Positions 1 through 64,000 of a DNA stretch of 64,000 nt are shown in pieces (positions within the stretch are counted from its first letter, which is position 1; each line of letters starts with the position of its first letter). This DNA comes from Ophiura sarsii (Eukaryota > Echinodermata > Ophiuroidea > Amphilepidida > Ophiuridae): contig CM069459.1 in the NCBI GenBank assembly GCA_035610835.1, positions 31,532,366 through 31,596,365 on the forward strand. The letters run 5' to 3'. The notes beneath the pieces were generated by a model. The model did not search any database. It was not told the origin of the DNA and saw only the letters and a list, made by a program, of their open reading frames with translations. The translations under genes and the position numbers were made by a program.

Positions 1-360
1 ATTCAGGGCCGCAAAGGGATAAAATCAAATCACAAATGTGGTTTAAAATATAGAATTATAATTTCATTTGGGAATGGATATTTGTGGAGAAATAAAATGC
101 TCTAACAGTGTGTACGCTGGTATTTTCATTTGTTTACTACATTTTTTGGTACAGTTACCAAGGTTACCAGGGTATTTGCATCCATGCTATAAATACTGTT
201 GACATGATTGGATTGTTTGTATACAAACTCCCTGGGTAATCTACATCTTGAAATATTCATGGCCTCTCTTTTTGGTATGTCTGTTTTATGTCATGTCCCC
301 CCATTCCTTAAAGCTTTGGACCAAAACTCCCAAAAACCTACTTAAAAACCATTGTATTAA
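1..360. other. No feature seen
   Basis: AT-rich sequence with no splice-supported exon or recognisable repeat. It ends with the TTAA that flanks the element starting at 361. Confidence 0.5.
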
Positions 361-631
361 CCCTAACCTCCTAAGTCACATTTTGAATATTTTTTTTTCA
401 ACGACAAAAACGCCGACAAAAAAGAGTGGCGCCGCCACCGGGGCTCGAACCCACAACCTCTCGGTTGCGAGACGAACGCTCTACCAGTGCGCCACGGGGG
501 CCAACCATACTCGGGCCAGTATATTGGCCCGACTATGTAGCCTGGGGCCATTATTTCATCGAAAAAGTGCCACGCCAGCTGGCACAGACAGACTTTACCG
601 TGGACATTTGTGGCATTGAGGATGGTTAGGG
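361..631 (-). mobile_element. CCCTAAC-ended element with tRNA-like head, TTAA flanks
   Basis: The element starts CCCTAACCTCC and ends GGTTAGGG, and it has TTAA on both sides (357-360 and 632-635). On the minus strand, about 505-426, it carries a tRNA-like pol III promoter: an A-box-like stretch (TGGCGCACTGG) and a B box (GGTTCGAGCCC). The acceptor and T stems do not pair fully, so this is a tRNA-derived element rather than a tRNA gene. There is no poly-A tail. The terminal inverted repeats plus TTAA look like piggyBac-type non-autonomous DNA elements, which do not normally contain tRNA heads. Confidence 0.75.
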
Positions 632-924
632 TTAAAGACAAATTGCCGTATACAACATAAGAAACTGTCTGGTACACAATAGAAGAAAAATAAACTTATT
701 GTATATCTCTGGTGTTGTTTCTGCCATTCTTTTCTTAGTAAAAATTTTCATTTTCTTTGATAAATAATGATCAAAAATTATCAAAATATTTTGAAACAAA
801 TGGCACATACATATTAAATGCTTTTAAATACAGAAATGATAAACAACAACACTAGGAACTTGTCATGGATTGTTTTAAAACACAAAAGCAACATTGCTTC
901 TTGTACATGAAACATTTTGTCAGT

Positions 925-968
925 GGCGCGTAGCTAGGTATGTCATACAGGGGGGGGGGGGGGGGGGG
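925..968. mobile_element. hAT-like end fragment plus poly-G run
   Basis: CAGTGGCGCGTAGCTAGG resembles the 5' end of the complete hAT-like MITE at 10326-10605 and is followed by an 18-base G run. No matching 3' end was found, so this is a truncated copy. Confidence 0.4.
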
Positions 969-1149
969 CAGAATGACAGTGGACCGACAAGATTATTATG
1001 GCAAAAGAATGTTCAACATTCCCAATTTTTGCTATGATTGAGGTACATTTTGCTCTAAACAAGCTGCGCTTATACCAAAACATTGCATTTTGGAGAAACA
1101 TGTGCGCTTAGCGGCGCGAAAAATTAACATATATTCTTTTATTTTGTAC

Positions 1150-1282
1150 TTAAAAAGAAAATCCCGCCTCTCAAGATCGCCATTTAAGTTACGTACAGTT
1201 GGGGTATATTTCGCCCCCATCCCCAACTGTTATGTACGCTCCGTACGTAACTGAAAATGGCAAAATTATGGACGACCCCTTT
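1150..1282. mobile_element. Half of a GTTACGTAC palindromic MITE
   Basis: It shares the end block GTTACGTAC, then AACTGAAAATGG, then GGACGACCCC with the fuller palindromic copy at 19596-19861, and itself forms a shorter palindrome around 1190-1250. The outer end near 1282 matches; the other outer end is missing. Confidence 0.5.
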
Positions 1283-1640
1283 AATGGGCATGCTTCTGAA
1301 TATGGTTGCAATTTGAGAATAGTGATCAACGCTTTGGTATTTGAAGCCGGTGTAAAATAACGGAAGCTCAAAATAACCATGAAAACACTTCCATGGTACA
1401 ACTTTATCTGACTTGACAACAGTTATATTATGTGACACATATGTGACGATTGTTACGAGTGAGTGTCCTCTAATCAACAGAGTTTCCATATCTACAATTT
1501 AGTAGCCAAGTCAAAATAGCCACCACCAACATGTGTACAGGACTAAAAACAGTAAGTTCCAAATTGATGAGCCTTCTTGCAGTAGCGAATCAATACAGAA
1601 GAGCCTTGGCGTTCGTGCATAAGGAAGAGAAAAAAAATTG

Positions 1641-1991
1641 TGTTGCCCTCAAGTGCTAAAAAAAATTGGGTCGGTCGGTCGGTCGGAAAATCCTTTTTTT
1701 CTTTTCTTTTTTTCTTTTTTTTTTTAGCTGAAAAATATATAGTTTATGTCAAGACAAAATTGGTATAGGCCCATATGTCAATTTAACTAATGTTTCTAGT
1801 GTTATAATAATCTAAAAACATTTAGTAAAGCTAATTTATTCATTTCAAGCCAGAAATAGTAACATTTAGACACTTCAAGGACAAATTTAAAATCTTAAAT
1901 AAAAAAATGAAGACATTTTGAAGAAAAAAAAGAAGAAGAAAAAAGCAGACCCTAATTTTTGCGATTTTAGGGCCAGTCGCTGAGGGCAACA
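1641..1991. mobile_element. TGTTGCCCTCA-ended MITE
   Basis: The terminal inverted repeats are TGTTGCCCTCA at the left and TGAGGGCAACA at the right. The interior holds a GGTC tetranucleotide run and pyrimidine-rich tracts. Relatives with the same ends lie at 8469-8769 and 56154-56480. No convincing target duplication was found. Confidence 0.6.
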
Positions 1992-2051
1992 CAACTATTA
2001 TTTGTTGTTGGCCTAACGCTGAATATAAAAGCAACAGGGCATACTCTACAT

Positions 2052-2614
2052 CAAGTATGTGCAACCTTTTCTACCACGCGGGCCGCATTGTGATTTTGAG
2101 ATCCATTCACGGGCCGCAGTGAATGTCAAACATTCCAAAACACATCCGGATACCCGCTTCTCTTCGCCATTTTAACCAGGGATTTTGATACGCAATCACA
2201 AGTTTGTTTTGATGAAAGAAATGTGCGCATAGCGCGCGAAAATTTTCGACTTTACACTTATTTTTGCTATCTATGATTGAGGTACATTTCTGCTTTAAAC
2301 AAGTTTCTACCAAAAGAAAATCCATTTGGGGTACACATGCGCAAGTAGCGCGCGAAACAATTAGGTCTGTGCACTTTTGACCATCATAATTCCATGATTC
2401 CTCTTGTCTAATTAACCGACAGTGCCAATCTCAACCGACACGACAGTCAATATTGGGGGGAAATTAGCCCCCTCGCCCCCCTCTGGCTAAATCAATTTCG
2501 CCATTAGTGTAACCTAGGGAGTTCCGGTTAAAACGGGCCGCATCAATGGGAATTTTGGGATTGCTTCGCGGGCCGCAGATTAGAGGCCGGCGGGCCGCAG
2601 GTTGCACACGCTTG
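2052..2614. mobile_element. hAT-like MITE, 8-bp TSD (CTCTACAT)
   Basis: The left end CAAGTATGTGCAACCT pairs with the right end GGTTGCACACGCTTG, and CTCTACAT is duplicated exactly at 2044-2051 and 2615-2622. The subterminal GGGCCGC blocks and GCGCATAGCGCGC runs are shared with the copy at 58982-59415. The 8-bp duplication is the hAT hallmark. There is no open frame of useful length, so it is non-autonomous (563 bp). Confidence 0.85.
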
Positions 2615-2668
2615 CTCTACATGATTTGCACTATGCCTTGAGCTTTGGTCCCTTCAGGACCCAATTAA

Positions 2669-3317
2669 AGGTATATTATGTGATTTTTTTTCCAGGGGAC
2701 GCCCTCAATCCTCGAGAAAAAAAATTGGAAGCAAATTTTCTTGCAGATTTACTTTTCTGATCATAAATCATAAATTTATTCCAAGTTACAGAGCGATACG
2801 ATTCCCTAACCCCACTAGACCATACAAAATCATCCAAAATAAAACTATCTCCACGCGCGTGCTGCTGCATTGGCTCGATTACGTCACCTACCGCAGGCAT
2901 ATGTGGCCACGAAGTTTGTGGCCGCATATGCGCTGGGGAGTTAGCTCAGTTGATAGGGGCACAGACTGGGGTGCGAATGGTCCCGAATCCCGGGGGGTGC
3001 TCGGTGATTTTTCGGGTGAACAAAATTGTACTTTTTCCCCCTCCCCCCGATACACGCAAAAACATAGCCGTGGGAGTTAGGGTTAAAACCTCAAAATCAT
3101 ATATATATAGTTTCAGAGTGAATTTAGAGTAAAATTTGTTCCGCTCGGTACAATCTATTTTTAAACCATGATTTTGAAGTAATTAGGAATCGTATCAACT
3201 GTAACTAAGAAGATCTTTATGATTTATGATCAAAAATGCAAACCTGCAAGAAAATCTGCTTTCATAGTAAATATCAATGATAGAGGGCGCTACTTAGAAA
3301 AGATCACATAATATGCC
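2669..3317. mobile_element. AGGTATATTATG-ended palindromic MITE, interrupted
   Basis: The TTAA at 2665-2668 and 3318-3321 flanks ends that read AGGTATATTATGTGAT and, inverted, GATCACATAATATGCC. The two arms are long inverted repeats (AAATCTGCAAGAAAATCTGC type), as in the uninterrupted copy at 13767-14143. A tRNA-headed element at 2804-3082 has inserted into one arm. Confidence 0.75.
2804..3082 (+). mobile_element. CCCTAAC-ended tRNA-like element nested in MITE
   Basis: It starts CCCTAACCCC and ends GTTAGGG followed by TTAA. It carries a tRNA-like module near 2938-3003 (A-box-like GTTAGCTCAGTTGATAGG, weak B box around GGTCCCGAATCCC). A close copy is at 54346-54629. Comparison with the empty arm at 13885-13915 and 13990-14030 shows the interruption directly. 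The left flank is GATT, not TTAA. Confidence 0.7.
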
Positions 3318-3833
3318 TTAAATGCTCATGTCCATAGGATCGACCATATAAACCAGGCATTCTCAAATAGTTGTTGTGAAGTGCCACTTCCAAAATTGAG
3401 AAGTGCGAAAGTGCCACACTCCATGCGAGGGAGAGGAGCGACTGAGCTCCTAATGGGTGGGGTCCATGGGCCCACCTTAGAGCCCTTCGCCCCTGGAGGG
3501 CTCTCCTGGCACTTATTTACATGCAAAATTTGTACTGAATTTAGTTGTTGCTTTTGTAATAATTTGTATTTGTATACAGAAAACGTTCCTCAAAAATTAC
3601 TTTCGATCATTTTAGTATAGGATCTTGGGTTATGAGTTACTATTCCTAAGGTTTGGGTCAAGAATTATTGTGTGGGTTATTTAGGGTCAAATATAGGTCA
3701 TCCAAGGTCCTGTTTTAGGACTTAGAAACAAATTAAAAATGTGAAAAAACAAAACCCACCGTTTTTTAACCATAATTACGCTCACGCGCTACTTGGAACC
3801 AGCCAAGCGCCACTATTTACAGATGCCTGACAT

Positions 3834-3868
3834 AAACAAACAAACAAACAAACAAACAAACAAACAAA
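3834..3868. repeat. (CAAA)n microsatellite
   Basis: Perfect tetranucleotide repeat of about 35 bases. Confidence 0.9.
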
Positions 3869-4805
3869 GCACATGGCCATAAATATATGGCTACATCTAG
3901 TTTTCACCGCACCAAACATTGGGCTACTACTTGACATCATAAACCAGCAACACCGTTGATTAGGGCACCATGGTATATAATGTAATATAGCACGTTAGAT
4001 AGCGTGGCAGGAATTACTGTATACGGTCTTATCAGTTTAACAAGAAGGATATAGCGGATCATTTGTGACACAGATGTGTATGGCTTGAAAGGTGAACCAT
4101 TTAGTATCAAATTTGGTATCAAAAATGAAGAAAGTAAGTGGTAGTCAAATCATATTTAAGGCAGAGTATTCAATTTTTATGAAATGGAATTTATTTGCAT
4201 TTTGGATTTTTATCGCCTTGTGGCTGAACTTTCAGATATCAAGTGTTTCAGTGAGTCTTTTACTGAGTTGTCTTGTTGACAGTCATATCTGTCAATTGCT
4301 TGGTCTGATGGTGGACTACAATGTATACCAATTTATGCATCAATTTGTCCAATTTTGTTATACTTACATACATGTGCGTGATTTAAATGCTCATCAAAAA
4401 TTAAGATTTAAATGCTCATCAATAAAGCTTAAAAGCTTTAATCCTTTCATGTAATGGTTCTCTTTAATGTATTTTGTATTTTATGAAACTACCGCTTTGG
4501 AGTTTGAAGCGTCCGTCCTGTAATCAATTGTTATGATATTATAATAATGGTTTTGTATATTGGTGAACTGGTGGTGCTTTGCTTGAAAGTCGAAGCATTT
4601 AACTTTCCCAGTGCATTGTGTTTAGATATCAGGATAGAATTTGTTCTGCGTGCAGTGCAACAAATATGTTGATATTAATGATTTTACAGGAATCATGTGA
4701 TTATATTGCTATTATAGCTGGTGTGAACATTGAAATGTTAATTAGTGAATAAAGGTAGTTATTGTTGTAGACCATACCCATGTTTTACCATATACAAAAC
4801 AGATT

Positions 4806-5170
4806 CTTCATTCATTCATCATTTCATTTCATTCATTCATAAAAGGTTTATTAACAATTGTTATAGCAGAATAACATCTGAATTGCAACAATTTTACAAT
4901 ATAAAAACATGTATAAATATCAAAATATCAAAATACAATTGCACAAGCCCATCAATAATGATTTAAAATATAATATCAAGAACAGTATTTAACCAAATAA
5001 ATGAACCACACATTACATACACACCTCACAAACCAATCCACCCCCACCTGGCATACCTTCTACACACACCTACATACAACCCCCCCCCCCCCCCCCCCTC
5101 CACCACCCCCACACCCCAACTCACAGACAGAAACACCTTACGCCCAACACTCACCCACCACGTCCACATA
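4806..5170. repeat. ATTC microsatellite and C-rich low-complexity tract
   Basis: Short ATTC/ATTT repeats near 4806-4842 give way to a CA/C-rich stretch with a C homopolymer around 5081-5098. The reading frames across it (proline and threonine runs) are composition artefacts. Confidence 0.6.
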
Positions 5171-5307
5171 CATTCAAAGCAAACTTACAACTCACATTAA
5201 ATAATTTAAATGATCACGATATTATACACAGCTAAAAGGACGAAATGTATGCACAGGATAAAAGTTGAATACCAACAAGTGACCAGTTCATTGCACTAAA
5301 AGAGCAG

Positions 5308-5535
5308 TATTGAAAACACTAATTAGTCTTATTCCAGAGACCTTCAGAAACCTTTCCCAACTTTCAAAGTTAATCTCAAGGATTACTGATCCAATTCTAG
5401 GCATGTTTGTACTTATTTTACTTTTGATTCCAATTATGGTAATGAAATTCCATAGTATTTTTGACATTTTTGAAACATTTTGTGAAATTTTGGAACTGTC
5501 TTCTGCAGATGCCTGCCGCGTGGAAGGCGTTTTAA
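5308..5535. mobile_element. Degraded CACTTTCC-type MITE
   Basis: Internal sequence (TCAAGGATTACTGATCCAAT, GGCATGTTTGTACTTATTTT) and the right end CTGCCGCGTGGAAGGCG match the TTAA MITE family described at 22890-23127. Both terminal TTAA sites are lost. Confidence 0.6.
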
Positions 5536-6131
5536 AAGACCTTTTGACAGAAATCTGTTAACTAGTATAACAATCTATGTGTGAATTGTTTTTCAGATTC
5601 TTTGTCAAATTTTTAGCCCTTGGTATTTATAACGAAGCCTCAAGTATGGCAACCCTCAAGTAAGATAAGAGGGTGTTGAGAAAAAGACCAAATAATGGCT
5701 TAAAATACAGGCTCTGCCCAGGCCAGAAATCAAACTCTGGTGCATGGATGCAATTGGTCACATTTTTGGGGTCATGCTTGGCAAAAACCAAGTTTTTTTT
5801 ATTACCATAATGTACCATAAGCCTTTTTAGGTCGTCTGTAAGAGAGACCTTATGGCTGCAATCCTTCGTGTGTCTGTGTTGTCTGTCAACAATTGGTACA
5901 CACTTTTTGTTTTGTACATTCTTTTCCATAAAATGACCAATTGTAACCAAACTTCGGTCATAGATGCAACATGGAAACCTTCATATGTTAATGAGGTTAA
6001 AGGTTACATACCAAGGTCAAAGGTCATCTGAGGTCAAGATGTATATAAAAGTGGCTGCATATGTAAAAATGATTACATTTGTCCTTTTTGTCTCCTCTTC
6101 CTTGCTTTCCCTTCCTTAGCCTTCTCAATTT

Positions 6132-6183
6132 TCCAGGTCAGGGGGGGGGGGGGGGCACTCTACCCCCCCCCCCCCCCCCCCAC
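6132..6183. repeat. Poly-G / poly-C inverted homopolymer pair
   Basis: A G run of about 15 and a C run of about 18, separated by CACTCTA, can fold on themselves. Length in the real genome is likely uncertain because such runs are hard to sequence. Confidence 0.7.
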
Positions 6184-6184
6184 T

Positions 6185-6341
6185 TTCCCCCGCTTGGCTA
6201 TGCTACTGAGAGTATCAGACTTGCACGCACGCGGCCTAGGTTCGATCCACGGTGTGTGCGGAGACTGATTTTCCCCTCAAATTTGACCTGTTTTTCTCCC
6301 CTGATAGTTTAATTTACAAAAACACACCCGGGGAGTTAGGG
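6185..6341 (+). mobile_element. tRNA-like element, GTTAGGG end
   Basis: A tRNA-like module (near 6190-6265, with B box GGTTCGATCCAC) is followed by a tail shared with 6376-6648 (GACTGATTTTCCCCTCAAAT) and an end GGAGTTAGGG with TTAA at 6342-6345. The left end is unclear because of the homopolymer runs beside it. Confidence 0.6.
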
Positions 6342-6375
6342 TTAAGAAGCACCTTTTTCATGTGCTGTTATTGTT

Positions 6376-6648
6376 AACCTTCCTGGACACTACAAAACAC
6401 CACAGTGTTACAATCTTGTACCGCGTGGCGGCCCCATCGATCTCATGCCACGCTCAGCACGTGGTTCATCTTGTTAAAAAACATAAGTTTTTTAACCTCC
6501 CCCGTGTAGCTCAGTCAGTACAACATCAGACTTGCACGCACGCGGCCCGGCTTCTATCCGCAGCGCATGCGGAGACTGATTTTCCCCTCAAATTTGACCC
6601 ATTTTTCTCCCCTGATAGTATTTCACAAAAACACACTCGGGAGTTAGG
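6376..6648 (+). mobile_element. Second tRNA-like element of the same subfamily, TTAA flanks
   Basis: TTAA at 6372-6375 and 6649-6652 flanks an element that begins CCTTCCTGGAC and ends GAGTTAGG. The tRNA-like module lies near 6500-6570 (A-box-like GTAGCTCAGTCAGTA; degenerate B box). A minus-strand relative is at 61982-62201. Confidence 0.65.
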
Positions 6649-8468
6649 TTAAGGATAGAACAAGAGAAAGAGAACCAATTGAGATTTAAAGTGACATTAA
6701 TTTTTTCAAAAGAGGATGATTTTTAGCTAGATTCAAGGTCATAAGACTATCCTATTAATGCAATGACGACAACCACGACGACAATCGACAAAGTGTATTA
6801 TAATTTTAATGCTGCAGAATGAATGGGCTACAACTAATTCCATATAAATTAAGTGAACAGACAGTGATGTAGTAAGTGTTCGAATTCGACAGTATCGCAT
6901 GGCTAAATGCTACACAATTTCCACAAACTGCTAAGCAATTGTCCAAAATGTATCGCTAAAAGTGCGATTGTACCTGTAATACCTCGGTTATCAGCGTTTG
7001 ATCCCCTCTTTAGAGTACCAAAATCAACAAAACCTTAAAGCAAAAACATTGTTCCACATCAATCAATCGCCGATAATAAACAGTCCTGCAGTTGCAACTT
7101 GATACATTAAATCACCGCCATTACGCAATCTGTTTTTGATCGCTGTATTTACAACCGTTACTCCCTGAATTTTCTCGCAAACATGTGACTAGGACTACGG
7201 GACAGAAAATCAACATGTGGTCATAGCTTAGGGAGTAGTATGAATGAAAAAATGGTAGCGCTCCTTGGTTTATTTTCGTCAGTTGGCATGTTTCAATATT
7301 TACACGGGATGAGATTTATATTGTATCTGTGAATCTTCTTATTCTTTGTTTTAAAGTTTTGTATCTTATTTGTATATTTTTAGTATTAAAGATATTATAT
7401 ATTATTTTAAACGTTCGTTTTTCGAAGTTCCCTTCTCCTTGAATGAGCAGTTGATTGGGCGAAATAAAAATAAATGTTTGTTTCCGTTAACCAGACCGAC
7501 CCACTTAAAACCTGCCGACCCAAAAAAGGATATCCCAATTTTGATAAATTAAAATTTATTTTCTGAAGGCAGGCCTAATGTTTTTTTGTGTATAAAACGG
7601 AAATAAGAAAATGTCTAAAATATTTTGCCACAGCCTTCCATGATACTCCCGGCATTATACAAAAATAAAATCAAAACTCAGCGTTCAAAATAGGGCTTGT
7701 CCAGTTGTTGGACAACCCATTTTACCAAGTTAGCTGTCCAGCAGAACCAACTTATTACAATTAAAAACATCATAAACAAGTTTTTAAGCCCAAGAATGGA
7801 ACATTATAATAATACAAATTGAGATTTGTAATTGATTTTCATGTAGAAATGATTAAACCCTCGGATATATTCCGTTTTTGCCCCGTTTTTGCCATTCATT
7901 TCACCGTCTATGATTATTCCAACATTATAAACTCTTGCCTTACCACGCGGCACAAAAATACTGCTATCTAAAATTGTGGACTTGCTATACAAAACGAATT
8001 TTGCATAGCAAAATACCTGCTATGCAAAATTTGGAAACTGCTATACAAAAATTTAAAAAAATGATTGATTCAAACCCTGGATGTAGTATACTATCGCATT
8101 AAGCGATTCAGTGTCATTTATTTTTAATTGGCTTTTACTTAGTGGCATAGTGGCCTAGGTGATCTGTATTGTATTCAACAATGGCAGCCCACATTATTTG
8201 TATAGAATCTATAATGGTTAAAGTGCTCGAGAAAAGTGCAAATTATTGAGAGTGGGGATGTGGTTCAAGGTCTGTTTGTGGAGCTAATATACATTGGTGT
8301 GCAGTGAGATTGAGGGCCCTAAAATGTGAGGGCTCAGAGAAGCATATAACAAGTGGGCTTTGTTACGAGGCCCTCTTTGTTTTAGCACTTGAAAGTGGAA
8401 CATTTAATTAAGATCATAACAACCAAAAATGTCGTCAGTGATTATTCAACTACACATCAAAAATCATA

Positions 8469-8769
8469 TGTTGCCCTCAGCGACCAACCTTAAAATCTCA
8501 AAAATCATGGTCGCAATTCTGTTTTTTTCTCATGATATCGAAATTGTCAAAATATTACTATTTTCTGCTTAGAGATGAATATTAATCTTTGATACGATAA
8601 ATAGTTTTTAAACTAACTATCACACTAGAAACATTGACATTAACCAATTTCGTCTTGACATGAACCACGGTTAACTGTTAGTAACATTTGTCAGCAAAAA
8701 AAAAGAAAGAAAAAAAGGAAAACCGACGGACCAATCCGACTTATAGATTTTTGGCACTTGAGGGCAACA
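8469..8769. mobile_element. TGTTGCCCTCA-ended MITE
   Basis: It has inverted ends TGTTGCCCTCA and TGAGGGCAACA and an interior like 1641-1991 in the opposite orientation. Confidence 0.6.
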
Positions 8770-8939
8770 CCCTTTTTTTTTACCTACCTCCTTTAGATGA
8801 CAGAAAAGATCTCACATGCCATCATCCAAATTTTATTTCTTTTGATTATAAAATCCTAAGAAGAAATGATGATCTACATGTATGTGTCACATGTTAAGAT
8901 GCACATTTGAATACCTAGGCGCAATTTACCTGGGTAGGT

Positions 8940-9355
8940 CAGGGGTGTACTTTCGCGACATCCTACGAGAATCCAAATGGATTCTCGCAGAGGAATTTTG
9001 CGAGAATCCATGGATTCTCGCAAATGGATTCTCGCAGAGGAATTTTGCGAGAATCCTTTTTACTGAATTTAAATTCCGCATTTTAAACATTTATTGTACT
9101 ATTGTATACTTAGAAAATAATAGTACACAAATTGAATCAAACACTTCTTAAAATTAATTAAAATAATATCAAGAATAAGGCTATAAGCTTGCATAACTTC
9201 CAAATTCGGCATGTTTGTTGACTAAGGGTCAAATACCAGTCATCTAAGGTCCTGTTTTGGACTTAAAAAGAATCCACCTGGATTCGCGCGGTAGTGATTT
9301 TACGCGAATCTTTACGCGAATCGATTCGCGGATTCGCGCCGAAAGTACACCCCTG
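8940..9355. mobile_element. MITE with CAGGGGTGTACTTTCG ends and internal palindromes
   Basis: The left end CAGGGGTGTACTTTCG mirrors the right end CGAAAGTACACCCCTG. The flanks share GTAGGT (6-7 bp duplication; the outermost bases are ambiguous). The interior repeats the inverted pair GAGAATCCA / TGGATTCTC several times. This looks hAT-like by its ends. It has no coding capacity. Confidence 0.7.
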
Positions 9356-9412
9356 GTAGGTGAAGCTTTATGCAATGCATGGGCGAGTGATATTTGTGGA
9401 TGAGTTGCTTTT

Positions 9413-9690
9413 AAGGGACGCACCATTAGATTTTCAGGGGGGTAGGAAGTTGGGTTCAGGTTTTTTGTTTGTTTTTTTGGCTGCCGTAAGGGGGGCTTTT
9501 TCTTTTTTAATGTATTCATTCATATTGAGTTGGGTGGGGGGTAGAGTTTTTTTGTTTGCTTTTTACTCATCAGGGGGGGGGGGTGTTGCCTGCATAGAGG
9601 GGGATTTTTTCTTCTCCAAAATCTTCCTGCTCCCCCCCCCCCCCACCCCCCCCCCCACCCCCCCCCCCCCCCCCCCCACCCCCCACTAGA
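9413..9690. repeat. GGGACGCACCATT-type fragment with G and C homopolymers
   Basis: It begins GGGACGCACCATTAGAT, the same end as the complete element at 56496-56809, then runs into T/G-rich sequence and long C runs (about 9634-9687). No matching inverted end was found. Confidence 0.45.
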
Positions 9691-10325
9691 AATATAATGG
9701 TGCGACTCTAAACTGTGTGTGTGTTATGAAGCAATAATTGAATGGTGTGAGGGAATTGTTCATCTTGAGTGATTTATACCATACTTTCTTAGGCGATCAA
9801 AGTTTTGGATGAGTTTTGTAAATTGAAATGTATACTGAAAGTTAAATACTTGTTGATGTCATGCTATATCGGAACAGATAAAGATGGAATCGACAGAGTA
9901 AGTAGGAACATATTCCCCAATATATTACCGGTATAAGATTTGGACTGCAATTTGGCTTTTATATATTTTATATATTTTTTCAAGAATGGTATAAATCATT
10001 CTGGGACACCCTGTAATGGCCTGTATTAGAGTGTAGTGTTCTGAAGAAAAACTGACAGAGTATTCTTGATGTGAACTGGACCATAAATAAAACTAATAAT
10101 TCCCATCTTGTTTTGTGATGGGACTTGTAATTTGATAAGCAGATAAATGACAAACATGTACACACTCTATCTATAAATGTATCTATAAATAATGGATTTG
10201 CTGTTATCAAGGGATTTGTTTGTTCTGGTGGAATTTTTGCACTACCATTAATTTCACATAGTATGTGAAATTTGGATGAGAATATTAAACAGATTTTATT
10301 TTGTTATAGAAATCATATACTGTTA

Positions 10326-10605
10326 CAGTGGCGTAGCTAAGGGGGGCACGGGGACAGTTGCCCCTGACAGAAAAAAATCCTTAAAAAACCCTAAAATGCC
10401 CTTAGTGCCCCCAAGCCCTATTGTGCCGCCCCCCCATTCTCTGGATGTAGTGTGTATAGGCATTATGACAACTTACAACCCCCTCCCTCCCTCCCTACTC
10501 TCAAATTTTCTGAGCTGACTGCAAAAAAATTTGGGGCAACATTTTACGAACATTTCGAAAATCCTGCCCCCCCCCCCCTTGAAAAAAATCCTAGCTACAC
10601 CACTG
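10326..10605. mobile_element. hAT-like MITE, 8-bp TSD (TACTGTTA)
   Basis: It has ends CAGTGGCGTAGCTAAGG and CCTAGCTACACCACTG, and TACTGTTA is duplicated exactly at 10318-10325 and 10606-10613. It is 280 bp, non-coding and C-rich inside. Confidence 0.9.
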
Positions 10606-11039
10606 TACTGTTATGTTTCAGTTGTAAATTAGGAACAAAGATTTGTACATTCACAGAGTGAACAAATCAAAAGGGAATTCTTTATGAGATATTAAAAATT
10701 AAAACCATATATTTAAGAAAAACTGATTAAAAAATAGGGCACATAATCATGATAATTGAATGTAAGTAAGCCTGCTTAATTTTGCAGACACTGACATTTG
10801 CATGAAACTCACAAAGATTAGACAAATTTTATTTTGCATTTGCGGAATCCTTCTTATAAAGAAGGAGAAAACAGTGGCGTTACTACACCGGCAGTTCAGT
10901 ACGATTACTTGTTTAGTAAGCCTTCCTTTTCGGGAAATATTACCCCGTAATCCCCTGCAAATGTATACTCGTAGTAATCACAGTATAATCATACCAAAAA
11001 GACCAATTTATTTATTTAAGGCATAGTAAAATAAATAAC

Positions 11040-11676
11040 ATGTTTCCCGTCCAGACTTTTAAAAAAAAGGAGGGGTAGGGTCTTACTATTTACTATTTTC
11101 CAATTTTTTGCTATTTTTTCCAAGATGGCTGACAAGTCGAAAGTAACCAACTGACTAGTGTCGGGGACACTCCTCAATATATTTTCACTATACTTGCCAG
11201 AGAGAAAAAAAAACCATTTAAATACAGTACATTTTGTTAATTATTTGTGCAATAGACGTATGTGTTGCCTGTAAAATGATATACGGTAACACTGTAAAGA
11301 TTTGTAACTTAATGTTCGCATTTTTTTTCCTCTTCAATTTGGGTCAAATAAAATTATAATTGTTGTTTGTAGCCTATGCCTGCCTGTGATCTGGTTAAAA
11401 TAATTCAAATCTGTATATGTCTTGATCATTGTTTAAAATGAAAATGTATTTCAAATTAATGAAAGTATTTCTAAATTATTTCAACAAACCAAGATAATAT
11501 TATACTTGGGCAAGATATAGGTCACTCGAGGAGTCAGGTAGGGGTGAATCGATGCTGTTCAGGTGACCAATTAAAGCTCTGAAAAATTATTATTATTATT
11601 TTTATTTTTTTAAATATTAAATAGTAACAAAAAGGAGGCGGCGGCTAAAACGGAGGCGGTCGGGGACGGGAAACAT
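11040..11676. mobile_element. Element with TGTTTCCCGTCC inverted ends
   Basis: The left end TGTTTCCCGTCC mirrors the right end GGACGGGAAACA. The interior is AT-rich with no frame of interest. The target duplication is not clear, so the family is not assigned. Confidence 0.5.
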
Positions 11677-11853
11677 GGAACTTTTTTTTACTAGGCCTAG
11701 ACCAAAGATGTTGGAATTATGAAACATTGACGATCAATCAGTAAATGAGTTGAGATAGTTAAATAAATTGTTTAGTCATAATTATAGATTTTTCAACTGA
11801 GAGGATCATGCTCCTACCTTGTAGGGAGGGACCAGGGGGTTTGGAGACCAGTG

Positions 11854-12145
11854 GGGGGGGGGCGTACTCAGATTTGGTTTGGTCAGGGGGTGTGCGGCTG
11901 GCGATTCAAAAACCCCTACCCATTTCTAAAGGTGATTTTGGAAAATACGGTACCCATTTTTAAGGGTTTTGGTTCATTATATACCAAATTTTCGCAAATT
12001 ATCTGGAAAAAATACATAATTTTCGCAAATGTTCGGAAAAATAAGCCCATTTGTAAAAAGGAACTCATTGTTAGGGATTTTCCAGCACAAAATCATACCC
12101 TATAGGGATTTCTTGAAAAAAAGCTACCCAGGGTTTGGAGTGAAG
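11854..12145. mobile_element. GTACTCAGATTTGGTTTGG-type repeat, truncated
   Basis: It is closely related to 23855-24185 (shared GGTTTGGTCAGGGGGTGTGC and CAGCACAAAATCATACCC). It retains the left end but not the matching GAGTACCCCCC right end. It lies just upstream of the first visible exon. Confidence 0.55.
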
Positions 12146-12212
12146 GTTAAATCCTTTTATGAATACCCCTCAAAACTTTTTTTATACTTATTTTTTGTTT
12201 GATATCTTGCAG

Positions 12213-12803
12213 GAATTACTGGAAGCGACATCGACACAAGCACAAGCAGACCCAGATCCCATTCGTACAACCCACTGCCCCAGAGGGCCCAGGACAATGA
12301 GACCAAAGGCTTAAGAAGACCTTCGTCATTTAGTAGTGAACAAACCCCTAAATTAGCCCGTGCAGCTTCCATACACGTGCTGACAGACCCACGGCTACCG
12401 GCAAGAATCGCTAGGACTGCTACTTTAGACGCCGGCGATGAAGTTTTGCAGAGCCGTGCTGCCGTGAGAGTAGCTCGGTATTCACATCGTACAACAGACT
12501 CTGAGTTGACTAGTGATTCCGAAAGAGGGAGAACTCCCAGTTTGGAAGAGGATCTGTTTCAAAGCCATGGTGGCGATAGTCAAGACGCAACAGACGTGAT
12601 GGGGGGATCGGCCAGCGAGAGGGAATGGAAACAACGAATGTCCGAGTATGTGAGCAATTTGCCAAATTTTGCATTGGGGTCTACCACCAGGGCCTACACT
12701 CAGAAAAGACCTCGACTTCACTCCGATAGCGGTCGGTATCAAGATGCGGTGTCCTTGGAAAAATATTCTCAACGGAGTAGGAAAGGGACCTACAGCAGTT
12801 CAG
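12213..12803 (+). CDS. Exon 1 in window: Ser/Arg-rich protein of unknown function
   Basis: It is an internal exon of 591 bases. The acceptor is TGATATCTTGCAG (AG at 12211-12212) and the donor is TCAG followed by GTAATG. It enters and leaves in phase 1, so it is symmetric, and its 196 complete codons (two further bases before, one after) are open throughout. The product is hydrophilic and rich in Ser, Arg, Asp and Gln: basic Ser/Arg stretches (KGLRRPSSFSS, KLARAASIHV) come first, then an acidic Ser region (DSELTSDSERGRTPSLEEDL), then EWKQRMSEYVSNLPNF. No enzyme fold, membrane segment or signal peptide is visible, and it looks disordered with phosphorylation-type sites. A distant resemblance to the tail of large cytoskeletal or centrosomal scaffolds (Cep170-like) crossed my mind, but no diagnostic motif supports it. 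An apparent start inside this exon (GTG at 12377) is not used: the frame continues upstream to the splice site. GC content and codon use stand out from the AT-rich surroundings. Confidence 0.8.
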
Positions 12804-13766
12804 GTAATGAAATATTGAACCTGAACGATGTTTATTACTAAATGTCTCTGTTATTACATAATAACCATACCTACCTAATTTCATCAATCACAATTAGCAT
12901 TATTCTCAGAATAATCAATACCCAACATTTTAATTACAATGCATTTTTAGGCCTACGGACATACCCCAGATCATACCTATTTGGGCTACCAATCAGCGCA
13001 CTTGGCAACCCTTCTTCAATTTGGCACCCAGCCCCTCCTGACAACACTTCCTCTTTCTCCTCATAAAGGGACACTACTGGGTCCACACGTCCCTCTATAT
13101 ATCAATAGGGAATACATGTATGATGGAGTCTAAAGGGACACACTCATTCCTTCCATCTACCTCTGTGCAGAGCATCTGCATTCAGTAATTGATGCAGCAT
13201 TTAAGCATCAGTGCTGGAAATCTGCTTTGATTTTACAGGTAAAAAACCTAGTGCATGACAATAGTTATGCATGGGTTTATAAAGCTGCAGTTTTTTGATG
13301 CTCCGACTTCGCTCCATGGAGGTAGGCTTCCCTCTCGTGCAGGAGAACAATACTGCCCGTGTATTGTACGTGTATAATGTATACATAATCCTTTTTCTCC
13401 AGTCCATGTTTGATTTTTGTATGATGCTTATTATATCGCCTTTCTTTATACATTGGTCTCGCTCATCAATTTTTTCCACTTTATAAAGACTATAGTCATA
13501 ACCAATATTTCTAAATCAACAAATACATGCGCGTCAGTTTTGGTTCATGCCCAAGTTTTGCAGGCATAGCGCGCGCTTGCATATGTGTCAAATGGTTCAA
13601 GAATTATTTGTTTTCACTGTGGTACATAATACCAATTTAAATGTTATGAGCAGAACCTACGAGAAGTGAAACTTAATTAAATCCACGCGGGGATTGAGTA
13701 AAGGATACAGGCCGAGTAAGTGAAATGAATAAATAGTATAGAATCGTACAAAATGGCGTGAATTAA

Positions 13767-14143
13767 AGGCATATTATGTGATCTTTTCCAAGTAGCACCC
13801 TCTATCATTGATTTTTACTATGAAAGCAGATTTTCTTGCAGATTTGCATTTTTGATGATAAATCATAAAGATCTTCTAAGTTACAGATCGATACGATTCC
13901 TAATTACTTCAAAATCATGGTTTGAAAAATAGATTGTACCGAGCGGTACAATCTATTTTTCAAATTTTACTCTAAATTCACTCTTTAAACCATGATTTTG
14001 AGGTTATTAGGAGTCATATCGCTCTGTAACTTGGAAGATATTTATGATTTATGATCAGAAAGTAAATCTGCAAGAAAATCTGCTTCAATTTTTTTCTCTC
14101 GAGGATTGAGGGTGTCCCATCGAAAAGATCACATAATATACCT
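13767..14143. mobile_element. AGGCATATTATG-ended palindromic MITE, TTAA TSD
   Basis: TTAA at 13763-13766 and 14144-14147 flanks ends AGGCATATTATGTGATC and GATCACATAATATACCT. The arms are near-complete inverted repeats meeting at GTACCGAGCGGTAC, so a single strand folds into one long hairpin. This is the uninterrupted reference copy for 2669-3317. Confidence 0.8.
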
Positions 14144-14504
14144 TTAAATTAACAAAGACCTTAAAAATACACAGTGATTACTCCTTTGCCGCGACAGCAA
14201 AGCGGGACCAGGTTCGAGACAGTGCATTTTTTAAGGTATTGTTAATTTAAATCAGTTTGTCTGAGTCTACATTAATTTATTTAAATGTTATGAAGACGTG
14301 CTTCTATTTACAGGAGGATGTTAAAAAAATAATTATCGAGCACAAATCGCGTAGTTATATTTAACAAAGCATATCAAAATAAAAACTGTCATTGCTCAAC
14401 ATGCAATTTTTACAAATTTGCGGCTGATCGAAAGTCCCGGTATCAATGAAGTCATAGTTATACAATGCATTGCGTAAATTTGTGTACACCAATAAATCAT
14501 GACC

Positions 14505-14790
14505 TCATTTATGCTCTCTAAAATGCAATATTCGCCGTGGATTTTCACTTTCGTGTTTGTCGTATGTGGCTAATCGCCATCTTGAAACATATTGGACACA
14601 ATTTTGATAAATGATGGTGCCCTTATAATATTTTTCCCTGTTTTTTCTATTAAAAAAATTAAATGCGCAAGAATCAAGCGTCTCAGTGAAATGCATGTGC
14701 ACCACTGGAAACAAACTTGTTTTTTGTTGTTTTGGCCTAATGCACAATGTTGTGCTTGCTGGACACCTCCTTTAAAGGTCTATACACTTC
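14505..14790. repeat. Interspersed repeat, inverted copy of 63045-63330
   Basis: TATGTGGCTAATCGCCATCT here is found in reverse complement near 63085-63105, and CTGGAAACAAACTTGTTT occurs in both regions (14705, 63277). The ends were not defined. Confidence 0.5.
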
Positions 14791-15039
14791 TTTTGTATTA
14801 CCCACTTACAGGTGGGATAACTTCATTTCATTTTATACACGGGCAAGGCCTGGAATTTTAGTGAAAATGTAGAGGTCAATAAACACACTTGCCTTAATGA
14901 ATCCAAATAGCAATACATCTCATTAGTGCTGAAAAATCCATTTACTCTATATTTAGTACTATTCAAATAGAGGGTAATTAGTGAAACGTTCTGCCACCAC
15001 CAATCGTGATGATATTAATATTTCCCTACTCTGTGCAAG

Positions 15040-15328
15040 TAAGGCCAAACAAAGAAGAAGGTCTGTCTCAGAAGCTCGCCCGCATTGGTATGTGAAATGA
15101 GCTATGGCGCGTATGTCTATGCGCTGGGGCTAAAAAACTTCTTTCATTTTTTTTTTGATTTAAAAAAAAAAAAATTAACAAAAGTTCTCCATAAGCTTGG
15201 ATAAGCACAAACAAAATTTGCATACCTTATAGCCTATTTTCTAAAAAAAAAAAGAAAAAAAAAAAAGCACAGCACTTAGCTTTTTTGCACAATGTTTCTG
15301 AGACAGACCTTCTTCTTTGTTTGGCCTT
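15040..15328. mobile_element. MITE with GGCCAAACAAAGAAGAAGG inverted ends
   Basis: The left end GGCCAAACAAAGAAGAAGG followed by TCTGTCTCAGA is mirrored at the right by TCTGAGACAGA then CCTTCTTCTTTG. The middle is A-rich. The elements at 17318-17624 and 28060-28342 share the TCTGTCTCAGA/GGCC end design. Confidence 0.7.
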
Positions 15329-16342
15329 ATCCAGCGAATAACCCAGAAGAATATTTTGGTTATCCCACACAATTTCAATGTTATCCGCAATTGTTTCAGT
15401 TGTGTTGTGTCAAAATATTGGCTATCGGTTGGGATAATCAGCAAGAAATAAACTGTTATCCGCCAAGAAATTGGGTCATTTTATGTACACGGATTACACG
15501 AATTTATAACACTGTTCTCAGGTACAGGGTCGGTCGGTCAGGCAATTTACAGGATTGGCTTTTTCAACAACAAAAAGGGGGAAAATGTGGGTGAATTTCA
15601 ACAATATTTGAAATAAAAAACAAATTTCAAACATCAAAAATAAAAAAAATAAAAATGATTTTGTAAAAATTTAAAAAATTCCGTCGTCCAAATGCAATCT
15701 GCTCTGTGATGCACTCTTGACACATTGAGTGTTCTTCAGAGTTTATGTGTTCAGCTTGTCAACAGAACAATGGAATACTGTAAAAGCTGACATTTTCGCG
15801 GTGGTTTTATTTTCGCACTTTTCACGGAAAAGATTTTTTCCGCGAAAATTATACCACATGATAATATTGTTTTCAATATTCATACAGTGCATCCAGAAGG
15901 TCACCCGCGAAAAAACACTTTGCGAAATGTCTATGATATCAAATTGCGCACAAAATATCTCAGGGTTCTAGCTAGGAAGGGCGGTGCCCGGGCGGGCCCG
16001 CCCACCCGGCACTCTAACGCTGGGCCCGGAATTGGGCTGGCCGCCCGGCACTCTAAAAAAAGAAGAAAAAAAGAAAAGAAAAAAAGGCCTCTGGATCCCA
16101 TGCCATGATCCACTGCACTTCGTTCGCTACATTTTCTCCGTTCGCCGTCAGTAAATTTACCCGGTTCTAAAATGGTCCTGGCTAGAGCCCTGAAATATCT
16201 GTATGCGAAAATATTGGCTTTCACGGTAAGTTGGTATTCTGGGAAAATCAATTTGAAATTTGATACTTATTGGGATTGGGAGAAATTATTTTTTCCAAAT
16301 TAATAAAGTTCAGACAATTTATCATATAGTTATTTCCTTTTA

Positions 16343-16470
16343 GGTGACGCGCTCCCGTACAAAAAGCGTGAGCAAAAAGCAAGAGCAATTGCATCGCGAG
16401 TGCGCAACTTTCTGCACATGTTTTTGCTTGTGTTTTTTGTCTACGCGCTCACGTCTGTTTGGCGTTCGGC
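16343..16470. repeat. Small inverted-repeat element
   Basis: GTGACGCGCTCCCGTAC and, inverted, GTCTACGCGCTCACG bracket GC-rich sequence with GCGTGAGC/GCTTGTG motifs. Open frames on both strands here are mirror images of a palindrome, not genes. Confidence 0.35.
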
Positions 16471-17054
16471 TTCTTACAAGTTTGGGTGCAAAATGTAAAC
16501 AAACCAAATTAATCAGCCAATGGCCGAAAATGTGCAATACTGACAAGAAATGCAATGAACTACACTAGGCCAATATTATAATCACTCACTTAATTTAGAG
16601 CTTTTAGTGGGGAAGAATCACTGGAAAATGGTTCTTTCTTTTGAAAAATGTACACAAAAGTATAACCCAAGTGCTAAATTCTCTGTTTTAACCCAACCCA
16701 AGCTATATTGTAAAATATGATTCTTAAACAGCTAGAGAGTTTAAAGCAATCCCATTGGTTCTCAGAGAAATCGGCGACATTTAGATGAGACAATTGAACA
16801 CGGGGAGGTGGGGCTTACGTTTCAACAGCGCGTCCGACCTTCACAATGCGTGGTTTGCTCCATAACGCTCACTTCTGCAGTGCGTCTTTGGCGCCTTTCC
16901 TGCGCTTATGTCGGCGTTCTCGTCGCATGGGATTGGATGGAATGTTTGTGGGTTATTCAATCCTAGCAGGGGTAAAAGTTGTCAATTGTGGACAATAAAA
17001 TGTACTTATTTCTTTGATAAATGTCTTAAGTATGATTGTTTAAGAATGAGAATT

Positions 17055-17190
17055 TAATGGTATTGTTTTTAGACCGTACCCGTGTTATATTGTCTGACAT
17101 GCGGCGTCGTTGTTCTACTTAAAATAATACTATCGTCCACATTTATGTCAGACAATATAACACGGGTACGGTCTAAAAACAATACCATTA
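17055..17190. mobile_element. Short hairpin MITE
   Basis: TAATGGTATTGTTTTTAGAC at the left is matched in reverse complement at the right, and the pairing runs nearly 50 bases per arm around a short loop centred near 17120. At about 136 bp it is a near-complete hairpin. Confidence 0.75.
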
Positions 17191-17317
17191 TTCTCTAAAT
17201 ATTTGTGACAACCTACATAATATCTGTAGTATTGTTCAATGTTCACCTTAATATGTGTGACACAATTTATTTTTACATAGAAAAGATAACCTCCGTTTCA
17301 ACCATGGAAGTAAATTA

Positions 17318-17624
17318 GGCCAAAAAAAAAAAAGGTTTGTCTCAGATGACCCGCGCGCATTCCCGAAACCGCCCGCGTAAGCTTTTTCTTTTAGTGGAAT
17401 TTTTTTTTTTTTCAATTTTTCTTCTTTTTTTTTCAATTTTTTTTTCAATTTTTTTTTTCTTTTTCAATTTTCTCAAAAAAATCTTGCAAAATCCAACTTT
17501 TTGACCAAACAAATGACGATCAGGTCTAAATTGAAAAAAAAAAAAAAAAAAAAAATCCGCAGACCGCATTAGATTTTCAGTCTCTCATGTCATCTGAGAC
17601 AAACCTTCTTTTTTTTTTGGCCTT
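17318..17624. mobile_element. MITE with TTTGTCTCAGATGAC-type ends
   Basis: GGCC, an A run, then GGTTTGTCTCAGATGA at the left are mirrored at the right by CATCTGAGACAAACC, a T run and GGCC. The poly-A and poly-T tracts inside create lysine- and phenylalanine-rich reading frames that are not genes. Confidence 0.65.
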
Positions 17625-19029
17625 AACAGATATGGTTTACTGATTTCACACAATGCATTTCTTACATTTTAATTATCAGTACTGATTTTCTTTTCTGGTC
17701 CAATACAATGGAATTGACAGATTATGACTCAATTTACATTTAAAATTCTCAAAATGATTTTGTCCTGACTAATTTTTCTGGTCCAATATATCATTGGATT
17801 GACTGTATATCACTCAATTTACATATAAATGTCTCAAAATGATTTTTTTCCCCTGACTAATTGACCCATGTTCAGCCAGATTATTCTTGGCGAGGCACCA
17901 ATCACTATTTTTTTTAATTGACATGATGAGAACAATTTGCAACGTCATAAGGCCAACAACAAAAATTGACTTGCCCTTTCCGACCGACTGGTTACGAAAT
18001 TCTACCCCTATATTTGATATATTTCACAAAGGATTATGGGAGTTTGTAGCAAATATCTTGTCTGCTATACACCCTATGTAGGAACCAGGGTTGTAGCTAA
18101 TTTATTTATTTTTATTTATTTTTATTATTTTTTTAACAATTTGTGGATAAAATCATTCAACTGCCTCATAAAACAAGAAATTATGTGGCAGGAACCCTCA
18201 AAGTGCATTAAAAAAGCCTAAAAACATCCCGGCCGCTGAGCCGCGAGAATTGTGTAACCAAATAGCGAAATATTGCGCCCGGCACTCAAATGCTCTGCTG
18301 GCTACAACCCTACAGACTGTAACAAAAAAAGTTATACAATCGCAATTTTATTTTGATTTCAATGTTAAAATCATGCAATGTCAAAATATCTTACACTCTG
18401 TGTTAAGCTCCGTTTTGGCTACCAGAATCATTTTAGTTGGTCTTTTTAACTACTTGCGTTTAAAATTTATGACTAATTTACTAAGTCGTCTAGAAATCGG
18501 GTTGGGCCACTTTCACAATAATATTATACAATATTGCTTGTATAAATTAAATGGTTAGGGTATCATGCAAGGAACATTATAAAGAGAACAATATAATTAT
18601 TTTTAAAATAGTTTCATTTCATTTGAATAAATAAATTCATAAAATGAATAAATTATATTTGTAAAGACCTAACCTTCTTTGTAATACTTTTAACCACTTG
18701 AAACGAACCATTGTTGTCTAACAAGAGCGCTCTACTGCTATGCTCCTAGTTCGATTCCATTCATATTCATCCCAGTGATTTTAGCATTGATTAAACCAAA
18801 GTGGCCCAGGTGATTTCATGACTACTTTAGACAATTGATCATATCTCTGCTTACCGAGCATCGATTGTCATGAAACAAAGCTTATTCGAAAGCTAAGAAA
18901 ATTCCTCTTGCATGTCACTAAAACTCGAAACAGAAATTCTACGGGAGATATTTTTAATATTTTTTTCAAAACTGTATAACTTTTTTTGTTACAGCCTGTA
19001 TGTTGGAACTGATTCAAGGTCGTGACAAA

Positions 19030-20960
19030 GCACAATTTAATTGACAGTTGGCATCTTCTTTACAACCATTACTCATTTGAGACCTGTCACCACAAAATGA
19101 GCGTTAAGTCGCCAGTGTGCATTAGGAGATATGGTCTAATGAACATGCCAAAAAACAATACAAAACAAAGGAATTTTTGTCTTTCAATTTGAATTTTGAT
19201 CAGGAATACATTGAGGAATTATGACATGTTGCATATCATTTTAAAGCTTGTTTTCTGGGCATTCTGAATCTGGAGAAACCTCAGAATCTAATTTTCCGAC
19301 TTAACTCTCATTTTGTGATGACAGGTCTCATTTTATTGAGTAGCATTCACCTCAAATTCAATTTTTAATTTGGTTAAAGATTTGACAATAGTTGGCACGG
19401 AACTGTGTATTAGGGGTCGGTCATGATAAGATGAGGAAATGACCGAGGGATGGTGATGACACACACACCAACCTTTTTGTTGTTGTTGTTGTTGACAGTG
19501 GCATCTTGTTTACAACCATTTCAGGTCATATTTCGGGGAATTCACCTCAAATTTGAGTGCTGTTATATTAAACAATGCAAGCGTGGAGCTGTTTAAGGGG
19601 TCATCCATAATTTTCGCCATTTTCAGTTACGTACAAAGCGTACGTAAGAGGGGGGAGGGGGTCGAAATATACCCCAACCGTACGTAACTTAAATGGTGAT
19701 CTTGAGACGCGGGATTTTTTTTTTAAAGTACAAAATAAAATAAAATTTCGCCATTTATTGCGTACGTAACTCGAGGGGGGGGGGGGGGGGGGGGAAGGGG
19801 GGTCAAAAGTTACGTACGCTCTGTACGTAAGTGAAAATGGCGATAATTTTGGACGACCCCTAACAGGGGTGAGAATGATAGGATGAGAAAATGGGGATTG
19901 AGCGAGGGATCATATGACACCAATCGTGATCTTTTAGTTTACAGTGGCATCTTCTTTACAACCATTTCTGGTCATATTGCGGCGGAATTCACATGTTAAT
20001 TTACTTTAGTTGTCTTCGACAACACTCAAGTCTGATGAATCACCTAAAACATTATTTTGACCATGTATTTTATATTTTGTGTGTTCATAAATCTACATGA
20101 TTACATAGGCCAAGGGAATAACATAAACTTGAGTGCCTCTTTCAAGTAACACACCAAAATATATATATATATTTGGCCTAATACTCACCTGTTAAAGTAA
20201 CATTCTGAGTATTCTTCGGAGCTTTTATCTTGCAGAAAGAGGTATTGATCATTGATTACTCTAGCGCAATATTAAAGAAAATTAACTGGGTCAAATAGCA
20301 ATTTACAACCAGAACATTCCCCATCAGTCAACCTTGCACCTCCGCCAATGCAAGAGGTGACACACACATTTGCTGAAACAGATTATAGAATATATACAAT
20401 TCAAGCAGCGAACTGCATAGAATGAGGGTTCATGATAGGATGAGGAAATAGGGGAGTACACATATCTTTCATCTAATTCATTAGGCTATGGAAAAAAATA
20501 AAGCAGTTTCTCGTCCCCTTGTGCACCATTTTTCAGGAATTCTATAATTATCTTTTTTCCCTTTATTTGGCCTTATATTGACAATGGCATCGTTTTTACA
20601 TACAACCATTGCTATAATAGTCACATTATGTCCAATTCACCACCAATTTAATACCTTGTAGATCATGCAATTCTAGCAGGGAGCTGTAGGGATCATGATA
20701 GGATATGGAAATAGAGGTTGGAGGAAGCGTGGTACCCTTATCTTTGTTATTATTATTGACAACCATTACTCGTCATATTATGTGCACTTCACCTCACATT
20801 TAATTTGTCTTTTGAGTTACAATTCAAGCAGGGACCTGTGCAAGCTGGGTTGTCACTCATCATTTATTAACAATGATATCTTGAATACAACCATTACTTG
20901 TTACATTAGGTTCAGTTCACCTCAAATTTAAACGGTAGTAAATTAGCAGACATCCCCCTC
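19030..20960. repeat. Degenerate direct-repeat block
   Basis: A block containing GTGGCATCTTCTTTACAACC, then a TCATATT...TTCACCTCAAATT segment, then GATAGGATGAGGAAAT recurs at about 19040, 19494, 19938, 20577 and 20755 with many substitutions. It looks like an old tandem or dispersed duplication. The MITE at 19596-19861 interrupts one copy. Confidence 0.5.
19596..19861. mobile_element. GTTACGTAC palindromic MITE
   Basis: AGGGGTCATCCATAATTTTC at the left is mirrored by an end reading ATAATTTTGGACGACCCCT at the right. Internal GTTACGTAC/GTACGTAAC pairs occur on both arms, and a long G run lies at about 19774-19793. Confidence 0.7.
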
Positions 20961-20969
20961 ATAACAACT

Positions 20970-20993
20970 CAGTGCCCCCCCCCCCCCCCCCCC
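20970..20993. repeat. Poly-C run
   Basis: C homopolymer of about 20 bases. Confidence 0.8.
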
Positions 20994-21637
20994 ACCTGTC
21001 AGCTCTAGCCCACCTTAGTTTGCCCCTAATTTGGACTATTATTATTAAAAAAAACACCTAAGATGAGCTTTAATTTGATCTGAAATGTCTTGTTCAGAAC
21101 AAATTTAGCTAATTTCTGGCAATTTTGACATAAAAAGGCAAGCATTTTTCTTTTGCACACTCTGCATACATCTTGCACCCAAAATCTGTTCTCCTCCCAC
21201 CGTACCCCTACCAATTCTGTCTTTTTAATCTAGATCACAGTTGCCTAGATGCTGGTACCGCCACTAAAAGGGTACATGTCACTGTCAAAAAAATGTCTGC
21301 ATCCCTTTTGTAGATTGCATTTCCTCAAAAGAAAAACAACCAAGCTTTTTTGCAAATATTATGTGCTGAAAGTGCTTAGATTAACGTCAACGTGCTACTA
21401 CGTGAACTTTGAAGCTTTATGAGCTTGAATTAATCGAAAGCATCGAAGGCGATGCCCCACCTAGTTGCCTTGATGCCCTCAAATTATGGATGTTTTCACT
21501 CCATTCAAAAATACATAATGGCCTTGGATAAATTTGGTGCCCCTTTCAAATTGCCTTAAATTGCCTGCCCTTTTCATTTCTTATTTCAAGGCCTGAGTTA
21601 TTGTTTAGTGAGTCTGTTTGTTTGTACTATGTTGTAG

Positions 21638-21721
21638 ATACGGAGAGTTTGGAGTGGTCAGTGGCAGACACAGAAGCACAGAGCCCTATGTCAGGAAATC
21701 CAAATAAAACCAACCAGAAAC
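21638..21721 (+). CDS. Exon 2 in window (28-codon symmetric exon)
   Basis: It is 84 bases, with acceptor TATGTTGTAG and donor AAAC followed by GTAAGAAA, phase 1 at both ends. Joined to exon 1 it reads SSDTESLEWSVADTEAQ and then SPMSGNPNKTNQK. The content is acidic then polar, like its neighbours. As a short exon its support comes from the two splice sites, the open frame and the matching phase with both neighbours. Because it is symmetric it could be skipped without a frameshift. Confidence 0.6.
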
Positions 21722-22889
21722 GTAAGAAAATATAATGCGGTCTTACGGACATTGCATGATTGCAAATCAGTGCTTTGTCGCAGTGTGTGCTAAATTGCTA
21801 AAAAAAAGGATTAATAGGCTTTCATCATTGCTGCTTGAGTACCAATGCTTGCCAAAGATATGTTCTGTGATTTTGAAGTAAAATCTTTTTAACTGTTTCG
21901 TGTTTAAAACTTCCTTTAAAACAACAGAATACGCTAAGAAAAATCTCTGATATTTTCTCGTACATTTCGAGGAGTTAGTGCAACAAGGGTCCATTTACAA
22001 TAGCTGCCATATGTTATCATGTGTGGTAGTTTATAGTAGACTCCTTGATATAAAACTAAAAGTAACACAGGGCAGCTATAGCAGGGATAGGATATTTTAT
22101 CACTTACATCTCAGTTATGTGAAAAGGCAATATCTACAATAGCTGCCGCATGTTATATATTACGGGTGCTTTTAGATAATGCCCTTGTGAAAACACCATC
22201 TGACAAATAGCAGCCATTGCAGATAGGACTTTGTTGCACTGAACCATCGATGTGATCAATTGGGTCAGGTATTGAATGGTTCACCCCTGAAAATGGCCTC
22301 AAGCGATTTGGAAATATGCGGGTATTGCGCAATAAGTCTGGCGAGATTTTTATCATCAAAAAGTCATTTATTGGCAAAAAGATTCAACATCGATCTCTTT
22401 CATTCTGGTTTTGAGTGACTTGCGCGTAGGAAATCAATACAAAAAGCACAACACCTCAAACTTGAGGGCGCCCTCCTTTACCAAATGACTGAATATGCCT
22501 TTAAGCAGGAGATTTGTATCTGAAATGCAGTGGAGGGGGAAATGTGGAATCTCGGAATCTCCCTCCTTCCCAGGAGGAAATTTGGTCATCTGAAGGGAAA
22601 TGTTGACAATTTGGAGGGAAATTTTAAACACAGTTTTGCACATAAAGATGTGTATAATAATTGTGGGAAATTTGATTTGCTTCTGGGGAATAAAAAGCAT
22701 ATTTCCTGCCCTGCTGAAATGCATTCACTTATTGTCACTCCGCTTCGCTCTAAGCTAATTCATGCAATGTTTCTAATGCAAAAGCCAGCTTTACTTTAAC
22801 CCAACTTTCCTCAACACTATACAGATCACTACACTGCTGCTAGGTGGTGGTACCACACAGGCTATATCAAATGGCAAAGAAAATGTTAA

Positions 22890-23127
22890 CAATTTCCATG
22901 CGGCTATTAGTTTTACCATATTCAAAACACATTTTTCAGAAACCTTTCTCAACTTTCAAGGTCTATCTCAAGGATTACTGAACCAATACTAGGCATGTTT
23001 GTACTTATTTTATTGCATTTCTCATGCTAAGTCCAGATATAGTAGTGACAGTCAATAATGTTGACATTTTTAAACATTTTGTGAAATTTTGGAATGTTGT
23101 CTGCAGACACCTGCCGTGTGGAAAGTG
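22890..23127. mobile_element. CACTTTCC-type MITE, TTAA TSD
   Basis: TTAA at 22886-22889 and 23128-23131 flanks an element with ends CAATTTCCATGCGGC and GCCGTGTGGAAAGTG. The family is marked by GTCTGCAGAC near one end, then CATTTTGTGAAATTTTGGAA, GGCATGTTTGTACTTA and AGAAACCTTTC. It is the commonest element in the window (about a dozen copies). It has no coding capacity. Confidence 0.8.
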
Positions 23128-23131
23128 TTAA

Positions 23132-23239
23132 CATTTTCCAGTTGACTCTGTGGCGCAATCAGTTAGGTGCCGAACTTCCATGTCGGCGACCAGTTTTTAA
23201 TTCCCTCTTCATTCATTGAACATGTCAGGGAAGTTAGGG
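23132..23239 (+). mobile_element. tRNA-like element, GTTAGGG end
   Basis: A tRNA-like stretch (GTGGCGCAATCAGTTAGGTGC, with a damaged B box) is followed by an end GGAAGTTAGGG and TTAA at 23240-23243. It sits immediately beside the MITE at 22890-23127 and shares its TTAA at 23128-23131. Confidence 0.5.
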
Positions 23240-23249
23240 TTAAAAAAGA

Positions 23250-23490
23250 CTAGGGCATTTGAAAATGCAACCTTTTCGTGTTTGCAGACGAAGAGTTTTA
23301 AATTTCACAAAATGTCGAGAAGATTGAATTTCATTACCATATTGGAAATCACCATGAGAAATACATTAAAAGAAGTACAAACATGCCTAGTATTGGTTCA
23401 GTAATTCTTGAGATAGACTTTGAAATTTGGGAAAGGTTTCTGAAAAATCATGTCTTGTGTATGGCAAAACTAATAGTCGCGTGAAAGCAG
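23250..23490. mobile_element. Degraded CACTTTCC-type MITE
   Basis: Internal family sequence in reverse orientation (AAGTACAAACATGCCTAGTA, GGTTCAGTAATTCTTGAGAT, GGGAAAGGTTTCTG) ends near AATAGTCGCGTGAAAG. The TTAA sites are lost. Confidence 0.6.
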
Positions 23491-23854
23491 GGCTGGAACT
23501 TCAGATTTTGTTCAACCAGCCAATCGGGCAAATAACTCACAAAAAATACCTGCTCGACGAAATTCCTCCAGCCAGTGTAACTCATTTACACTGTGTGTTT
23601 AAACTAAAACGTGTTTCCCGCCAGTTGGTCAGGTTATTTTTGCTTCGTCACCCGCCTGATGCAAAAGTTACCCGCTATGGGCAGGCAGGCGGGTGCTATT
23701 TCCAGGAAAATGTTAACCCTAACAATGCTATAGCCAACAAAATGCAGCTGATACCGCAATGCTGGTATAGCCTCTGCAAGCTATCTTTCAAGGAGAACAT
23801 CCAATATGGAATTGAGGTGTGTCACTTGAACTGTCAGCATTGCGTTGGCACCCG

Positions 23855-24185
23855 GGGGGGGGTACTCGGATTTGGTTTGGTCGGGGGTGTGCCGCTGGAG
23901 ATTCAAAACCCATACCCATTTTTAGGGGTGATTTTGGAAAAATCGGTACCCATTTTTAGGGGTTTTGCTTCATTTTATACCAAATTATCGGGAAAATAGA
24001 CCTAATTTTTGCAAATTTTCGCGAAAATAGACAAAAATTTCGCGAAAATAGACCCATTTGTGACCCCATTATTAGGGATTTCCAGCACAAAATCATACCC
24101 CATGTTTAGGGATTTTGTGCCCAAAAAGCTACCCATTAGAGCGGCACACCCCCGTATGTCGACTTGGGTGAGTACCCCCCGGGGT
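23855..24185. mobile_element. GGGGTACTC-ended MITE
   Basis: The left end GGGGGGGTACTCGGATTTGG is mirrored by GGGTGAGTACCCCCCGGGG. The interior repeats CCCATTTTTAGGG. A truncated relative lies at 11854-12145. Confidence 0.65.
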
Positions 24186-24624
24186 TGGCACATGTTTGCT
24201 TTCTAAAGTGCTAATAATAGCACCCATTGCTAAAATCAAGCTTCATAGTTGCAAGATACAACGCTGTGCCTTACAATAAGATAAATAAAAAAGGGGAAAA
24301 AACACAACAGAAATAATATGCTTCAGGTCAAGGAATATATCAAGTTATAATTGGATTAAAGTGCATTAGGGTTATTATGAGACAATGTTTAAGGCAGGAT
24401 TTGAGCATGTAGGTGTAAATTTAAAAGGTTGGAGTGTGGGTGTGCAAATTTAAGAAATAGTTGCATTTTTTATTACATAATAGGGGGAATACAGTTCCGC
24501 TGAACAGTCTGAGTATTCATGGGGTGTGTAATTTCAAATTTGCCAGGTAAAAAGTAACCTACCCGGCTGGTTGCCTTAAACCTTGTCATCATGAGACACT
24601 TTACTAATGCACTTATCAATTGCA

Positions 24625-24790
24625 TCCCCAGCCCCGGGGGACCCCGGGATAGTGGAGATTAGGGCCGGGACGTACAATTTGCCGATGTGACGTCCCGGGT
24701 AAAGTCGTGTACGGTCCAGGGTGGGGCACCACTTTGTGAACGTCCCCGGTACAGCCCCCCCCCCCCCCCCGTGGCCGGGTCAAATTTTGA
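24625..24790. repeat. CCCGG-rich repeat, related to 26355-26520
   Basis: GC-rich sequence with CCCCGG/CCGGGG blocks (GCCCCGGGGGACCCCGGG, CGTCCCGGGTAAAG) and a poly-C run. The block at 26355-26520 has the same composition and phrase order (CCCCGG...AAAGTCCC...GGGCC). Confidence 0.4.
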
Positions 24791-24844
24791 CACTATCCTT
24801 ATTCAATTTGGTCCCATTTTTAAAGAGTGTATTGCGTGTGTTAA

Positions 24845-25115
24845 CACTTTCCATGCGGCAGGCGTCTGCAGACGACATTCCAAATTGTCACCAAATGTTT
24901 CAAAAATGTCACCAAATGTTTCAAAAATGTCACCAAATGTTTCAACAAAAAAAGTTTCATTGCCATATTTGGAATCACAATGAGAAATACAGTAAAATAA
25001 GTACAAACATACCTAGTATTGGTTCAGTAATTCTTGAGATAGACCTTAAAAATTGGGAAAGGTTTCTGAAAAATCTGTTTTGTATTTGGTAAATCCAATA
25101 GCCGCCTGGAAAGTG
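24845..25115. mobile_element. CACTTTCC-type MITE with internal triplication, TTAA TSD
   Basis: TTAA at 24841-24844 and 25116-25119 flanks ends CACTTTCCATGCGGC and GCCTGGAAAGTG. A short internal unit (CCAAATGTTTCAAAAATGTCA type) is repeated three times at about 24891-24946. Confidence 0.8.
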
Positions 25116-25182
25116 TTAATTGATGTATACCTGGGACCTAAAGGGAGTGCACTTTACCCACAACAAAATTTCACAGCTTTCC

Positions 25183-25356
25183 ATAAGGTTTATCGCAAAT
25201 AGGTTAAAGTCAATTGATTATCCTTTTCTGATGCATTGTGGGATCGCAAAGTGTACAAATTCGCGAGAATTCTGGAGAATTTGTACACTTTGCGATCCCA
25301 CAATACATCAGTAAAGGATAATCAATTGATTTTTACCTATTTGCGATAAACCTTAT
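25183..25356. mobile_element. Near-perfect hairpin MITE
   Basis: Two arms of about 80 bases are almost perfect inverted repeats (ATAAGGTTTATCGCAAATAG at the left, its mirror at the right; inner stem GGGATCGCAAAGTGTACAAA), with a loop around 25262-25276. Few mismatches suggest it is young or that it is being kept homogeneous. Confidence 0.85.
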
Positions 25357-26354
25357 TTACCTAGCTTTTAAAAAAAAGAAATATTTTCAACTGAATCATT
25401 TCCATTTATTATTTGAAATTACACCAATTTGTAACTTAATTACAGTGTAATGATATTAGATAACCATGAAAAACATAAAAATCTGAGTATGACAATGTAT
25501 CTTGTTTCAAAATATTCCTTCTCGGTGACGTAAACATGCGTATTTGCATTACTATTTTAAGTGAAGTTGGATAAAATTAGAATTAATACATTTGGGAGCT
25601 ATGATTGTTATGAACTTTTATCCTACAAGGTTGATAGATGTTATTTCAAGTTGTTATGTAAACATTTCATAAAAAATATTTATATTAGGAAACAAAAGCC
25701 ACTAATTTCAATACCTCGTCGCCCGATTTTCTTTAATAAAAGTCTGTGGGCGTTGCAAGTGCATTTGGGGAAATAAGGTGAAGGTTTATTTCAGGGTATT
25801 TTATTGTAAAACAACATATTGATATTGTGGCAAAAAAATGTACATTTCAGGTGGTTTTGATGCAAAAAAATGAATTTCTTTTCTTTCAGGTTTGAATCGA
25901 AGATGTCAATTTCTGGTGTTTTTTTATTGTGGAATATATTTTTTACGAGGAGGAGGGGGAATCATTAATGCTTGCAAAATGTATACCAAGTTAACATGCA
26001 GGGGGAATGGGGAGGGGGGCATGAGAGTTTAAAGAGGTGTAAATCAAGTTAAAGGGGCACTGAGAGATTGCCAAGATTAATAAAATGTGGACGAAAATGA
26101 ATTGTTTCAATAGATAAGGTACGTACGTAGGAACCCTGAAGTGCAATAATGTATGGGAAAAGGGTTGAATGATGGCGCTAGATAGAAATTTGGTGAAGCA
26201 ATATGTGGCAAAAGTGATGCTAATAATTCTGATGTGATATACATCAAAATGACCAAATCACAAAAATGTTACAGGATAGACGGCGAATTATGGAAAATGA
26301 TTTCAGATGGTAGTTACATGTAGTATGCCTAAGTATTATGCACATATCAATTAC

Positions 26355-26520
26355 AACCCCGGCCCCTGGGTAACCCTGGGTGCATTTTTATCATTTTAAA
26401 TTCCCCGGCAAAGTCCCTGATGGTCGGGGCATAAATCTGTAGTAAATCCCTTGACAGGTCCCGGCCCCCTATAGGCTGGGCATCGATACAATCCCCAGGT
26501 AATTTTGGGCTAAATGCCCG
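26355..26520. repeat. CCCGG-rich repeat
   Basis: Second copy of the GC-rich block at 24625-24790, with CAACCCCGGCCCCTGGG and TAGGCTGGGCATCGATAC. The ends are not defined. Confidence 0.4.
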
Positions 26521-27121
26521 GCCGTTGACTCAGCTAATATATTGCAGAGTATGGTTTCTCACGATCCTATCATCATGCTTTGTCATGTTCGTAGCGCAAG
26601 CTGCATGCATACATTGGTTCAAAATTTGCCAGACATAGGCTACTATTTCATGGTCTCCGATGAATTGCAGAGTTCTGAATGGATTCGATAACATCATAAA
26701 ATGCTTCTAAAGTAGGCCTATATGTGTTCAATTGCAAATAGGCCTACTCACATGTGGTTTGCATGTTGGCAATTGATACAGAACCTTTGCCAAAATAACA
26801 AAATATTTTTTTTCCTACAAACGAAAAAGGGCAATACCTTCTAGATTATCACAGCTACAATGAAGCGCACGTTGCTGCTGAATACTCACTATCTGGGCCT
26901 ACTTGCATACTGAACTGAGCAGTTGAAATAGTTGAAAAAGCTCAGGTTAATAACGGCCAAACCCTGGCCCTCACTCTGCTAAATGGCTGTGTAGAGTAGA
27001 CATGTTATTTAATATTGATCTATCTTTGCTTTGAGAAAAAAGGGGATAATATTGGATCATGGTATTTTGGCAAAATATTAATTAAAATACTCCAATGCAT
27101 CTTCTGGGAGAAATTAAGAAA

Positions 27122-27497
27122 GGTAAGGCCACTTAAAAAAAAAAAATCGGTTCTCGTAGCCCTCTCTCCTCACTTTCTGGGATATGGTCAAACATTTTTT
27201 TAAATCAATTTTCATAGAATAATGAGTTTCTAATACTGAAATGTCAATGGTTTATAGGCCTAATTATGTATTAATCAACTAACAGTCACTTTCAAGTGTT
27301 TTCATAGAATTCTAGGGGTCTAACCCTTTCACCATTTTCCTTATGCTGCTAAAAGATGCTGGCAATACAAAATTTTGCACGAAAACAGCCATTTTTATGT
27401 GTCAATTTAGTAAAATAAAAAAATAAAAAACGCCCTCCATCTTCACTTTTTCGAAGGCCCGTGCTACGAGAATCTAATAATTAATTTTAAGTGGCCT
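27122..27497. mobile_element. MITE with AAGGCCACTTAAAA inverted ends
   Basis: TAAGGCCACTTAAAA at the left mirrors TTTTAAGTGGCCTTA at the right, with CTCGTAGCCCTC...GTGCTACGAG as inner pairing. No frame of interest. Confidence 0.7.
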
Positions 27498-27639
27498 TAT
27501 TCAGATATATAAGGACAGTAATCAAATAGCAAATAGAGACGGATAATTAGAATACCGTTAGCCATATTGTCTACATTAGGAAAGATATCAGATAATTTAC
27601 ATATTAGGATAGTGTTTAATTGCGATGTTGGAATTATGC

Positions 27640-27900
27640 CGCTCCTAAAGGCCAAGGGGAAAAAACCCTGTTCTACGACCCGACCGACCTATATTTGTCC
27701 AATTTTAAATTGTTTTTTGAAGGTGCTATGTACCCCTATTTTAGAACTTAAAAATACATGCAAAAAAAATGAAAATGTTCAGAAATTTTGTAAATTTTGT
27801 TGTTGAAAATTGATTAGTATTTTAAAAACATGAAAAAGAAGAAAGAAAAAAAACCGGGAAAAAAACCAACAACAAAAATGCCCGACAGACATGAGAGGTC
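27640..27900. repeat. Fragment with CCTGTTCTACGACCCGACCGACC
   Basis: The phrase AAACCCTGTTCTACG followed by CCGACCGACC reappears near 60256-60290. A larger interspersed element is likely, but I could not define its ends. Confidence 0.35.
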
Positions 27901-28059
27901 TGTAAATCTGCGGAACATTATTTTGTTGTCGCCTAAATGACATTTAAAGGGCGCTCACCTTTGAAGTCTGTTCACCTTTGTGTGCACTTACCAAACAGAT
28001 CCATAGAAATGCATTGTATATGATCGATATCTCTGCCTCCCAAGCCAATGTTCCATTCT

Positions 28060-28342
28060 TAGGCCAAAAAAATGAAATAAGAGGAGATCTGTCTAGCGTA
28101 CATTCGGGAAAATAGCTTTGCTATATGCGATTTTTTTTTCTTCAAAATTTAGAAACAATAGATGCTTCATACGGAAATGCTTTTTTATTGTGTTTTTGGC
28201 CCACTTTCCCTTTTTCATACAACTGAAAAAAAGAAAGAAAACACCCCCAACATTTGGCTCATCGTGTAGAGTTATGCGGCAAAAGTGACTCCATACTTAT
28301 GCGCGCGGGGTATGTGAGACAGATCTTTTTTTCTTGGCCTTA
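28060..28342. mobile_element. MITE with GGCC / AGATCTGTCT ends
   Basis: GGCC, an A-rich stretch and GAGATCTGTCT at the left are mirrored by AGACAGATCTTTTTTTCTTGG at the right. It is related in end design to 15040-15328 and 17318-17624. Confidence 0.55.
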
Positions 28343-28927
28343 TAAGAGCATTTATCTATGTGACCGTATGTTTTCTCTCATCTTGCACTCATGTTGTAAG
28401 TCATCATCCATTCATATGTTCAGCTGCAGCACACCGAACAGGTAGCAATAAAGTTGTCTCCAGTTTACATTGGTACTGGTTTATGACTGATATCTCACCT
28501 TTTTGTCAGGATATTTATACGTCTTCTTGGCAGTATGTAAGTTCTATGACCAGGATTTCAGTTAAGATTCGAGAAATGTTTCTCATTGTTTTGTGTCTGA
28601 AATATCTATTAGTCCAAAATGTGTGACTGCCGGCAGACGTAGTAGTAATTAGACAACATTTCAGTCTAACTGGCGGATCAAGATAGCCGTGCTGTTAGGG
28701 TGAACATTTGTGGTGTCGGTAGTGCATATTGAATGGAATTTCAACTTTTTGCTCAAGATATTACCCAGGTGACCTGATCCAATTGACTTTTCTTGTCAAA
28801 CTTAAGAATTTTATATCAGAAAAAAACACTTATTTTTCTCATTTATAATCACTGCAAAATGTTAGGCTTGTGAAATATTTCTGTAATCTATCTATTTATC
28901 CATCAAATCAGTTCTGTCAAACACTAT

Positions 28928-31900
28928 GGTCTGTATTCTTGTACGTGTATTGGTTTTAAGCTAAACACACGTTTAACTTTGACTTTTAATACATCGTTTA
29001 AAACTAAACACAATTCTCGAAAATGGGTTTTACTTAAACAAGCATCTAACTCACTGAAAAGTGTCTTAACTTTAAACATGGGTATGGGGGTAGTTTGAAT
29101 GATTACCCAACCATGCCCGGTGCATGCTGACGTGCAGATCGTAATTGTTGTCTTAAAAATACATATGCATTTGGCTCATTCCATGAAGTTGGGGCATATT
29201 ATGTGACATCCAAGTGAAATTTTCAAAATGGATATTTTCCAACTCTTTCTTCTTTTTTAGGTTCTACATTTACCAAAGTCCAATGTAGAACTTTTTATTT
29301 TAATGTAACATTTGGTGTAAAATAACCGCACATGTTCAACAGTTGGATGACATTTCCAAAAATCCTGATGCTACATGGACACCATTTCTCATTTCCATAT
29401 CATTTTCTAATAAAATAGCTTAAGATGTGGGCCAAGTTTCTATACCTCAATTAACTACTTGGAACCACAAATACATGAAAAGAAACCAGATTTGTCTAGG
29501 TTGAACATAACTTAACGAACAAGACATCGTAGATTAACCGTTTTATGTAAAAACTCATTGAAAAGTGACTCTTTATTTTGCAATTTGTATAATGAATTTA
29601 AATAAAGTACATATCAATATTTGTTTGATGTAAAGTACTCTATAAACCATGCACATTGATTACATTATAGTCATAAAGTAAGTATATGAAGTATTATTTA
29701 CCTGTATAATGTTATAAAATGCACTACCGATGCTACATGGACACCGCGTCTTGTAACATTGTTAATAATAAGACTATTCATACTGTTACAATTATTTAAG
29801 TGTGAATGGTTTGTCTACTTGTTCATCATATCAAGTAGATACACAGAGTGAATTGCTTGAAATTTATCTAAACACTGTTCATGTAAAATTTACCTTTTCT
29901 GTGTACTTAAGTATTACGATGCTACATGGACACCGTGCCCTAAAATATTTGGAACAGCTTGAACAGGTGCATCTTTTTCAGATCAATAGAGAGGATGTAC
30001 TATGATGTTAACTTTTTATGTTATAAGCACACGATAAAATTAATAACATGGATTGTAAAACTACAAATTACACAAAAAGATAACCTGCCATGAAGCATAA
30101 AACATAATTACCTATGATACACATACACCATTTCTTACAATTACACAATAACAATACACCATTGATCAAAGAAACTTAAGATGTCCACTGAAACCAACTT
30201 CATGCAGTGTTGTTCTTAAAGTACCCTTTGTGATCTTAGTCTCTTTGCTTGTTTCTGATTGAATCATCCTCTAGTATTATTGATAAAGATGATTGAAAAG
30301 TTTGATCACTTAAAAAGTCAGTTTGCAAAAAAATAATTTAATTGCCATGATGGATTTCTTTGGAAAGGTACTAGTTTTTGAAAATGATGGGTTCCTTGTC
30401 TTCATCTCCATAAATTCCAGGACGATAGAACTGTCTTCTGAATTAATGTCAAGAACCTGCAAAGCAAAACAAAATAAACCCTATGGCTTAGTATCATCAT
30501 GGAACATTGTGTATTGATATTGGAGTAGATTATTTATTCATGTTGCACTTTTTGTGTTGCAGGAAAATATTTATATTAAAATCATGCTGGAGTATTTTAT
30601 TTATTATTCATTTAACATGAAAAAGAATAGCAAAGGATAGAGAACTTAAATGATTTACAATTATTTGTTTTATTTATAGTAAATAAAACTAAAATAAGGG
30701 AATGTTTATTGTAAATTCAGTGAAATGCTAATGGAAATGGTGTCCATGTAGCATTGTGTATTAATATATTTCATTAGATATACATCTCTCATAATATGCC
30801 TTTTTTCTGTAAAGTGTAGTAAAATGTAGGCAATGTTTTGAATGTTTTGGGTGATGGATAATTTCGAATGGGGTAATTGTTTTAGTCTAATTAGGCAAAT
30901 TTTATGAAATGCTACATAGACATGGTGTCCATGTAGCATCGTATTGGTAAGCTATATTATTAGCATTAAAAGAGCAAAAACTAATTCATTATTAACTTCA
31001 AAGTTTATTAATGATGTGATTCTACAAAAAAATACAATTTCAACGAACTATAACGATACCCAATGCAAAATATTGCCCATGCTATGCCCGATGCTACATG
31101 GACGCCAAATTATTATGGCGTCCGTAACTCAAAATTAATATCATAACATGAAAAGAAATTCTGATTCAGTGTTTCCCTTTCAATAAAAATGCAATAATAA
31201 ATACAGACATACAAGCAACATTAAGAAATAATTACAATCGCACTTACCATTCACAAAACTATCCAATGTTTACATTTTGATGCTACATAAAAGTCCCGAT
31301 GCTACAACGGGACACCAGCGACTGAAACCTTGATAAAACTAGCCCATGTGTGGCAAATTCCAAACAAACCTGATAGCTATTGACCTCTATCCTTACAAAA
31401 AGAAATATGGAATGTTTTATTTATCTCCAGGGGGGGATTCCCACAAATTGCATAGGATGTTTATCACGATGCTACATTTTATGGTTAGGACACCATGCAC
31501 ACGGCACAGTATACTTTTTCATGAATATATGGAATGGTCTTCATGAAATTTATTCTCATTTGCAATAGTTTTCAATTGATAAATGCTCTTAATTTTGGAA
31601 AATAATTAAAAAATGTATGATAGAGAACTACCCCCATTCAGCAATGAAAACTCCCGATGCTACACGTGTATATTTTGTGGACACCGTGCGTAGCATCGGA
31701 AAGGCAATTTTCATGTTGCTTGGGTGAAAAATCAGTCCAGCGTGACGAGGTGTTTTGGTCAGTAAACTATGAATACATGTATCTTTTATTAATCAAATCG
31801 ATTTCCAAGCAATTCTATGATAGTTTTGCTTACATAAAACTCATATTAATTGTTGTGTTTTCCATGTCACGTTTTTTAGCAAAAATGGTCTTGGACACCA

Positions 31901-32600
31901 CCTAATTTTTTATTTTTTTCTTCTTCAAGGAAGGGTCGATTTTTTTAAATTTTTTCCATGGCTCAATACTATAACCTAGTACTGTTTTTGGACACTAATT
32001 TATTTTTTGATATACACATAGAGTAAAACAGTTTATAAGCTGCCTAAAGTACCAAATTCTGCTATTTTAACAAATGCCCCAACTTCATTTGAGGAATTCA
32101 GTCGATATCTATTCTAACCCATTTGGGCCATACAAAATTGAATACCTGTATACAGTGAACCATACATTGCAAATTATGAGCGTTTACTTTTGGACAAACT
32201 AAAAGTAAACTCAAAAGTAAACGCAATATTAAACACTTATGTGAGCCAAACAACTAAGGTGTTTTCCACCCAGCCTCTAATCAATAACTGTCCCATTATA
32301 TTACAGATGGTGGAAACATGTGATTATATTCACTCACTTGGAGCGCGCTTTGAGGTCAATTGGGTGCAAAATGTAAGAAAAGTTTAGTTTTGCGTTTACT
32401 TTTACGTTTAGTTTGTGTTTAGAATTGCGTTTACTCTTGAGTTAAACCAAAAGTAAACGCTCATAGTTTGCAGTGATAGTGAAAGACGACCACTTTGGGG
32501 ATTGTGAAACATGTTGTTTATAGAATAATCTCGGTTTCATTTAGACACTACTAGTTAATAGTTTTAAACTAAAACTGTGTTTAGTACGTGAATACGGCCC
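28928..32600. mobile_element. Composite element A: CGTATTC-ended MITE split by a 2.9-kb insertion
   Basis: The left end GGTCTGTATTCTTGTACGTG mirrors the right end TTTAGTACGTGAATACGGCC. Internal AAACACACGTTTAACTT, TCACTGAAAAGTGTC and AACTAAACACAATT blocks match composite element B at 47094-48156. Removing 29174-32085 and one copy of CATTTG restores sequence collinear with B. An extra inverted repeat of AAAGTAAACGC type lies at 32180-32465. Confidence 0.7.
29174..32085. mobile_element. 2.9-kb insertion with recurring GATGCTACA...GGACACC motif
   Basis: Its boundaries come from comparison with 47380-47424, which lacks it. CATTTG occurs at both edges (29168-29173 and 32086-32091), a candidate 6-bp target duplication. 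Inverted GAAGTTGGGGCAT / ATGCCCCAACTTC lies at or near the ends (offset about 12 bases at the left). The interior is AT-rich and shows no protein gene, but it carries the motif GATGCTACATGGACACC or split variants at about 29367, 29729, 29918, 31090, 31298, 31468 and 31656, and inverted at 30739 and 30924. I do not recognise the transposon superfamily. Confidence 0.6.
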
Positions 32601-32995
32601 TATGTGATTACTTATGTCATATTTGTTATTTATGGGTTGAGCACTTTTTCAATTCCTTGTTTCACCCTTACTTGAATTTTATTTACTCATCTTTTTTATG
32701 GCAGTTTCTAATATTATATTTTTAATGAAACTGCCATCTTTTCATGGAAGTGGTCAACACCGTAACTAATGAGTCAATTTGATTTTATGACAATCAATTT
32801 GGAATGGTCACTGTGATGGATGGACAGGTGGATCAATGAATTCTATTGTAATTACTTTAAGTGTATTACCCCCATTGCTTGCTTGGTCTTTGAATATTTT
32901 TACATTAAATATAAAAAGCAATTTCGTAGATTGATGATAGGGCTGGATTCATTGAGGTGTGACTGAACAAAGACTTAAGGAACAGTGGTTTTATT

Positions 32996-33045
32996 TTGAT
33001 AGTTTGATCAGTTCCAGATTAATTTGGCGAAGCCTCATTACTCAG
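32996..33045. repeat. Half copy of the 61475-61708 palindromic element
   Basis: TAGTTTGATCAGTTCCAGAT followed by TAATTTGGCGAAGCCTC matches the ends of the palindrome at 61475-61708. Confidence 0.45.
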
Positions 33046-33209
33046 CTAATGAATACAGAAGGACGCGGGCGTGTGAAGGCAAATCGCACTGTGCATCATA
33101 TGGGTGATGTGTGTGTGTCATAAAATGTGGGATGTGGCCATGAATGCGTGTGTAAGCTTGGAATATTTGTGTGCGCGAACAGATAAAGACTGAATTTTGA
33201 ACTTATTAA

Positions 33210-33556
33210 AGGTAGATGTTCCGATTTTCAACTTGAAGTTTTCTATTCTACATGAAAGTTCATCCTTAAAAAAGTCGTATTCCAAAGTTTGAGTTGCATA
33301 ACTCTTATTGGTTCTTATTTTAGATGCACAAGTTGCCGTGAAATGTGCCCATTGAGTAGTACACAAATTATATCGGTGGTTAACCACCTTTTGTGGTAAT
33401 TCGATGTTATTTCACCGATTTCTCCGTAATCACACCGATTTGGACCGTCACATTTCAGTAAGTTAATCAGAAAAATATGATCTTTCATATGATATGAAAA
33501 TCTCCATACGTTTGATGGAAATCGGTGTTGTGAAAATGTGATCGGCACATCTACCT
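33210..33556 (+). mobile_element. AGGTAGATG-ended MITE, TTAA TSD (347 bp)
   Basis: TTAA at 33206-33209 and 33557-33560 flanks ends AGGTAGATGTTCCGATTT and GATCGGCACATCTACCT. It is the same length (347 bp) as the copy at 55257-55603, which is inverted. A third, truncated copy is at 49004-49200. Small reading frames recur among the copies only because the DNA is repeated. Confidence 0.85.
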
Positions 33557-33690
33557 TTAAACTATAGTATCATACTCATAGTTCTGTCTGATAGACCGAT
33601 CAGTAAGGCCAATTACAGTATGTATGGCATATAAACTGTAACTCAAGTGGTCATTGAGTGTAGCAATGTGATGTTACCTATGAGTAAGCA

Positions 33691-33981
33691 GTGGCGGATA
33701 CAGGGGTGGAGGGGCGGAGTAGGCAGGCACCCCCCGTAAAATTTGACAATAGTCCTTTTTTATGTACCACTTTACCTTTTTCAGAGGCATAGGTAGGTTC
33801 CGTCGGTACATATGCGACTTGTACCATGCGATATTTTTGCCCCCCCCCCCCCCCCACACTTAGCAGAATTTCACGAGCTGACGGCAAATAAAAATAGGGA
33901 CCTTTTACGATATTTTAGGGGTACCAATTAAAAAAAAACCTTGGTCAGCCCCCTGTAAATTTTAATCCTGGATCCACCACT
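33691..33981. mobile_element. hAT-like MITE with CAGTGGCGGATACAGG ends
   Basis: The left end CAGTGGCGGATACAGG mirrors the right end CCTGGATCCACCACTG. The flanks share GTAAG; an exact 8-bp duplication is not visible. It contains a poly-C run at about 33840-33854. Confidence 0.7.
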
Positions 33982-34045
33982 GGTAAGCTATATCACGAAT
34001 TAGCCTACATGTAGTCGTAAGTCTACTGACTGAGAAACATTTTTT

Positions 34046-34560
34046 GTTTGCCCAAACGCAACCGACCCGTAAAATCTCAAAACCCATGCCTTTTTGTCTT
34101 CTTTTTTTTCTTCCAAGATATTATTATGGTACAAAATATATGTTTTAAATGATATTTATCATCTGAAGTTGCCAAATAAATGAACAAACTGTCCTAGACA
34201 TCATTTACACCCATATCCTTCCTTGTAAACACCAAGGAGGTGTGAATTCAAGATTCTAGCAAAAACGGGACATCAAACAACGTTTGAGGGTTTGTACTAC
34301 GGGCTGCAGGCATGTCACCCTTGCATTCAACACACACACTTTCGCTGAGATCTAAGACTTTTCACATTTTTTTTGTATGGCGCTATTAAAACAAAGGTAT
34401 AAGAACATAAGAGTAATTGAAAACAAAATTGTATAGTCTTTTTCTTCTCCAAAAGTGCCGGGTAAGCTTTAGAATATAACTTCAAAGTGTCTACAGCCGA
34501 AAAGAAAAAAGGAAATCTACAGACCGACCCACTTTTTCCCTTGTTTGGGCAAACAAACAT
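34046..34560. mobile_element. Element with TTTGTTTGCCCAAAC inverted ends
   Basis: TTTTTGTTTGCCCAAAC at the left is mirrored by GTTTGGGCAAACAAACA at the right, with ACCGACCC just inside both ends. It has no gene. Confidence 0.6.
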
Positions 34561-34719
34561 TCTTTTAAACAAATTGACCATCTAGTCAGCTATTATACTG
34601 TACTAGTACTACCATAGTTTGATGGCTCATTCATTCACCAAATAGCCAATAATGTGATTTGGCATGTGGTTTACCTATTTACTGAATTGCCCTTCTGTGG
34701 AAATTGTTTTGTTGCAATT

Positions 34720-37560
34720 GCTATCTACTGAGGACAACATTTTGGTACTTAAAAGACTGATTTGTGTAGATTGTTATCTACTAGTGATCCCATTTTAGTG
34801 CATTACTAATGGTGGACTGTTTTGTGTTTATTGCTATATTCTGAAGTCAGCATAGTCCATTAAAGACTGTTTTGTGATGATTGCTATCTCCTGAAGATAG
34901 CATAGTACATGAATGACTGTTTTCATGAAAGACTGTTTTGTGTCAATTGCTATCTCCTGAAGATAGCGTAGTACACTCGTCCAAAGAAGTTCCTTGCCAC
35001 TCATTGAAGTTCAAATATTGAAGTTCAAATATTTAATATATATTTAATATAAATTAAACAATTGCATGTCAAAATAACAGACAATAATTCTCTATCATGT
35101 CTGTATGAAATTAAGATGTACGCATTCATGCATGGCTGAGCACATTCATTAAGCAATGGTTAGGTTCATATTGTCATCAATCATTCACATTAACATTTGA
35201 ATGGAGGGATTATCCAATTTTTTGCAATCTTCTTCCACAGACCTTGCCATTGTCAAGTGAATGGGATCTGCCATGCATGAGTGATCATGTCTTAATTCCA
35301 TGTTAAGCTGTTAGAGGATTACTTTCTGCTTATTTTGATATACAATTATATATATTCTATTAAATATTAATTTGAAATATTTGGACTTCACTAAGTGGCA
35401 AGGAACTTCTTTGGACGAGTGTACATGAATGACTGTTTTTTGTTGGTTGCTATCTACTGAAGATAGCATAGTACATGAATAACTGTTTGGGTTGATTGCT
35501 ATCTCCTGAAGATAGCGTAGTACATGAATGACTGTTTCATGTTGATTGCTACCTACTGAAGATAGCATAGTCCATTAAAGACGGTTTGTGTTGAATGCTA
35601 TCTACTGAAGATAGCATAGTCCATTAAAGACTGTTTTGTGTTGATTGCTATCTCCTGAGGATAGTATAGTACATGAATGACTGTTTTCATGAAAGACTGT
35701 TTTGTGTCAATTGCTATCTCCTGAAGATAGCGTAGTACATGAATGACTGTTTTTTGTTGGTTGCTATCTACTGAAGATAGCATAGTACATGAATAACTGT
35801 TTTGTGTTGATTGCTATCTCCTGAAGATAGCGTAGTACATGAATGACTGTTTTATGTTGATTGCTATCTACTGAAGATAGCATAGTCCATTAAAGACTGT
35901 TTGTGTTGATTGCTATCTACTGAAGATAGCATAGTCCATTAAAGACTGTTTTGTGTTGATTGCTATCTACTGAAGATAGCATAGTACATGAATGACTGTT
36001 TTGTGTTGATTACTATCTCCTGAAGATTGCATAGTACATGAATGATTGTTTTGTGACATGAAGTAATTGTTTGTGTTAATTGGTATCTCCTGAAGATAGC
36101 ATTAGTACATGAATTGTTTTGTGTCGATTGTTATCTACTGAAGATAGCATAGATAGTACATGAAAGACTGTTTTGTGTTGATTGCTATCTACTGAAGATA
36201 GTAATTGGAACTTAAAGGATTAATTTGTGTAGATTGTTATCTACTGGTGATCCTATTTAGTTCTTTGCTAATGGTGGACTGTTTTGTGTTGATTGCTATC
36301 TTCTGTAGACAGCATTAGTACATGAATGACTGTTATGTGTCGATTGTAATCTACTGAAGATAGCATAGTCCATTAAAGACTGTTTGTGTTGATTGCTATC
36401 TACTGAAGATAGCATAGTCCATTAAAGACTGTTTTGTGTTGATTGCTATCTACTGAAGATAGCATAGTACATGAATGACTGTTTTGTGTTGATTACTATC
36501 TCCTGAAGATTGCATAGTACATGAATGATTGTTTTGTGACATGAAGTAATTGTTTGTGTTAATTGGTATCTCCTGAAGATAGCATTAGTACATGAATTGT
36601 TTTGTGTCGATTGTTATCTACTGAAGATAGCATAGATAGTACATGAAAGACTGTTTTGTGTTGATTGCTATCTACTGAAGATAGTAATTGGAACTTAAAG
36701 GATTAATTTGTGTAGATTGTTATCTACTGGTGATCCTATTTAGTTCTTTGCTAATGGTGGACTGTTTTGTGTTGATTGCTATCTTCTGTAGACAGCATTA
36801 GTACATGAATGACTGTTATGTGTCGATTGTAATCTACTGAAGATAGCATAGATAGTACATGAAAGACTGTTTTGTGTTGATTGCTATCTACTGAAGATAG
36901 TAATTGGAACTTAAAGGATTAATTTGTGTAGATTGTTATCTACTGGTGATCCTATTTAGTTCTTTGCTAATGGTGGACTGTTTTGTGTTGATTGCTATCT
37001 TCTGTAGACAGCATAGTCCATGAGAGACTGTTTTGTGATGATTTCTATGTACTGATGATAGCAAAGTACATGAATGATTGTTTTGTGTCGATTGCTATTT
37101 CCTGAAGATAACATAGTACATGAATGACTGTTTTCATGAAAGACTGTTTTGTGTCAATTGCTATCTCCTGAAGATAGCATTAGTACATGAATGATTGTAT
37201 TGTGTCTATTGTTATCTACTGAAGATAGCATAGTACATGAAGTAATTGTTATTGTCGATTGGTATCTCCTGAAGATAGCAAAGTACATGTATGACTTTTT
37301 TGTGTCGATTGTTATCTCCTGAAGATAGCATAGTATATGGATAACTGTTTTTTGTCGATTGTTATCTTCTGAAGATAGCATAGTACATGAAATAATTGTT
37401 TGTGTCGATTGCTTTCTACTGAAGATAGCATTCAGTGAGTTATAGACTTATGTGTTTTGCTTGCTATTTACTGAAGATGGCATTTACTTATTGGTGGACT
37501 GTTGTGTTGATCGCTGTCTACTGAAGATATCATTTAGTGCATGATGGACTGTTTTGTACC
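34720..37560. repeat. Hairpin-containing minisatellite, about 50-bp unit
   Basis: The unit is roughly TGAATGACTGTTTTGTGTTG + ATTGCTATCTACTGAAGATAGC + ATAGTACA, about 48-52 bases. Each typical unit holds the inverted pair GCTATCT / AGATAGC around a 5-base loop. Higher-order repetition is clear: a multi-unit block recurs 483 bases apart (36201 and 36684 for the phrase GTAATTGGAACTTAAAGG) and again 216 bases on (36900). The array is interrupted by a TA-flanked MITE at 34974-35421. Reading frames across it are repetitive artefacts. Confidence 0.9.
34974..35421. mobile_element. TA-flanked MITE inside the minisatellite
   Basis: The ends CACTCGTCCAAAGAAGTTCC are inverted repeats perfect for 27 bases and continue to 36 with two mismatches. 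TA flanks both sides (34972-34973 and 35422-35423); deleting the element and one TA restores the satellite phrase GCGTAGTACATGAATG. At 448 bp with no coding capacity it is Tc1/mariner-like by TSD. Confidence 0.9.
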
Positions 37561-38424
37561 AATATTGCTATATGCTGTTTCAGTAGCGTGGAAAGTTTTA
37601 AGGTCCTTCATAATATTTTTCTCCATTTTTTCTCTCCATATTCAATTGCACCACCATTAAACAGCCACACTGTCCTACTGACATTACTCCACTTTTTCAG
37701 CTGTCACAACTGAACTCGGACCTAGACCAAATAATCATTCTTTCCTTACAAATCACAGAACAGGTTTATTTAATTGTTGTGTGCATTGCGTCAAGTGTTT
37801 CTCATTGTTCACAATCACAGTCTGTTTTGAGTCAAAATGGCATTGTTGTGTCAAGGGGTCTGCCTTGTTTGGGTTTTTTGGTTTTGGTTTTTTCCCAAAC
37901 AGTTTCGGAAATGTTAGTGAATTTTCATAAGTACTTCCAATTTGTTTTTAAATGACAAAAAAAAACCTTAACATTTCTGGTATATTTTTTTTAAAAACAC
38001 CAAACAAATTTGAACTCTCAATTTCTATGAATTACATTAACAAATGTCTCCACAAAATATATCAGAGTTTGTAATTCTGTATTTTACGTTTTATGACCTC
38101 ATTATTCTAATTCTCAGCAAAACTTGAAAATCCCAATTTGCCCAAATGTCCCCCAAAATATGAGATCTGACCCTGATTTTTTATCAGAATTCATTTCTTG
38201 CATATGATATATTTTATGGTATTTTCTTAGAGAAATTCATTCTTATTTATGTAAGTTTCTAAAAATATAAAATCTACACCCTCTTTGTCTTCAAAATTCC
38301 ATTCTCTTGAGCACTAGCTTCTCCAATTTGAGACCCAAAATTTGATCATCCTAATATCAACAAAAAGTGTTGTGTGGAGAAAAAATGAAGTTTTAATTCT
38401 GGAAAAATAAATACCAATATTTCC

Positions 38425-38755
38425 AAGAACATATTTGTACAAACACTTCAATTTTATCCATCCATATACCATATTATTTGTTAAAGCAGAGCATACATGT
38501 ATGTCTTTCTAAATCTCCCTGTACTTGGATTTGTGACAGAGTGTTTCACTTAACACTTTCCACGCGGCTATTAGTTTTATCTCAAGAATCCAGGAGCATA
38601 TTTGTACAAACACTTCAATTTTAAGTATCCATAAACCATATTATTTGTTAAAGCAGAGAATATGTCTTTCTGAATCACCCTGTACTTTGATTTGTGACGG
38701 AGTGTTTCGCTTAACACGTTCCATGCGGCTATTAGTTTTATCTCAAGAATGACTA
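38425..38755. repeat. Tandem duplication of about 160 bases
   Basis: Two adjacent copies share ACATATTTGTACAAACACTT, ATTATTTGTTAAAGCAGAG, CCCTGTACTT and then the start of a CACTTTCC-type MITE (GCGGCTATTAGTTTTATCTC). Only the second copy continues into a full MITE end. Confidence 0.7.
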
Positions 38756-38867
38756 CGGTGATGGAATTCACTAATTGTGACATTTTTGAAACATTTTGTG
38801 ACATTTTGAAAGAGTCGTCTGACGTGTCTTCTGCAGACCAGTGCCGTGTGGAAAGTGTTAATTAAAC
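38715..38867. mobile_element. Short CACTTTCC-type MITE, TTAA TSD
   Basis: TTAA at 38711-38714 and 38868-38871 flanks CACGTTCCATGCGGC ... GCCGTGTGGAAAGTG. At 153 bp it is an internally deleted member. Confidence 0.75.
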
Positions 38868-39905
38868 ACTTGTCATTTCTCGCTATAGAATAAGAAACCT
38901 TGAACTATAATAAAAAAGACTGAGTCAATGTAGTTATTAAAACCTGTGCCCATTCTCTTGGAGTACAAATCCTTGTGCAATGGAATTTATGAAAATAAAG
39001 CTTTTAGTCTCTGCTCTATTTTTATACTGATTGATTCTATACAAATATCAACTGAAGTGCAGATTGTAATGTTTATTTTATCAAACCCGGTATGATTCTG
39101 ACACACCCTGTACTCGAGGGTTGTTTATAAATGGTAGCCGCGGCGGCGTAATTAAATACTTGTGTTATAATGTGACAGCGGCAGACGAACACAATCCATT
39201 CAAGTTTATTTATTATGAAAATCAAAATAACTCATTGTGTGTGGTGAGCGAGCTTGCTAGCTACCTTTTATTATACATTGTGACTGCTGGATCAGGATAA
39301 CATGCGGTGTATTGTCATTTTATCACTTTCTCTTGGACTCGTATAAGAGTGGTTTTTATGTGGAGGATAATTGCGTCCAAACGGTCTATGGAAATATGGC
39401 TACCATTATCATCCACTCCAGCACCGCAGATGGAAACATAATGCTTTACGATAATGGATAATGTTTCGTGTGGAAATGATGTTACATTATGCCATCACAT
39501 ACTTGATGATTTCGACATACCTGTACTTGGATGTTTTTATATGGATATGTAGAGTAATTCAGTGTTTGCTTGTTTGAAAATCATGGCGCTTTTTCGCCGA
39601 TTGATGCCGTGAGGCGCAGCCAAGAATAGACTTGGATGTTTTGAGTTTTTCGCGCAGACGAGTAGCGTGTTTTCTCTGTAATCGTTTGATACGGATAACA
39701 ACAAATTCTATTTGGAATTATATTGTGTCTTCTGATAAGCTAATGGACAAAAATAAACAGCATTGTATGAATTACAAATTGTTTTTCATCAAAATTACTG
39801 CGGTTTATGATAAACAATTGATGATGGGATAAAAGAATATTCCCTAGCCACATTATTGAAATGTTGAATAAAACACAATGTGTGGCATTATGATTTCTCC
39901 GACAG

Positions 39906-40136
39906 ATTCCACGTTTTCGCGTCTGTCTAGTTGCTCGAGCCGCGACAGCATCCAGCACTGGGTGGACTCCTTGGACGTGGACGACAACGAGAATAATAAT
40001 GTGATCGTTGCGGAACATCTGCCGGAGCAAGGGGTGTTGGACACGACTCTTACTGCTACCTCTGGAACTAGTTTGGAATATAATGATGGATCTAACGTAG
40101 AGAATATACCCGGATATGGAGTACATAACAAGAAAG
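39906..40136 (+). CDS. Exon 3 in window: acidic, Ser-rich segment
   Basis: It is 231 bases, phase 1 at both ends, with acceptor ATTTCTCCGACAG and donor AAAG followed by GTAAGCC. The product begins STFSRLSSCSSRDSIQHWVD, then an acidic stretch (SLDVDDNENNN), then EHLPEQGVLDTTLTATSGTS and finally GSNVENIPGYGVHNKK. With the base left from exon 2 the junction codon is CAT (His). No domain is recognised; the composition suggests a disordered linker. The 3' end of this exon plus its donor has been copied twice just downstream (40219-40278, 40705-40769). The long minus-strand reading frames here are antisense shadows. Confidence 0.75.
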
Positions 40137-40218
40137 GTAAGCCTATTGTAAGAGACCCCTTGTAATGCCCATGTGATGACCATGATGGACCCGTGTGATT
40201 AAAGGGTAAATTAATATA

Positions 40219-40278
40219 GGATCTAACATGGCACATATACCTGGATATGGCCAACCTCTGAATGTGCGACATAACAAG
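40219..40278 (+). pseudogene. Duplicate of exon 3 3' end with intact-looking donor
   Basis: It repeats the last part of exon 3 (GGATCTAAC... through CATAACAAG) 131 bases downstream, followed by GTAAGCCTAT as in exon 3. It reads GSNMAHIPGYGQPLNVRHNK, so it is open, but the donor falls in phase 0 rather than phase 1, so using it would break the frame into exon 4. There is no acceptor of its own. Confidence 0.65.
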
Positions 40279-40604
40279 GTAAGCCTATAGACGATATTCT
40301 TTATTGGCGGCATTTCCTTCAAAGAGGGCTCGCGTCAAGCTATGATCCAAGTGAGCATGCTCAGAGCAATTATATCGCTCGATAAACATTACAATCTCCT
40401 TGACGGCAATGTGAATGAACTGTGAACTCCTAAATTTTCCTCTGTAGTTTTGTACGAATTATTATGATTAGTGCAAAGTTCACCCTGTTGAAAACTACAG
40501 CACTCTCGTATTGAGTACACTGCTAGCTTTGTTTTCAGTCACGTAAATTCCTCTTCAACGCCAAATGTGCCAATTAAGAATAACGTCTATTGTGAAACCC
40601 ATAT

Positions 40605-40655
40605 GTGATGCCCATGTGACATCCATGTGACGCCCATGTGACATCCATGTGACGA
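40605..40655. repeat. CCCATGTGACATC short tandem repeat
   Basis: About four units of ATGTGACATCC / ATGTGACGCC lie between the second and third exon 3 fragments. A single related phrase (CCCATGTGATGACC) follows exon 3 itself. Confidence 0.7.
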
Positions 40656-40704
40656 CTTTTATATGGCTATGATGTACCATGTGATTGAAGTTTAAATTAG
40701 TATT

Positions 40705-40769
40705 GGATCAAACTTTGGGAATATATACGTGGATATGGCCATCCATTGCATGTGCTTCAGGGCAAATGG
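40705..40769 (+). pseudogene. Third, decayed copy of exon 3 3' end
   Basis: GGATCAAACTTTGGGAATAT, then GGATATGGCCATC, then GG followed by GTAAGCCTATTGTGAGACC repeats the exon 3 end and donor. The frame is broken by an indel relative to exon 3. Confidence 0.6.
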
Positions 40770-40789
40770 GTAAGCCTATTGTGAGACCA

Positions 40790-41030
40790 CACTTTCCATG
40801 CAGCTAGTATTAGTATAACCAATACAAAAAGATTTTTCAGAAACCTTTCCCAACTTTCAAGGTCTATCTCAAGGATTACTGATCCAATACTAGGCATGTT
40901 TGTACTTTATTTAAATGCATTTCTCATGGTGATTCCAAATATGGTAATGAAATTCAATAATTGTGATTTTTTTTTGTGTGGAATATTTTGTGAAATTTAG
41001 GAATGTCGTCTGCAGACACCTGCCGCGTGG
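40790..41030. mobile_element. CACTTTCC-type MITE, TTAA lost
   Basis: It has CACTTTCCATGCAGC ... GCCGCGTGG ends and full family interior (CAAGGATTACTGATCCAATA). The left flank is ACCA and the right TAAG, so the target duplication has decayed. Confidence 0.7.
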
Positions 41031-42477
41031 TAAGCTTTAAAGTACTGATTTGGCATGTCTGCCAAAGCACCAAGTTATTTACATTGATTTTAAACTCCGC
41101 AAAAAAAATTTGGACAAACATTTTGTGATGTATTTATCACACGTTATATAGCAAAGGAAAGCTGATGATTTCTTCTTTCCATCGATATCACATTTGAAGC
41201 AATCACTTGTTTCAGTGCTCAGCCACTCGCCAAAGTCCTCTCAGTTCAATGTAGTAGGAGCCCCAGACCTCAAATTGAGGGGTTGACCCCTGACCTCCTA
41301 ACATACTCCTAATTTTATTATTTTCTGGCAGGGAAACACCTAGTTAACAATAATTAATTGTCCTGCTCCTGTTTAGCTCTTGCGAAATCCGAATATTACA
41401 ACATCACTACACCACCCTTTTGGAAGACGAATTTCAGCATTTTAATACTACATCATAGGGGTAGGGGTAATACTATACGTCATATCTACTGTATCAAGCG
41501 GAAAAACTATCTGACGTCATATCATATTTTGAAAAATGGTACATACACCAAAACTAGGGAACCTTGTCTGGGTTTTATATCAAGGTCAGGGTAAAATGAG
41601 AGTTTACATCACACTAAAAAGACAGACCAAGTATAATGTAGACATATTTTTGTTTTAAAATTACCAATACAGTTTATTTATGTATAAGGTTCATATCATT
41701 TTATAATATAGCATAGTGATACCATAGTTATGTTCAACTCATATTACCAATCATTCATAAACACATAATCCTCATGTATGTGACCTAAACGTCATTTACA
41801 CCTCCTTCAGGTGTATCTTAAGACATTCTTAAAAACAAATAATAATAATTCAATAATCTAAATATAAATATACGCTATTCATATTGTTATTAACGTTTGG
41901 CTCGTTTAATTTTGGACATTTCTGAAGACTCTTTACGACTGCCAAATTGTTTTCTGACAATAGGGTAAATGGAAAACTATCCACATTTCCAAAAACACAC
42001 TAATATCTTTATTCAATAACATAGACTTAACAGTTACACTTAACTCCTGATAGGTTCGAATAGTCTAACGGGATGCAGGATTTGTGTACGGTATCAATAT
42101 TTTATACATATAAACAACATCAGTAATCAAAATATACATGGTGATGATACATTATCTTAGCACTAGGAAGATCATTAAGAGGAATCATTAAGGAAGATAT
42201 TCTCAACCAGATGTTAACATTAGTCTTAGATATAGAGGTACATAGATCATGTTTGACTATAGTCAATATCTGTAATTATAACTGCAGGAATTATATGACA
42301 TTTCTTAGGATCTCCCCTACACGACACCAGCATGAAATAGTACTTTACATTAGCTTTTGCACACACCCATCCTCAGAAACGGTATCACAACCACTTAAGA
42401 ATTGATGTAATACCGGTATGTGCATGACTATATAATTGGCTTGTAGATTGCCGGCAATGGTGGGACAAGGCAATTAA

Positions 42478-44522
42478 ACGTTTGTATTTGCCTTATGTAT
42501 TCAGAGCTCTGAAAGACCAGTGATCCTTGTGCTGAAGTAAAGGCCTATCATAATAATGTCGGAATCAGTGGCTCCGATGACAACTACATTAGTTCTAAGG
42601 TTTCGACACAATACATTACGTTGGCAAATATTCGTGTATCTGCCTCCTCGTGTAGTAGACATGACATTATTTGGAAGACTTTTCAAAGACTCGGAGAAAA
42701 GGAGAGTAGCTCTGGTCCTGACGATAGACCTCCCAGCATGACACCACTGTTATCAGGCAACGTTGTATGTTGTTTTGTCCATGTATTACAGAGATATTGG
42801 AGAAGATTCTCTTTATTGACGGAGTTGGCTACAAAATCCTTTCCACTGTCGTATGACAAGTTTATCATGGAACTCATCATTCTTGTTTTTGTCATTTATT
42901 TTCCCCTTCGCTATCGTTCTTCATAATTTGAGGCTCTCATGCGGATGAACGTCATATCCCCGATAAATTGTATTAGATCGCATCCAGGCGGGCGTATGGG
43001 TAGAAGTTTCACCATGTATGGTACTTAGCTCGGAGAAATCCTTGCTGTACATATCCTGGAATATTTAGATAACATTCAATAGCATCGATAATAACGCTGG
43101 TCTTGATAGCAGATGTAGGTAATTTATTTTGTTCTTTCCAGCCGTCGCCCAATTTATCTTTCACTGCAAGGATGTAATCTGCTTTCCCTTTACGCATGAC
43201 GTACCCACAAGGGTGTTTCTCATCTGGTTCAAAGAGAGAGCTAGGGCATGGTGTCCACTCGTAAGAAACCGATCCAGCTTGTCACGTTCTTCCAATGTGT
43301 TGACAAAATTCCTTATGCGCTCTGTCTAGCCTGAGCATGCTGAACAAGATAAAATGACAATGACACTTGGCCTTCGAATTTAAAGGGATTGATCATCTTG
43401 GATTTGATTAGTTGCAGGATTTTATAACATATCGCACTGACCTGCTGACATCCTTAGCAGCAGAACTTGTTTCATGCTTTGATGAATCGTCACTCTTTAT
43501 ATGGGCCATTTCTTTGGTTTGTTTCGATACAGCTGCCAATGCAGGCATTGCTTGAAGGTATTGCTCCATTGTAGAGGGTTGATTGGTGATAACATGGAAC
43601 ACTTTCGTTTTCGCCTCCTTGTTGTATGTCTGTTCATGAGCTATGTCAGACAACACGCCATTGAAAACCTTGTTCTTCTGTCTGATGGTAAAATTCCCAT
43701 TGTTGAACTCTTGTTCTGCAGAATCGGGCAAACGATCTATTGCTGCTAGATAATGCGGTAAGCAGGAGACGTAGCGGTTGTGTCCAGCCGCCACGAGATA
43801 TGGAAGCATTTGCCTTGCCGAATACAGTTAATCTTGCCAAACCCAAGCTCATTCAGGATATACAAAGCTCTTAAACACACGCATCATATCCATCCATTGG
43901 ACATCAACCATAGATGACTTGCTGGTGATTTGCACTTCTCTTCTTTGAAGTTGGCCATCAGCTTCCCTACCTCATCCAGGGATTTGTCTGTTGCAAATAC
44001 TGCAGTGTTTGCCTTCTCTGAATCGCCACTTGCAATTGCATCTTGCAGCACACTCATTTGCCCTGGCAACAATAATAAATAGTCAGGAGCATCTCGTTCC
44101 TCGACGAGCCATTCTTCAAAAGCAAAGCAAACATTGCAGATTCTATGAGAGAGTGGGCTCTGAGCGAGCATGGCGTAGGTATCCTTTTTTGACATACGCT
44201 TGTTTGCTGTGCAAGCCAAACATACATTTGCGCCTACAAGGATGTCTTCCAAGCCAGAGTTCTTAAACAGATATCCAACTGCACCGAGAATATTCATAGC
44301 AATATGAAAACCTCCAAGTCTGAGAATGACATTTCGGTACTTCTCTTGTTGCTTCTTCTGAAGACCAAGAACAATTTCATATAATGCCTGATCACGTGAA
44401 ACAACACATACATTTTGCACAAGTTTGTGCGATACCTTGATTAAATAATCAACAAGTTCTTGTACTGCGTCTGGATTTGTAGGTGATTGAGGAGAGAATG
44501 TCCCATAGCCTGCAAGTTTCAA
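42478..44522 (-). pseudogene. Decayed multicopy metazoan gene with HEEADTR and ATDSD motifs
   Basis: Read on the minus strand, several open blocks lie in order. 44522-43884 contains VILRLGGFHIAMNILGAVGY. 43809-43408 contains MLPYLVAAGHNRYVSCLPHY and FNNGNFTIRQKNKVFNG. About 43260-43009 has the SLFEPDEKHPCGYVMRKG segment. 42895-42683 has FVANSVNKENLLQYLCNTW. HEEADTRIFANVMY is at 42652 downward, then, after a frame change, NVVVIGATDSDIIMIGLYFS. The blocks are in different frames and are separated by stops and frameshifts (near 43890, 43850, 43400, 42680, 42610). I know this block order from abundant, unnamed repeat-associated proteins of cnidarians, echinoderms and other animals. I cannot give them a secure transposon superfamily or function. 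The paired acidic motifs would suit a nuclease or recombinase, which is inference. It is nested in host intron 3, antisense. Confidence 0.7.
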
Positions 44523-44720
44523 CTATTCATGAATTACCTCTTGATACTTTGACTATGATATTGGCGTAGGATTATTTTTCCCTTCCTGTAGCCGTGTATT
44601 GCCAAGCTGGCACAAACGATAGAGGGTATGCAATTTCCCATGCAGGGTGATTATTTTCTTTCTGGCAATCAGGTACAAGTTTCAGTCCTTGGACAGATCT
44701 ACTTTTCTGACGGTCTTTAA

Positions 44721-45220
44721 CCCTGTGAACCCGAAAGGCCGAAAAATCGGCCTATTTAAGAACGCGCTGTGACCCGATAGGCCGATAAATCGGCCTGAGC
44801 GATCAGGTGACACATTGATCATATGACTGAGTGGTCATGTGACTTGAAAGTCATGTGATGTTCACCCGATGTGAAATACATTGTTTCACAAGGTTTTCGT
44901 TGTGATTTGATGTCATTTAGCTGAAGAAAACAGTCAAAATAGCGCGAAATTTGATGAATATGTAACCCAATATGGCGCAGATGATTCTCAGGTAGACAGG
45001 GATGCATTGTTTTACGGTCATGATTGGCAATTTTGGCAAGAAAAACGGATGTTTTTATGTTATAAATAGGTTACGTTATACGTGTAGTACAATGGCATAC
45101 TGCCCTCTATCATCGGTAACATATATTACGGATGATATAGGTGTACTATATTTAGCATTTTACCCCGGAGAAGTCAGGGTGGGTGTACCGAACCCTTATA
45201 ATAACTCCGGGTTCAAAGGG
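44721..45220. mobile_element. CCCTGTGAACCCG-ended MITE, TTAA TSD (500 bp)
   Basis: TTAA at 44717-44720 and 45221-45224 flanks ends CCCTGTGAACCCG and CGGGTTCAAAGGG. Near the left end are two copies of a GGCCGATAAATCGGCC-type palindrome. The CCCT start plus TTAA is the piggyBac signature. There is no gene. Confidence 0.85.
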
Positions 45221-45849
45221 TTAAGAGTGAGTCCACTCGGTTACATATTATTCTCAATTCAATAGGGTATTAAAAAGGGAGGGATGGTAGTTATTTTATA
45301 CTCGATTGGTATACACAATGCCTAAACACTTTACATTTAATGTCTATTAGTCTATTACTTCTGAAAAAATGTGTATTTACTGTAAATGGAAAATCATGCA
45401 ATAAATGTGTTCAGTTAGATGTAGTGCTACAGGTGACCCTTGACCTTATGGAATTTGACATACAATGGTAGTAGTAATAATAGCTTCACTTTCATACTTA
45501 ATTTATTTTGAAACCATTCTTAAAACTTGAAATAGGATGCATTGTTTATTCACTGCTTTTTTAAAAAAATCACAGATTCATATTTATAGTGAAATAGGTG
45601 GCCATTTTGTTCTTGGTATAACTAGAGTTTGCAAGAGAAAACATTTGGCAGGACACTTAATCATTGTTCCCAAGGGTTGTACCTATCCAAATCCCTTAAT
45701 TACAGGAGTATGTTCCGAGGTCAGGGGTCAAAACATTTCTAAGCCGATTTTGGAGGTCTGGGGCTCCTACTAATGTAGTGTTACATTGACAACTGCAAGT
45801 GCAGTAAAGAGTGAGGCTCTATTTGAGTTTGAGTTATGAACACAAAGTA

Positions 45850-46515
45850 CAGGGTGAGTCAAAAAGAAGTTGTACGAGAATGAATATTATTTTTTTAAAT
45901 AGACCAAACAAATTTGACAAACTAATGAGGCACGTTTTCAAAGAGCAACTTATTCCGCTTATATGACAAAAAGAATCATTGAAATTGATCAATTATATCA
46001 GGAGCTATGCCTGTTTTAATAAAAGAGACCCTTTTTTTAGCTGTCCATGGAATGCTTATTCTTCTTGAAATCTATCCACTCTAAGTGGGCAGCAAAATGT
46101 ACACACAGGCATTCATATTCAAATGAGATTAAAGCCCGGGAGTTTCAAACACAGATGGGAATGGTGTGCATGAAATAAAAAATCAGTGACAACAATAAGA
46201 AAATGATTAAACATTGAAGGCCCACTTAAAACAATTAAGACACCTTAGAGGACAAACATCAGCAATCATTTTACTGCCCACTTAGAGTGGAAAGATTTCA
46301 ATAGAATTAAGCGTTCCGTGGACAGCTAAAAAAAGGGGTTCTTTTATTAAAACAGGCATAGCTCCTGATATAATTGACCGATTTCAAGGATTCCTTTTGT
46401 CATATGAGCGGAATAAGTATAGCTCTTTGAATACGTGCCTCATTGGTTTGCCAAATTCGTTTGGTCTATTTTTAATCAAATTCATTACCGCACAACTTCT
46501 TTTTGACTCACCCTG
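45850..46515. mobile_element. Mariner-like MITE with long inverted repeats (TA TSD)
   Basis: TA at 45848-45849 and 46516-46517 flanks CAGGGTGAGTCAAAAAGAAG ... CTTCTTTTTGACTCACCCTG. The inverted arms extend about 230 bases, including TCAGGAGCTATGCCTGTTTT. The middle (about 46085-46265) is unpaired and non-coding. Confidence 0.85.
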
Positions 46516-47093
46516 TATGTGATGATTTTTGGCACATTCAGATAGAGACCTGCCCATATTCTCAATCAAGTTAATACATTTGCCAAACACTATGAACATT
46601 ATAATGATATGCGAATCATAAGCAATTAAAAACATTTTCCTAACTTTTTAGGGGTTTATTTATAAATTTACACCTGCAAAGTACACTATGGTATAGGAAT
46701 GGGATTTTTGGGAAATCATGCTACCGGAACTAAATTTAATTTTGGGGACGGGACTTGAGATTCCAGAATTTCTCCGAACATACTCTGGGTTGATTGTAAG
46801 TGCGCCATATTTTGTCAATTTTTTTTAATGAGGATAAGAGTTTAAAAAAATGCACAGCTTTGACTAAATAAATCCATTTCAAGTGAACATCTACTATAAA
46901 TTTGCATTTGGCATTTGGTTTTGGTAAGAGTGATTTAGTGGACAAGTTCTTCTAAGGTAAGCTTATTTTGTCAATTTGTTTTTCTTCTGGATTTGGGCAG
47001 GGGATTTTTGTTCAAAGGACTAACATTTTGTGGGCAGGACTCAAATTCCTGGGACAATTGCTCCTACCCTTACTATGGTTGCTATAACATAAT

Positions 47094-48156
47094 GGCCCGT
47101 ATTCTCATACATATGTAAACACAGTTTTCAGCTAAACACACGTTTAACTTCGACTTTAAACGCATGTTTAACTAAACACAATTATCAAAAATTTGTTTAA
47201 CTTTAACACACGTCTCAACTCACTGAAAAGTGTCCAACTTTAAACATGGGTGGGGGTAGGGGGGGGGGGGGGGGGGGGGGGGGTAGTTTAACTAACCTCA
47301 TACACCAGCTGTATGCCTTGAATATTTACTCAACCATGCTTGGTGCAAACTGACGTGCAGTGCAGATTGTGTAGTATTTAGAAATACATGTGCATTTGAG
47401 GAATCCGGTTGATATAGTGTAACCCAGTGGTTCCCAACCTTTTTCTGGTGGTGACCCCATTTCAGAAACCAGCATCAGAGCGCGACCCCTCACAGAACAA
47501 AGTCACCAGTGGCGGCACCAGCATAATGAATTGGGTGGGGTGTGGGGGTGGGGAGCGCAAGAAACCATTTAGGTGGGGGCAAGAATTGAAAAATGCGTGC
47601 TATTTGTTTTGCCATTTTACAAAAAATAAAACATTCAAATTTGGTCTAATTATAACTAATTTGGTAAGCAAATTGCAACATTTGGTCTTATTATACCTAT
47701 TACGGTGGTAAAATGTGCGCGAAGCGCGCCAAAATTTGATATTTTATGCTAAAATGGTCAAATTTTGTCAAATTTTAACCTTTTGTAATGTGCTACCATG
47801 ATATTTGCTATATAACTATACAGTACAGTACACTAAAGTACAGTACAAAAACATAACATTTTATTTTGTTAAATTAGGCTAGTCCGCGACCCCACAAAAA
47901 GTGTGTCGCGACCCCAACCGGGGTCGCGCCCCATAGGTTGGGAACCACTGGTGTAACCCATATGGCCACAATAAATAGAATACCCTAATACAGAAAATGC
48001 GCGACCACTATGGGGACACGATTGGCATAGTTTACAAGCGAGTTTTGTTAAACACATCATTTAAAAGATAAATTTGTGTTTAATTTAAACACAAGTTTAG
48101 TTAGTCATGCTTTTAACTTTTAAGCTAAAACCACGTTTAGTACGAGAATACGGCCC
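47094..48156. mobile_element. Composite element B: CGTATTC-ended MITE split by a hAT
   Basis: It has GGCCCGTATTCTCATAC at the left and GTACGAGAATACGGCC at the right, with AAACACACGTTTAACTT, TCACTGAAAAGTGTC and matching inner blocks shared with composite A (28928-32600). It contains a G run of about 30 bases (47257-47283) and the hAT insertion at 47425-47950. This copy lacks the 2.9-kb insertion found in A. Confidence 0.75.
47425..47950. mobile_element. hAT-like MITE, 8-bp TSD (GTGTAACC)
   Basis: Ends CAGTGGTTCCCAACCT and AGGTTGGGAACCACTG are perfect inverted repeats of the hAT type, and GTGTAACC is duplicated at 47417-47424 and 47951-47958. The interior includes GCGCGAAGCGCGCC and a GACCCC-rich subterminal region. 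It is 526 bp and non-coding. Confidence 0.95.
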
Positions 48157-49003
48157 AGAGAGTTTTTATATTGATTTTGAATGTCAACTTTGATTAAAAG
48201 TGTAGTTATATATAATTATAGTACAAGCTGTAAGGCACAGACTAAGCTACTTGAAATATTACTTCCACCCTTACTATGGTTTATTTAGCTCCTGATTTAT
48301 CAGTTGAGCACTTTTTGATTATCTTTTGATAATGTGGAATATGATGTTGCTCTGACCGCTTGTTTAAAACATGATTGAATGTGTATATTCATTTTCAATG
48401 GGTCAAAAACCTGCGATATAGAGAGACATCTATTCACCTGATGATTGGACAAAATGTCCATATGGGATTGTCCATGAAACTCCAGAGTAGCGATTTATTC
48501 CGGAATGTCTGTACCTCTGAATTTTTACTTGAAATATTACAAATTTTCAATATAAATTTCATTTGGAGGGCAGGGGTTGGGGGAGAGAAACATTTACCAA
48601 AGACTTTATTTATAAGACGATGTCACCTGTAACGTCACAACAGCCAAGCAAACAAAGCTTGCCGGCCGGTATGCGCGCACATTTGAAGAGGGTGTCCATT
48701 TTAAATTAAACCAAACCAGTCATCTGTAACAACAGCAGTCAATACAACAGTCAAACATGTTCCCCCATGCATGGAATGGAACGGGGCACTTTTCACATTT
48801 TAACATGCAGAGGAATCCCATGGGCAAATATTTTGTTCGATGGTACCATTTCAAGGATGTACAAAAATGGCTATTGTGACTTCTTGTTGTTTGTTGTCAA
48901 CGGCATGTGACGTCATTCTGGGCCAACCTATGTGACAAATTGTCTCTGCTCCACACGGAAAATCAGTGAACCAGGAGCAAATTTGTGAAAAAGTAGCTCC
49001 AGG

Positions 49004-49200
49004 TTCTTTAAGGTGGGTGTACCGATTTCTGGCCCGATTTTCAACTTGTTGTTTTCTATTCTACATGAAGGATCCTTCTTGAAATAGTCATATTCCAAAG
49101 TTTGAGTTGCATAACTCCAATGGTTCTTATGATAGAAGTACAAGGTGACATGAAATTTGCTCATGGAGTAGTACACAGACTAGCCGGATGGTTAACCACC
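49004..49200 (+). mobile_element. Truncated AGGTAGATG-type MITE
   Basis: Starting near TCTTTAAGGTGGGTGTACCG, it follows the family (TTTTCAACTTG, GTTTTCTATTCTACATGAAG, CAAAGTTTGAGTTGCATAAC, GGTTAACCACCTTT), then stops matching; the right end is missing. Confidence 0.65.
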
Positions 49201-49707
49201 TTTGGCAGTAATTCACTGCATTTTGGCCTATAACGTTTAAATGGAACATATCTTGCGCCTTGCGCCTAAGATTTTACAGGAATAATGAGAAAAATATGGG
49301 TTTTCTTTTGATATCTAAAGTGATCTGAACATACAGCTTTGAATCCTATTTTCAATCCCTGCACAAGGTTCTTAATAAATCAGATACAGAGGCAAATTGT
49401 TCACATACCTTTAGGCTAAAATCATAGGTTCATCAATAATTTAATCAAAATGACAACCAGCAATAAAAGCCCCATCACCATAGCAACCACCACTCATCGA
49501 TGCTTCACACTTATACCGATATTAAAGACCTTTGTCAGAATTGTATTTTCAGTTGCTGAGATTTTAAGATAAGGAAAGCATAATGTTTTAGTAAAGTTGT
49601 AAAGGAAACAAAATCGGAAATTGACATTACATTGTATGGTTATGAAATTGTTATAAAAGTTTTAATGGTTTCCAGACAAGTTTTACCCACTGAATCTGGA
49701 TCTAATA

Positions 49708-50902
49708 AACTGCTCAAAAAAGTGTGGAATATTTTTTCTATCACAATTGTTCAAATATCTCGGGATATGTTCATTAAGTGTAATATATCATTTAAAAGCT
49801 GATGTGTTCATCTTTACAAATGCTACCAAATTTGAAGCAATCCCTTGCTCCAGTGCTCAGCTACTTGCTTGTGAACATGGGGAGGTCACAATCTGAATGT
49901 GCCAAAATCAAAACTATTGCGTGCTCAAAAGAACATATTTGTCGTTTTTTCAATAAAGTGTTACATTGACCACTACAGTGTAGTGTGATGATCTATTGAT
50001 TTTTAAGCACAAAATAGTGTTGATTTTGGCACTTTCAGATTGCGACCTCCCCATGTTCTCAAGCATATGTGGCTGAGCACTGGAACAAGGGAACAAGGGA
50101 TTGCTTCAAATTGGATATCATTGTAAAGATGAACACATCCGCTTTTAAATAATATACCGGGTGGTTCAAAAAAAAGTCGACCCAAGTTCAAGGTAATTTT
50201 TCAACCACATTTAAATTTTCAGAGAATTTCTGTTTACTTAGTCTTGATAAGCAGTAAGTTTTAAAATTATCCTGATAACATGGTACATTTATCTTGGTTG
50301 GTTCTTTAGATATTATGGTTCATTACAGAAAGCATGCACAAAACTGCCTTGGCCACGGGAGTATCCTTTAGTAGAGATGGAATGCACAAAGTGGACTTGC
50401 CCACGATTGGTCACAAATTGTAAAAATAGGAGAAAAAGAAAAAAGGAGACATCTGAAACATCTGTCTGGTGCTTGACATTACCTTCCTATACGTATCTAC
50501 GTTTCTTTGTTGAATGTGAATGGCACATAAGCATAGAGATTGGGATATTTTGTCAGGGCGGGCCTTTCAATTCTGAAACTAGAGCATGCTGTTTTGTTTA
50601 AGACAAAAACTAAATGACGCTCCCGTGGACAAGTCAGTTTTGTACATGTTTTCTGTAATGAATCATATCTGAAGAACCAAACAAGCTAAACGTGCCATCT
50701 TTACAGGATAATTGCAAAACTTACTGCTTATTAAGACTAAGTAAACACAAATTCTCTGAACCTTTAAATGTGGTTGAAAAATTACTTTGAACTTGGGTCA
50801 ACTTTTTTTTTAACCACCCGGTATTACACTAAATGAACATATCCCAAGATATTTGAACAAATTGAGATTGAAACAAATATTCAAAACTTTTTTTGAGCAG
50901 TT
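49708..50902. mobile_element. TA-flanked palindromic element, interrupted
   Basis: TA at 49706-49707 and 50903-50904 flanks AACTGCTCAAAAAAGT ... ACTTTTTTTGAGCAGTT. The arms are long inverted repeats (GTTCAAATATCTCGGGATAT against ATATCCCAAGATATTTGAAC; GATGTGTTCATCTTTACA against its mirror). A second MITE sits at 50157-50821 in the right arm. Confidence 0.8.
50157..50821. mobile_element. Mariner-like MITE nested in 49708-50902
   Basis: TA at 50155-50156 and 50822-50823 flanks CCGGGTGGTTCAAAAAAAAG ... TTAACCACCCGG. The inverted arms of about 180 bases include TTTACTTAGTCTTGATAAGC. It is 665 bp, close to the 666 bp of 45850-46515, though the sequence differs. Confidence 0.85.
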
Positions 50903-50976
50903 TAGATGCCACTTGAGAAACCATGAGTGTATTGTTTCAATTGAGTTTAAAAGCATACCAACATGACCACAAAGAT

Positions 50977-51117
50977 TCCAAGGGATTACTGAATCAATAC
51001 TAGGCATGTTTGTACTGATTTCAATGCATTTCAAATTGTGATTTCAAATATGGTAATGGAATTCAACAATAATTACATTTTTGAATGTCGTCTGCAGACG
51101 CCTGCCGCGTGGAAAGT
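50977..51117. mobile_element. CACTTTCC-type MITE, 3' half only
   Basis: GGATTACTGAATCAATACTA through GTCTGCAGACGCCTGCCGCG and GTGGAAAGTG, then TTAA at 51118-51121. The left half is missing. Confidence 0.65.
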
Positions 51118-51369
51118 GTTAACATCTTTGACCATCGGACTCCATTAAAGTCAGGTCTTTCAGAAAAGTGACCCACGGCAAATCTGTCGAAATATTATGA
51201 AACCAAGTCACACATCGAATCAAGTCATGGCTCACAGTCACACCAGTCAAGTCAAGTCTTCAAAACTATTGACTTGAGTCCAAGATAAGTCATTGACTTG
51301 CGACTCTTCATTCGAGCTTAGTGGCTGTCTGAACAGGCCTTATATTATAACAGAATGTCAAGTAAAAAC

Positions 51370-52080
51370 TATAAATAAATCACCTATGTGAGTTCAATAT
51401 CCTTCACTGTATGACGACTGCACTATATGAATGAACCGGGGAAATCACACTAAAACAGATTCTATCAAAATAAATTAAAGTTGATTTTTCAAATTTAATT
51501 AAGAATTTTTAAAATTTCATAGCAATTTTATGGGGAGGTAGTCAAGTAAAGGGCTCAAAACGTGTGTGGGAATGTAAGAACGCTGTAAGCGACAGAATTG
51601 TCAGATAGACAGAACTATTCATTGCTTAACCCCCTGGGCTCTACCTGTCTTTAATACAATAATTCTCATTGGTCAATTACATGATATAATCATTTTGATG
51701 ACCAATTACAGTTTTGCTTATAAGTATTTTATGCTAATATTTTTGAAAATTGTAATTATTCTAACGATGTCTCTGATTGGCACAATATTTGACACATTCT
51801 AAATTTCAACCAATCGGCTGGTAGTTCTCAGGGGGTTAATATTTTTTATATCATAAACAAATGTGGTCAAGTGAAAACGACAAATAAATAACCTATGTGA
51901 GTTCAATATCCTTCACTGTATGACGACTGCACTAATGAATGAATCAGGGAAATCACACTTAACGGACTCTATCAAAATATATTAAAGTTGATTTTTGTTT
52001 TCATTTCTCATTTCTTTTTTTTAAATTTCATAGCAATATGGGGAGGGGAGGTAGTCAAGTAAAGGGCTCAAAATGTCATA
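51370..52080. repeat. Pair of direct repeats about 515 bases apart
   Basis: Blocks at about 51370-51580 and 51886-52090 share GTGAGTTCAATATCCTTCAC, TGTATGACGACTGCACTA, GGGAAATCACACT and GGTAGTCAAGTAAAGGGCTC. The spacer differs. Confidence 0.7.
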
Positions 52081-53740
52081 GAACGTTGTAAGCAACATTT
52101 TTTTTCATTTGGCAGGGGAAGCATTTCTGTGTTCAATTTTGTTAACTTCATTGTTTTTAATTAGTTGATTAAAATTAATTATTAAAAAGACTGTAGTTGG
52201 GGCTGTCAGGGCATCACAGGGGAGGAGGTTTGGTTCATTTTCTTCTAAAAGCACCAAAGTTGGCCCATTATGTTGCCCATACCATACTCTTTTGATTTTT
52301 GATGGATTACAACATTTGAGCCTTTTAGGACTGCCATAATGGCCAATTCCAATATTGGGGGAATCAAAAATTTAAATGGCTTTAATTAAGCTGAGAAGCA
52401 TACCAGATTGTTTGTCTGAGCACAAGGATTCTAAAAATGCCCCACTTCTGATGTATGGTTACTGAGATATTGAGCAAAACGTGAAAAGGTCATTGACCTT
52501 TGCTTTTGGGGTCAAAATTTGAACATGTTCCGATTTTGACAAACGATCAAATTGTTCGTCAGATCAAAGGGGTTCATTCAAGAAATGGTAGTTTCTACCA
52601 CTGGAGCCGTTATTGTGCCTTATACAATTTGACCTTTTGACCCCTGTACAGGCGTATAGGGATTGTATAGGCGTAAAACTGTCCTTATTATGCACATTAG
52701 CCTACTGTAGGCATTGTTATCAATTGGGATAATTCCAATATAATTAAAAGGTTTAACTCTACTCAAGGACGGTTGATTTAAAGAAGCATTAAAATGGAAA
52801 TGTTTGTGCTACATTTATTTTCACGCTTTTCATGCACACACCAGCTTCCGCGAAAATATATAACATAAAAATATATTTCTTTTGCGTATAGGTCTATTGT
52901 GATGAAGTTTTAAAAAACACACAAAACTGTTTAAAATCTGCAAAGTGCGAAAATTACCACTTTTACATTAGGTAAATGAAAATATGGTATTGTGTATTAT
53001 GCGACTATCATTGAGCTACTGTAGTTATAAGAAAATACCTCAAAGGTAGTTAGTTTGGTACTCAATACTTGCACACTTGTTGTCTATCCAAATATGTGAC
53101 CCGTCACATCAAAATGGACATGTTGGAGGCCCGGGTCAAATCTAAATTATTAGTATGACTTGAAAGAGCACATTTTAAGCTTTGAAATGATACCATGTTG
53201 AAGGTAATCAGACTTTGTAATCACAAGATATGATTTGGATGTTTTTTTCTGTTATTTTCTTTATATTTCACCAAATATATTGGCCTCTATCTCAAAAGTG
53301 TATTTGCCAACAACATGTCTTTTTCGATGCGACTGGTCACATATGTGTCGATGTTTATCTTGCGATTCATGTTTCCGGAGATGTGGTGTTCTGTAAAAGT
53401 ATACTCACTTTTTGATCACCCTGTATTAGTTGGCACAAGCTTGTAAAACGGTTTGAAAAAAGGGATTTTTCTGTACTGCTGGAGAAAATATTGATGATTT
53501 GATTTGGGTTGGGAACAGTCGACTGCACAATAAATCAAAGTAATTGTGCACTTGTGATATATTTTGCAATATTAGCGTGAAGCGATAATGGCTTTTTGAC
53601 GGTTTGTATTGTAGTGTCGTGGTCATGTGGCCAGTGAATTTGATATTGATTGGAGTTAATTGTATCTTTTTAAAGATAAGGGTATCTACTGTTTTATTCA
53701 ATGTGTGGCAATTTTATTTAGTAATGTGTTTCCCTCTTAA

Positions 53741-54005
53741 CCCTAACCCCGGTTTAGGGTTTTTGACCGGAATCACGATTTTCGAGGAAAAAACGCCGAC
53801 TAAATCTCTGGGAACCTGTCGGGATTCGATCCGGGGACCCTCCGTTCTCAAGCCCCACGTCCCAACCACTAAGCCACGGCCCTCAGCTACACATTCACGC
53901 AGTATACTGCGCTCACTATATAGGCTCGGTTGACAATGTCAACCGAGCCTAGAGGGACTAGAGGGACTTAGGATTAGCATTTTTTAGCACTCAGGGGGGT
54001 TAGGG
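53741..54005 (-). mobile_element. CCCTAAC-ended element with tRNA-like head, TTAA TSD
   Basis: TTAA at 53737-53740 and 54006-54009 flanks CCCTAACCCC ... GGGGGTTAGGG. On the minus strand about 53883-53812 is a tRNA-like module (GTGGCTTAGTGGTTGGGAC, later GGATCGAATCCC). Its sequence differs from the tRNA-like heads at 361-631 and 2804-3082, although the ends are shared. Confidence 0.75.
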
Positions 54006-54345
54006 TTAACATACACATAACATAACAATAAGCATTTATATATAGCATTCTTTCACATTATACGATGGTACCACAGCGCTAAACAAAATAAAAACAACAT
54101 TAAAAACACCACTCGCACTATGACGGTGGAATAAGTGAGTTATTAATATCTTTTGTAAATTGAGTCAGTGATGAGGCATGCCTGATGTGACACGGTCAAT
54201 TATTCCACAAAAATGGGCCGGAGGCGTAAAATCCTTTCTCTGCGGATGTGAGACGAGTTTCAGGTTTAGTGAGAATACGAGTGTCAGAGGCAGAATGCAG
54301 ACCACTTCTTTTGGGCACACATGTATTATATAGTAAAAATAAGGT

Positions 54346-54629
54346 CCCTAACCCCACCAGACCATACAAAATCATCCAAAATAAAACTATCTCCACGCGC
54401 GTGCTGCTGCATTGGCTCGATTATGTCACCTACCGCAGGCATATGTGGGCACGAAGTTTGTGCCCGCATATGCGCTGGGGAGTTATCTCAGTTGATAGGG
54501 GCACAGACTGGGGTGCGAATGGTCCCGGGATCGAATCCCGGGGTGTGCTCTGTGATTTTTCGGGTTAAAAAAATTGTACTTTTCCCCCTCCCTCCGATAC
54601 ACGCAAAAACATAGCCGTGGGAGTTAGGG
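54346..54629 (+). mobile_element. CCCTAAC-ended tRNA-like element (copy of 2804-3082)
   Basis: It starts CCCTAACCCCACCAGACC and ends GGGAGTTAGGG with TTAA at 54630-54633. The tRNA-like module near 54475-54545 keeps GGTCCCGGGATCGAATCCC, a better B box than at 2804-3082. The left flank is AGGT. Confidence 0.7.
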
Positions 54630-54894
54630 TTAAGATAAGAAGGCATGCCATCATTAAAACATTTATATACAATAGTCATGAATTTGAACTCAATTCTTGT
54701 TTTAACTGGCAGCCAATGTAAGTTGAGGAGATGAATGATCACATCTTTTAGCATTATAAATGAGTTTGGATGCTCAATTTTGGAGACGTTGTAGGCGTTT
54801 CCTTTTACAGAAGATCCTTGCAAGAGAGAGAGTTGGAATAGTCGAGCTGTCTAAGGTACCCAATGGGTTTCAATGATGTCTAGGATATTTCTTA

Positions 54895-55160
54895 CATGGA
54901 TTTCTCTTGGCTATCACATGGATAGCTGACGATTGTCACATGGTTATCACATGGATATCACATTGATTATCTTGTGGTTATCACTTTGATATCATATTGA
55001 TATATTGTGGTTATCACTTGGATATCACATTGATATCTTGTGGTTATCACTTGGATATCACATGGGAATCTCATGGCTATTACTAATGATATCACATGGT
55101 AATCACATTGGTATCTGGTGGCCATCTCATGGATATCACATGGAGACCTCATGGGATTCA
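54895..55160. repeat. GGTTATCACTTGGATATCACA minisatellite
   Basis: Degenerate tandem units of about 12 and 36 bases are built from GATATCACATTG and TGTGGTTATCACTT. Frames reading DIQVITTRYQ-like repeats come from this array. Confidence 0.8.
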
Positions 55161-55256
55161 TATGACCATGGAAGCATCACACTTACCCCATGATATGAGA
55201 ATCATATTGACATGATAGTCTCGTGTCTCAAAATTTCACTACAGCAAAAAGCTTAA

Positions 55257-55603
55257 AGGTAGATGACCCGATCACATTTTCGTAACACAGAATTATTTCA
55301 AACATACGGAGATTTTCATATCATATGAAAGCTCGTATTTTTCTCATCATCATACTGAAATTTGACGGCCTAAATCGGTATAATTACGGAGAAATCGATG
55401 AAATAACGTCGAATTACCGCGAATGGGGTGGTAACCACCGATATAGTTTGTGTACTACTCAATGGGTACAGTTCACAGCATCTTGTGCGTCTAAAATAAG
55501 AACCATTAGAGATATGCAACTCAAACTTTGGAACACGACTTTTTTAAGGATGACCTTTCATGTAGAATAGAAAACTTCAAGTTGAAAATCGGAACATCTA
55601 CCT
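55257..55603 (-). mobile_element. AGGTAGATG-ended MITE, TTAA TSD (347 bp)
   Basis: TTAA at 55253-55256 and 55604-55607 flanks the element. It is the inverted counterpart of 33210-33556 and is exactly the same length. Confidence 0.85.
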
Positions 55604-55850
55604 TTAACATTTGATTTTTTTTAAAAATAGAACCAATAAAGTTCGTTAGAAAATCATAAAATGTCGATTGTTATCTCAATTGACAGTGACCTTGTTTTTT
55701 ATGCGTATTGTATTCACTCGAATCTGACACAAAAAATTGATGACCAACCCGGCCGACATTCCGGGAAGTCAAACTGAGATTGATGTATGTAATTTGATTG
55801 TCATTAGGAAAGTTGTACAGTTTCCAATTTGCTACCGCTGCGATGATTAA

Positions 55851-56072
55851 CACTTTCTACACGGCAGACGTCAAAAATTTCACAAAATCTTTCAAAAATG
55901 TTTATTATTGGATTTCAATAGCATATTTGGAATCACCATGAAAAATGCATTGAAATAAGTACAAACATGCCCAGTATTGGTTCAGTAATCCTTAGGATAG
56001 ACTTTGAAAATTGGGAAAGGTTTCTGAAAATCTGTTTTGTATTGTGTAAAACCAATAGCCGGGTGGAAAGTG
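55851..56072. mobile_element. CACTTTCC-type MITE, TTAA TSD
   Basis: TTAA at 55847-55850 and 56073-56076 flanks CACTTTCTACACGGC ... GCCGGGTGGAAAGTG. Reverse orientation relative to 22890-23127. Confidence 0.8.
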
Positions 56073-56153
56073 TTAACTAACAGGGTGGCTGATAGACACG
56101 GAAAGAAAAAGGGGAGTACAGGAAGCTAAGGCAAAAATATTTTAGTTGTGCTG

Positions 56154-56480
56154 CCCTGATCAGCCACCTACCCTAAAATTTTAAAAATTAAGGTCACATT
56201 CCTTTTTTAAGACTTAAATTTTAAATTCTAGATTGTCAAAATATTACTATTTTCTGCTTGAAATGAATAAGCTTAGTTTTAATAAATAAATATTTTAAAA
56301 TTATTATCACACTGAAAGCATATCAGTAAAATTGACATTTACCATTTTTTTCTTGAACTGAACCACAACAGCCACGGTCTGTCTGGAAAAATGTTCAGCA
56401 ATTATATATTTTTTCCTAAATATTCAAATATCTTACCCACCCGACCTCAACATTTTTGGCACTTGAGGGCAACACAAGAA
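56154..56480. mobile_element. TGTTGCCCTCA-type MITE, left end worn
   Basis: The right end TTGGCACTTGAGGGCAACAC is clear. The left end reads TGTGCTGCCCTGATC, a mutated form. The interior matches 8469-8769 (ATTGTCAAAATATTACTATT, TTCTGCTT). Confidence 0.6.
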
Positions 56481-56495
56481 ATGTGTGTTTACCTT

Positions 56496-56809
56496 GGGAC
56501 GCACCATTAGATACTCAGGGAGGCATAAAAGTTTGGTTTTTTTTAAAAATTTCCCACTATCCAGGAAGAAAAAAAAAGATGACCCACTGCTGAGTTAAAA
56601 AAAAAGAAGATGGCTCACCCAAATCAATGTAAAGAAAAACAGTAAATCCTAAAAAAAAACTATGCCGCCTTTGCCCAAAACAAACAAAAAACTTGCCGCC
56701 TTGGCGGCGAAAACAAAAAGTCGCCTACTTCGGTGGCGAAAAAAAGAAAAATTCTGCCCGACCCCAACTTCCATGCGTCCCCCTGAAAATCAAATGGTGC
56801 GTCCCTTAA
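56496..56809. mobile_element. GGGACGCACCATT-ended MITE
   Basis: GGGACGCACCATTAGATACT at the left is mirrored by AATCAAATGGTGCGTCCC at the right. The interior has repeated GCCGCCTTGGCGGCGAAA-like blocks and A runs. Confidence 0.65.
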
Positions 56810-56841
56810 CTGGCTTAGTATTCCTTACAGCATGAAATTAA

Positions 56842-57047
56842 TACTTTCCATGCGGCAGGCGTATGTAAACGACATTCCAAAATTTCACAAAATGGTTCGA
56901 AAAATATGGAATTTGTTGATTTTCATTACCATATTTGGAATCACCACGAGAAATGCATTAAAATAAGTACAAACATGCCTAATTTTGACTTGGTAATTCA
57001 TGAGATAAGACTTAACAAGACTTAGAAAGAGGTATCTGTGGAGAGTG
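56842..57047. mobile_element. CACTTTCC-type MITE, TTAA TSD
   Basis: TTAA at 56838-56841 and 57048-57051 flanks TACTTTCCATGCGGC ... GTGGAGAGTG. The interior is partly deleted. Confidence 0.7.
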
Positions 57048-57489
57048 TTAAGGTGTGGTGTAGTTGTTTGCTTTGATTTTTTGTTTTTGTTTTCCCACAT
57101 TTTTAATGAACGTGTTGAAGAGGTCGTATAATTGACATAGAGGGCAGTGCATGCAGTATAATTACCGCTTTGTGGAGGAAGCCAGACTTGGGAAGCTGGT
57201 CTTACATCAATGTTATTTTAAAATACAGATGTTTGGTTTACTATATTTGTATCCGGTACTGAAACCCATACTCATTGCGGTGATTTGTATAAATTTACAA
57301 TGTTATTGTGTAGGTGTTTGGTACGCTGTTTTACATTGAAATTTGTACTAAAACTTATTTTCATTGGATAAAAAATATAAGCTTTTCGCCCATGTTGAAA
57401 TGTTCAAAAAAGTACATGTGCAGCAGCCAACTGTCACTGGAAATAAGTGTTATCTTTCAGGTAAGTTTGCATTGTGCAAGTCCTGGTAA

Positions 57490-57728
57490 CACTTTCCACG
57501 TGGCAGGCGGCTGCAGACGACATTGCAAATGTTCACAAAATAATTCAAAAATGTCAGAATTATTGAATTTCATTACCATATTTGGAATCACCATGAGAAA
57601 TGCATTGAAATAAGTACAAACATGCCTAGTATTGGTTCAGTAATCCTTGAGATAGACCTCGAAAGTTGGGAATGGTTTCTGACAAATCTGTTTTGTGTAT
57701 GGTAAAACTAATGGCAGAGTGGAGAGTG
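57490..57728. mobile_element. CACTTTCC-type MITE in duplication copy 1
   Basis: CACTTTCCACGTGGCAGGCG ... GTGGAGAGTG, left flank GTAA, right TTAA (57729-57732). Confidence 0.75.
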
Positions 57729-58119
57729 TTAAGGTGTGGTGTAGTTGTTTGCTTTGATTTTTTGTTTTTGTTTTTCCACATTTTTCACGAATGTGATGAA
57801 GAGGAAGCCAGACTTGGGTAGCTGGTTTTGCATCAATGTTATTTTAAAATACAGATGTTTGGTTTACTATATTCAAACTTGTATCCGGTACTGAAACCCA
57901 TACTCATTGCGGTGACTTGTATAAATTTACAATGTTATTGGTGTAGGTGTTTGGTACGCTGTTTTACATTGAAATTTGTACTAAAACTTATTTTCATTGG
58001 GTACAAAATATAAGCTCTTCGCCCATTTTGAAATGTTCAAAAAAGGACATGTGCAGCCAACTGTCACTGGAAATAAGTGTTATCTTTCAGGTAAGTTTGC
58101 ATTGTGCCAGTCCTGGTAA

Positions 58120-58358
58120 CACTTTCCACGCGGCATGCGGCTGCAGACGACATTGCAAATGTTCACAAAATAATTCAAAAATGTCAGAATTATTGAATTT
58201 CATTACCATATTTGGAATCACCATGAGAAATGCATTGAAATAAGTACAAACATGCCTGGTATTGGTTCAATAATCCTTGAGATAGACTTTGAAATTTTGG
58301 GAAAGGTTTCTGAAAAATCTGTTTTGTATATGGTAAAACTATAGCCGCGTGGAAAGTG
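58120..58358. mobile_element. CACTTTCC-type MITE in duplication copy 2
   Basis: CACTTTCCACGCGGCATGCG ... GCCGCGTGGAAAGTG, left flank GTAA as in copy 1, right TTAA (58359-58362). The shared GTAA shows it was copied with the block, not inserted separately. Confidence 0.75.
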
Positions 58359-58868
58359 TTAACATTCTTTTTGAAAACATTTATAGAATTTGCTTAGCTC
58401 GGCCAAAGTCATACAGAATAGCGGAATAGTTATAGGTCAATAAATGTGTATGTTTTTGTTTCGAGAGAAATTAGACAAATCAATGCACGCGCGCTGATGT
58501 TGATGTGTGAATAATGGCACGACCCCGAAGGGGGAGTGCTATTGTGAGCATATCAACATTCCGCGTATTTGTAATTCCTGCTTCCTGATTGGTTCAACAC
58601 TACATAGAGTGTATGAATGTGTTTCACAACATCTCCCAAGTGCGTTATTTTACTCCTAAAGCGACAAATTATAAACCTAACTGTTATTTGTGTTGACTGA
58701 CCCATTTTTGTCTGAATTTGAGGGGGGAAGAAATGTTTATAAATAGTTTGATTTTTTTTTTTTAAATGTCAAAAATTATTGTAAATTTACAAAAATTATC
58801 ACAAACATTTGGGGGGGGGGGACAAACCCACCAACCAACCCTACCAGTTTGCTTCAATCATAACTTAA

Positions 58869-59456
58869 AACTGTCTGCGCGGCTATTAGTTTTACCATTA
58901 TACAAAACAGATTTTACAGAAACCTTTCCCATATTATTTAATAATTTTGACATATTTGAAACATTTTGTGACATTTTAGAACAAGCATGTGCAACCTTTT
59001 CTACCACACGGGCCGCATTGTGATTTTGAGATCTATTCACGGGCCGCAGTGATTGTCAATTATTCCAAAACACGTCTGGAGGAGGAGTAATAGGGAGAGG
59101 AGAAGTCCATTGCTCATGGAATACCCGCTTCTCTTGTGTATTTCCTCTTTGTACTCGCTGTTGCTGCTGCAAGTGCCATTTTAACCAGGGATTTTATTAC
59201 GCAATCACGCCTTGAGTTATATTTACTAAATGCAGCGCGTCACCCTACTAATTATCAGGGAGCACACCACTAAATCAACCCGCCATTTGTGTAAAACTAG
59301 GGAGTTCCAGTTAAAACGGGCCGCATCAATGGAAATTTTAGGATTACTTCGCGGGCCGCAGATTAGAGGTCGGTGGGCCGCATGTGGCCCGCGGGCCGCA
59401 GGTTGCACACGCTTGTTTTAGAAAGTCGTATGCAGACACCTGCCGCGTGGAAAGTG
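58869..59456. mobile_element. CACTTTCC-type MITE split by a hAT MITE
   Basis: TTAA at 58865-58868 and 59457-59460 flanks the family ends (CTGTCTGCGCGGCTATTAG ... CTGCCGCGTGGAAAGTG). The interior is cut by 58982-59415. The three tandem units that follow lack this insertion. Confidence 0.8.
58982..59415. mobile_element. hAT-like MITE, 8-bp TSD (TTTTAGAA)
   Basis: It has CAAGCATGTGCAACCT ... GGTTGCACACGCTTG ends and TTTTAGAA duplicated exactly at 58974-58981 and 59416-59423. Same family as 2052-2614 but 434 bp, internally shorter. Confidence 0.9.
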
Positions 59457-59460
59457 TTAA

Positions 59461-60054
59461 AACGACCCCCTTTTCAGTATAAAGTGATTAGTACTGATTA
59501 CACTTTGATTTGTTCGATTCTGCAAATGGTGTGGGCCACATTAGTGTGGATGATCTCAGTCTCGGAGCCGACACATCCTGTAATTTTGAAATTTTTGAAA
59601 CATTTTGTGAAATTTTAGAACGTCGTCTGCAAACGTCTGCCACATGGAAAGTGTTAAAACGACCCCCTTTTCAGTATAAAATGATAAGTACTGATAACAC
59701 TTTAATTTGTTCGATTCTGCAAGTGGTGTGGGCCACATTAGTGTGGATGATCTCAGTCTCGGAGCCGACACATCCTGTAATTTTGAAATTTTTGAAACAT
59801 TTTGTGAAATTTTAGAACGTCGTCTGCAAACGTCTGCCACATGGAAAGTGTTAAAACGACCCCCTTTTCAGTATAAAATGATAAGTACTGATAACACTTT
59901 AATTTGTTCGATTCTGCAAGTGGTGTGGGCCACATTAGTGTGGATGATCTCAGTCTCGGAGCCGACACATCCTGTAATTTTGAAATTTTTGAAACATTTT
60001 GTGAAATTTTAGAACGTCGTCTGCAAAGGTCTGCCACGTGGAAAGTGTTAAAAC
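59461..60054 (+). repeat. 197-bp tandem array of exon 4 5' half plus MITE end
   Basis: The phrase AAAACGACCCCC recurs at exactly 197-base steps (reference base 59463, 59660, 59857, then 60054). Each unit contains, in order, intron sequence, the exon 4 acceptor region, about 57 bases homologous to exon 4 (59526-59582, 59723-59779, 59920-59976) and the right-hand end of a CACTTTCC-type MITE. In all three copies the acceptor CTGCAG of the real exon is CTGCAA. The frame through the units is open, giving repeated frames of about 100 residues that are not separate genes. Confidence 0.9.
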
Positions 60055-60107
60055 ACCCCCCTTTTTCAGTATAAAGTGATTACACATTGATTTGTTTTAT
60101 TCTGCAG

Positions 60108-60231
60108 GTGGTCCCGTTAGTGTGGATGATCTCAGTCTCGGAGCCGACGCATCCTGTATCGCAGAGACACCTAGAGGAGATGTAGATGAGAATCACCAGA
60201 AACCTAGGACACAGAGAGTGCGCGGACCAGG
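60108..60231 (+). CDS. Exon 4 in window
   Basis: It is 124 bases with acceptor TTTTATTCTGCAG and donor CCAGG followed by GTAAGAAT. It enters in phase 1 (first codon completed by the G left from exon 3, giving Gly) and leaves in phase 2. It reads GPVSVDDLSLGADASCIAET, then PRGDVDENHQKPRTQRVRGP. The product is acidic then basic and polar, consistent with the rest of the chain. No domain is recognised. The next exon must lie beyond 64000 or was not recognised. The three upstream partial copies (59526-59976) make this exon's acceptor the fourth of a series, and the only one with an intact AG at the aligned position. Confidence 0.75.
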
Positions 60232-60252
60232 GTAAGAATATTGCTAAGGCGA

Positions 60253-60480
60253 CAGGGAAAAACCTGTTCTACGGGTAAACCGACCGCTCGGGTAGGGTCG
60301 TTTAGTCAGGCGTTTTCGGTGAGGTGTATTTTTTGTCAAAAGTTTTGTGAAATTTTGGTGATTTTCCAACAATTTTCAAAAAAAAATGCACAAAAAAAAG
60401 AAAGAAAAAAAAGATTTTTGTTGTTGTTTTAATTCCAAAAATTTCAATTTTTGACAATTTTCAAAAATAATTGGTATGGC
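60253..60480. repeat. Fragment with CCTGTTCTACGGG and CCGACCG
   Basis: It shares AAAACCTGTTCTACG and CCGACC with 27640-27900, followed by A/T-rich sequence. The ends are not defined. Confidence 0.35.
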
Positions 60481-60636
60481 CCCATAGAACAAGGTGTTCT
60501 TTTGTCACCTAACCATAATATTGAGATTTCTTATCTCAATATTATGTCTATACAAACAATCCAGATGATTTTTTTCAAAGATACTGCTTACCAGTTAATT
60601 TGCCCTCTACGATACAGTGACGTCAGTACATAAATA

Positions 60637-60680
60637 CAGGGTGTCCCAAAAGTCTATGCACGATTTGAAAGAGTCATATC
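60637..60680. mobile_element. Mariner-type terminal fragment
   Basis: TACAGGGTGTCCCAAAAGTC followed by TATGCACGATTTG is a typical mariner-like end. No inverted partner was seen downstream. Similar lone ends (CACCCTGTA) occur near 10004, 39108 and 53419. Confidence 0.45.
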
Positions 60681-61474
60681 TCATAGAATATAAATCATAT
60701 GGTATAAATTTAACCATATTTTGAAAGACGAGATTTGGGAAATTATTTTGATACCAAACACAACCCTATTGGTGAACCCACAACATTATAAAACTGGTTG
60801 AAAGTTTTTGGCCGAGTGCCACACCCACCCATATCAAGTACCACACATTGTGGCTAAAAAGCAACGTTGCGCATTAGTCACAGTTCACTGCTTACCTTGG
60901 AACATAAATAGGCTTAGTAGACAACAATGCACAGCAAAAGTCTTCATTCAAGATGGGTTTACAGCATAGATAAGCAAATACAAAGTGTATGATTCTACGC
61001 TGAAACAAATTAAGTTCAAAAAGTCATATTTTGGTTAAGAAATAGCAAAACATGTTCTGTTTACGTTTGAATACGGTATAAACACATAAAATCGTCATTT
61101 ACTCACATACTTTATATCAACTGTCGCATTGTATGTTTATTTCACTTGCGTAAACGTTTTATAGACCACAGTTGCTTTTCTGCCGAATTTACACGTGCTC
61201 GCCCAAAACCAGCGTCAGTTGGGGTATGGTCTATATGTATAGGTATATATGTTCTTCATAGCGCTGGTCTTTAAATCTTACTACTACTTAAATATGCTTA
61301 CTACTTAAATATGCATGTTTAATGATTCTTTAAAATCGTGTATTTGTGTAGTATCTGCTTGTTTTTTTGTTTTTTTAAATCGGACCATCCGACACACATT
61401 TCTTGACCTGAAAGGGCATTTTTTTTTTGGCCTAAGAAGAATGTCAGCCTAACATGCAAATGCTGTACCTGTCA

Positions 61475-61708
61475 CTATAGTTTAATCAGTTCCAAATTAG
61501 CGAGAAATATTTGGTTTTATCTCTCCACAGGCAAAAGTAATCCAAGAGTACGTGCGAGATTATGGCCACACGCACACAGGTTTTGTTCGCATGCACGCGT
61601 CACGCATATGCAACTCAGTGCAGTTGTTGCCTTCATGCACGCCCTCATAATTATTCGCGCTGGTCAAATAAAGGAGGCTTCGCCAATTTTGAACTGATCA
61701 AACTATAG
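61475..61708. mobile_element. Palindromic element, CTATAGTTTRATCAGTTC ends
   Basis: CTATAGTTTAATCAGTTCCA at the left pairs with TGAACTGATCAAACTATAG at the right over about 29 bases with three mismatches, including TTAGCGA/TCGCCAA. A half copy is at 32996-33045. Confidence 0.65.
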
Positions 61709-61735
61709 AATTGAGCTGATGTTAGCTTGACAATT

Positions 61736-61855
61736 CTTCCCCTCCACTACCATCTTCCCTCACACCCCATCTCTTCCTCTTCTTTCTAACTACCATTAAC
61801 ATCTCATCTCCCCTTCCTTACTCTTACCATCTCCTCCCTTCCCCTCCCCTCCACA
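61736..61855. repeat. Polypyrimidine tract
   Basis: About 120 bases of mostly C and T (CCCTCC, CTTCC, ATCTCC phrases). Confidence 0.75.
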
Positions 61856-61981
61856 AGTTGAACGCCTGGCAGAGCATGGTACGAGATTGACCGGGTGCTC
61901 GCGCAGTACACGATTGTAGCAATGTCTGGTTTTGTAGTGTTCAGGAAGGTTAAGGTAGAACATGAAAAAGGTGTGTTTTTA

Positions 61982-62201
61982 CCCTAACTCCATCAGGCTT
62001 GGTTTTGTGAATTAAACTATCAGGGGAGAAAAGGGGTTGAACTTGAGGGAATACAAGTCTGCACATGCGCCGGGGATCGAACCCAGGCCGCGTGCGTGCA
62101 AGTCTGATGCTCTACCGACTGAGCTATGTGAGTCAGGTTCAAAAAAGTTGAACGCCTGGCAGAGCGCGGTACAGGTTTTGTAGTATTAAGGAGGGTTAGG
62201 G
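61982..62201 (-). mobile_element. CCCTAAC-ended tRNA-like element
   Basis: It starts CCCTAACTCCATCAGG and ends GGAGGGTTAGGG with TTAA at 62202-62205. On the minus strand near 62133-62055 is a well-preserved tRNA-like module (ATAGCTCAGTCGGTAGAGCA and GGTTCGATCCCCGG). It is the best-preserved member of the 6185/6376 subfamily. The left flank is TTTA. Confidence 0.7.
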
Positions 62202-62475
62202 TTAATGTAATAGATCAAAATCTGACTTATTAATTATTACAATTGTACCCCCCCAAAAAAAAAGTTGAACGCCTGGCAGAGCGCGGTACAGGTTTTGTAG
62301 TGTTAAGGAGGGTTAGGGTTAATGTAATAGATCAAAATCTGACTTATTAATTATTACAATTGTACCCCCCCAAAAAAAAAGTTGAACGCCTGGCAGAGCG
62401 CGGTACAGGTTTTGTAGTATTAAGGAGGGTTAGGGTTAATGTAATAGATCAAAATCTGACTTATTAATTATTACA
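62147..62475. repeat. 117-bp tandem repeat
   Basis: GTTGAACGCCTGGCAGAGCG starts at 62147, 62264 and 62381, a period of exactly 117. Each unit contains GGAGGGTTAGGGTTAATG, the end and flank of a CCCTAAC-type element, then ATAGATCAAAATCTGACTTA. A single earlier copy of the start phrase is at 61856. Confidence 0.85.
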
Positions 62476-63044
62476 ATTTTTACCCCCGTTATTCTCTACA
62501 TTAGCATTAAACATTTATGTGTGCCATCACATCCCCTTTTAAAGGATCTTTAATTCTTGCATGCTGGTGTATACATTGACTATATAAAATCTGCCATCTT
62601 CAAGAGAAATGTTCATATTCTCCCCCTCTGTATTGAGGCTACTAATTTTGTGCTCCAGAGATCTTGTAACCATGGTGATGGTATTTGATTGAATCGAGGG
62701 GAAACATTGTATTGAAATAGTGATATATGGCATAGAGACAAATTCTTGCTAAAAATAAGGAGTTTGTGTGATTAATATATGAAATGAAATTCACAAATTC
62801 TTCACTCTTTTTTGTGAAATGTAAACAAATGGACAAGAGTTCTGTCTTGGAGATGCTATTTTTTTCTTAACGAAGCGAGGGATTATAACATGTGTTAAGG
62901 TATAGGGTTATAGGTTTAGGGCATAGCAACGTTTATCCCATAAGGCAAAAAAATATTGTTTCCAGTAGTGCGCACGCATTTCATTGAGACGCCTCTTTCT
63001 TGCGCATTTATTTATTTTTATAGAAAAAAAAGAAAATATTATTG

Positions 63045-63330
63045 TTAGGGCGCCATCTTTTGGAGAAATTGTGTCCAGCATGTTTCAAGATGGCGATTAG
63101 CCACATACGGCAAACACGAAAAGTAAAAATCCGCGGCGAAAATAACATTTTAGCGACCATAAGAGTAACAAAATTGCACAGATTTGACTAAATAGAACCA
63201 TTCATGTGAATCTCTACTATGAATTTGAGCAAACTCATAAAAAAAATGCATTTTGCATTTGACTTTTCAGGCTTGCTACTGGAAACAAACTTGTTTGGTT
63301 TTTGTTTTTTTGCCTAATACTAAGAAATAT
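63045..63330. repeat. Interspersed repeat, inverted copy of 14505-14790
   Basis: AGATGGCGATTAGCCACATA and CTGGAAACAAACTTGTTTGG recur from 14505-14790 in the arrangement described there. Confidence 0.5.
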
Positions 63331-63775
63331 AAAATAATTATGGCTTTTCTTTTGTTGGCGAGGCGAACTATGAGCGCTGCAGGAACGTATGTTACAAAAA
63401 CAGCAATATATAATTGTATTGGTTTATTAGGGAATCAAACCCGGTATTATTCCTGTGTGGGAGCCCTAGAGCATGGTCACTATGCTACACTGGATTAACT
63501 GTTAAGGCAAAGATATGTTTAGTACGGAAATCAATTTCTTGCCCGTTGCTGATCCCCAAACTTCGTTCAAAATTAAAACAATGGAGCAATTAGCCTTTTA
63601 AACAATGTGAATTGTTCTTTTGTGGGTGCTGTTCAATCACTGATTGCGCCACTATTATGTGCACTAGAGCTGTGAGACCTGAGCTCAAATGTTCGCAAGT
63701 TGTATAGTGGTTCCATAAAGAATGGTTACAGTCTTAAATGCAATGATATGCGGGAAGATCATCGAGGCTGCTTCG

Positions 63776-63826
63776 GGTTTTGGGTTAGGGTATAGGGTTT
63801 TAACCCTATACCCTTACCCAAGACTT
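63776..63826. repeat. Palindrome centred on TTTTAA
   Basis: GGGTATAGGGTT, then TTAA, then CCCTATACCC forms a 26-base palindrome whose centre contains TTAA. The phrase is reminiscent of CCCTAAC-type element ends abutting a TTAA. Confidence 0.5.
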
Positions 63827-64000
63827 TAAAGTCTGAACTTGCATAATAATAAGTCACAATAACTCTTTGTAATGTTACGGTAAGTTTGTGTAGGAGGTTT
63901 TCTAATATTTTAATCTGGTTTGGCTGGCACGCTGATATAAATAAATGAAAATCTGCCTCTGCCATAATTGTCATTTTTAAGTGCAATAGGGGGGTTTGCA

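Follow-up and report, generated by a model that had tools for sequence, protein, structure and literature searches.

Elements of the Locus

The 64-kb stretch of Ophiura sarsii DNA analysed here, which we refer to as the window, contains eight tRNA-like elements with CCCTAAC-type ends, which fall into five families: A (E2, E6), B (E3, E4, E7), C (E1), D (E5) and E (E8). The CCCTAAC motif occurs 21 times in the window against 5.16 expected, a count reached in none of 100 shuffles. TTAA joined to CCCTAAC (TTAACCCTAAC) occurs 12 times on both strands of the window against 0.03 expected, with a maximum of one in 100 Markov-1 sequences. Three of these 12 matches belong to a single tandem array, and one, at 23713–23723, lies outside every definable element. 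Unpaired, headless ends of the CCCTAAC type were found at 23717 in the window and at L091:3486, L093:1472 and L078:8692.

E1 (361–631, minus strand) is flanked by TTAA at 357–360 and 632–635, and its tRNA-like head (430–501) has a hairpin upstream and a T6 run behind it. E5 (53741–54005, minus strand), also with TTAA on both sides, has an A box (TGGCTTAGTGGT), a B box (GGATCGAATCC) and two upstream hairpins. E3 (6185–6341, plus strand) and E4 (6378–6648, plus strand) form a tandem dimer with E3 first; the 5' part of E3 is gone, its sequence breaking in a C-run, and its 3' GTTAGGG (6335–6341) is followed by TTAA. E4 lies between TTAA at 6374–6377 and at 6649–6652, has degenerate boxes, and is one CCCTAA-type hexamer short at its 5' end. 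E7 (61982–62201, minus strand), the head of which we take to resemble the 5' half of tRNA-Lys, has the flanks TTAA and TAAA, one base off a TTAA duplication. Next to it lies E7b (61853–61955, minus strand), the 5' remnant of another family B copy that stops at the hairpin, and the spacer between E7b and E7 resembles that between E3 and E4. A 117-bp tandem repeat in three copies (62141–62491, minus strand) overlaps E7 and holds two more family B 5' halves with flank, each cut at the hairpin.

E8 (22800–23239, plus strand), which runs from CCCAAC to GTTAGGG between TTAA at 22796–22799 and 23240–23243, has an A box (TGGCGCAATCAG) and a degenerate B box. Its hairpin loop harbours a nested TTAA MITE of 238 bp (22890–23127, ends CAATTTCC and GGAAAGTG) with its own TTAA duplicated (22886–22889 and 23128–23131). 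An earlier, sequence-only reading of the window had reported the other seven elements, one of them 5'-truncated, and had overlooked E8 because of this nested insertion. Five of the starts that it listed (361, 2804, 53741, 54346 and 61982) are exact ends, but 6376 falls in TTAA 6374–6377, which is followed by CCTTCC, and the element at 6185 has no 5' end, although its 3' end is intact.

The two family A elements, E2 (2804–3082, plus strand, part of the B box missing) and E6 (54346–54629, plus strand), have TTAA on the right, and GATT and AGGT, respectively, on the left. E6, which differs in 10 columns, is a diverged member of this multi-copy family. E2 resides in a palindromic repeat, a second copy of which (13762–14147) is free of E2 and provides an approximate pre-insertion site, GACTCCTAATAACCTC on the minus strand. 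The comparison of GATTCC/TAAT/AACC in that copy with GATT-CCCTAACC...GTTAGGG-TTAAAACC around E2 is ambiguous and reveals no clean duplication, which would mean either the loss of a few bases on the left or an insertion without duplication.

Altogether, TTAA is present on both sides of E1, E4, E5 and E8, and the CCCTAAC/GTTAGGG termini of E1, E2, E5, E6 and E7 form short terminal inverted repeats of the CC[C/T]T type. Degenerate 5' ends were found in E8 (CCCAAC), E4 (CCTTCC) and an element in L093 (CCCTTAC).

Internal Cassette and Relatedness of the Families

The five window families have one layout in common: end, hairpin, A box, B box 42–44 nt further on, T-run, end. Measured in six representatives, the A box begins 76–139 bases into the element, and the first T-run to follow the B box start ends 41–70 bases short of the element end; none of the six has a 5'-terminal head and a predicted transcript that reaches the 3' end, as a SINE would. 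Judged by the order of these signals, putative pol III transcripts would begin and stop within the element. As transcription would be confined in this way, the cassette may be cargo or a cis-acting aid, but not a replicating intermediate.

The boxes were scored with at most three mismatches in total and a spacing of 41–46, and were compared with 3000 random 270-bp window segments from outside the elements, of which 20 passed at three mismatches or fewer and none at two or fewer. This null was used because segments with family A arrays inflate the count (379/3000). E7 (one mismatch), E5 (two), E1 and E6 (three each) passed, that is, four of the seven elements scored, with E3 left out, and the family A consensus had two mismatches. 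E4 and E8 had five mismatches each, a level reached by 215 of the 3000 random segments, and the T-run of E8 overlaps its degenerate B box. E2 gave no match in the box scan because its B box is incomplete. Thus, an A and a B box, which the earlier reading gave to each element, are supported for E1, E5, E6 and E7 among the seven scored.

With a score of 33.6, the E1 head is the only one to pass the Rfam tRNA gathering score of 29; E7 stays below it at 27.0. ARAGORN called no tRNA among the window elements, and Rfam matched nothing in the stretches L005 (family A), L075 and L077, nor did it find a tRNA in L093. Most heads are tRNA-like in their A and B boxes only. Outside the window, a head with A and B boxes was present in all three non-A elements found with both ends (L075:2218–2585, L077:8555–8941 and L093:7599–7868), the last of which has a TTAA target duplication. 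Four arbitrarily chosen places (L091–L094), 32 kb in all, yielded three A/B pairs, two of them in L093 elements and one in L094 without CCCTAAC-type ends.

A 22-base 5' subterminal stretch, picked and aligned by eye, is common to the five families, with 114 of 220 matches, which none of 20000 random sets reached. The 3' subterminal similarity is weak (82/210, reached by 23 of 20000 random sets). Leave-one-out tests over 127,958 positions ranked the 5' ends of families B, D, C, E and A at 11, 22, 28, 541 and 1364, respectively; the 3' end of B came at 11, and those of the other four families at 3157 to 11922. At full length, similarity beyond chance was found for A–D (z 15), C–D (z 12) and A–B (z 7). 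The full sequence of E8 was near chance against the other families, and its kinship therefore rests on its ends and layout.

Transposase Elements with the Same Ends

The same 1.57-Gb genome contains open piggyBac transposase elements with CCCTAAC ends. The one in L078 has an 840-codon open frame with a PF13843 score of 200 bits, and it matches piggyBat (E 1.4e-24) and piggyBac (E 1.5e-17) in the PDB, with the Asp residues of the presumed catalytic triad aligned. Its ends read TTAA-CCCTAACCCTCC, and TTAA-CCCTAACCCTCCWG is present at both of them over 13 of 14 bases. The end of E7 is identical to that of the L078 element over TTAA and 13 bases (17/17); past about 17–22 bases, no convincing sequence common to this element and the MITEs was found. 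Among six 9-kb transposase loci, CCCTAAC lies by TTAA-like flanks at both ends in L075, L076 and L078, at one end in L077, and at none in L079 and L080. The sequence-only reading had suggested looking for a transposase that shares the CCCTAAC ends; the genome has such elements, with both ends present at three loci. Thirty 4-kb piggyBac loci contained no TTAA joined to CCCTAAC, most of the elements being longer than these stretches.

In two copies of one repeat, the same TTAA was hit by a tRNA-bearing family A copy (L037) and by a transposase element (L087/L088). Both have +2 junctions, TTAA+AA or TT+TTAA.

In 257 Gb of prokaryote DNA, the end pattern was matched by two bacterial contigs (L001, L002), which seem to be coincidental or to hold unrelated repeats; viral contigs gave no match.

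Junctions of Family A

Junctions were tallied in 32 of 41 family A sources, E2 and E6 included. An inverted pair (L012) was left out, as were L007, L014, L015, L016, L023, L032, L039 and L042 because of a spacer, truncation or partial ends; L006 and L009 overlap L005. The right junction was TTAA in 30 of the 32, and the left one was ATAA in 16, TTAA in 5, TTAT in 3, AAAA in 2, and six others once each. The copies are young (median of 3 differences in 285 bp among 38 full copies from 26 loci) and at many loci stand in tandem with a spacer of ~31 bp, but these are the best-scoring places only, in which youth and multimers are over-represented. The spacer is bounded by TTAA, and so is a 23-base unit, AACACACAATTTTTCAATGTTCC.

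Duplications other than TTAA had been named beforehand as evidence against a TTAA-type element. The left ATAA in half of the junctions and the TTAG flank pairs on two transposase elements (L081/L082 and L076) point in that direction, but TTAA, rather than the TA or TAA duplication that was also weighed, fits the sole family A locus at which the target can be read from a different insertion. The left ATAA may represent the four flanking bases of the donor, brought along as a flap after hairpin opening, and multimers would move as a single unit, from the outer left end to the outer right end.

Probable Origin of the Elements and Possible Role of the Cassette

CCCTAAC ends, two-sided TTAA in some copies, same-ended transposase elements, one common target and +2-base junction quirks are all present in this genome. 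From these sequence features, the elements are very probably non-autonomous MITEs of the piggyBac superfamily with an internal pol III-type cassette, presumably mobilised by the piggyBac transposase of the longer CCCTAAC-ended elements. This transposase would excise the MITEs and insert them as DNA into TTAA, and one such transposase may move all the families. The interpretation given in the sequence-only reading, of TTAA-type elements that enclose tRNA-like modules, is partly supported: the elements seem to behave as DNA transposons of this type with tRNA-derived promoter modules, and CCCTAAC-ended transposase elements are present, but the junctions of family A and the limited tRNA likeness of most heads call for qualification. 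Such a mix of two kinds of mobile DNA is unusual. Promoter and mobility seem to be uncoupled, with cut-and-paste ends around an internal promoter. Repeats with A and B boxes tend to be classed as SINEs, and elements of this kind are therefore easily misfiled as retrotransposons.

The mid-element cassette appears to be self-contained, with a hairpin, a tRNA-derived A and B box and a T-run terminator. Pol III factors may bind it, and it could aid spread, e.g., by keeping the element open to the transposase. Tentatively, the MITEs may thus constitute a guild of DNA transposons that use pol III promoters as portable aids to their mobility, in which different tRNA-derived cassettes stand behind a structurally conserved hairpin between piggyBac ends. 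Should the cassette aid transposition, DNA bound by TFIIIC would be linked to transposon mobility in a testable way, and tRNA-like genes would have a natural route to multiply.

A serious alternative, though we hold it to fall short of an even chance, is that the cassettes are neutral passengers: tRNA pseudogenes caught between CCCTAAC ends by internal deletion or capture, and inherited with no role in spread. The recurrence of the head behind the hairpin in five window families, and its presence in all three non-A elements found with defined ends beyond the window, argue against this, as does the stem kept in two family C copies despite three of eight pairs being changed on both sides (read by eye). 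Moreover, we take the heads of at least families B and E to look like different tRNAs. However, the boxes of E2, E4 and E8 are degenerate, a single head passes the Rfam cut-off, and several families are alike beyond chance with their heads included, so that the heads may stem from a few captures and not from swaps.

Family A might also have spread by a separate route, with circle or rolling-circle multimers entering a single TTAA without duplication and ATAA belonging to the element itself, as its multimer spacer, its near-constant right TTAA and its frequent left ATAA would allow. This seems unlikely, since left junctions of TTAA and TTAT occur too, the spacer is bounded by TTAA, the +2 junctions are also those of a transposase element, and the spaced tandem arrays of a described piggyBac MITE group have been read as slippage (PMC2872659).

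That the elements are SINEs, the heads of which drive pol III transcripts into reverse transcription while the CCCTAAC ends are incidental, is hardly credible. The tRNA-type spacing of the boxes, and the constant right and variable left flank of family A, which recalls a 3'-anchored retroelement, are the points in its favour. Nevertheless, the head lies mid-element, T-runs stand upstream of the 3' end, and the ends are precise and inverted; neither an A-rich or repeat tail nor the variable target duplications of SINEs were found, the termini being GTTAGGG and then TTAA. Four window elements have two-sided TTAA, and one target is common with a transposase element. Least probable of all is telomere-type repair capture, raised in the sequence-only reading, in which TTAGGG-healed broken ends trapped tRNA-like DNA: the ends do equal the animal telomere repeat (CCCTAA/TTAGGG), and E4 and E7b are one hexamer off E7, but the MITEs and transposase elements inspected have no TTAGGG arrays at their junctions and one, at most two, CCCTAA-like units per end. 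Open transposase elements with TTAA or TTAG flanks have CCCTAAC once or twice at their ends; it is thus the terminal repeat of the local piggyBac elements, and telomere repair is not needed to account for it.

Comparison with Known Systems

No published description of piggyBac ends combined with a tRNA promoter cassette was found in titles and abstract beginnings, and a Repbase or Dfam entry may exist. To our knowledge, piggyBac and piggyBat contain no tRNA module. Trichoplusia ni piggyBac and piggyBat (PMC7351741; PDB 6x67, 9c0f) resemble the elements described here in the CCCTA start of piggyBac, the TTAA target and the related transposase, but are autonomous. There, opening of the hairpin leaves a four-base flap of donor flank, and elements with mutated flanks continue to integrate at TTAA (PMC7351741). 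Read as piggyBac-type MITEs, the elements studied here may carry over a non-TTAA flap into natural insertions, and the young copies of family A, with their unusual left junctions, would be a natural record of such flap handling.

Pokey and mPok of Daphnia likewise combine piggyBac transposase elements with same-ended MITEs and TTAA targets, and show minor TTAT and ATAA duplications and tandem neighbours with a common TTAA (PMC3849761). Unlike our elements, mPok is about 750 bp long and has non-coding parts in common with Pokey, and the accessible part of that paper contains no description of a tRNA cassette in mPok.

CMITE/CMITE-IN of Acropora corals are piggyBac-type MITEs of about 100 bp with TTAA duplications and CCCT-type ends, mostly CCCTTT, and an interior of unknown origin that is better conserved than the ends (PMC2872659). 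They share with the present elements these duplications and ends, a characteristic interior, and tandem arrays with similar sequence between copies; CMITE insertion at TTAA between 23-bp direct repeats compares with the TTAA-bounded 23-base unit found here (PMC2872659). However, the interiors described here vary by family around a common tRNA-type promoter layout, and the published 60-bp CMITE consensus (PMC2872659) appears, by eye, not to resemble a tRNA.

With tRNA-derived SINEs, our elements have in common the A and B boxes at tRNA spacing. Such SINEs have a 5' head and a 3' tail; they lack inverted ends, and their target duplications vary. In contrast, the head here is mid-element, the ends are inverted, and GTTAGGG followed by TTAA takes the place of the tail. 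If the promoters are indeed portable mobility aids, these MITEs would be the cut-and-paste equivalent of SINEs, with a promoter that assists transposition but provides no template for it.

Elements in the Window

The window, with a GC content of 36.8%, contains eight elements with CCCTAAC-type ends. Seven were described in the sequence-only reading, starting at 361 (E1, family C), 2804 (E2, family A), 6185 (E3, family B), 6378 (E4, family B; given there as 6376), 53741 (E5, family D), 54346 (E6, family A) and 61982 (E7, family B). The eighth, at 22800–23239 (E8, family E), was revealed by a 3′ GTTAGGG end with TTAA, located after a degenerate tRNA-like head. CCCTAAC occurs in the window 21 times, compared with 5.16 expected, and TTAA followed by CCCTAAC 12 times, compared with 0.03 expected. 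A single tandem array accounts for three of the 12 sites, and another site (23717) belongs to no assigned element: it is an exact TTAACCCTAAC at 23713–23723, to which neither a matching right end nor a tRNA-like head could be assigned.

The proposal that each of the seven carries pol III-type A and B boxes held for E1, E5, E6 and E7 (at most three mismatches, tRNA spacing), but not for E4, in which the boxes are degenerate, as they are in E8, or for E2, which lacks part of the B box; E3 was left out of the scoring. Pairs within this threshold occurred in 20 of 3000 random window segments outside the elements. Outside the window, such pairs are present in two elements, L075:2218–2585 and L077:8555–8941, and L093 has two further pairs. 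The L077 element has CCCTAAC ends, TTAG/TTAA flanks and two tRNA-like heads in opposite orientation.

Other repeats share the region. E2 lies in a palindromic repeat with terminal TTAAAGGCATATTATGTGATC (2664–3323), found also at 13762–14147 and, outside the window, at L013 and L089; in L089, a transposase element sits at the end of the repeat. TTAA-ended, often partly palindromic repeats with CACTTTCCAYGCGGCAGG-type ends occupy 22890–23127, 24839–25119, 57484–57732 and 58114–58362, and a long array of ~50-bp repeats with higher-order structure occupies 34742–37492. Outside this genome, a bacterial repeat (L002:1382–1649, Deltaproteobacteria MAG) with 13-bp inverted ends CCCTAACGTTGCA adjoining TTAA is probably unrelated.

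Internal Layout and Heads

Read in the tRNA sense, one order is common to six representatives drawn from the window's five families: the CCCTAAC end, ~45–95 bases, a hairpin, the A box, the B box 42–44 bases further on, a T-run and the GTTAGGG end. The hairpin of E7 is weak, and the T-run of E8 overlaps its degenerate B box. Without its 238-bp TTAA insert, E8 has the palindrome GAAAATG-TTAA-CATTTTC at the hairpin position of the other families, which was the second clue to this element. The family C copies E1 and L093, whose alignment was judged by eye, both retain the hairpin even though each partner has changed in three of its eight pairs, and no pair has lost its match; coming from two sequences, this is no more than a hint. 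The family D stem sits in a different register. Breakage of family B at the hairpin recurs (62141–62491 and a fragment at 61853), with one case amplified to a 117-bp tandem array.

Likeness between families exceeded chance for A–D (z 15), C–D (z 12), B–C (z 8) and A–B (z 7), and was at chance level for E8 versus the others (z −1 to 2). The tRNA-like head accounts for some of this likeness, so inheritance may explain part of the heads, and not all need have been exchanged. In family B, the head is presumably identical to a section of tRNA-Lys of animals, within its 5′ half; in family E, the start of the head presumably resembles tRNA-Arg. Only E1 reached the Rfam tRNA cut-off.

PiggyBac Transposase Elements

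The genome holds 293 piggyBac transposase candidates, and all 116 that were scored exceeded the Pfam cut-off. In this very large, genome-wide radiation (L045–L080), most candidates have an open frame that is long, the longest reaching 1,234 codons, and several end types occur (CCCTTTGAACCC, CCCTTTCGACCC and CCCTAACCC). At L074:97–139, a short interstitial CCCTAA telomere-type array lies ~1.4 kb upstream of a piggyBac domain.

The transposase with the same CCCTAAC ends, proposed as a check, was found at L078, where an element with an open frame of 840 codons has TTAA-CCCTAACCCTCCWG at both sides; TTAA and the first 13 bases of E7 are the same as those of this element. Its protein matches piggyBat and piggyBac structures, has a Cys-rich C-terminus, and aligns at the Asp residues that we take to be catalytic. 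Fourteen matches at 201.5–202.8 bits with frames of 818–860 codons probably form one group with it. In five more copies of the group, nine of ten ends were located, flanked by TTAA (five), TTAG (two, both ends of one copy), TT+TTAA (one) and TTAA+AA (one). Two more transposase types (L075, L076) have CCCTAAC at both ends and L077 at one, while L079 and L080 have it at neither.

A tRNA-bearing element (L037, contig C5) and a transposase element (L087/L088, contig C6) occupy the same point in two copies of one repeat, in the context ...GAAAATAGTCCC-TTAA-AGTGGGATATTAGC... This shared insertion point points to TTAA as the target of both, even though the left quartet of L037 is ATAA.

Family A Junctions and Multimers

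A family A search of the genome (1,573,662,873 bases, 748 contigs) gave 2627 first-look candidates, with 82 matches listed. The 38 full copies at 26 loci, best-scoring and thus biased to young ones, are a median of three alignment columns off the consensus per 285 bases. Right junctions were TTAA at 30 of 32 loci; left junctions were ATAA (16), TTAA (5), TTAT (3), AAAA (2) and six others. At 15 of 40 loci, copies are joined into direct multimers comprising between 2 and 19 matches, with internal left junctions nearly always ATAA and usually a ~31-base spacer, TTAAAACACACAATTTTTCAATGTTCCATAA or a near variant, which was also found alone beside single copies, or repeated. The 19-match array (L044, G000:C16:48784739–48792482), with one match of just 80 bp and two or three spacers between units, is a transposon turned satellite. 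At L012, two copies form an inverted pair 4 bases apart.

According to PMC7351741, when piggyBac opens its hairpin, four bases of the donor flank remain as a flap, and piggyBac with mutated flanks still integrates at TTAA. Thus, the ATAA at half of the family A left junctions could have been brought along as such a flap and joined to the new target, and TTAT, its reverse complement, and TTAA+AA could be alternative resolutions of the flap. For Daphnia piggyBac, ATAA and TTAT are among the minor duplications (PMC3849761).

Classification and Published Parallels

We rejected a SINE identity, as two defining SINE features fail. Both element ends are precise, and the transcript predicted from the boxes would begin near the hairpin and end at the T-run, so that it would contain neither end. 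In our classification, they are non-autonomous members of the piggyBac superfamily whose interior is unusual, the TTAA duplication being putative for family A.

The combination of piggyBac-type ends with a tRNA-type cassette was not found in the literature searched. The nearest published parallel known to us is the coral CMITE group, which has TTAA, CCCT-type ends and an interior conserved above the ends, and forms tandem arrays with spacing; one form has 23-bp direct repeats on either side of the TTAA at which it is inserted (PMC2872659).
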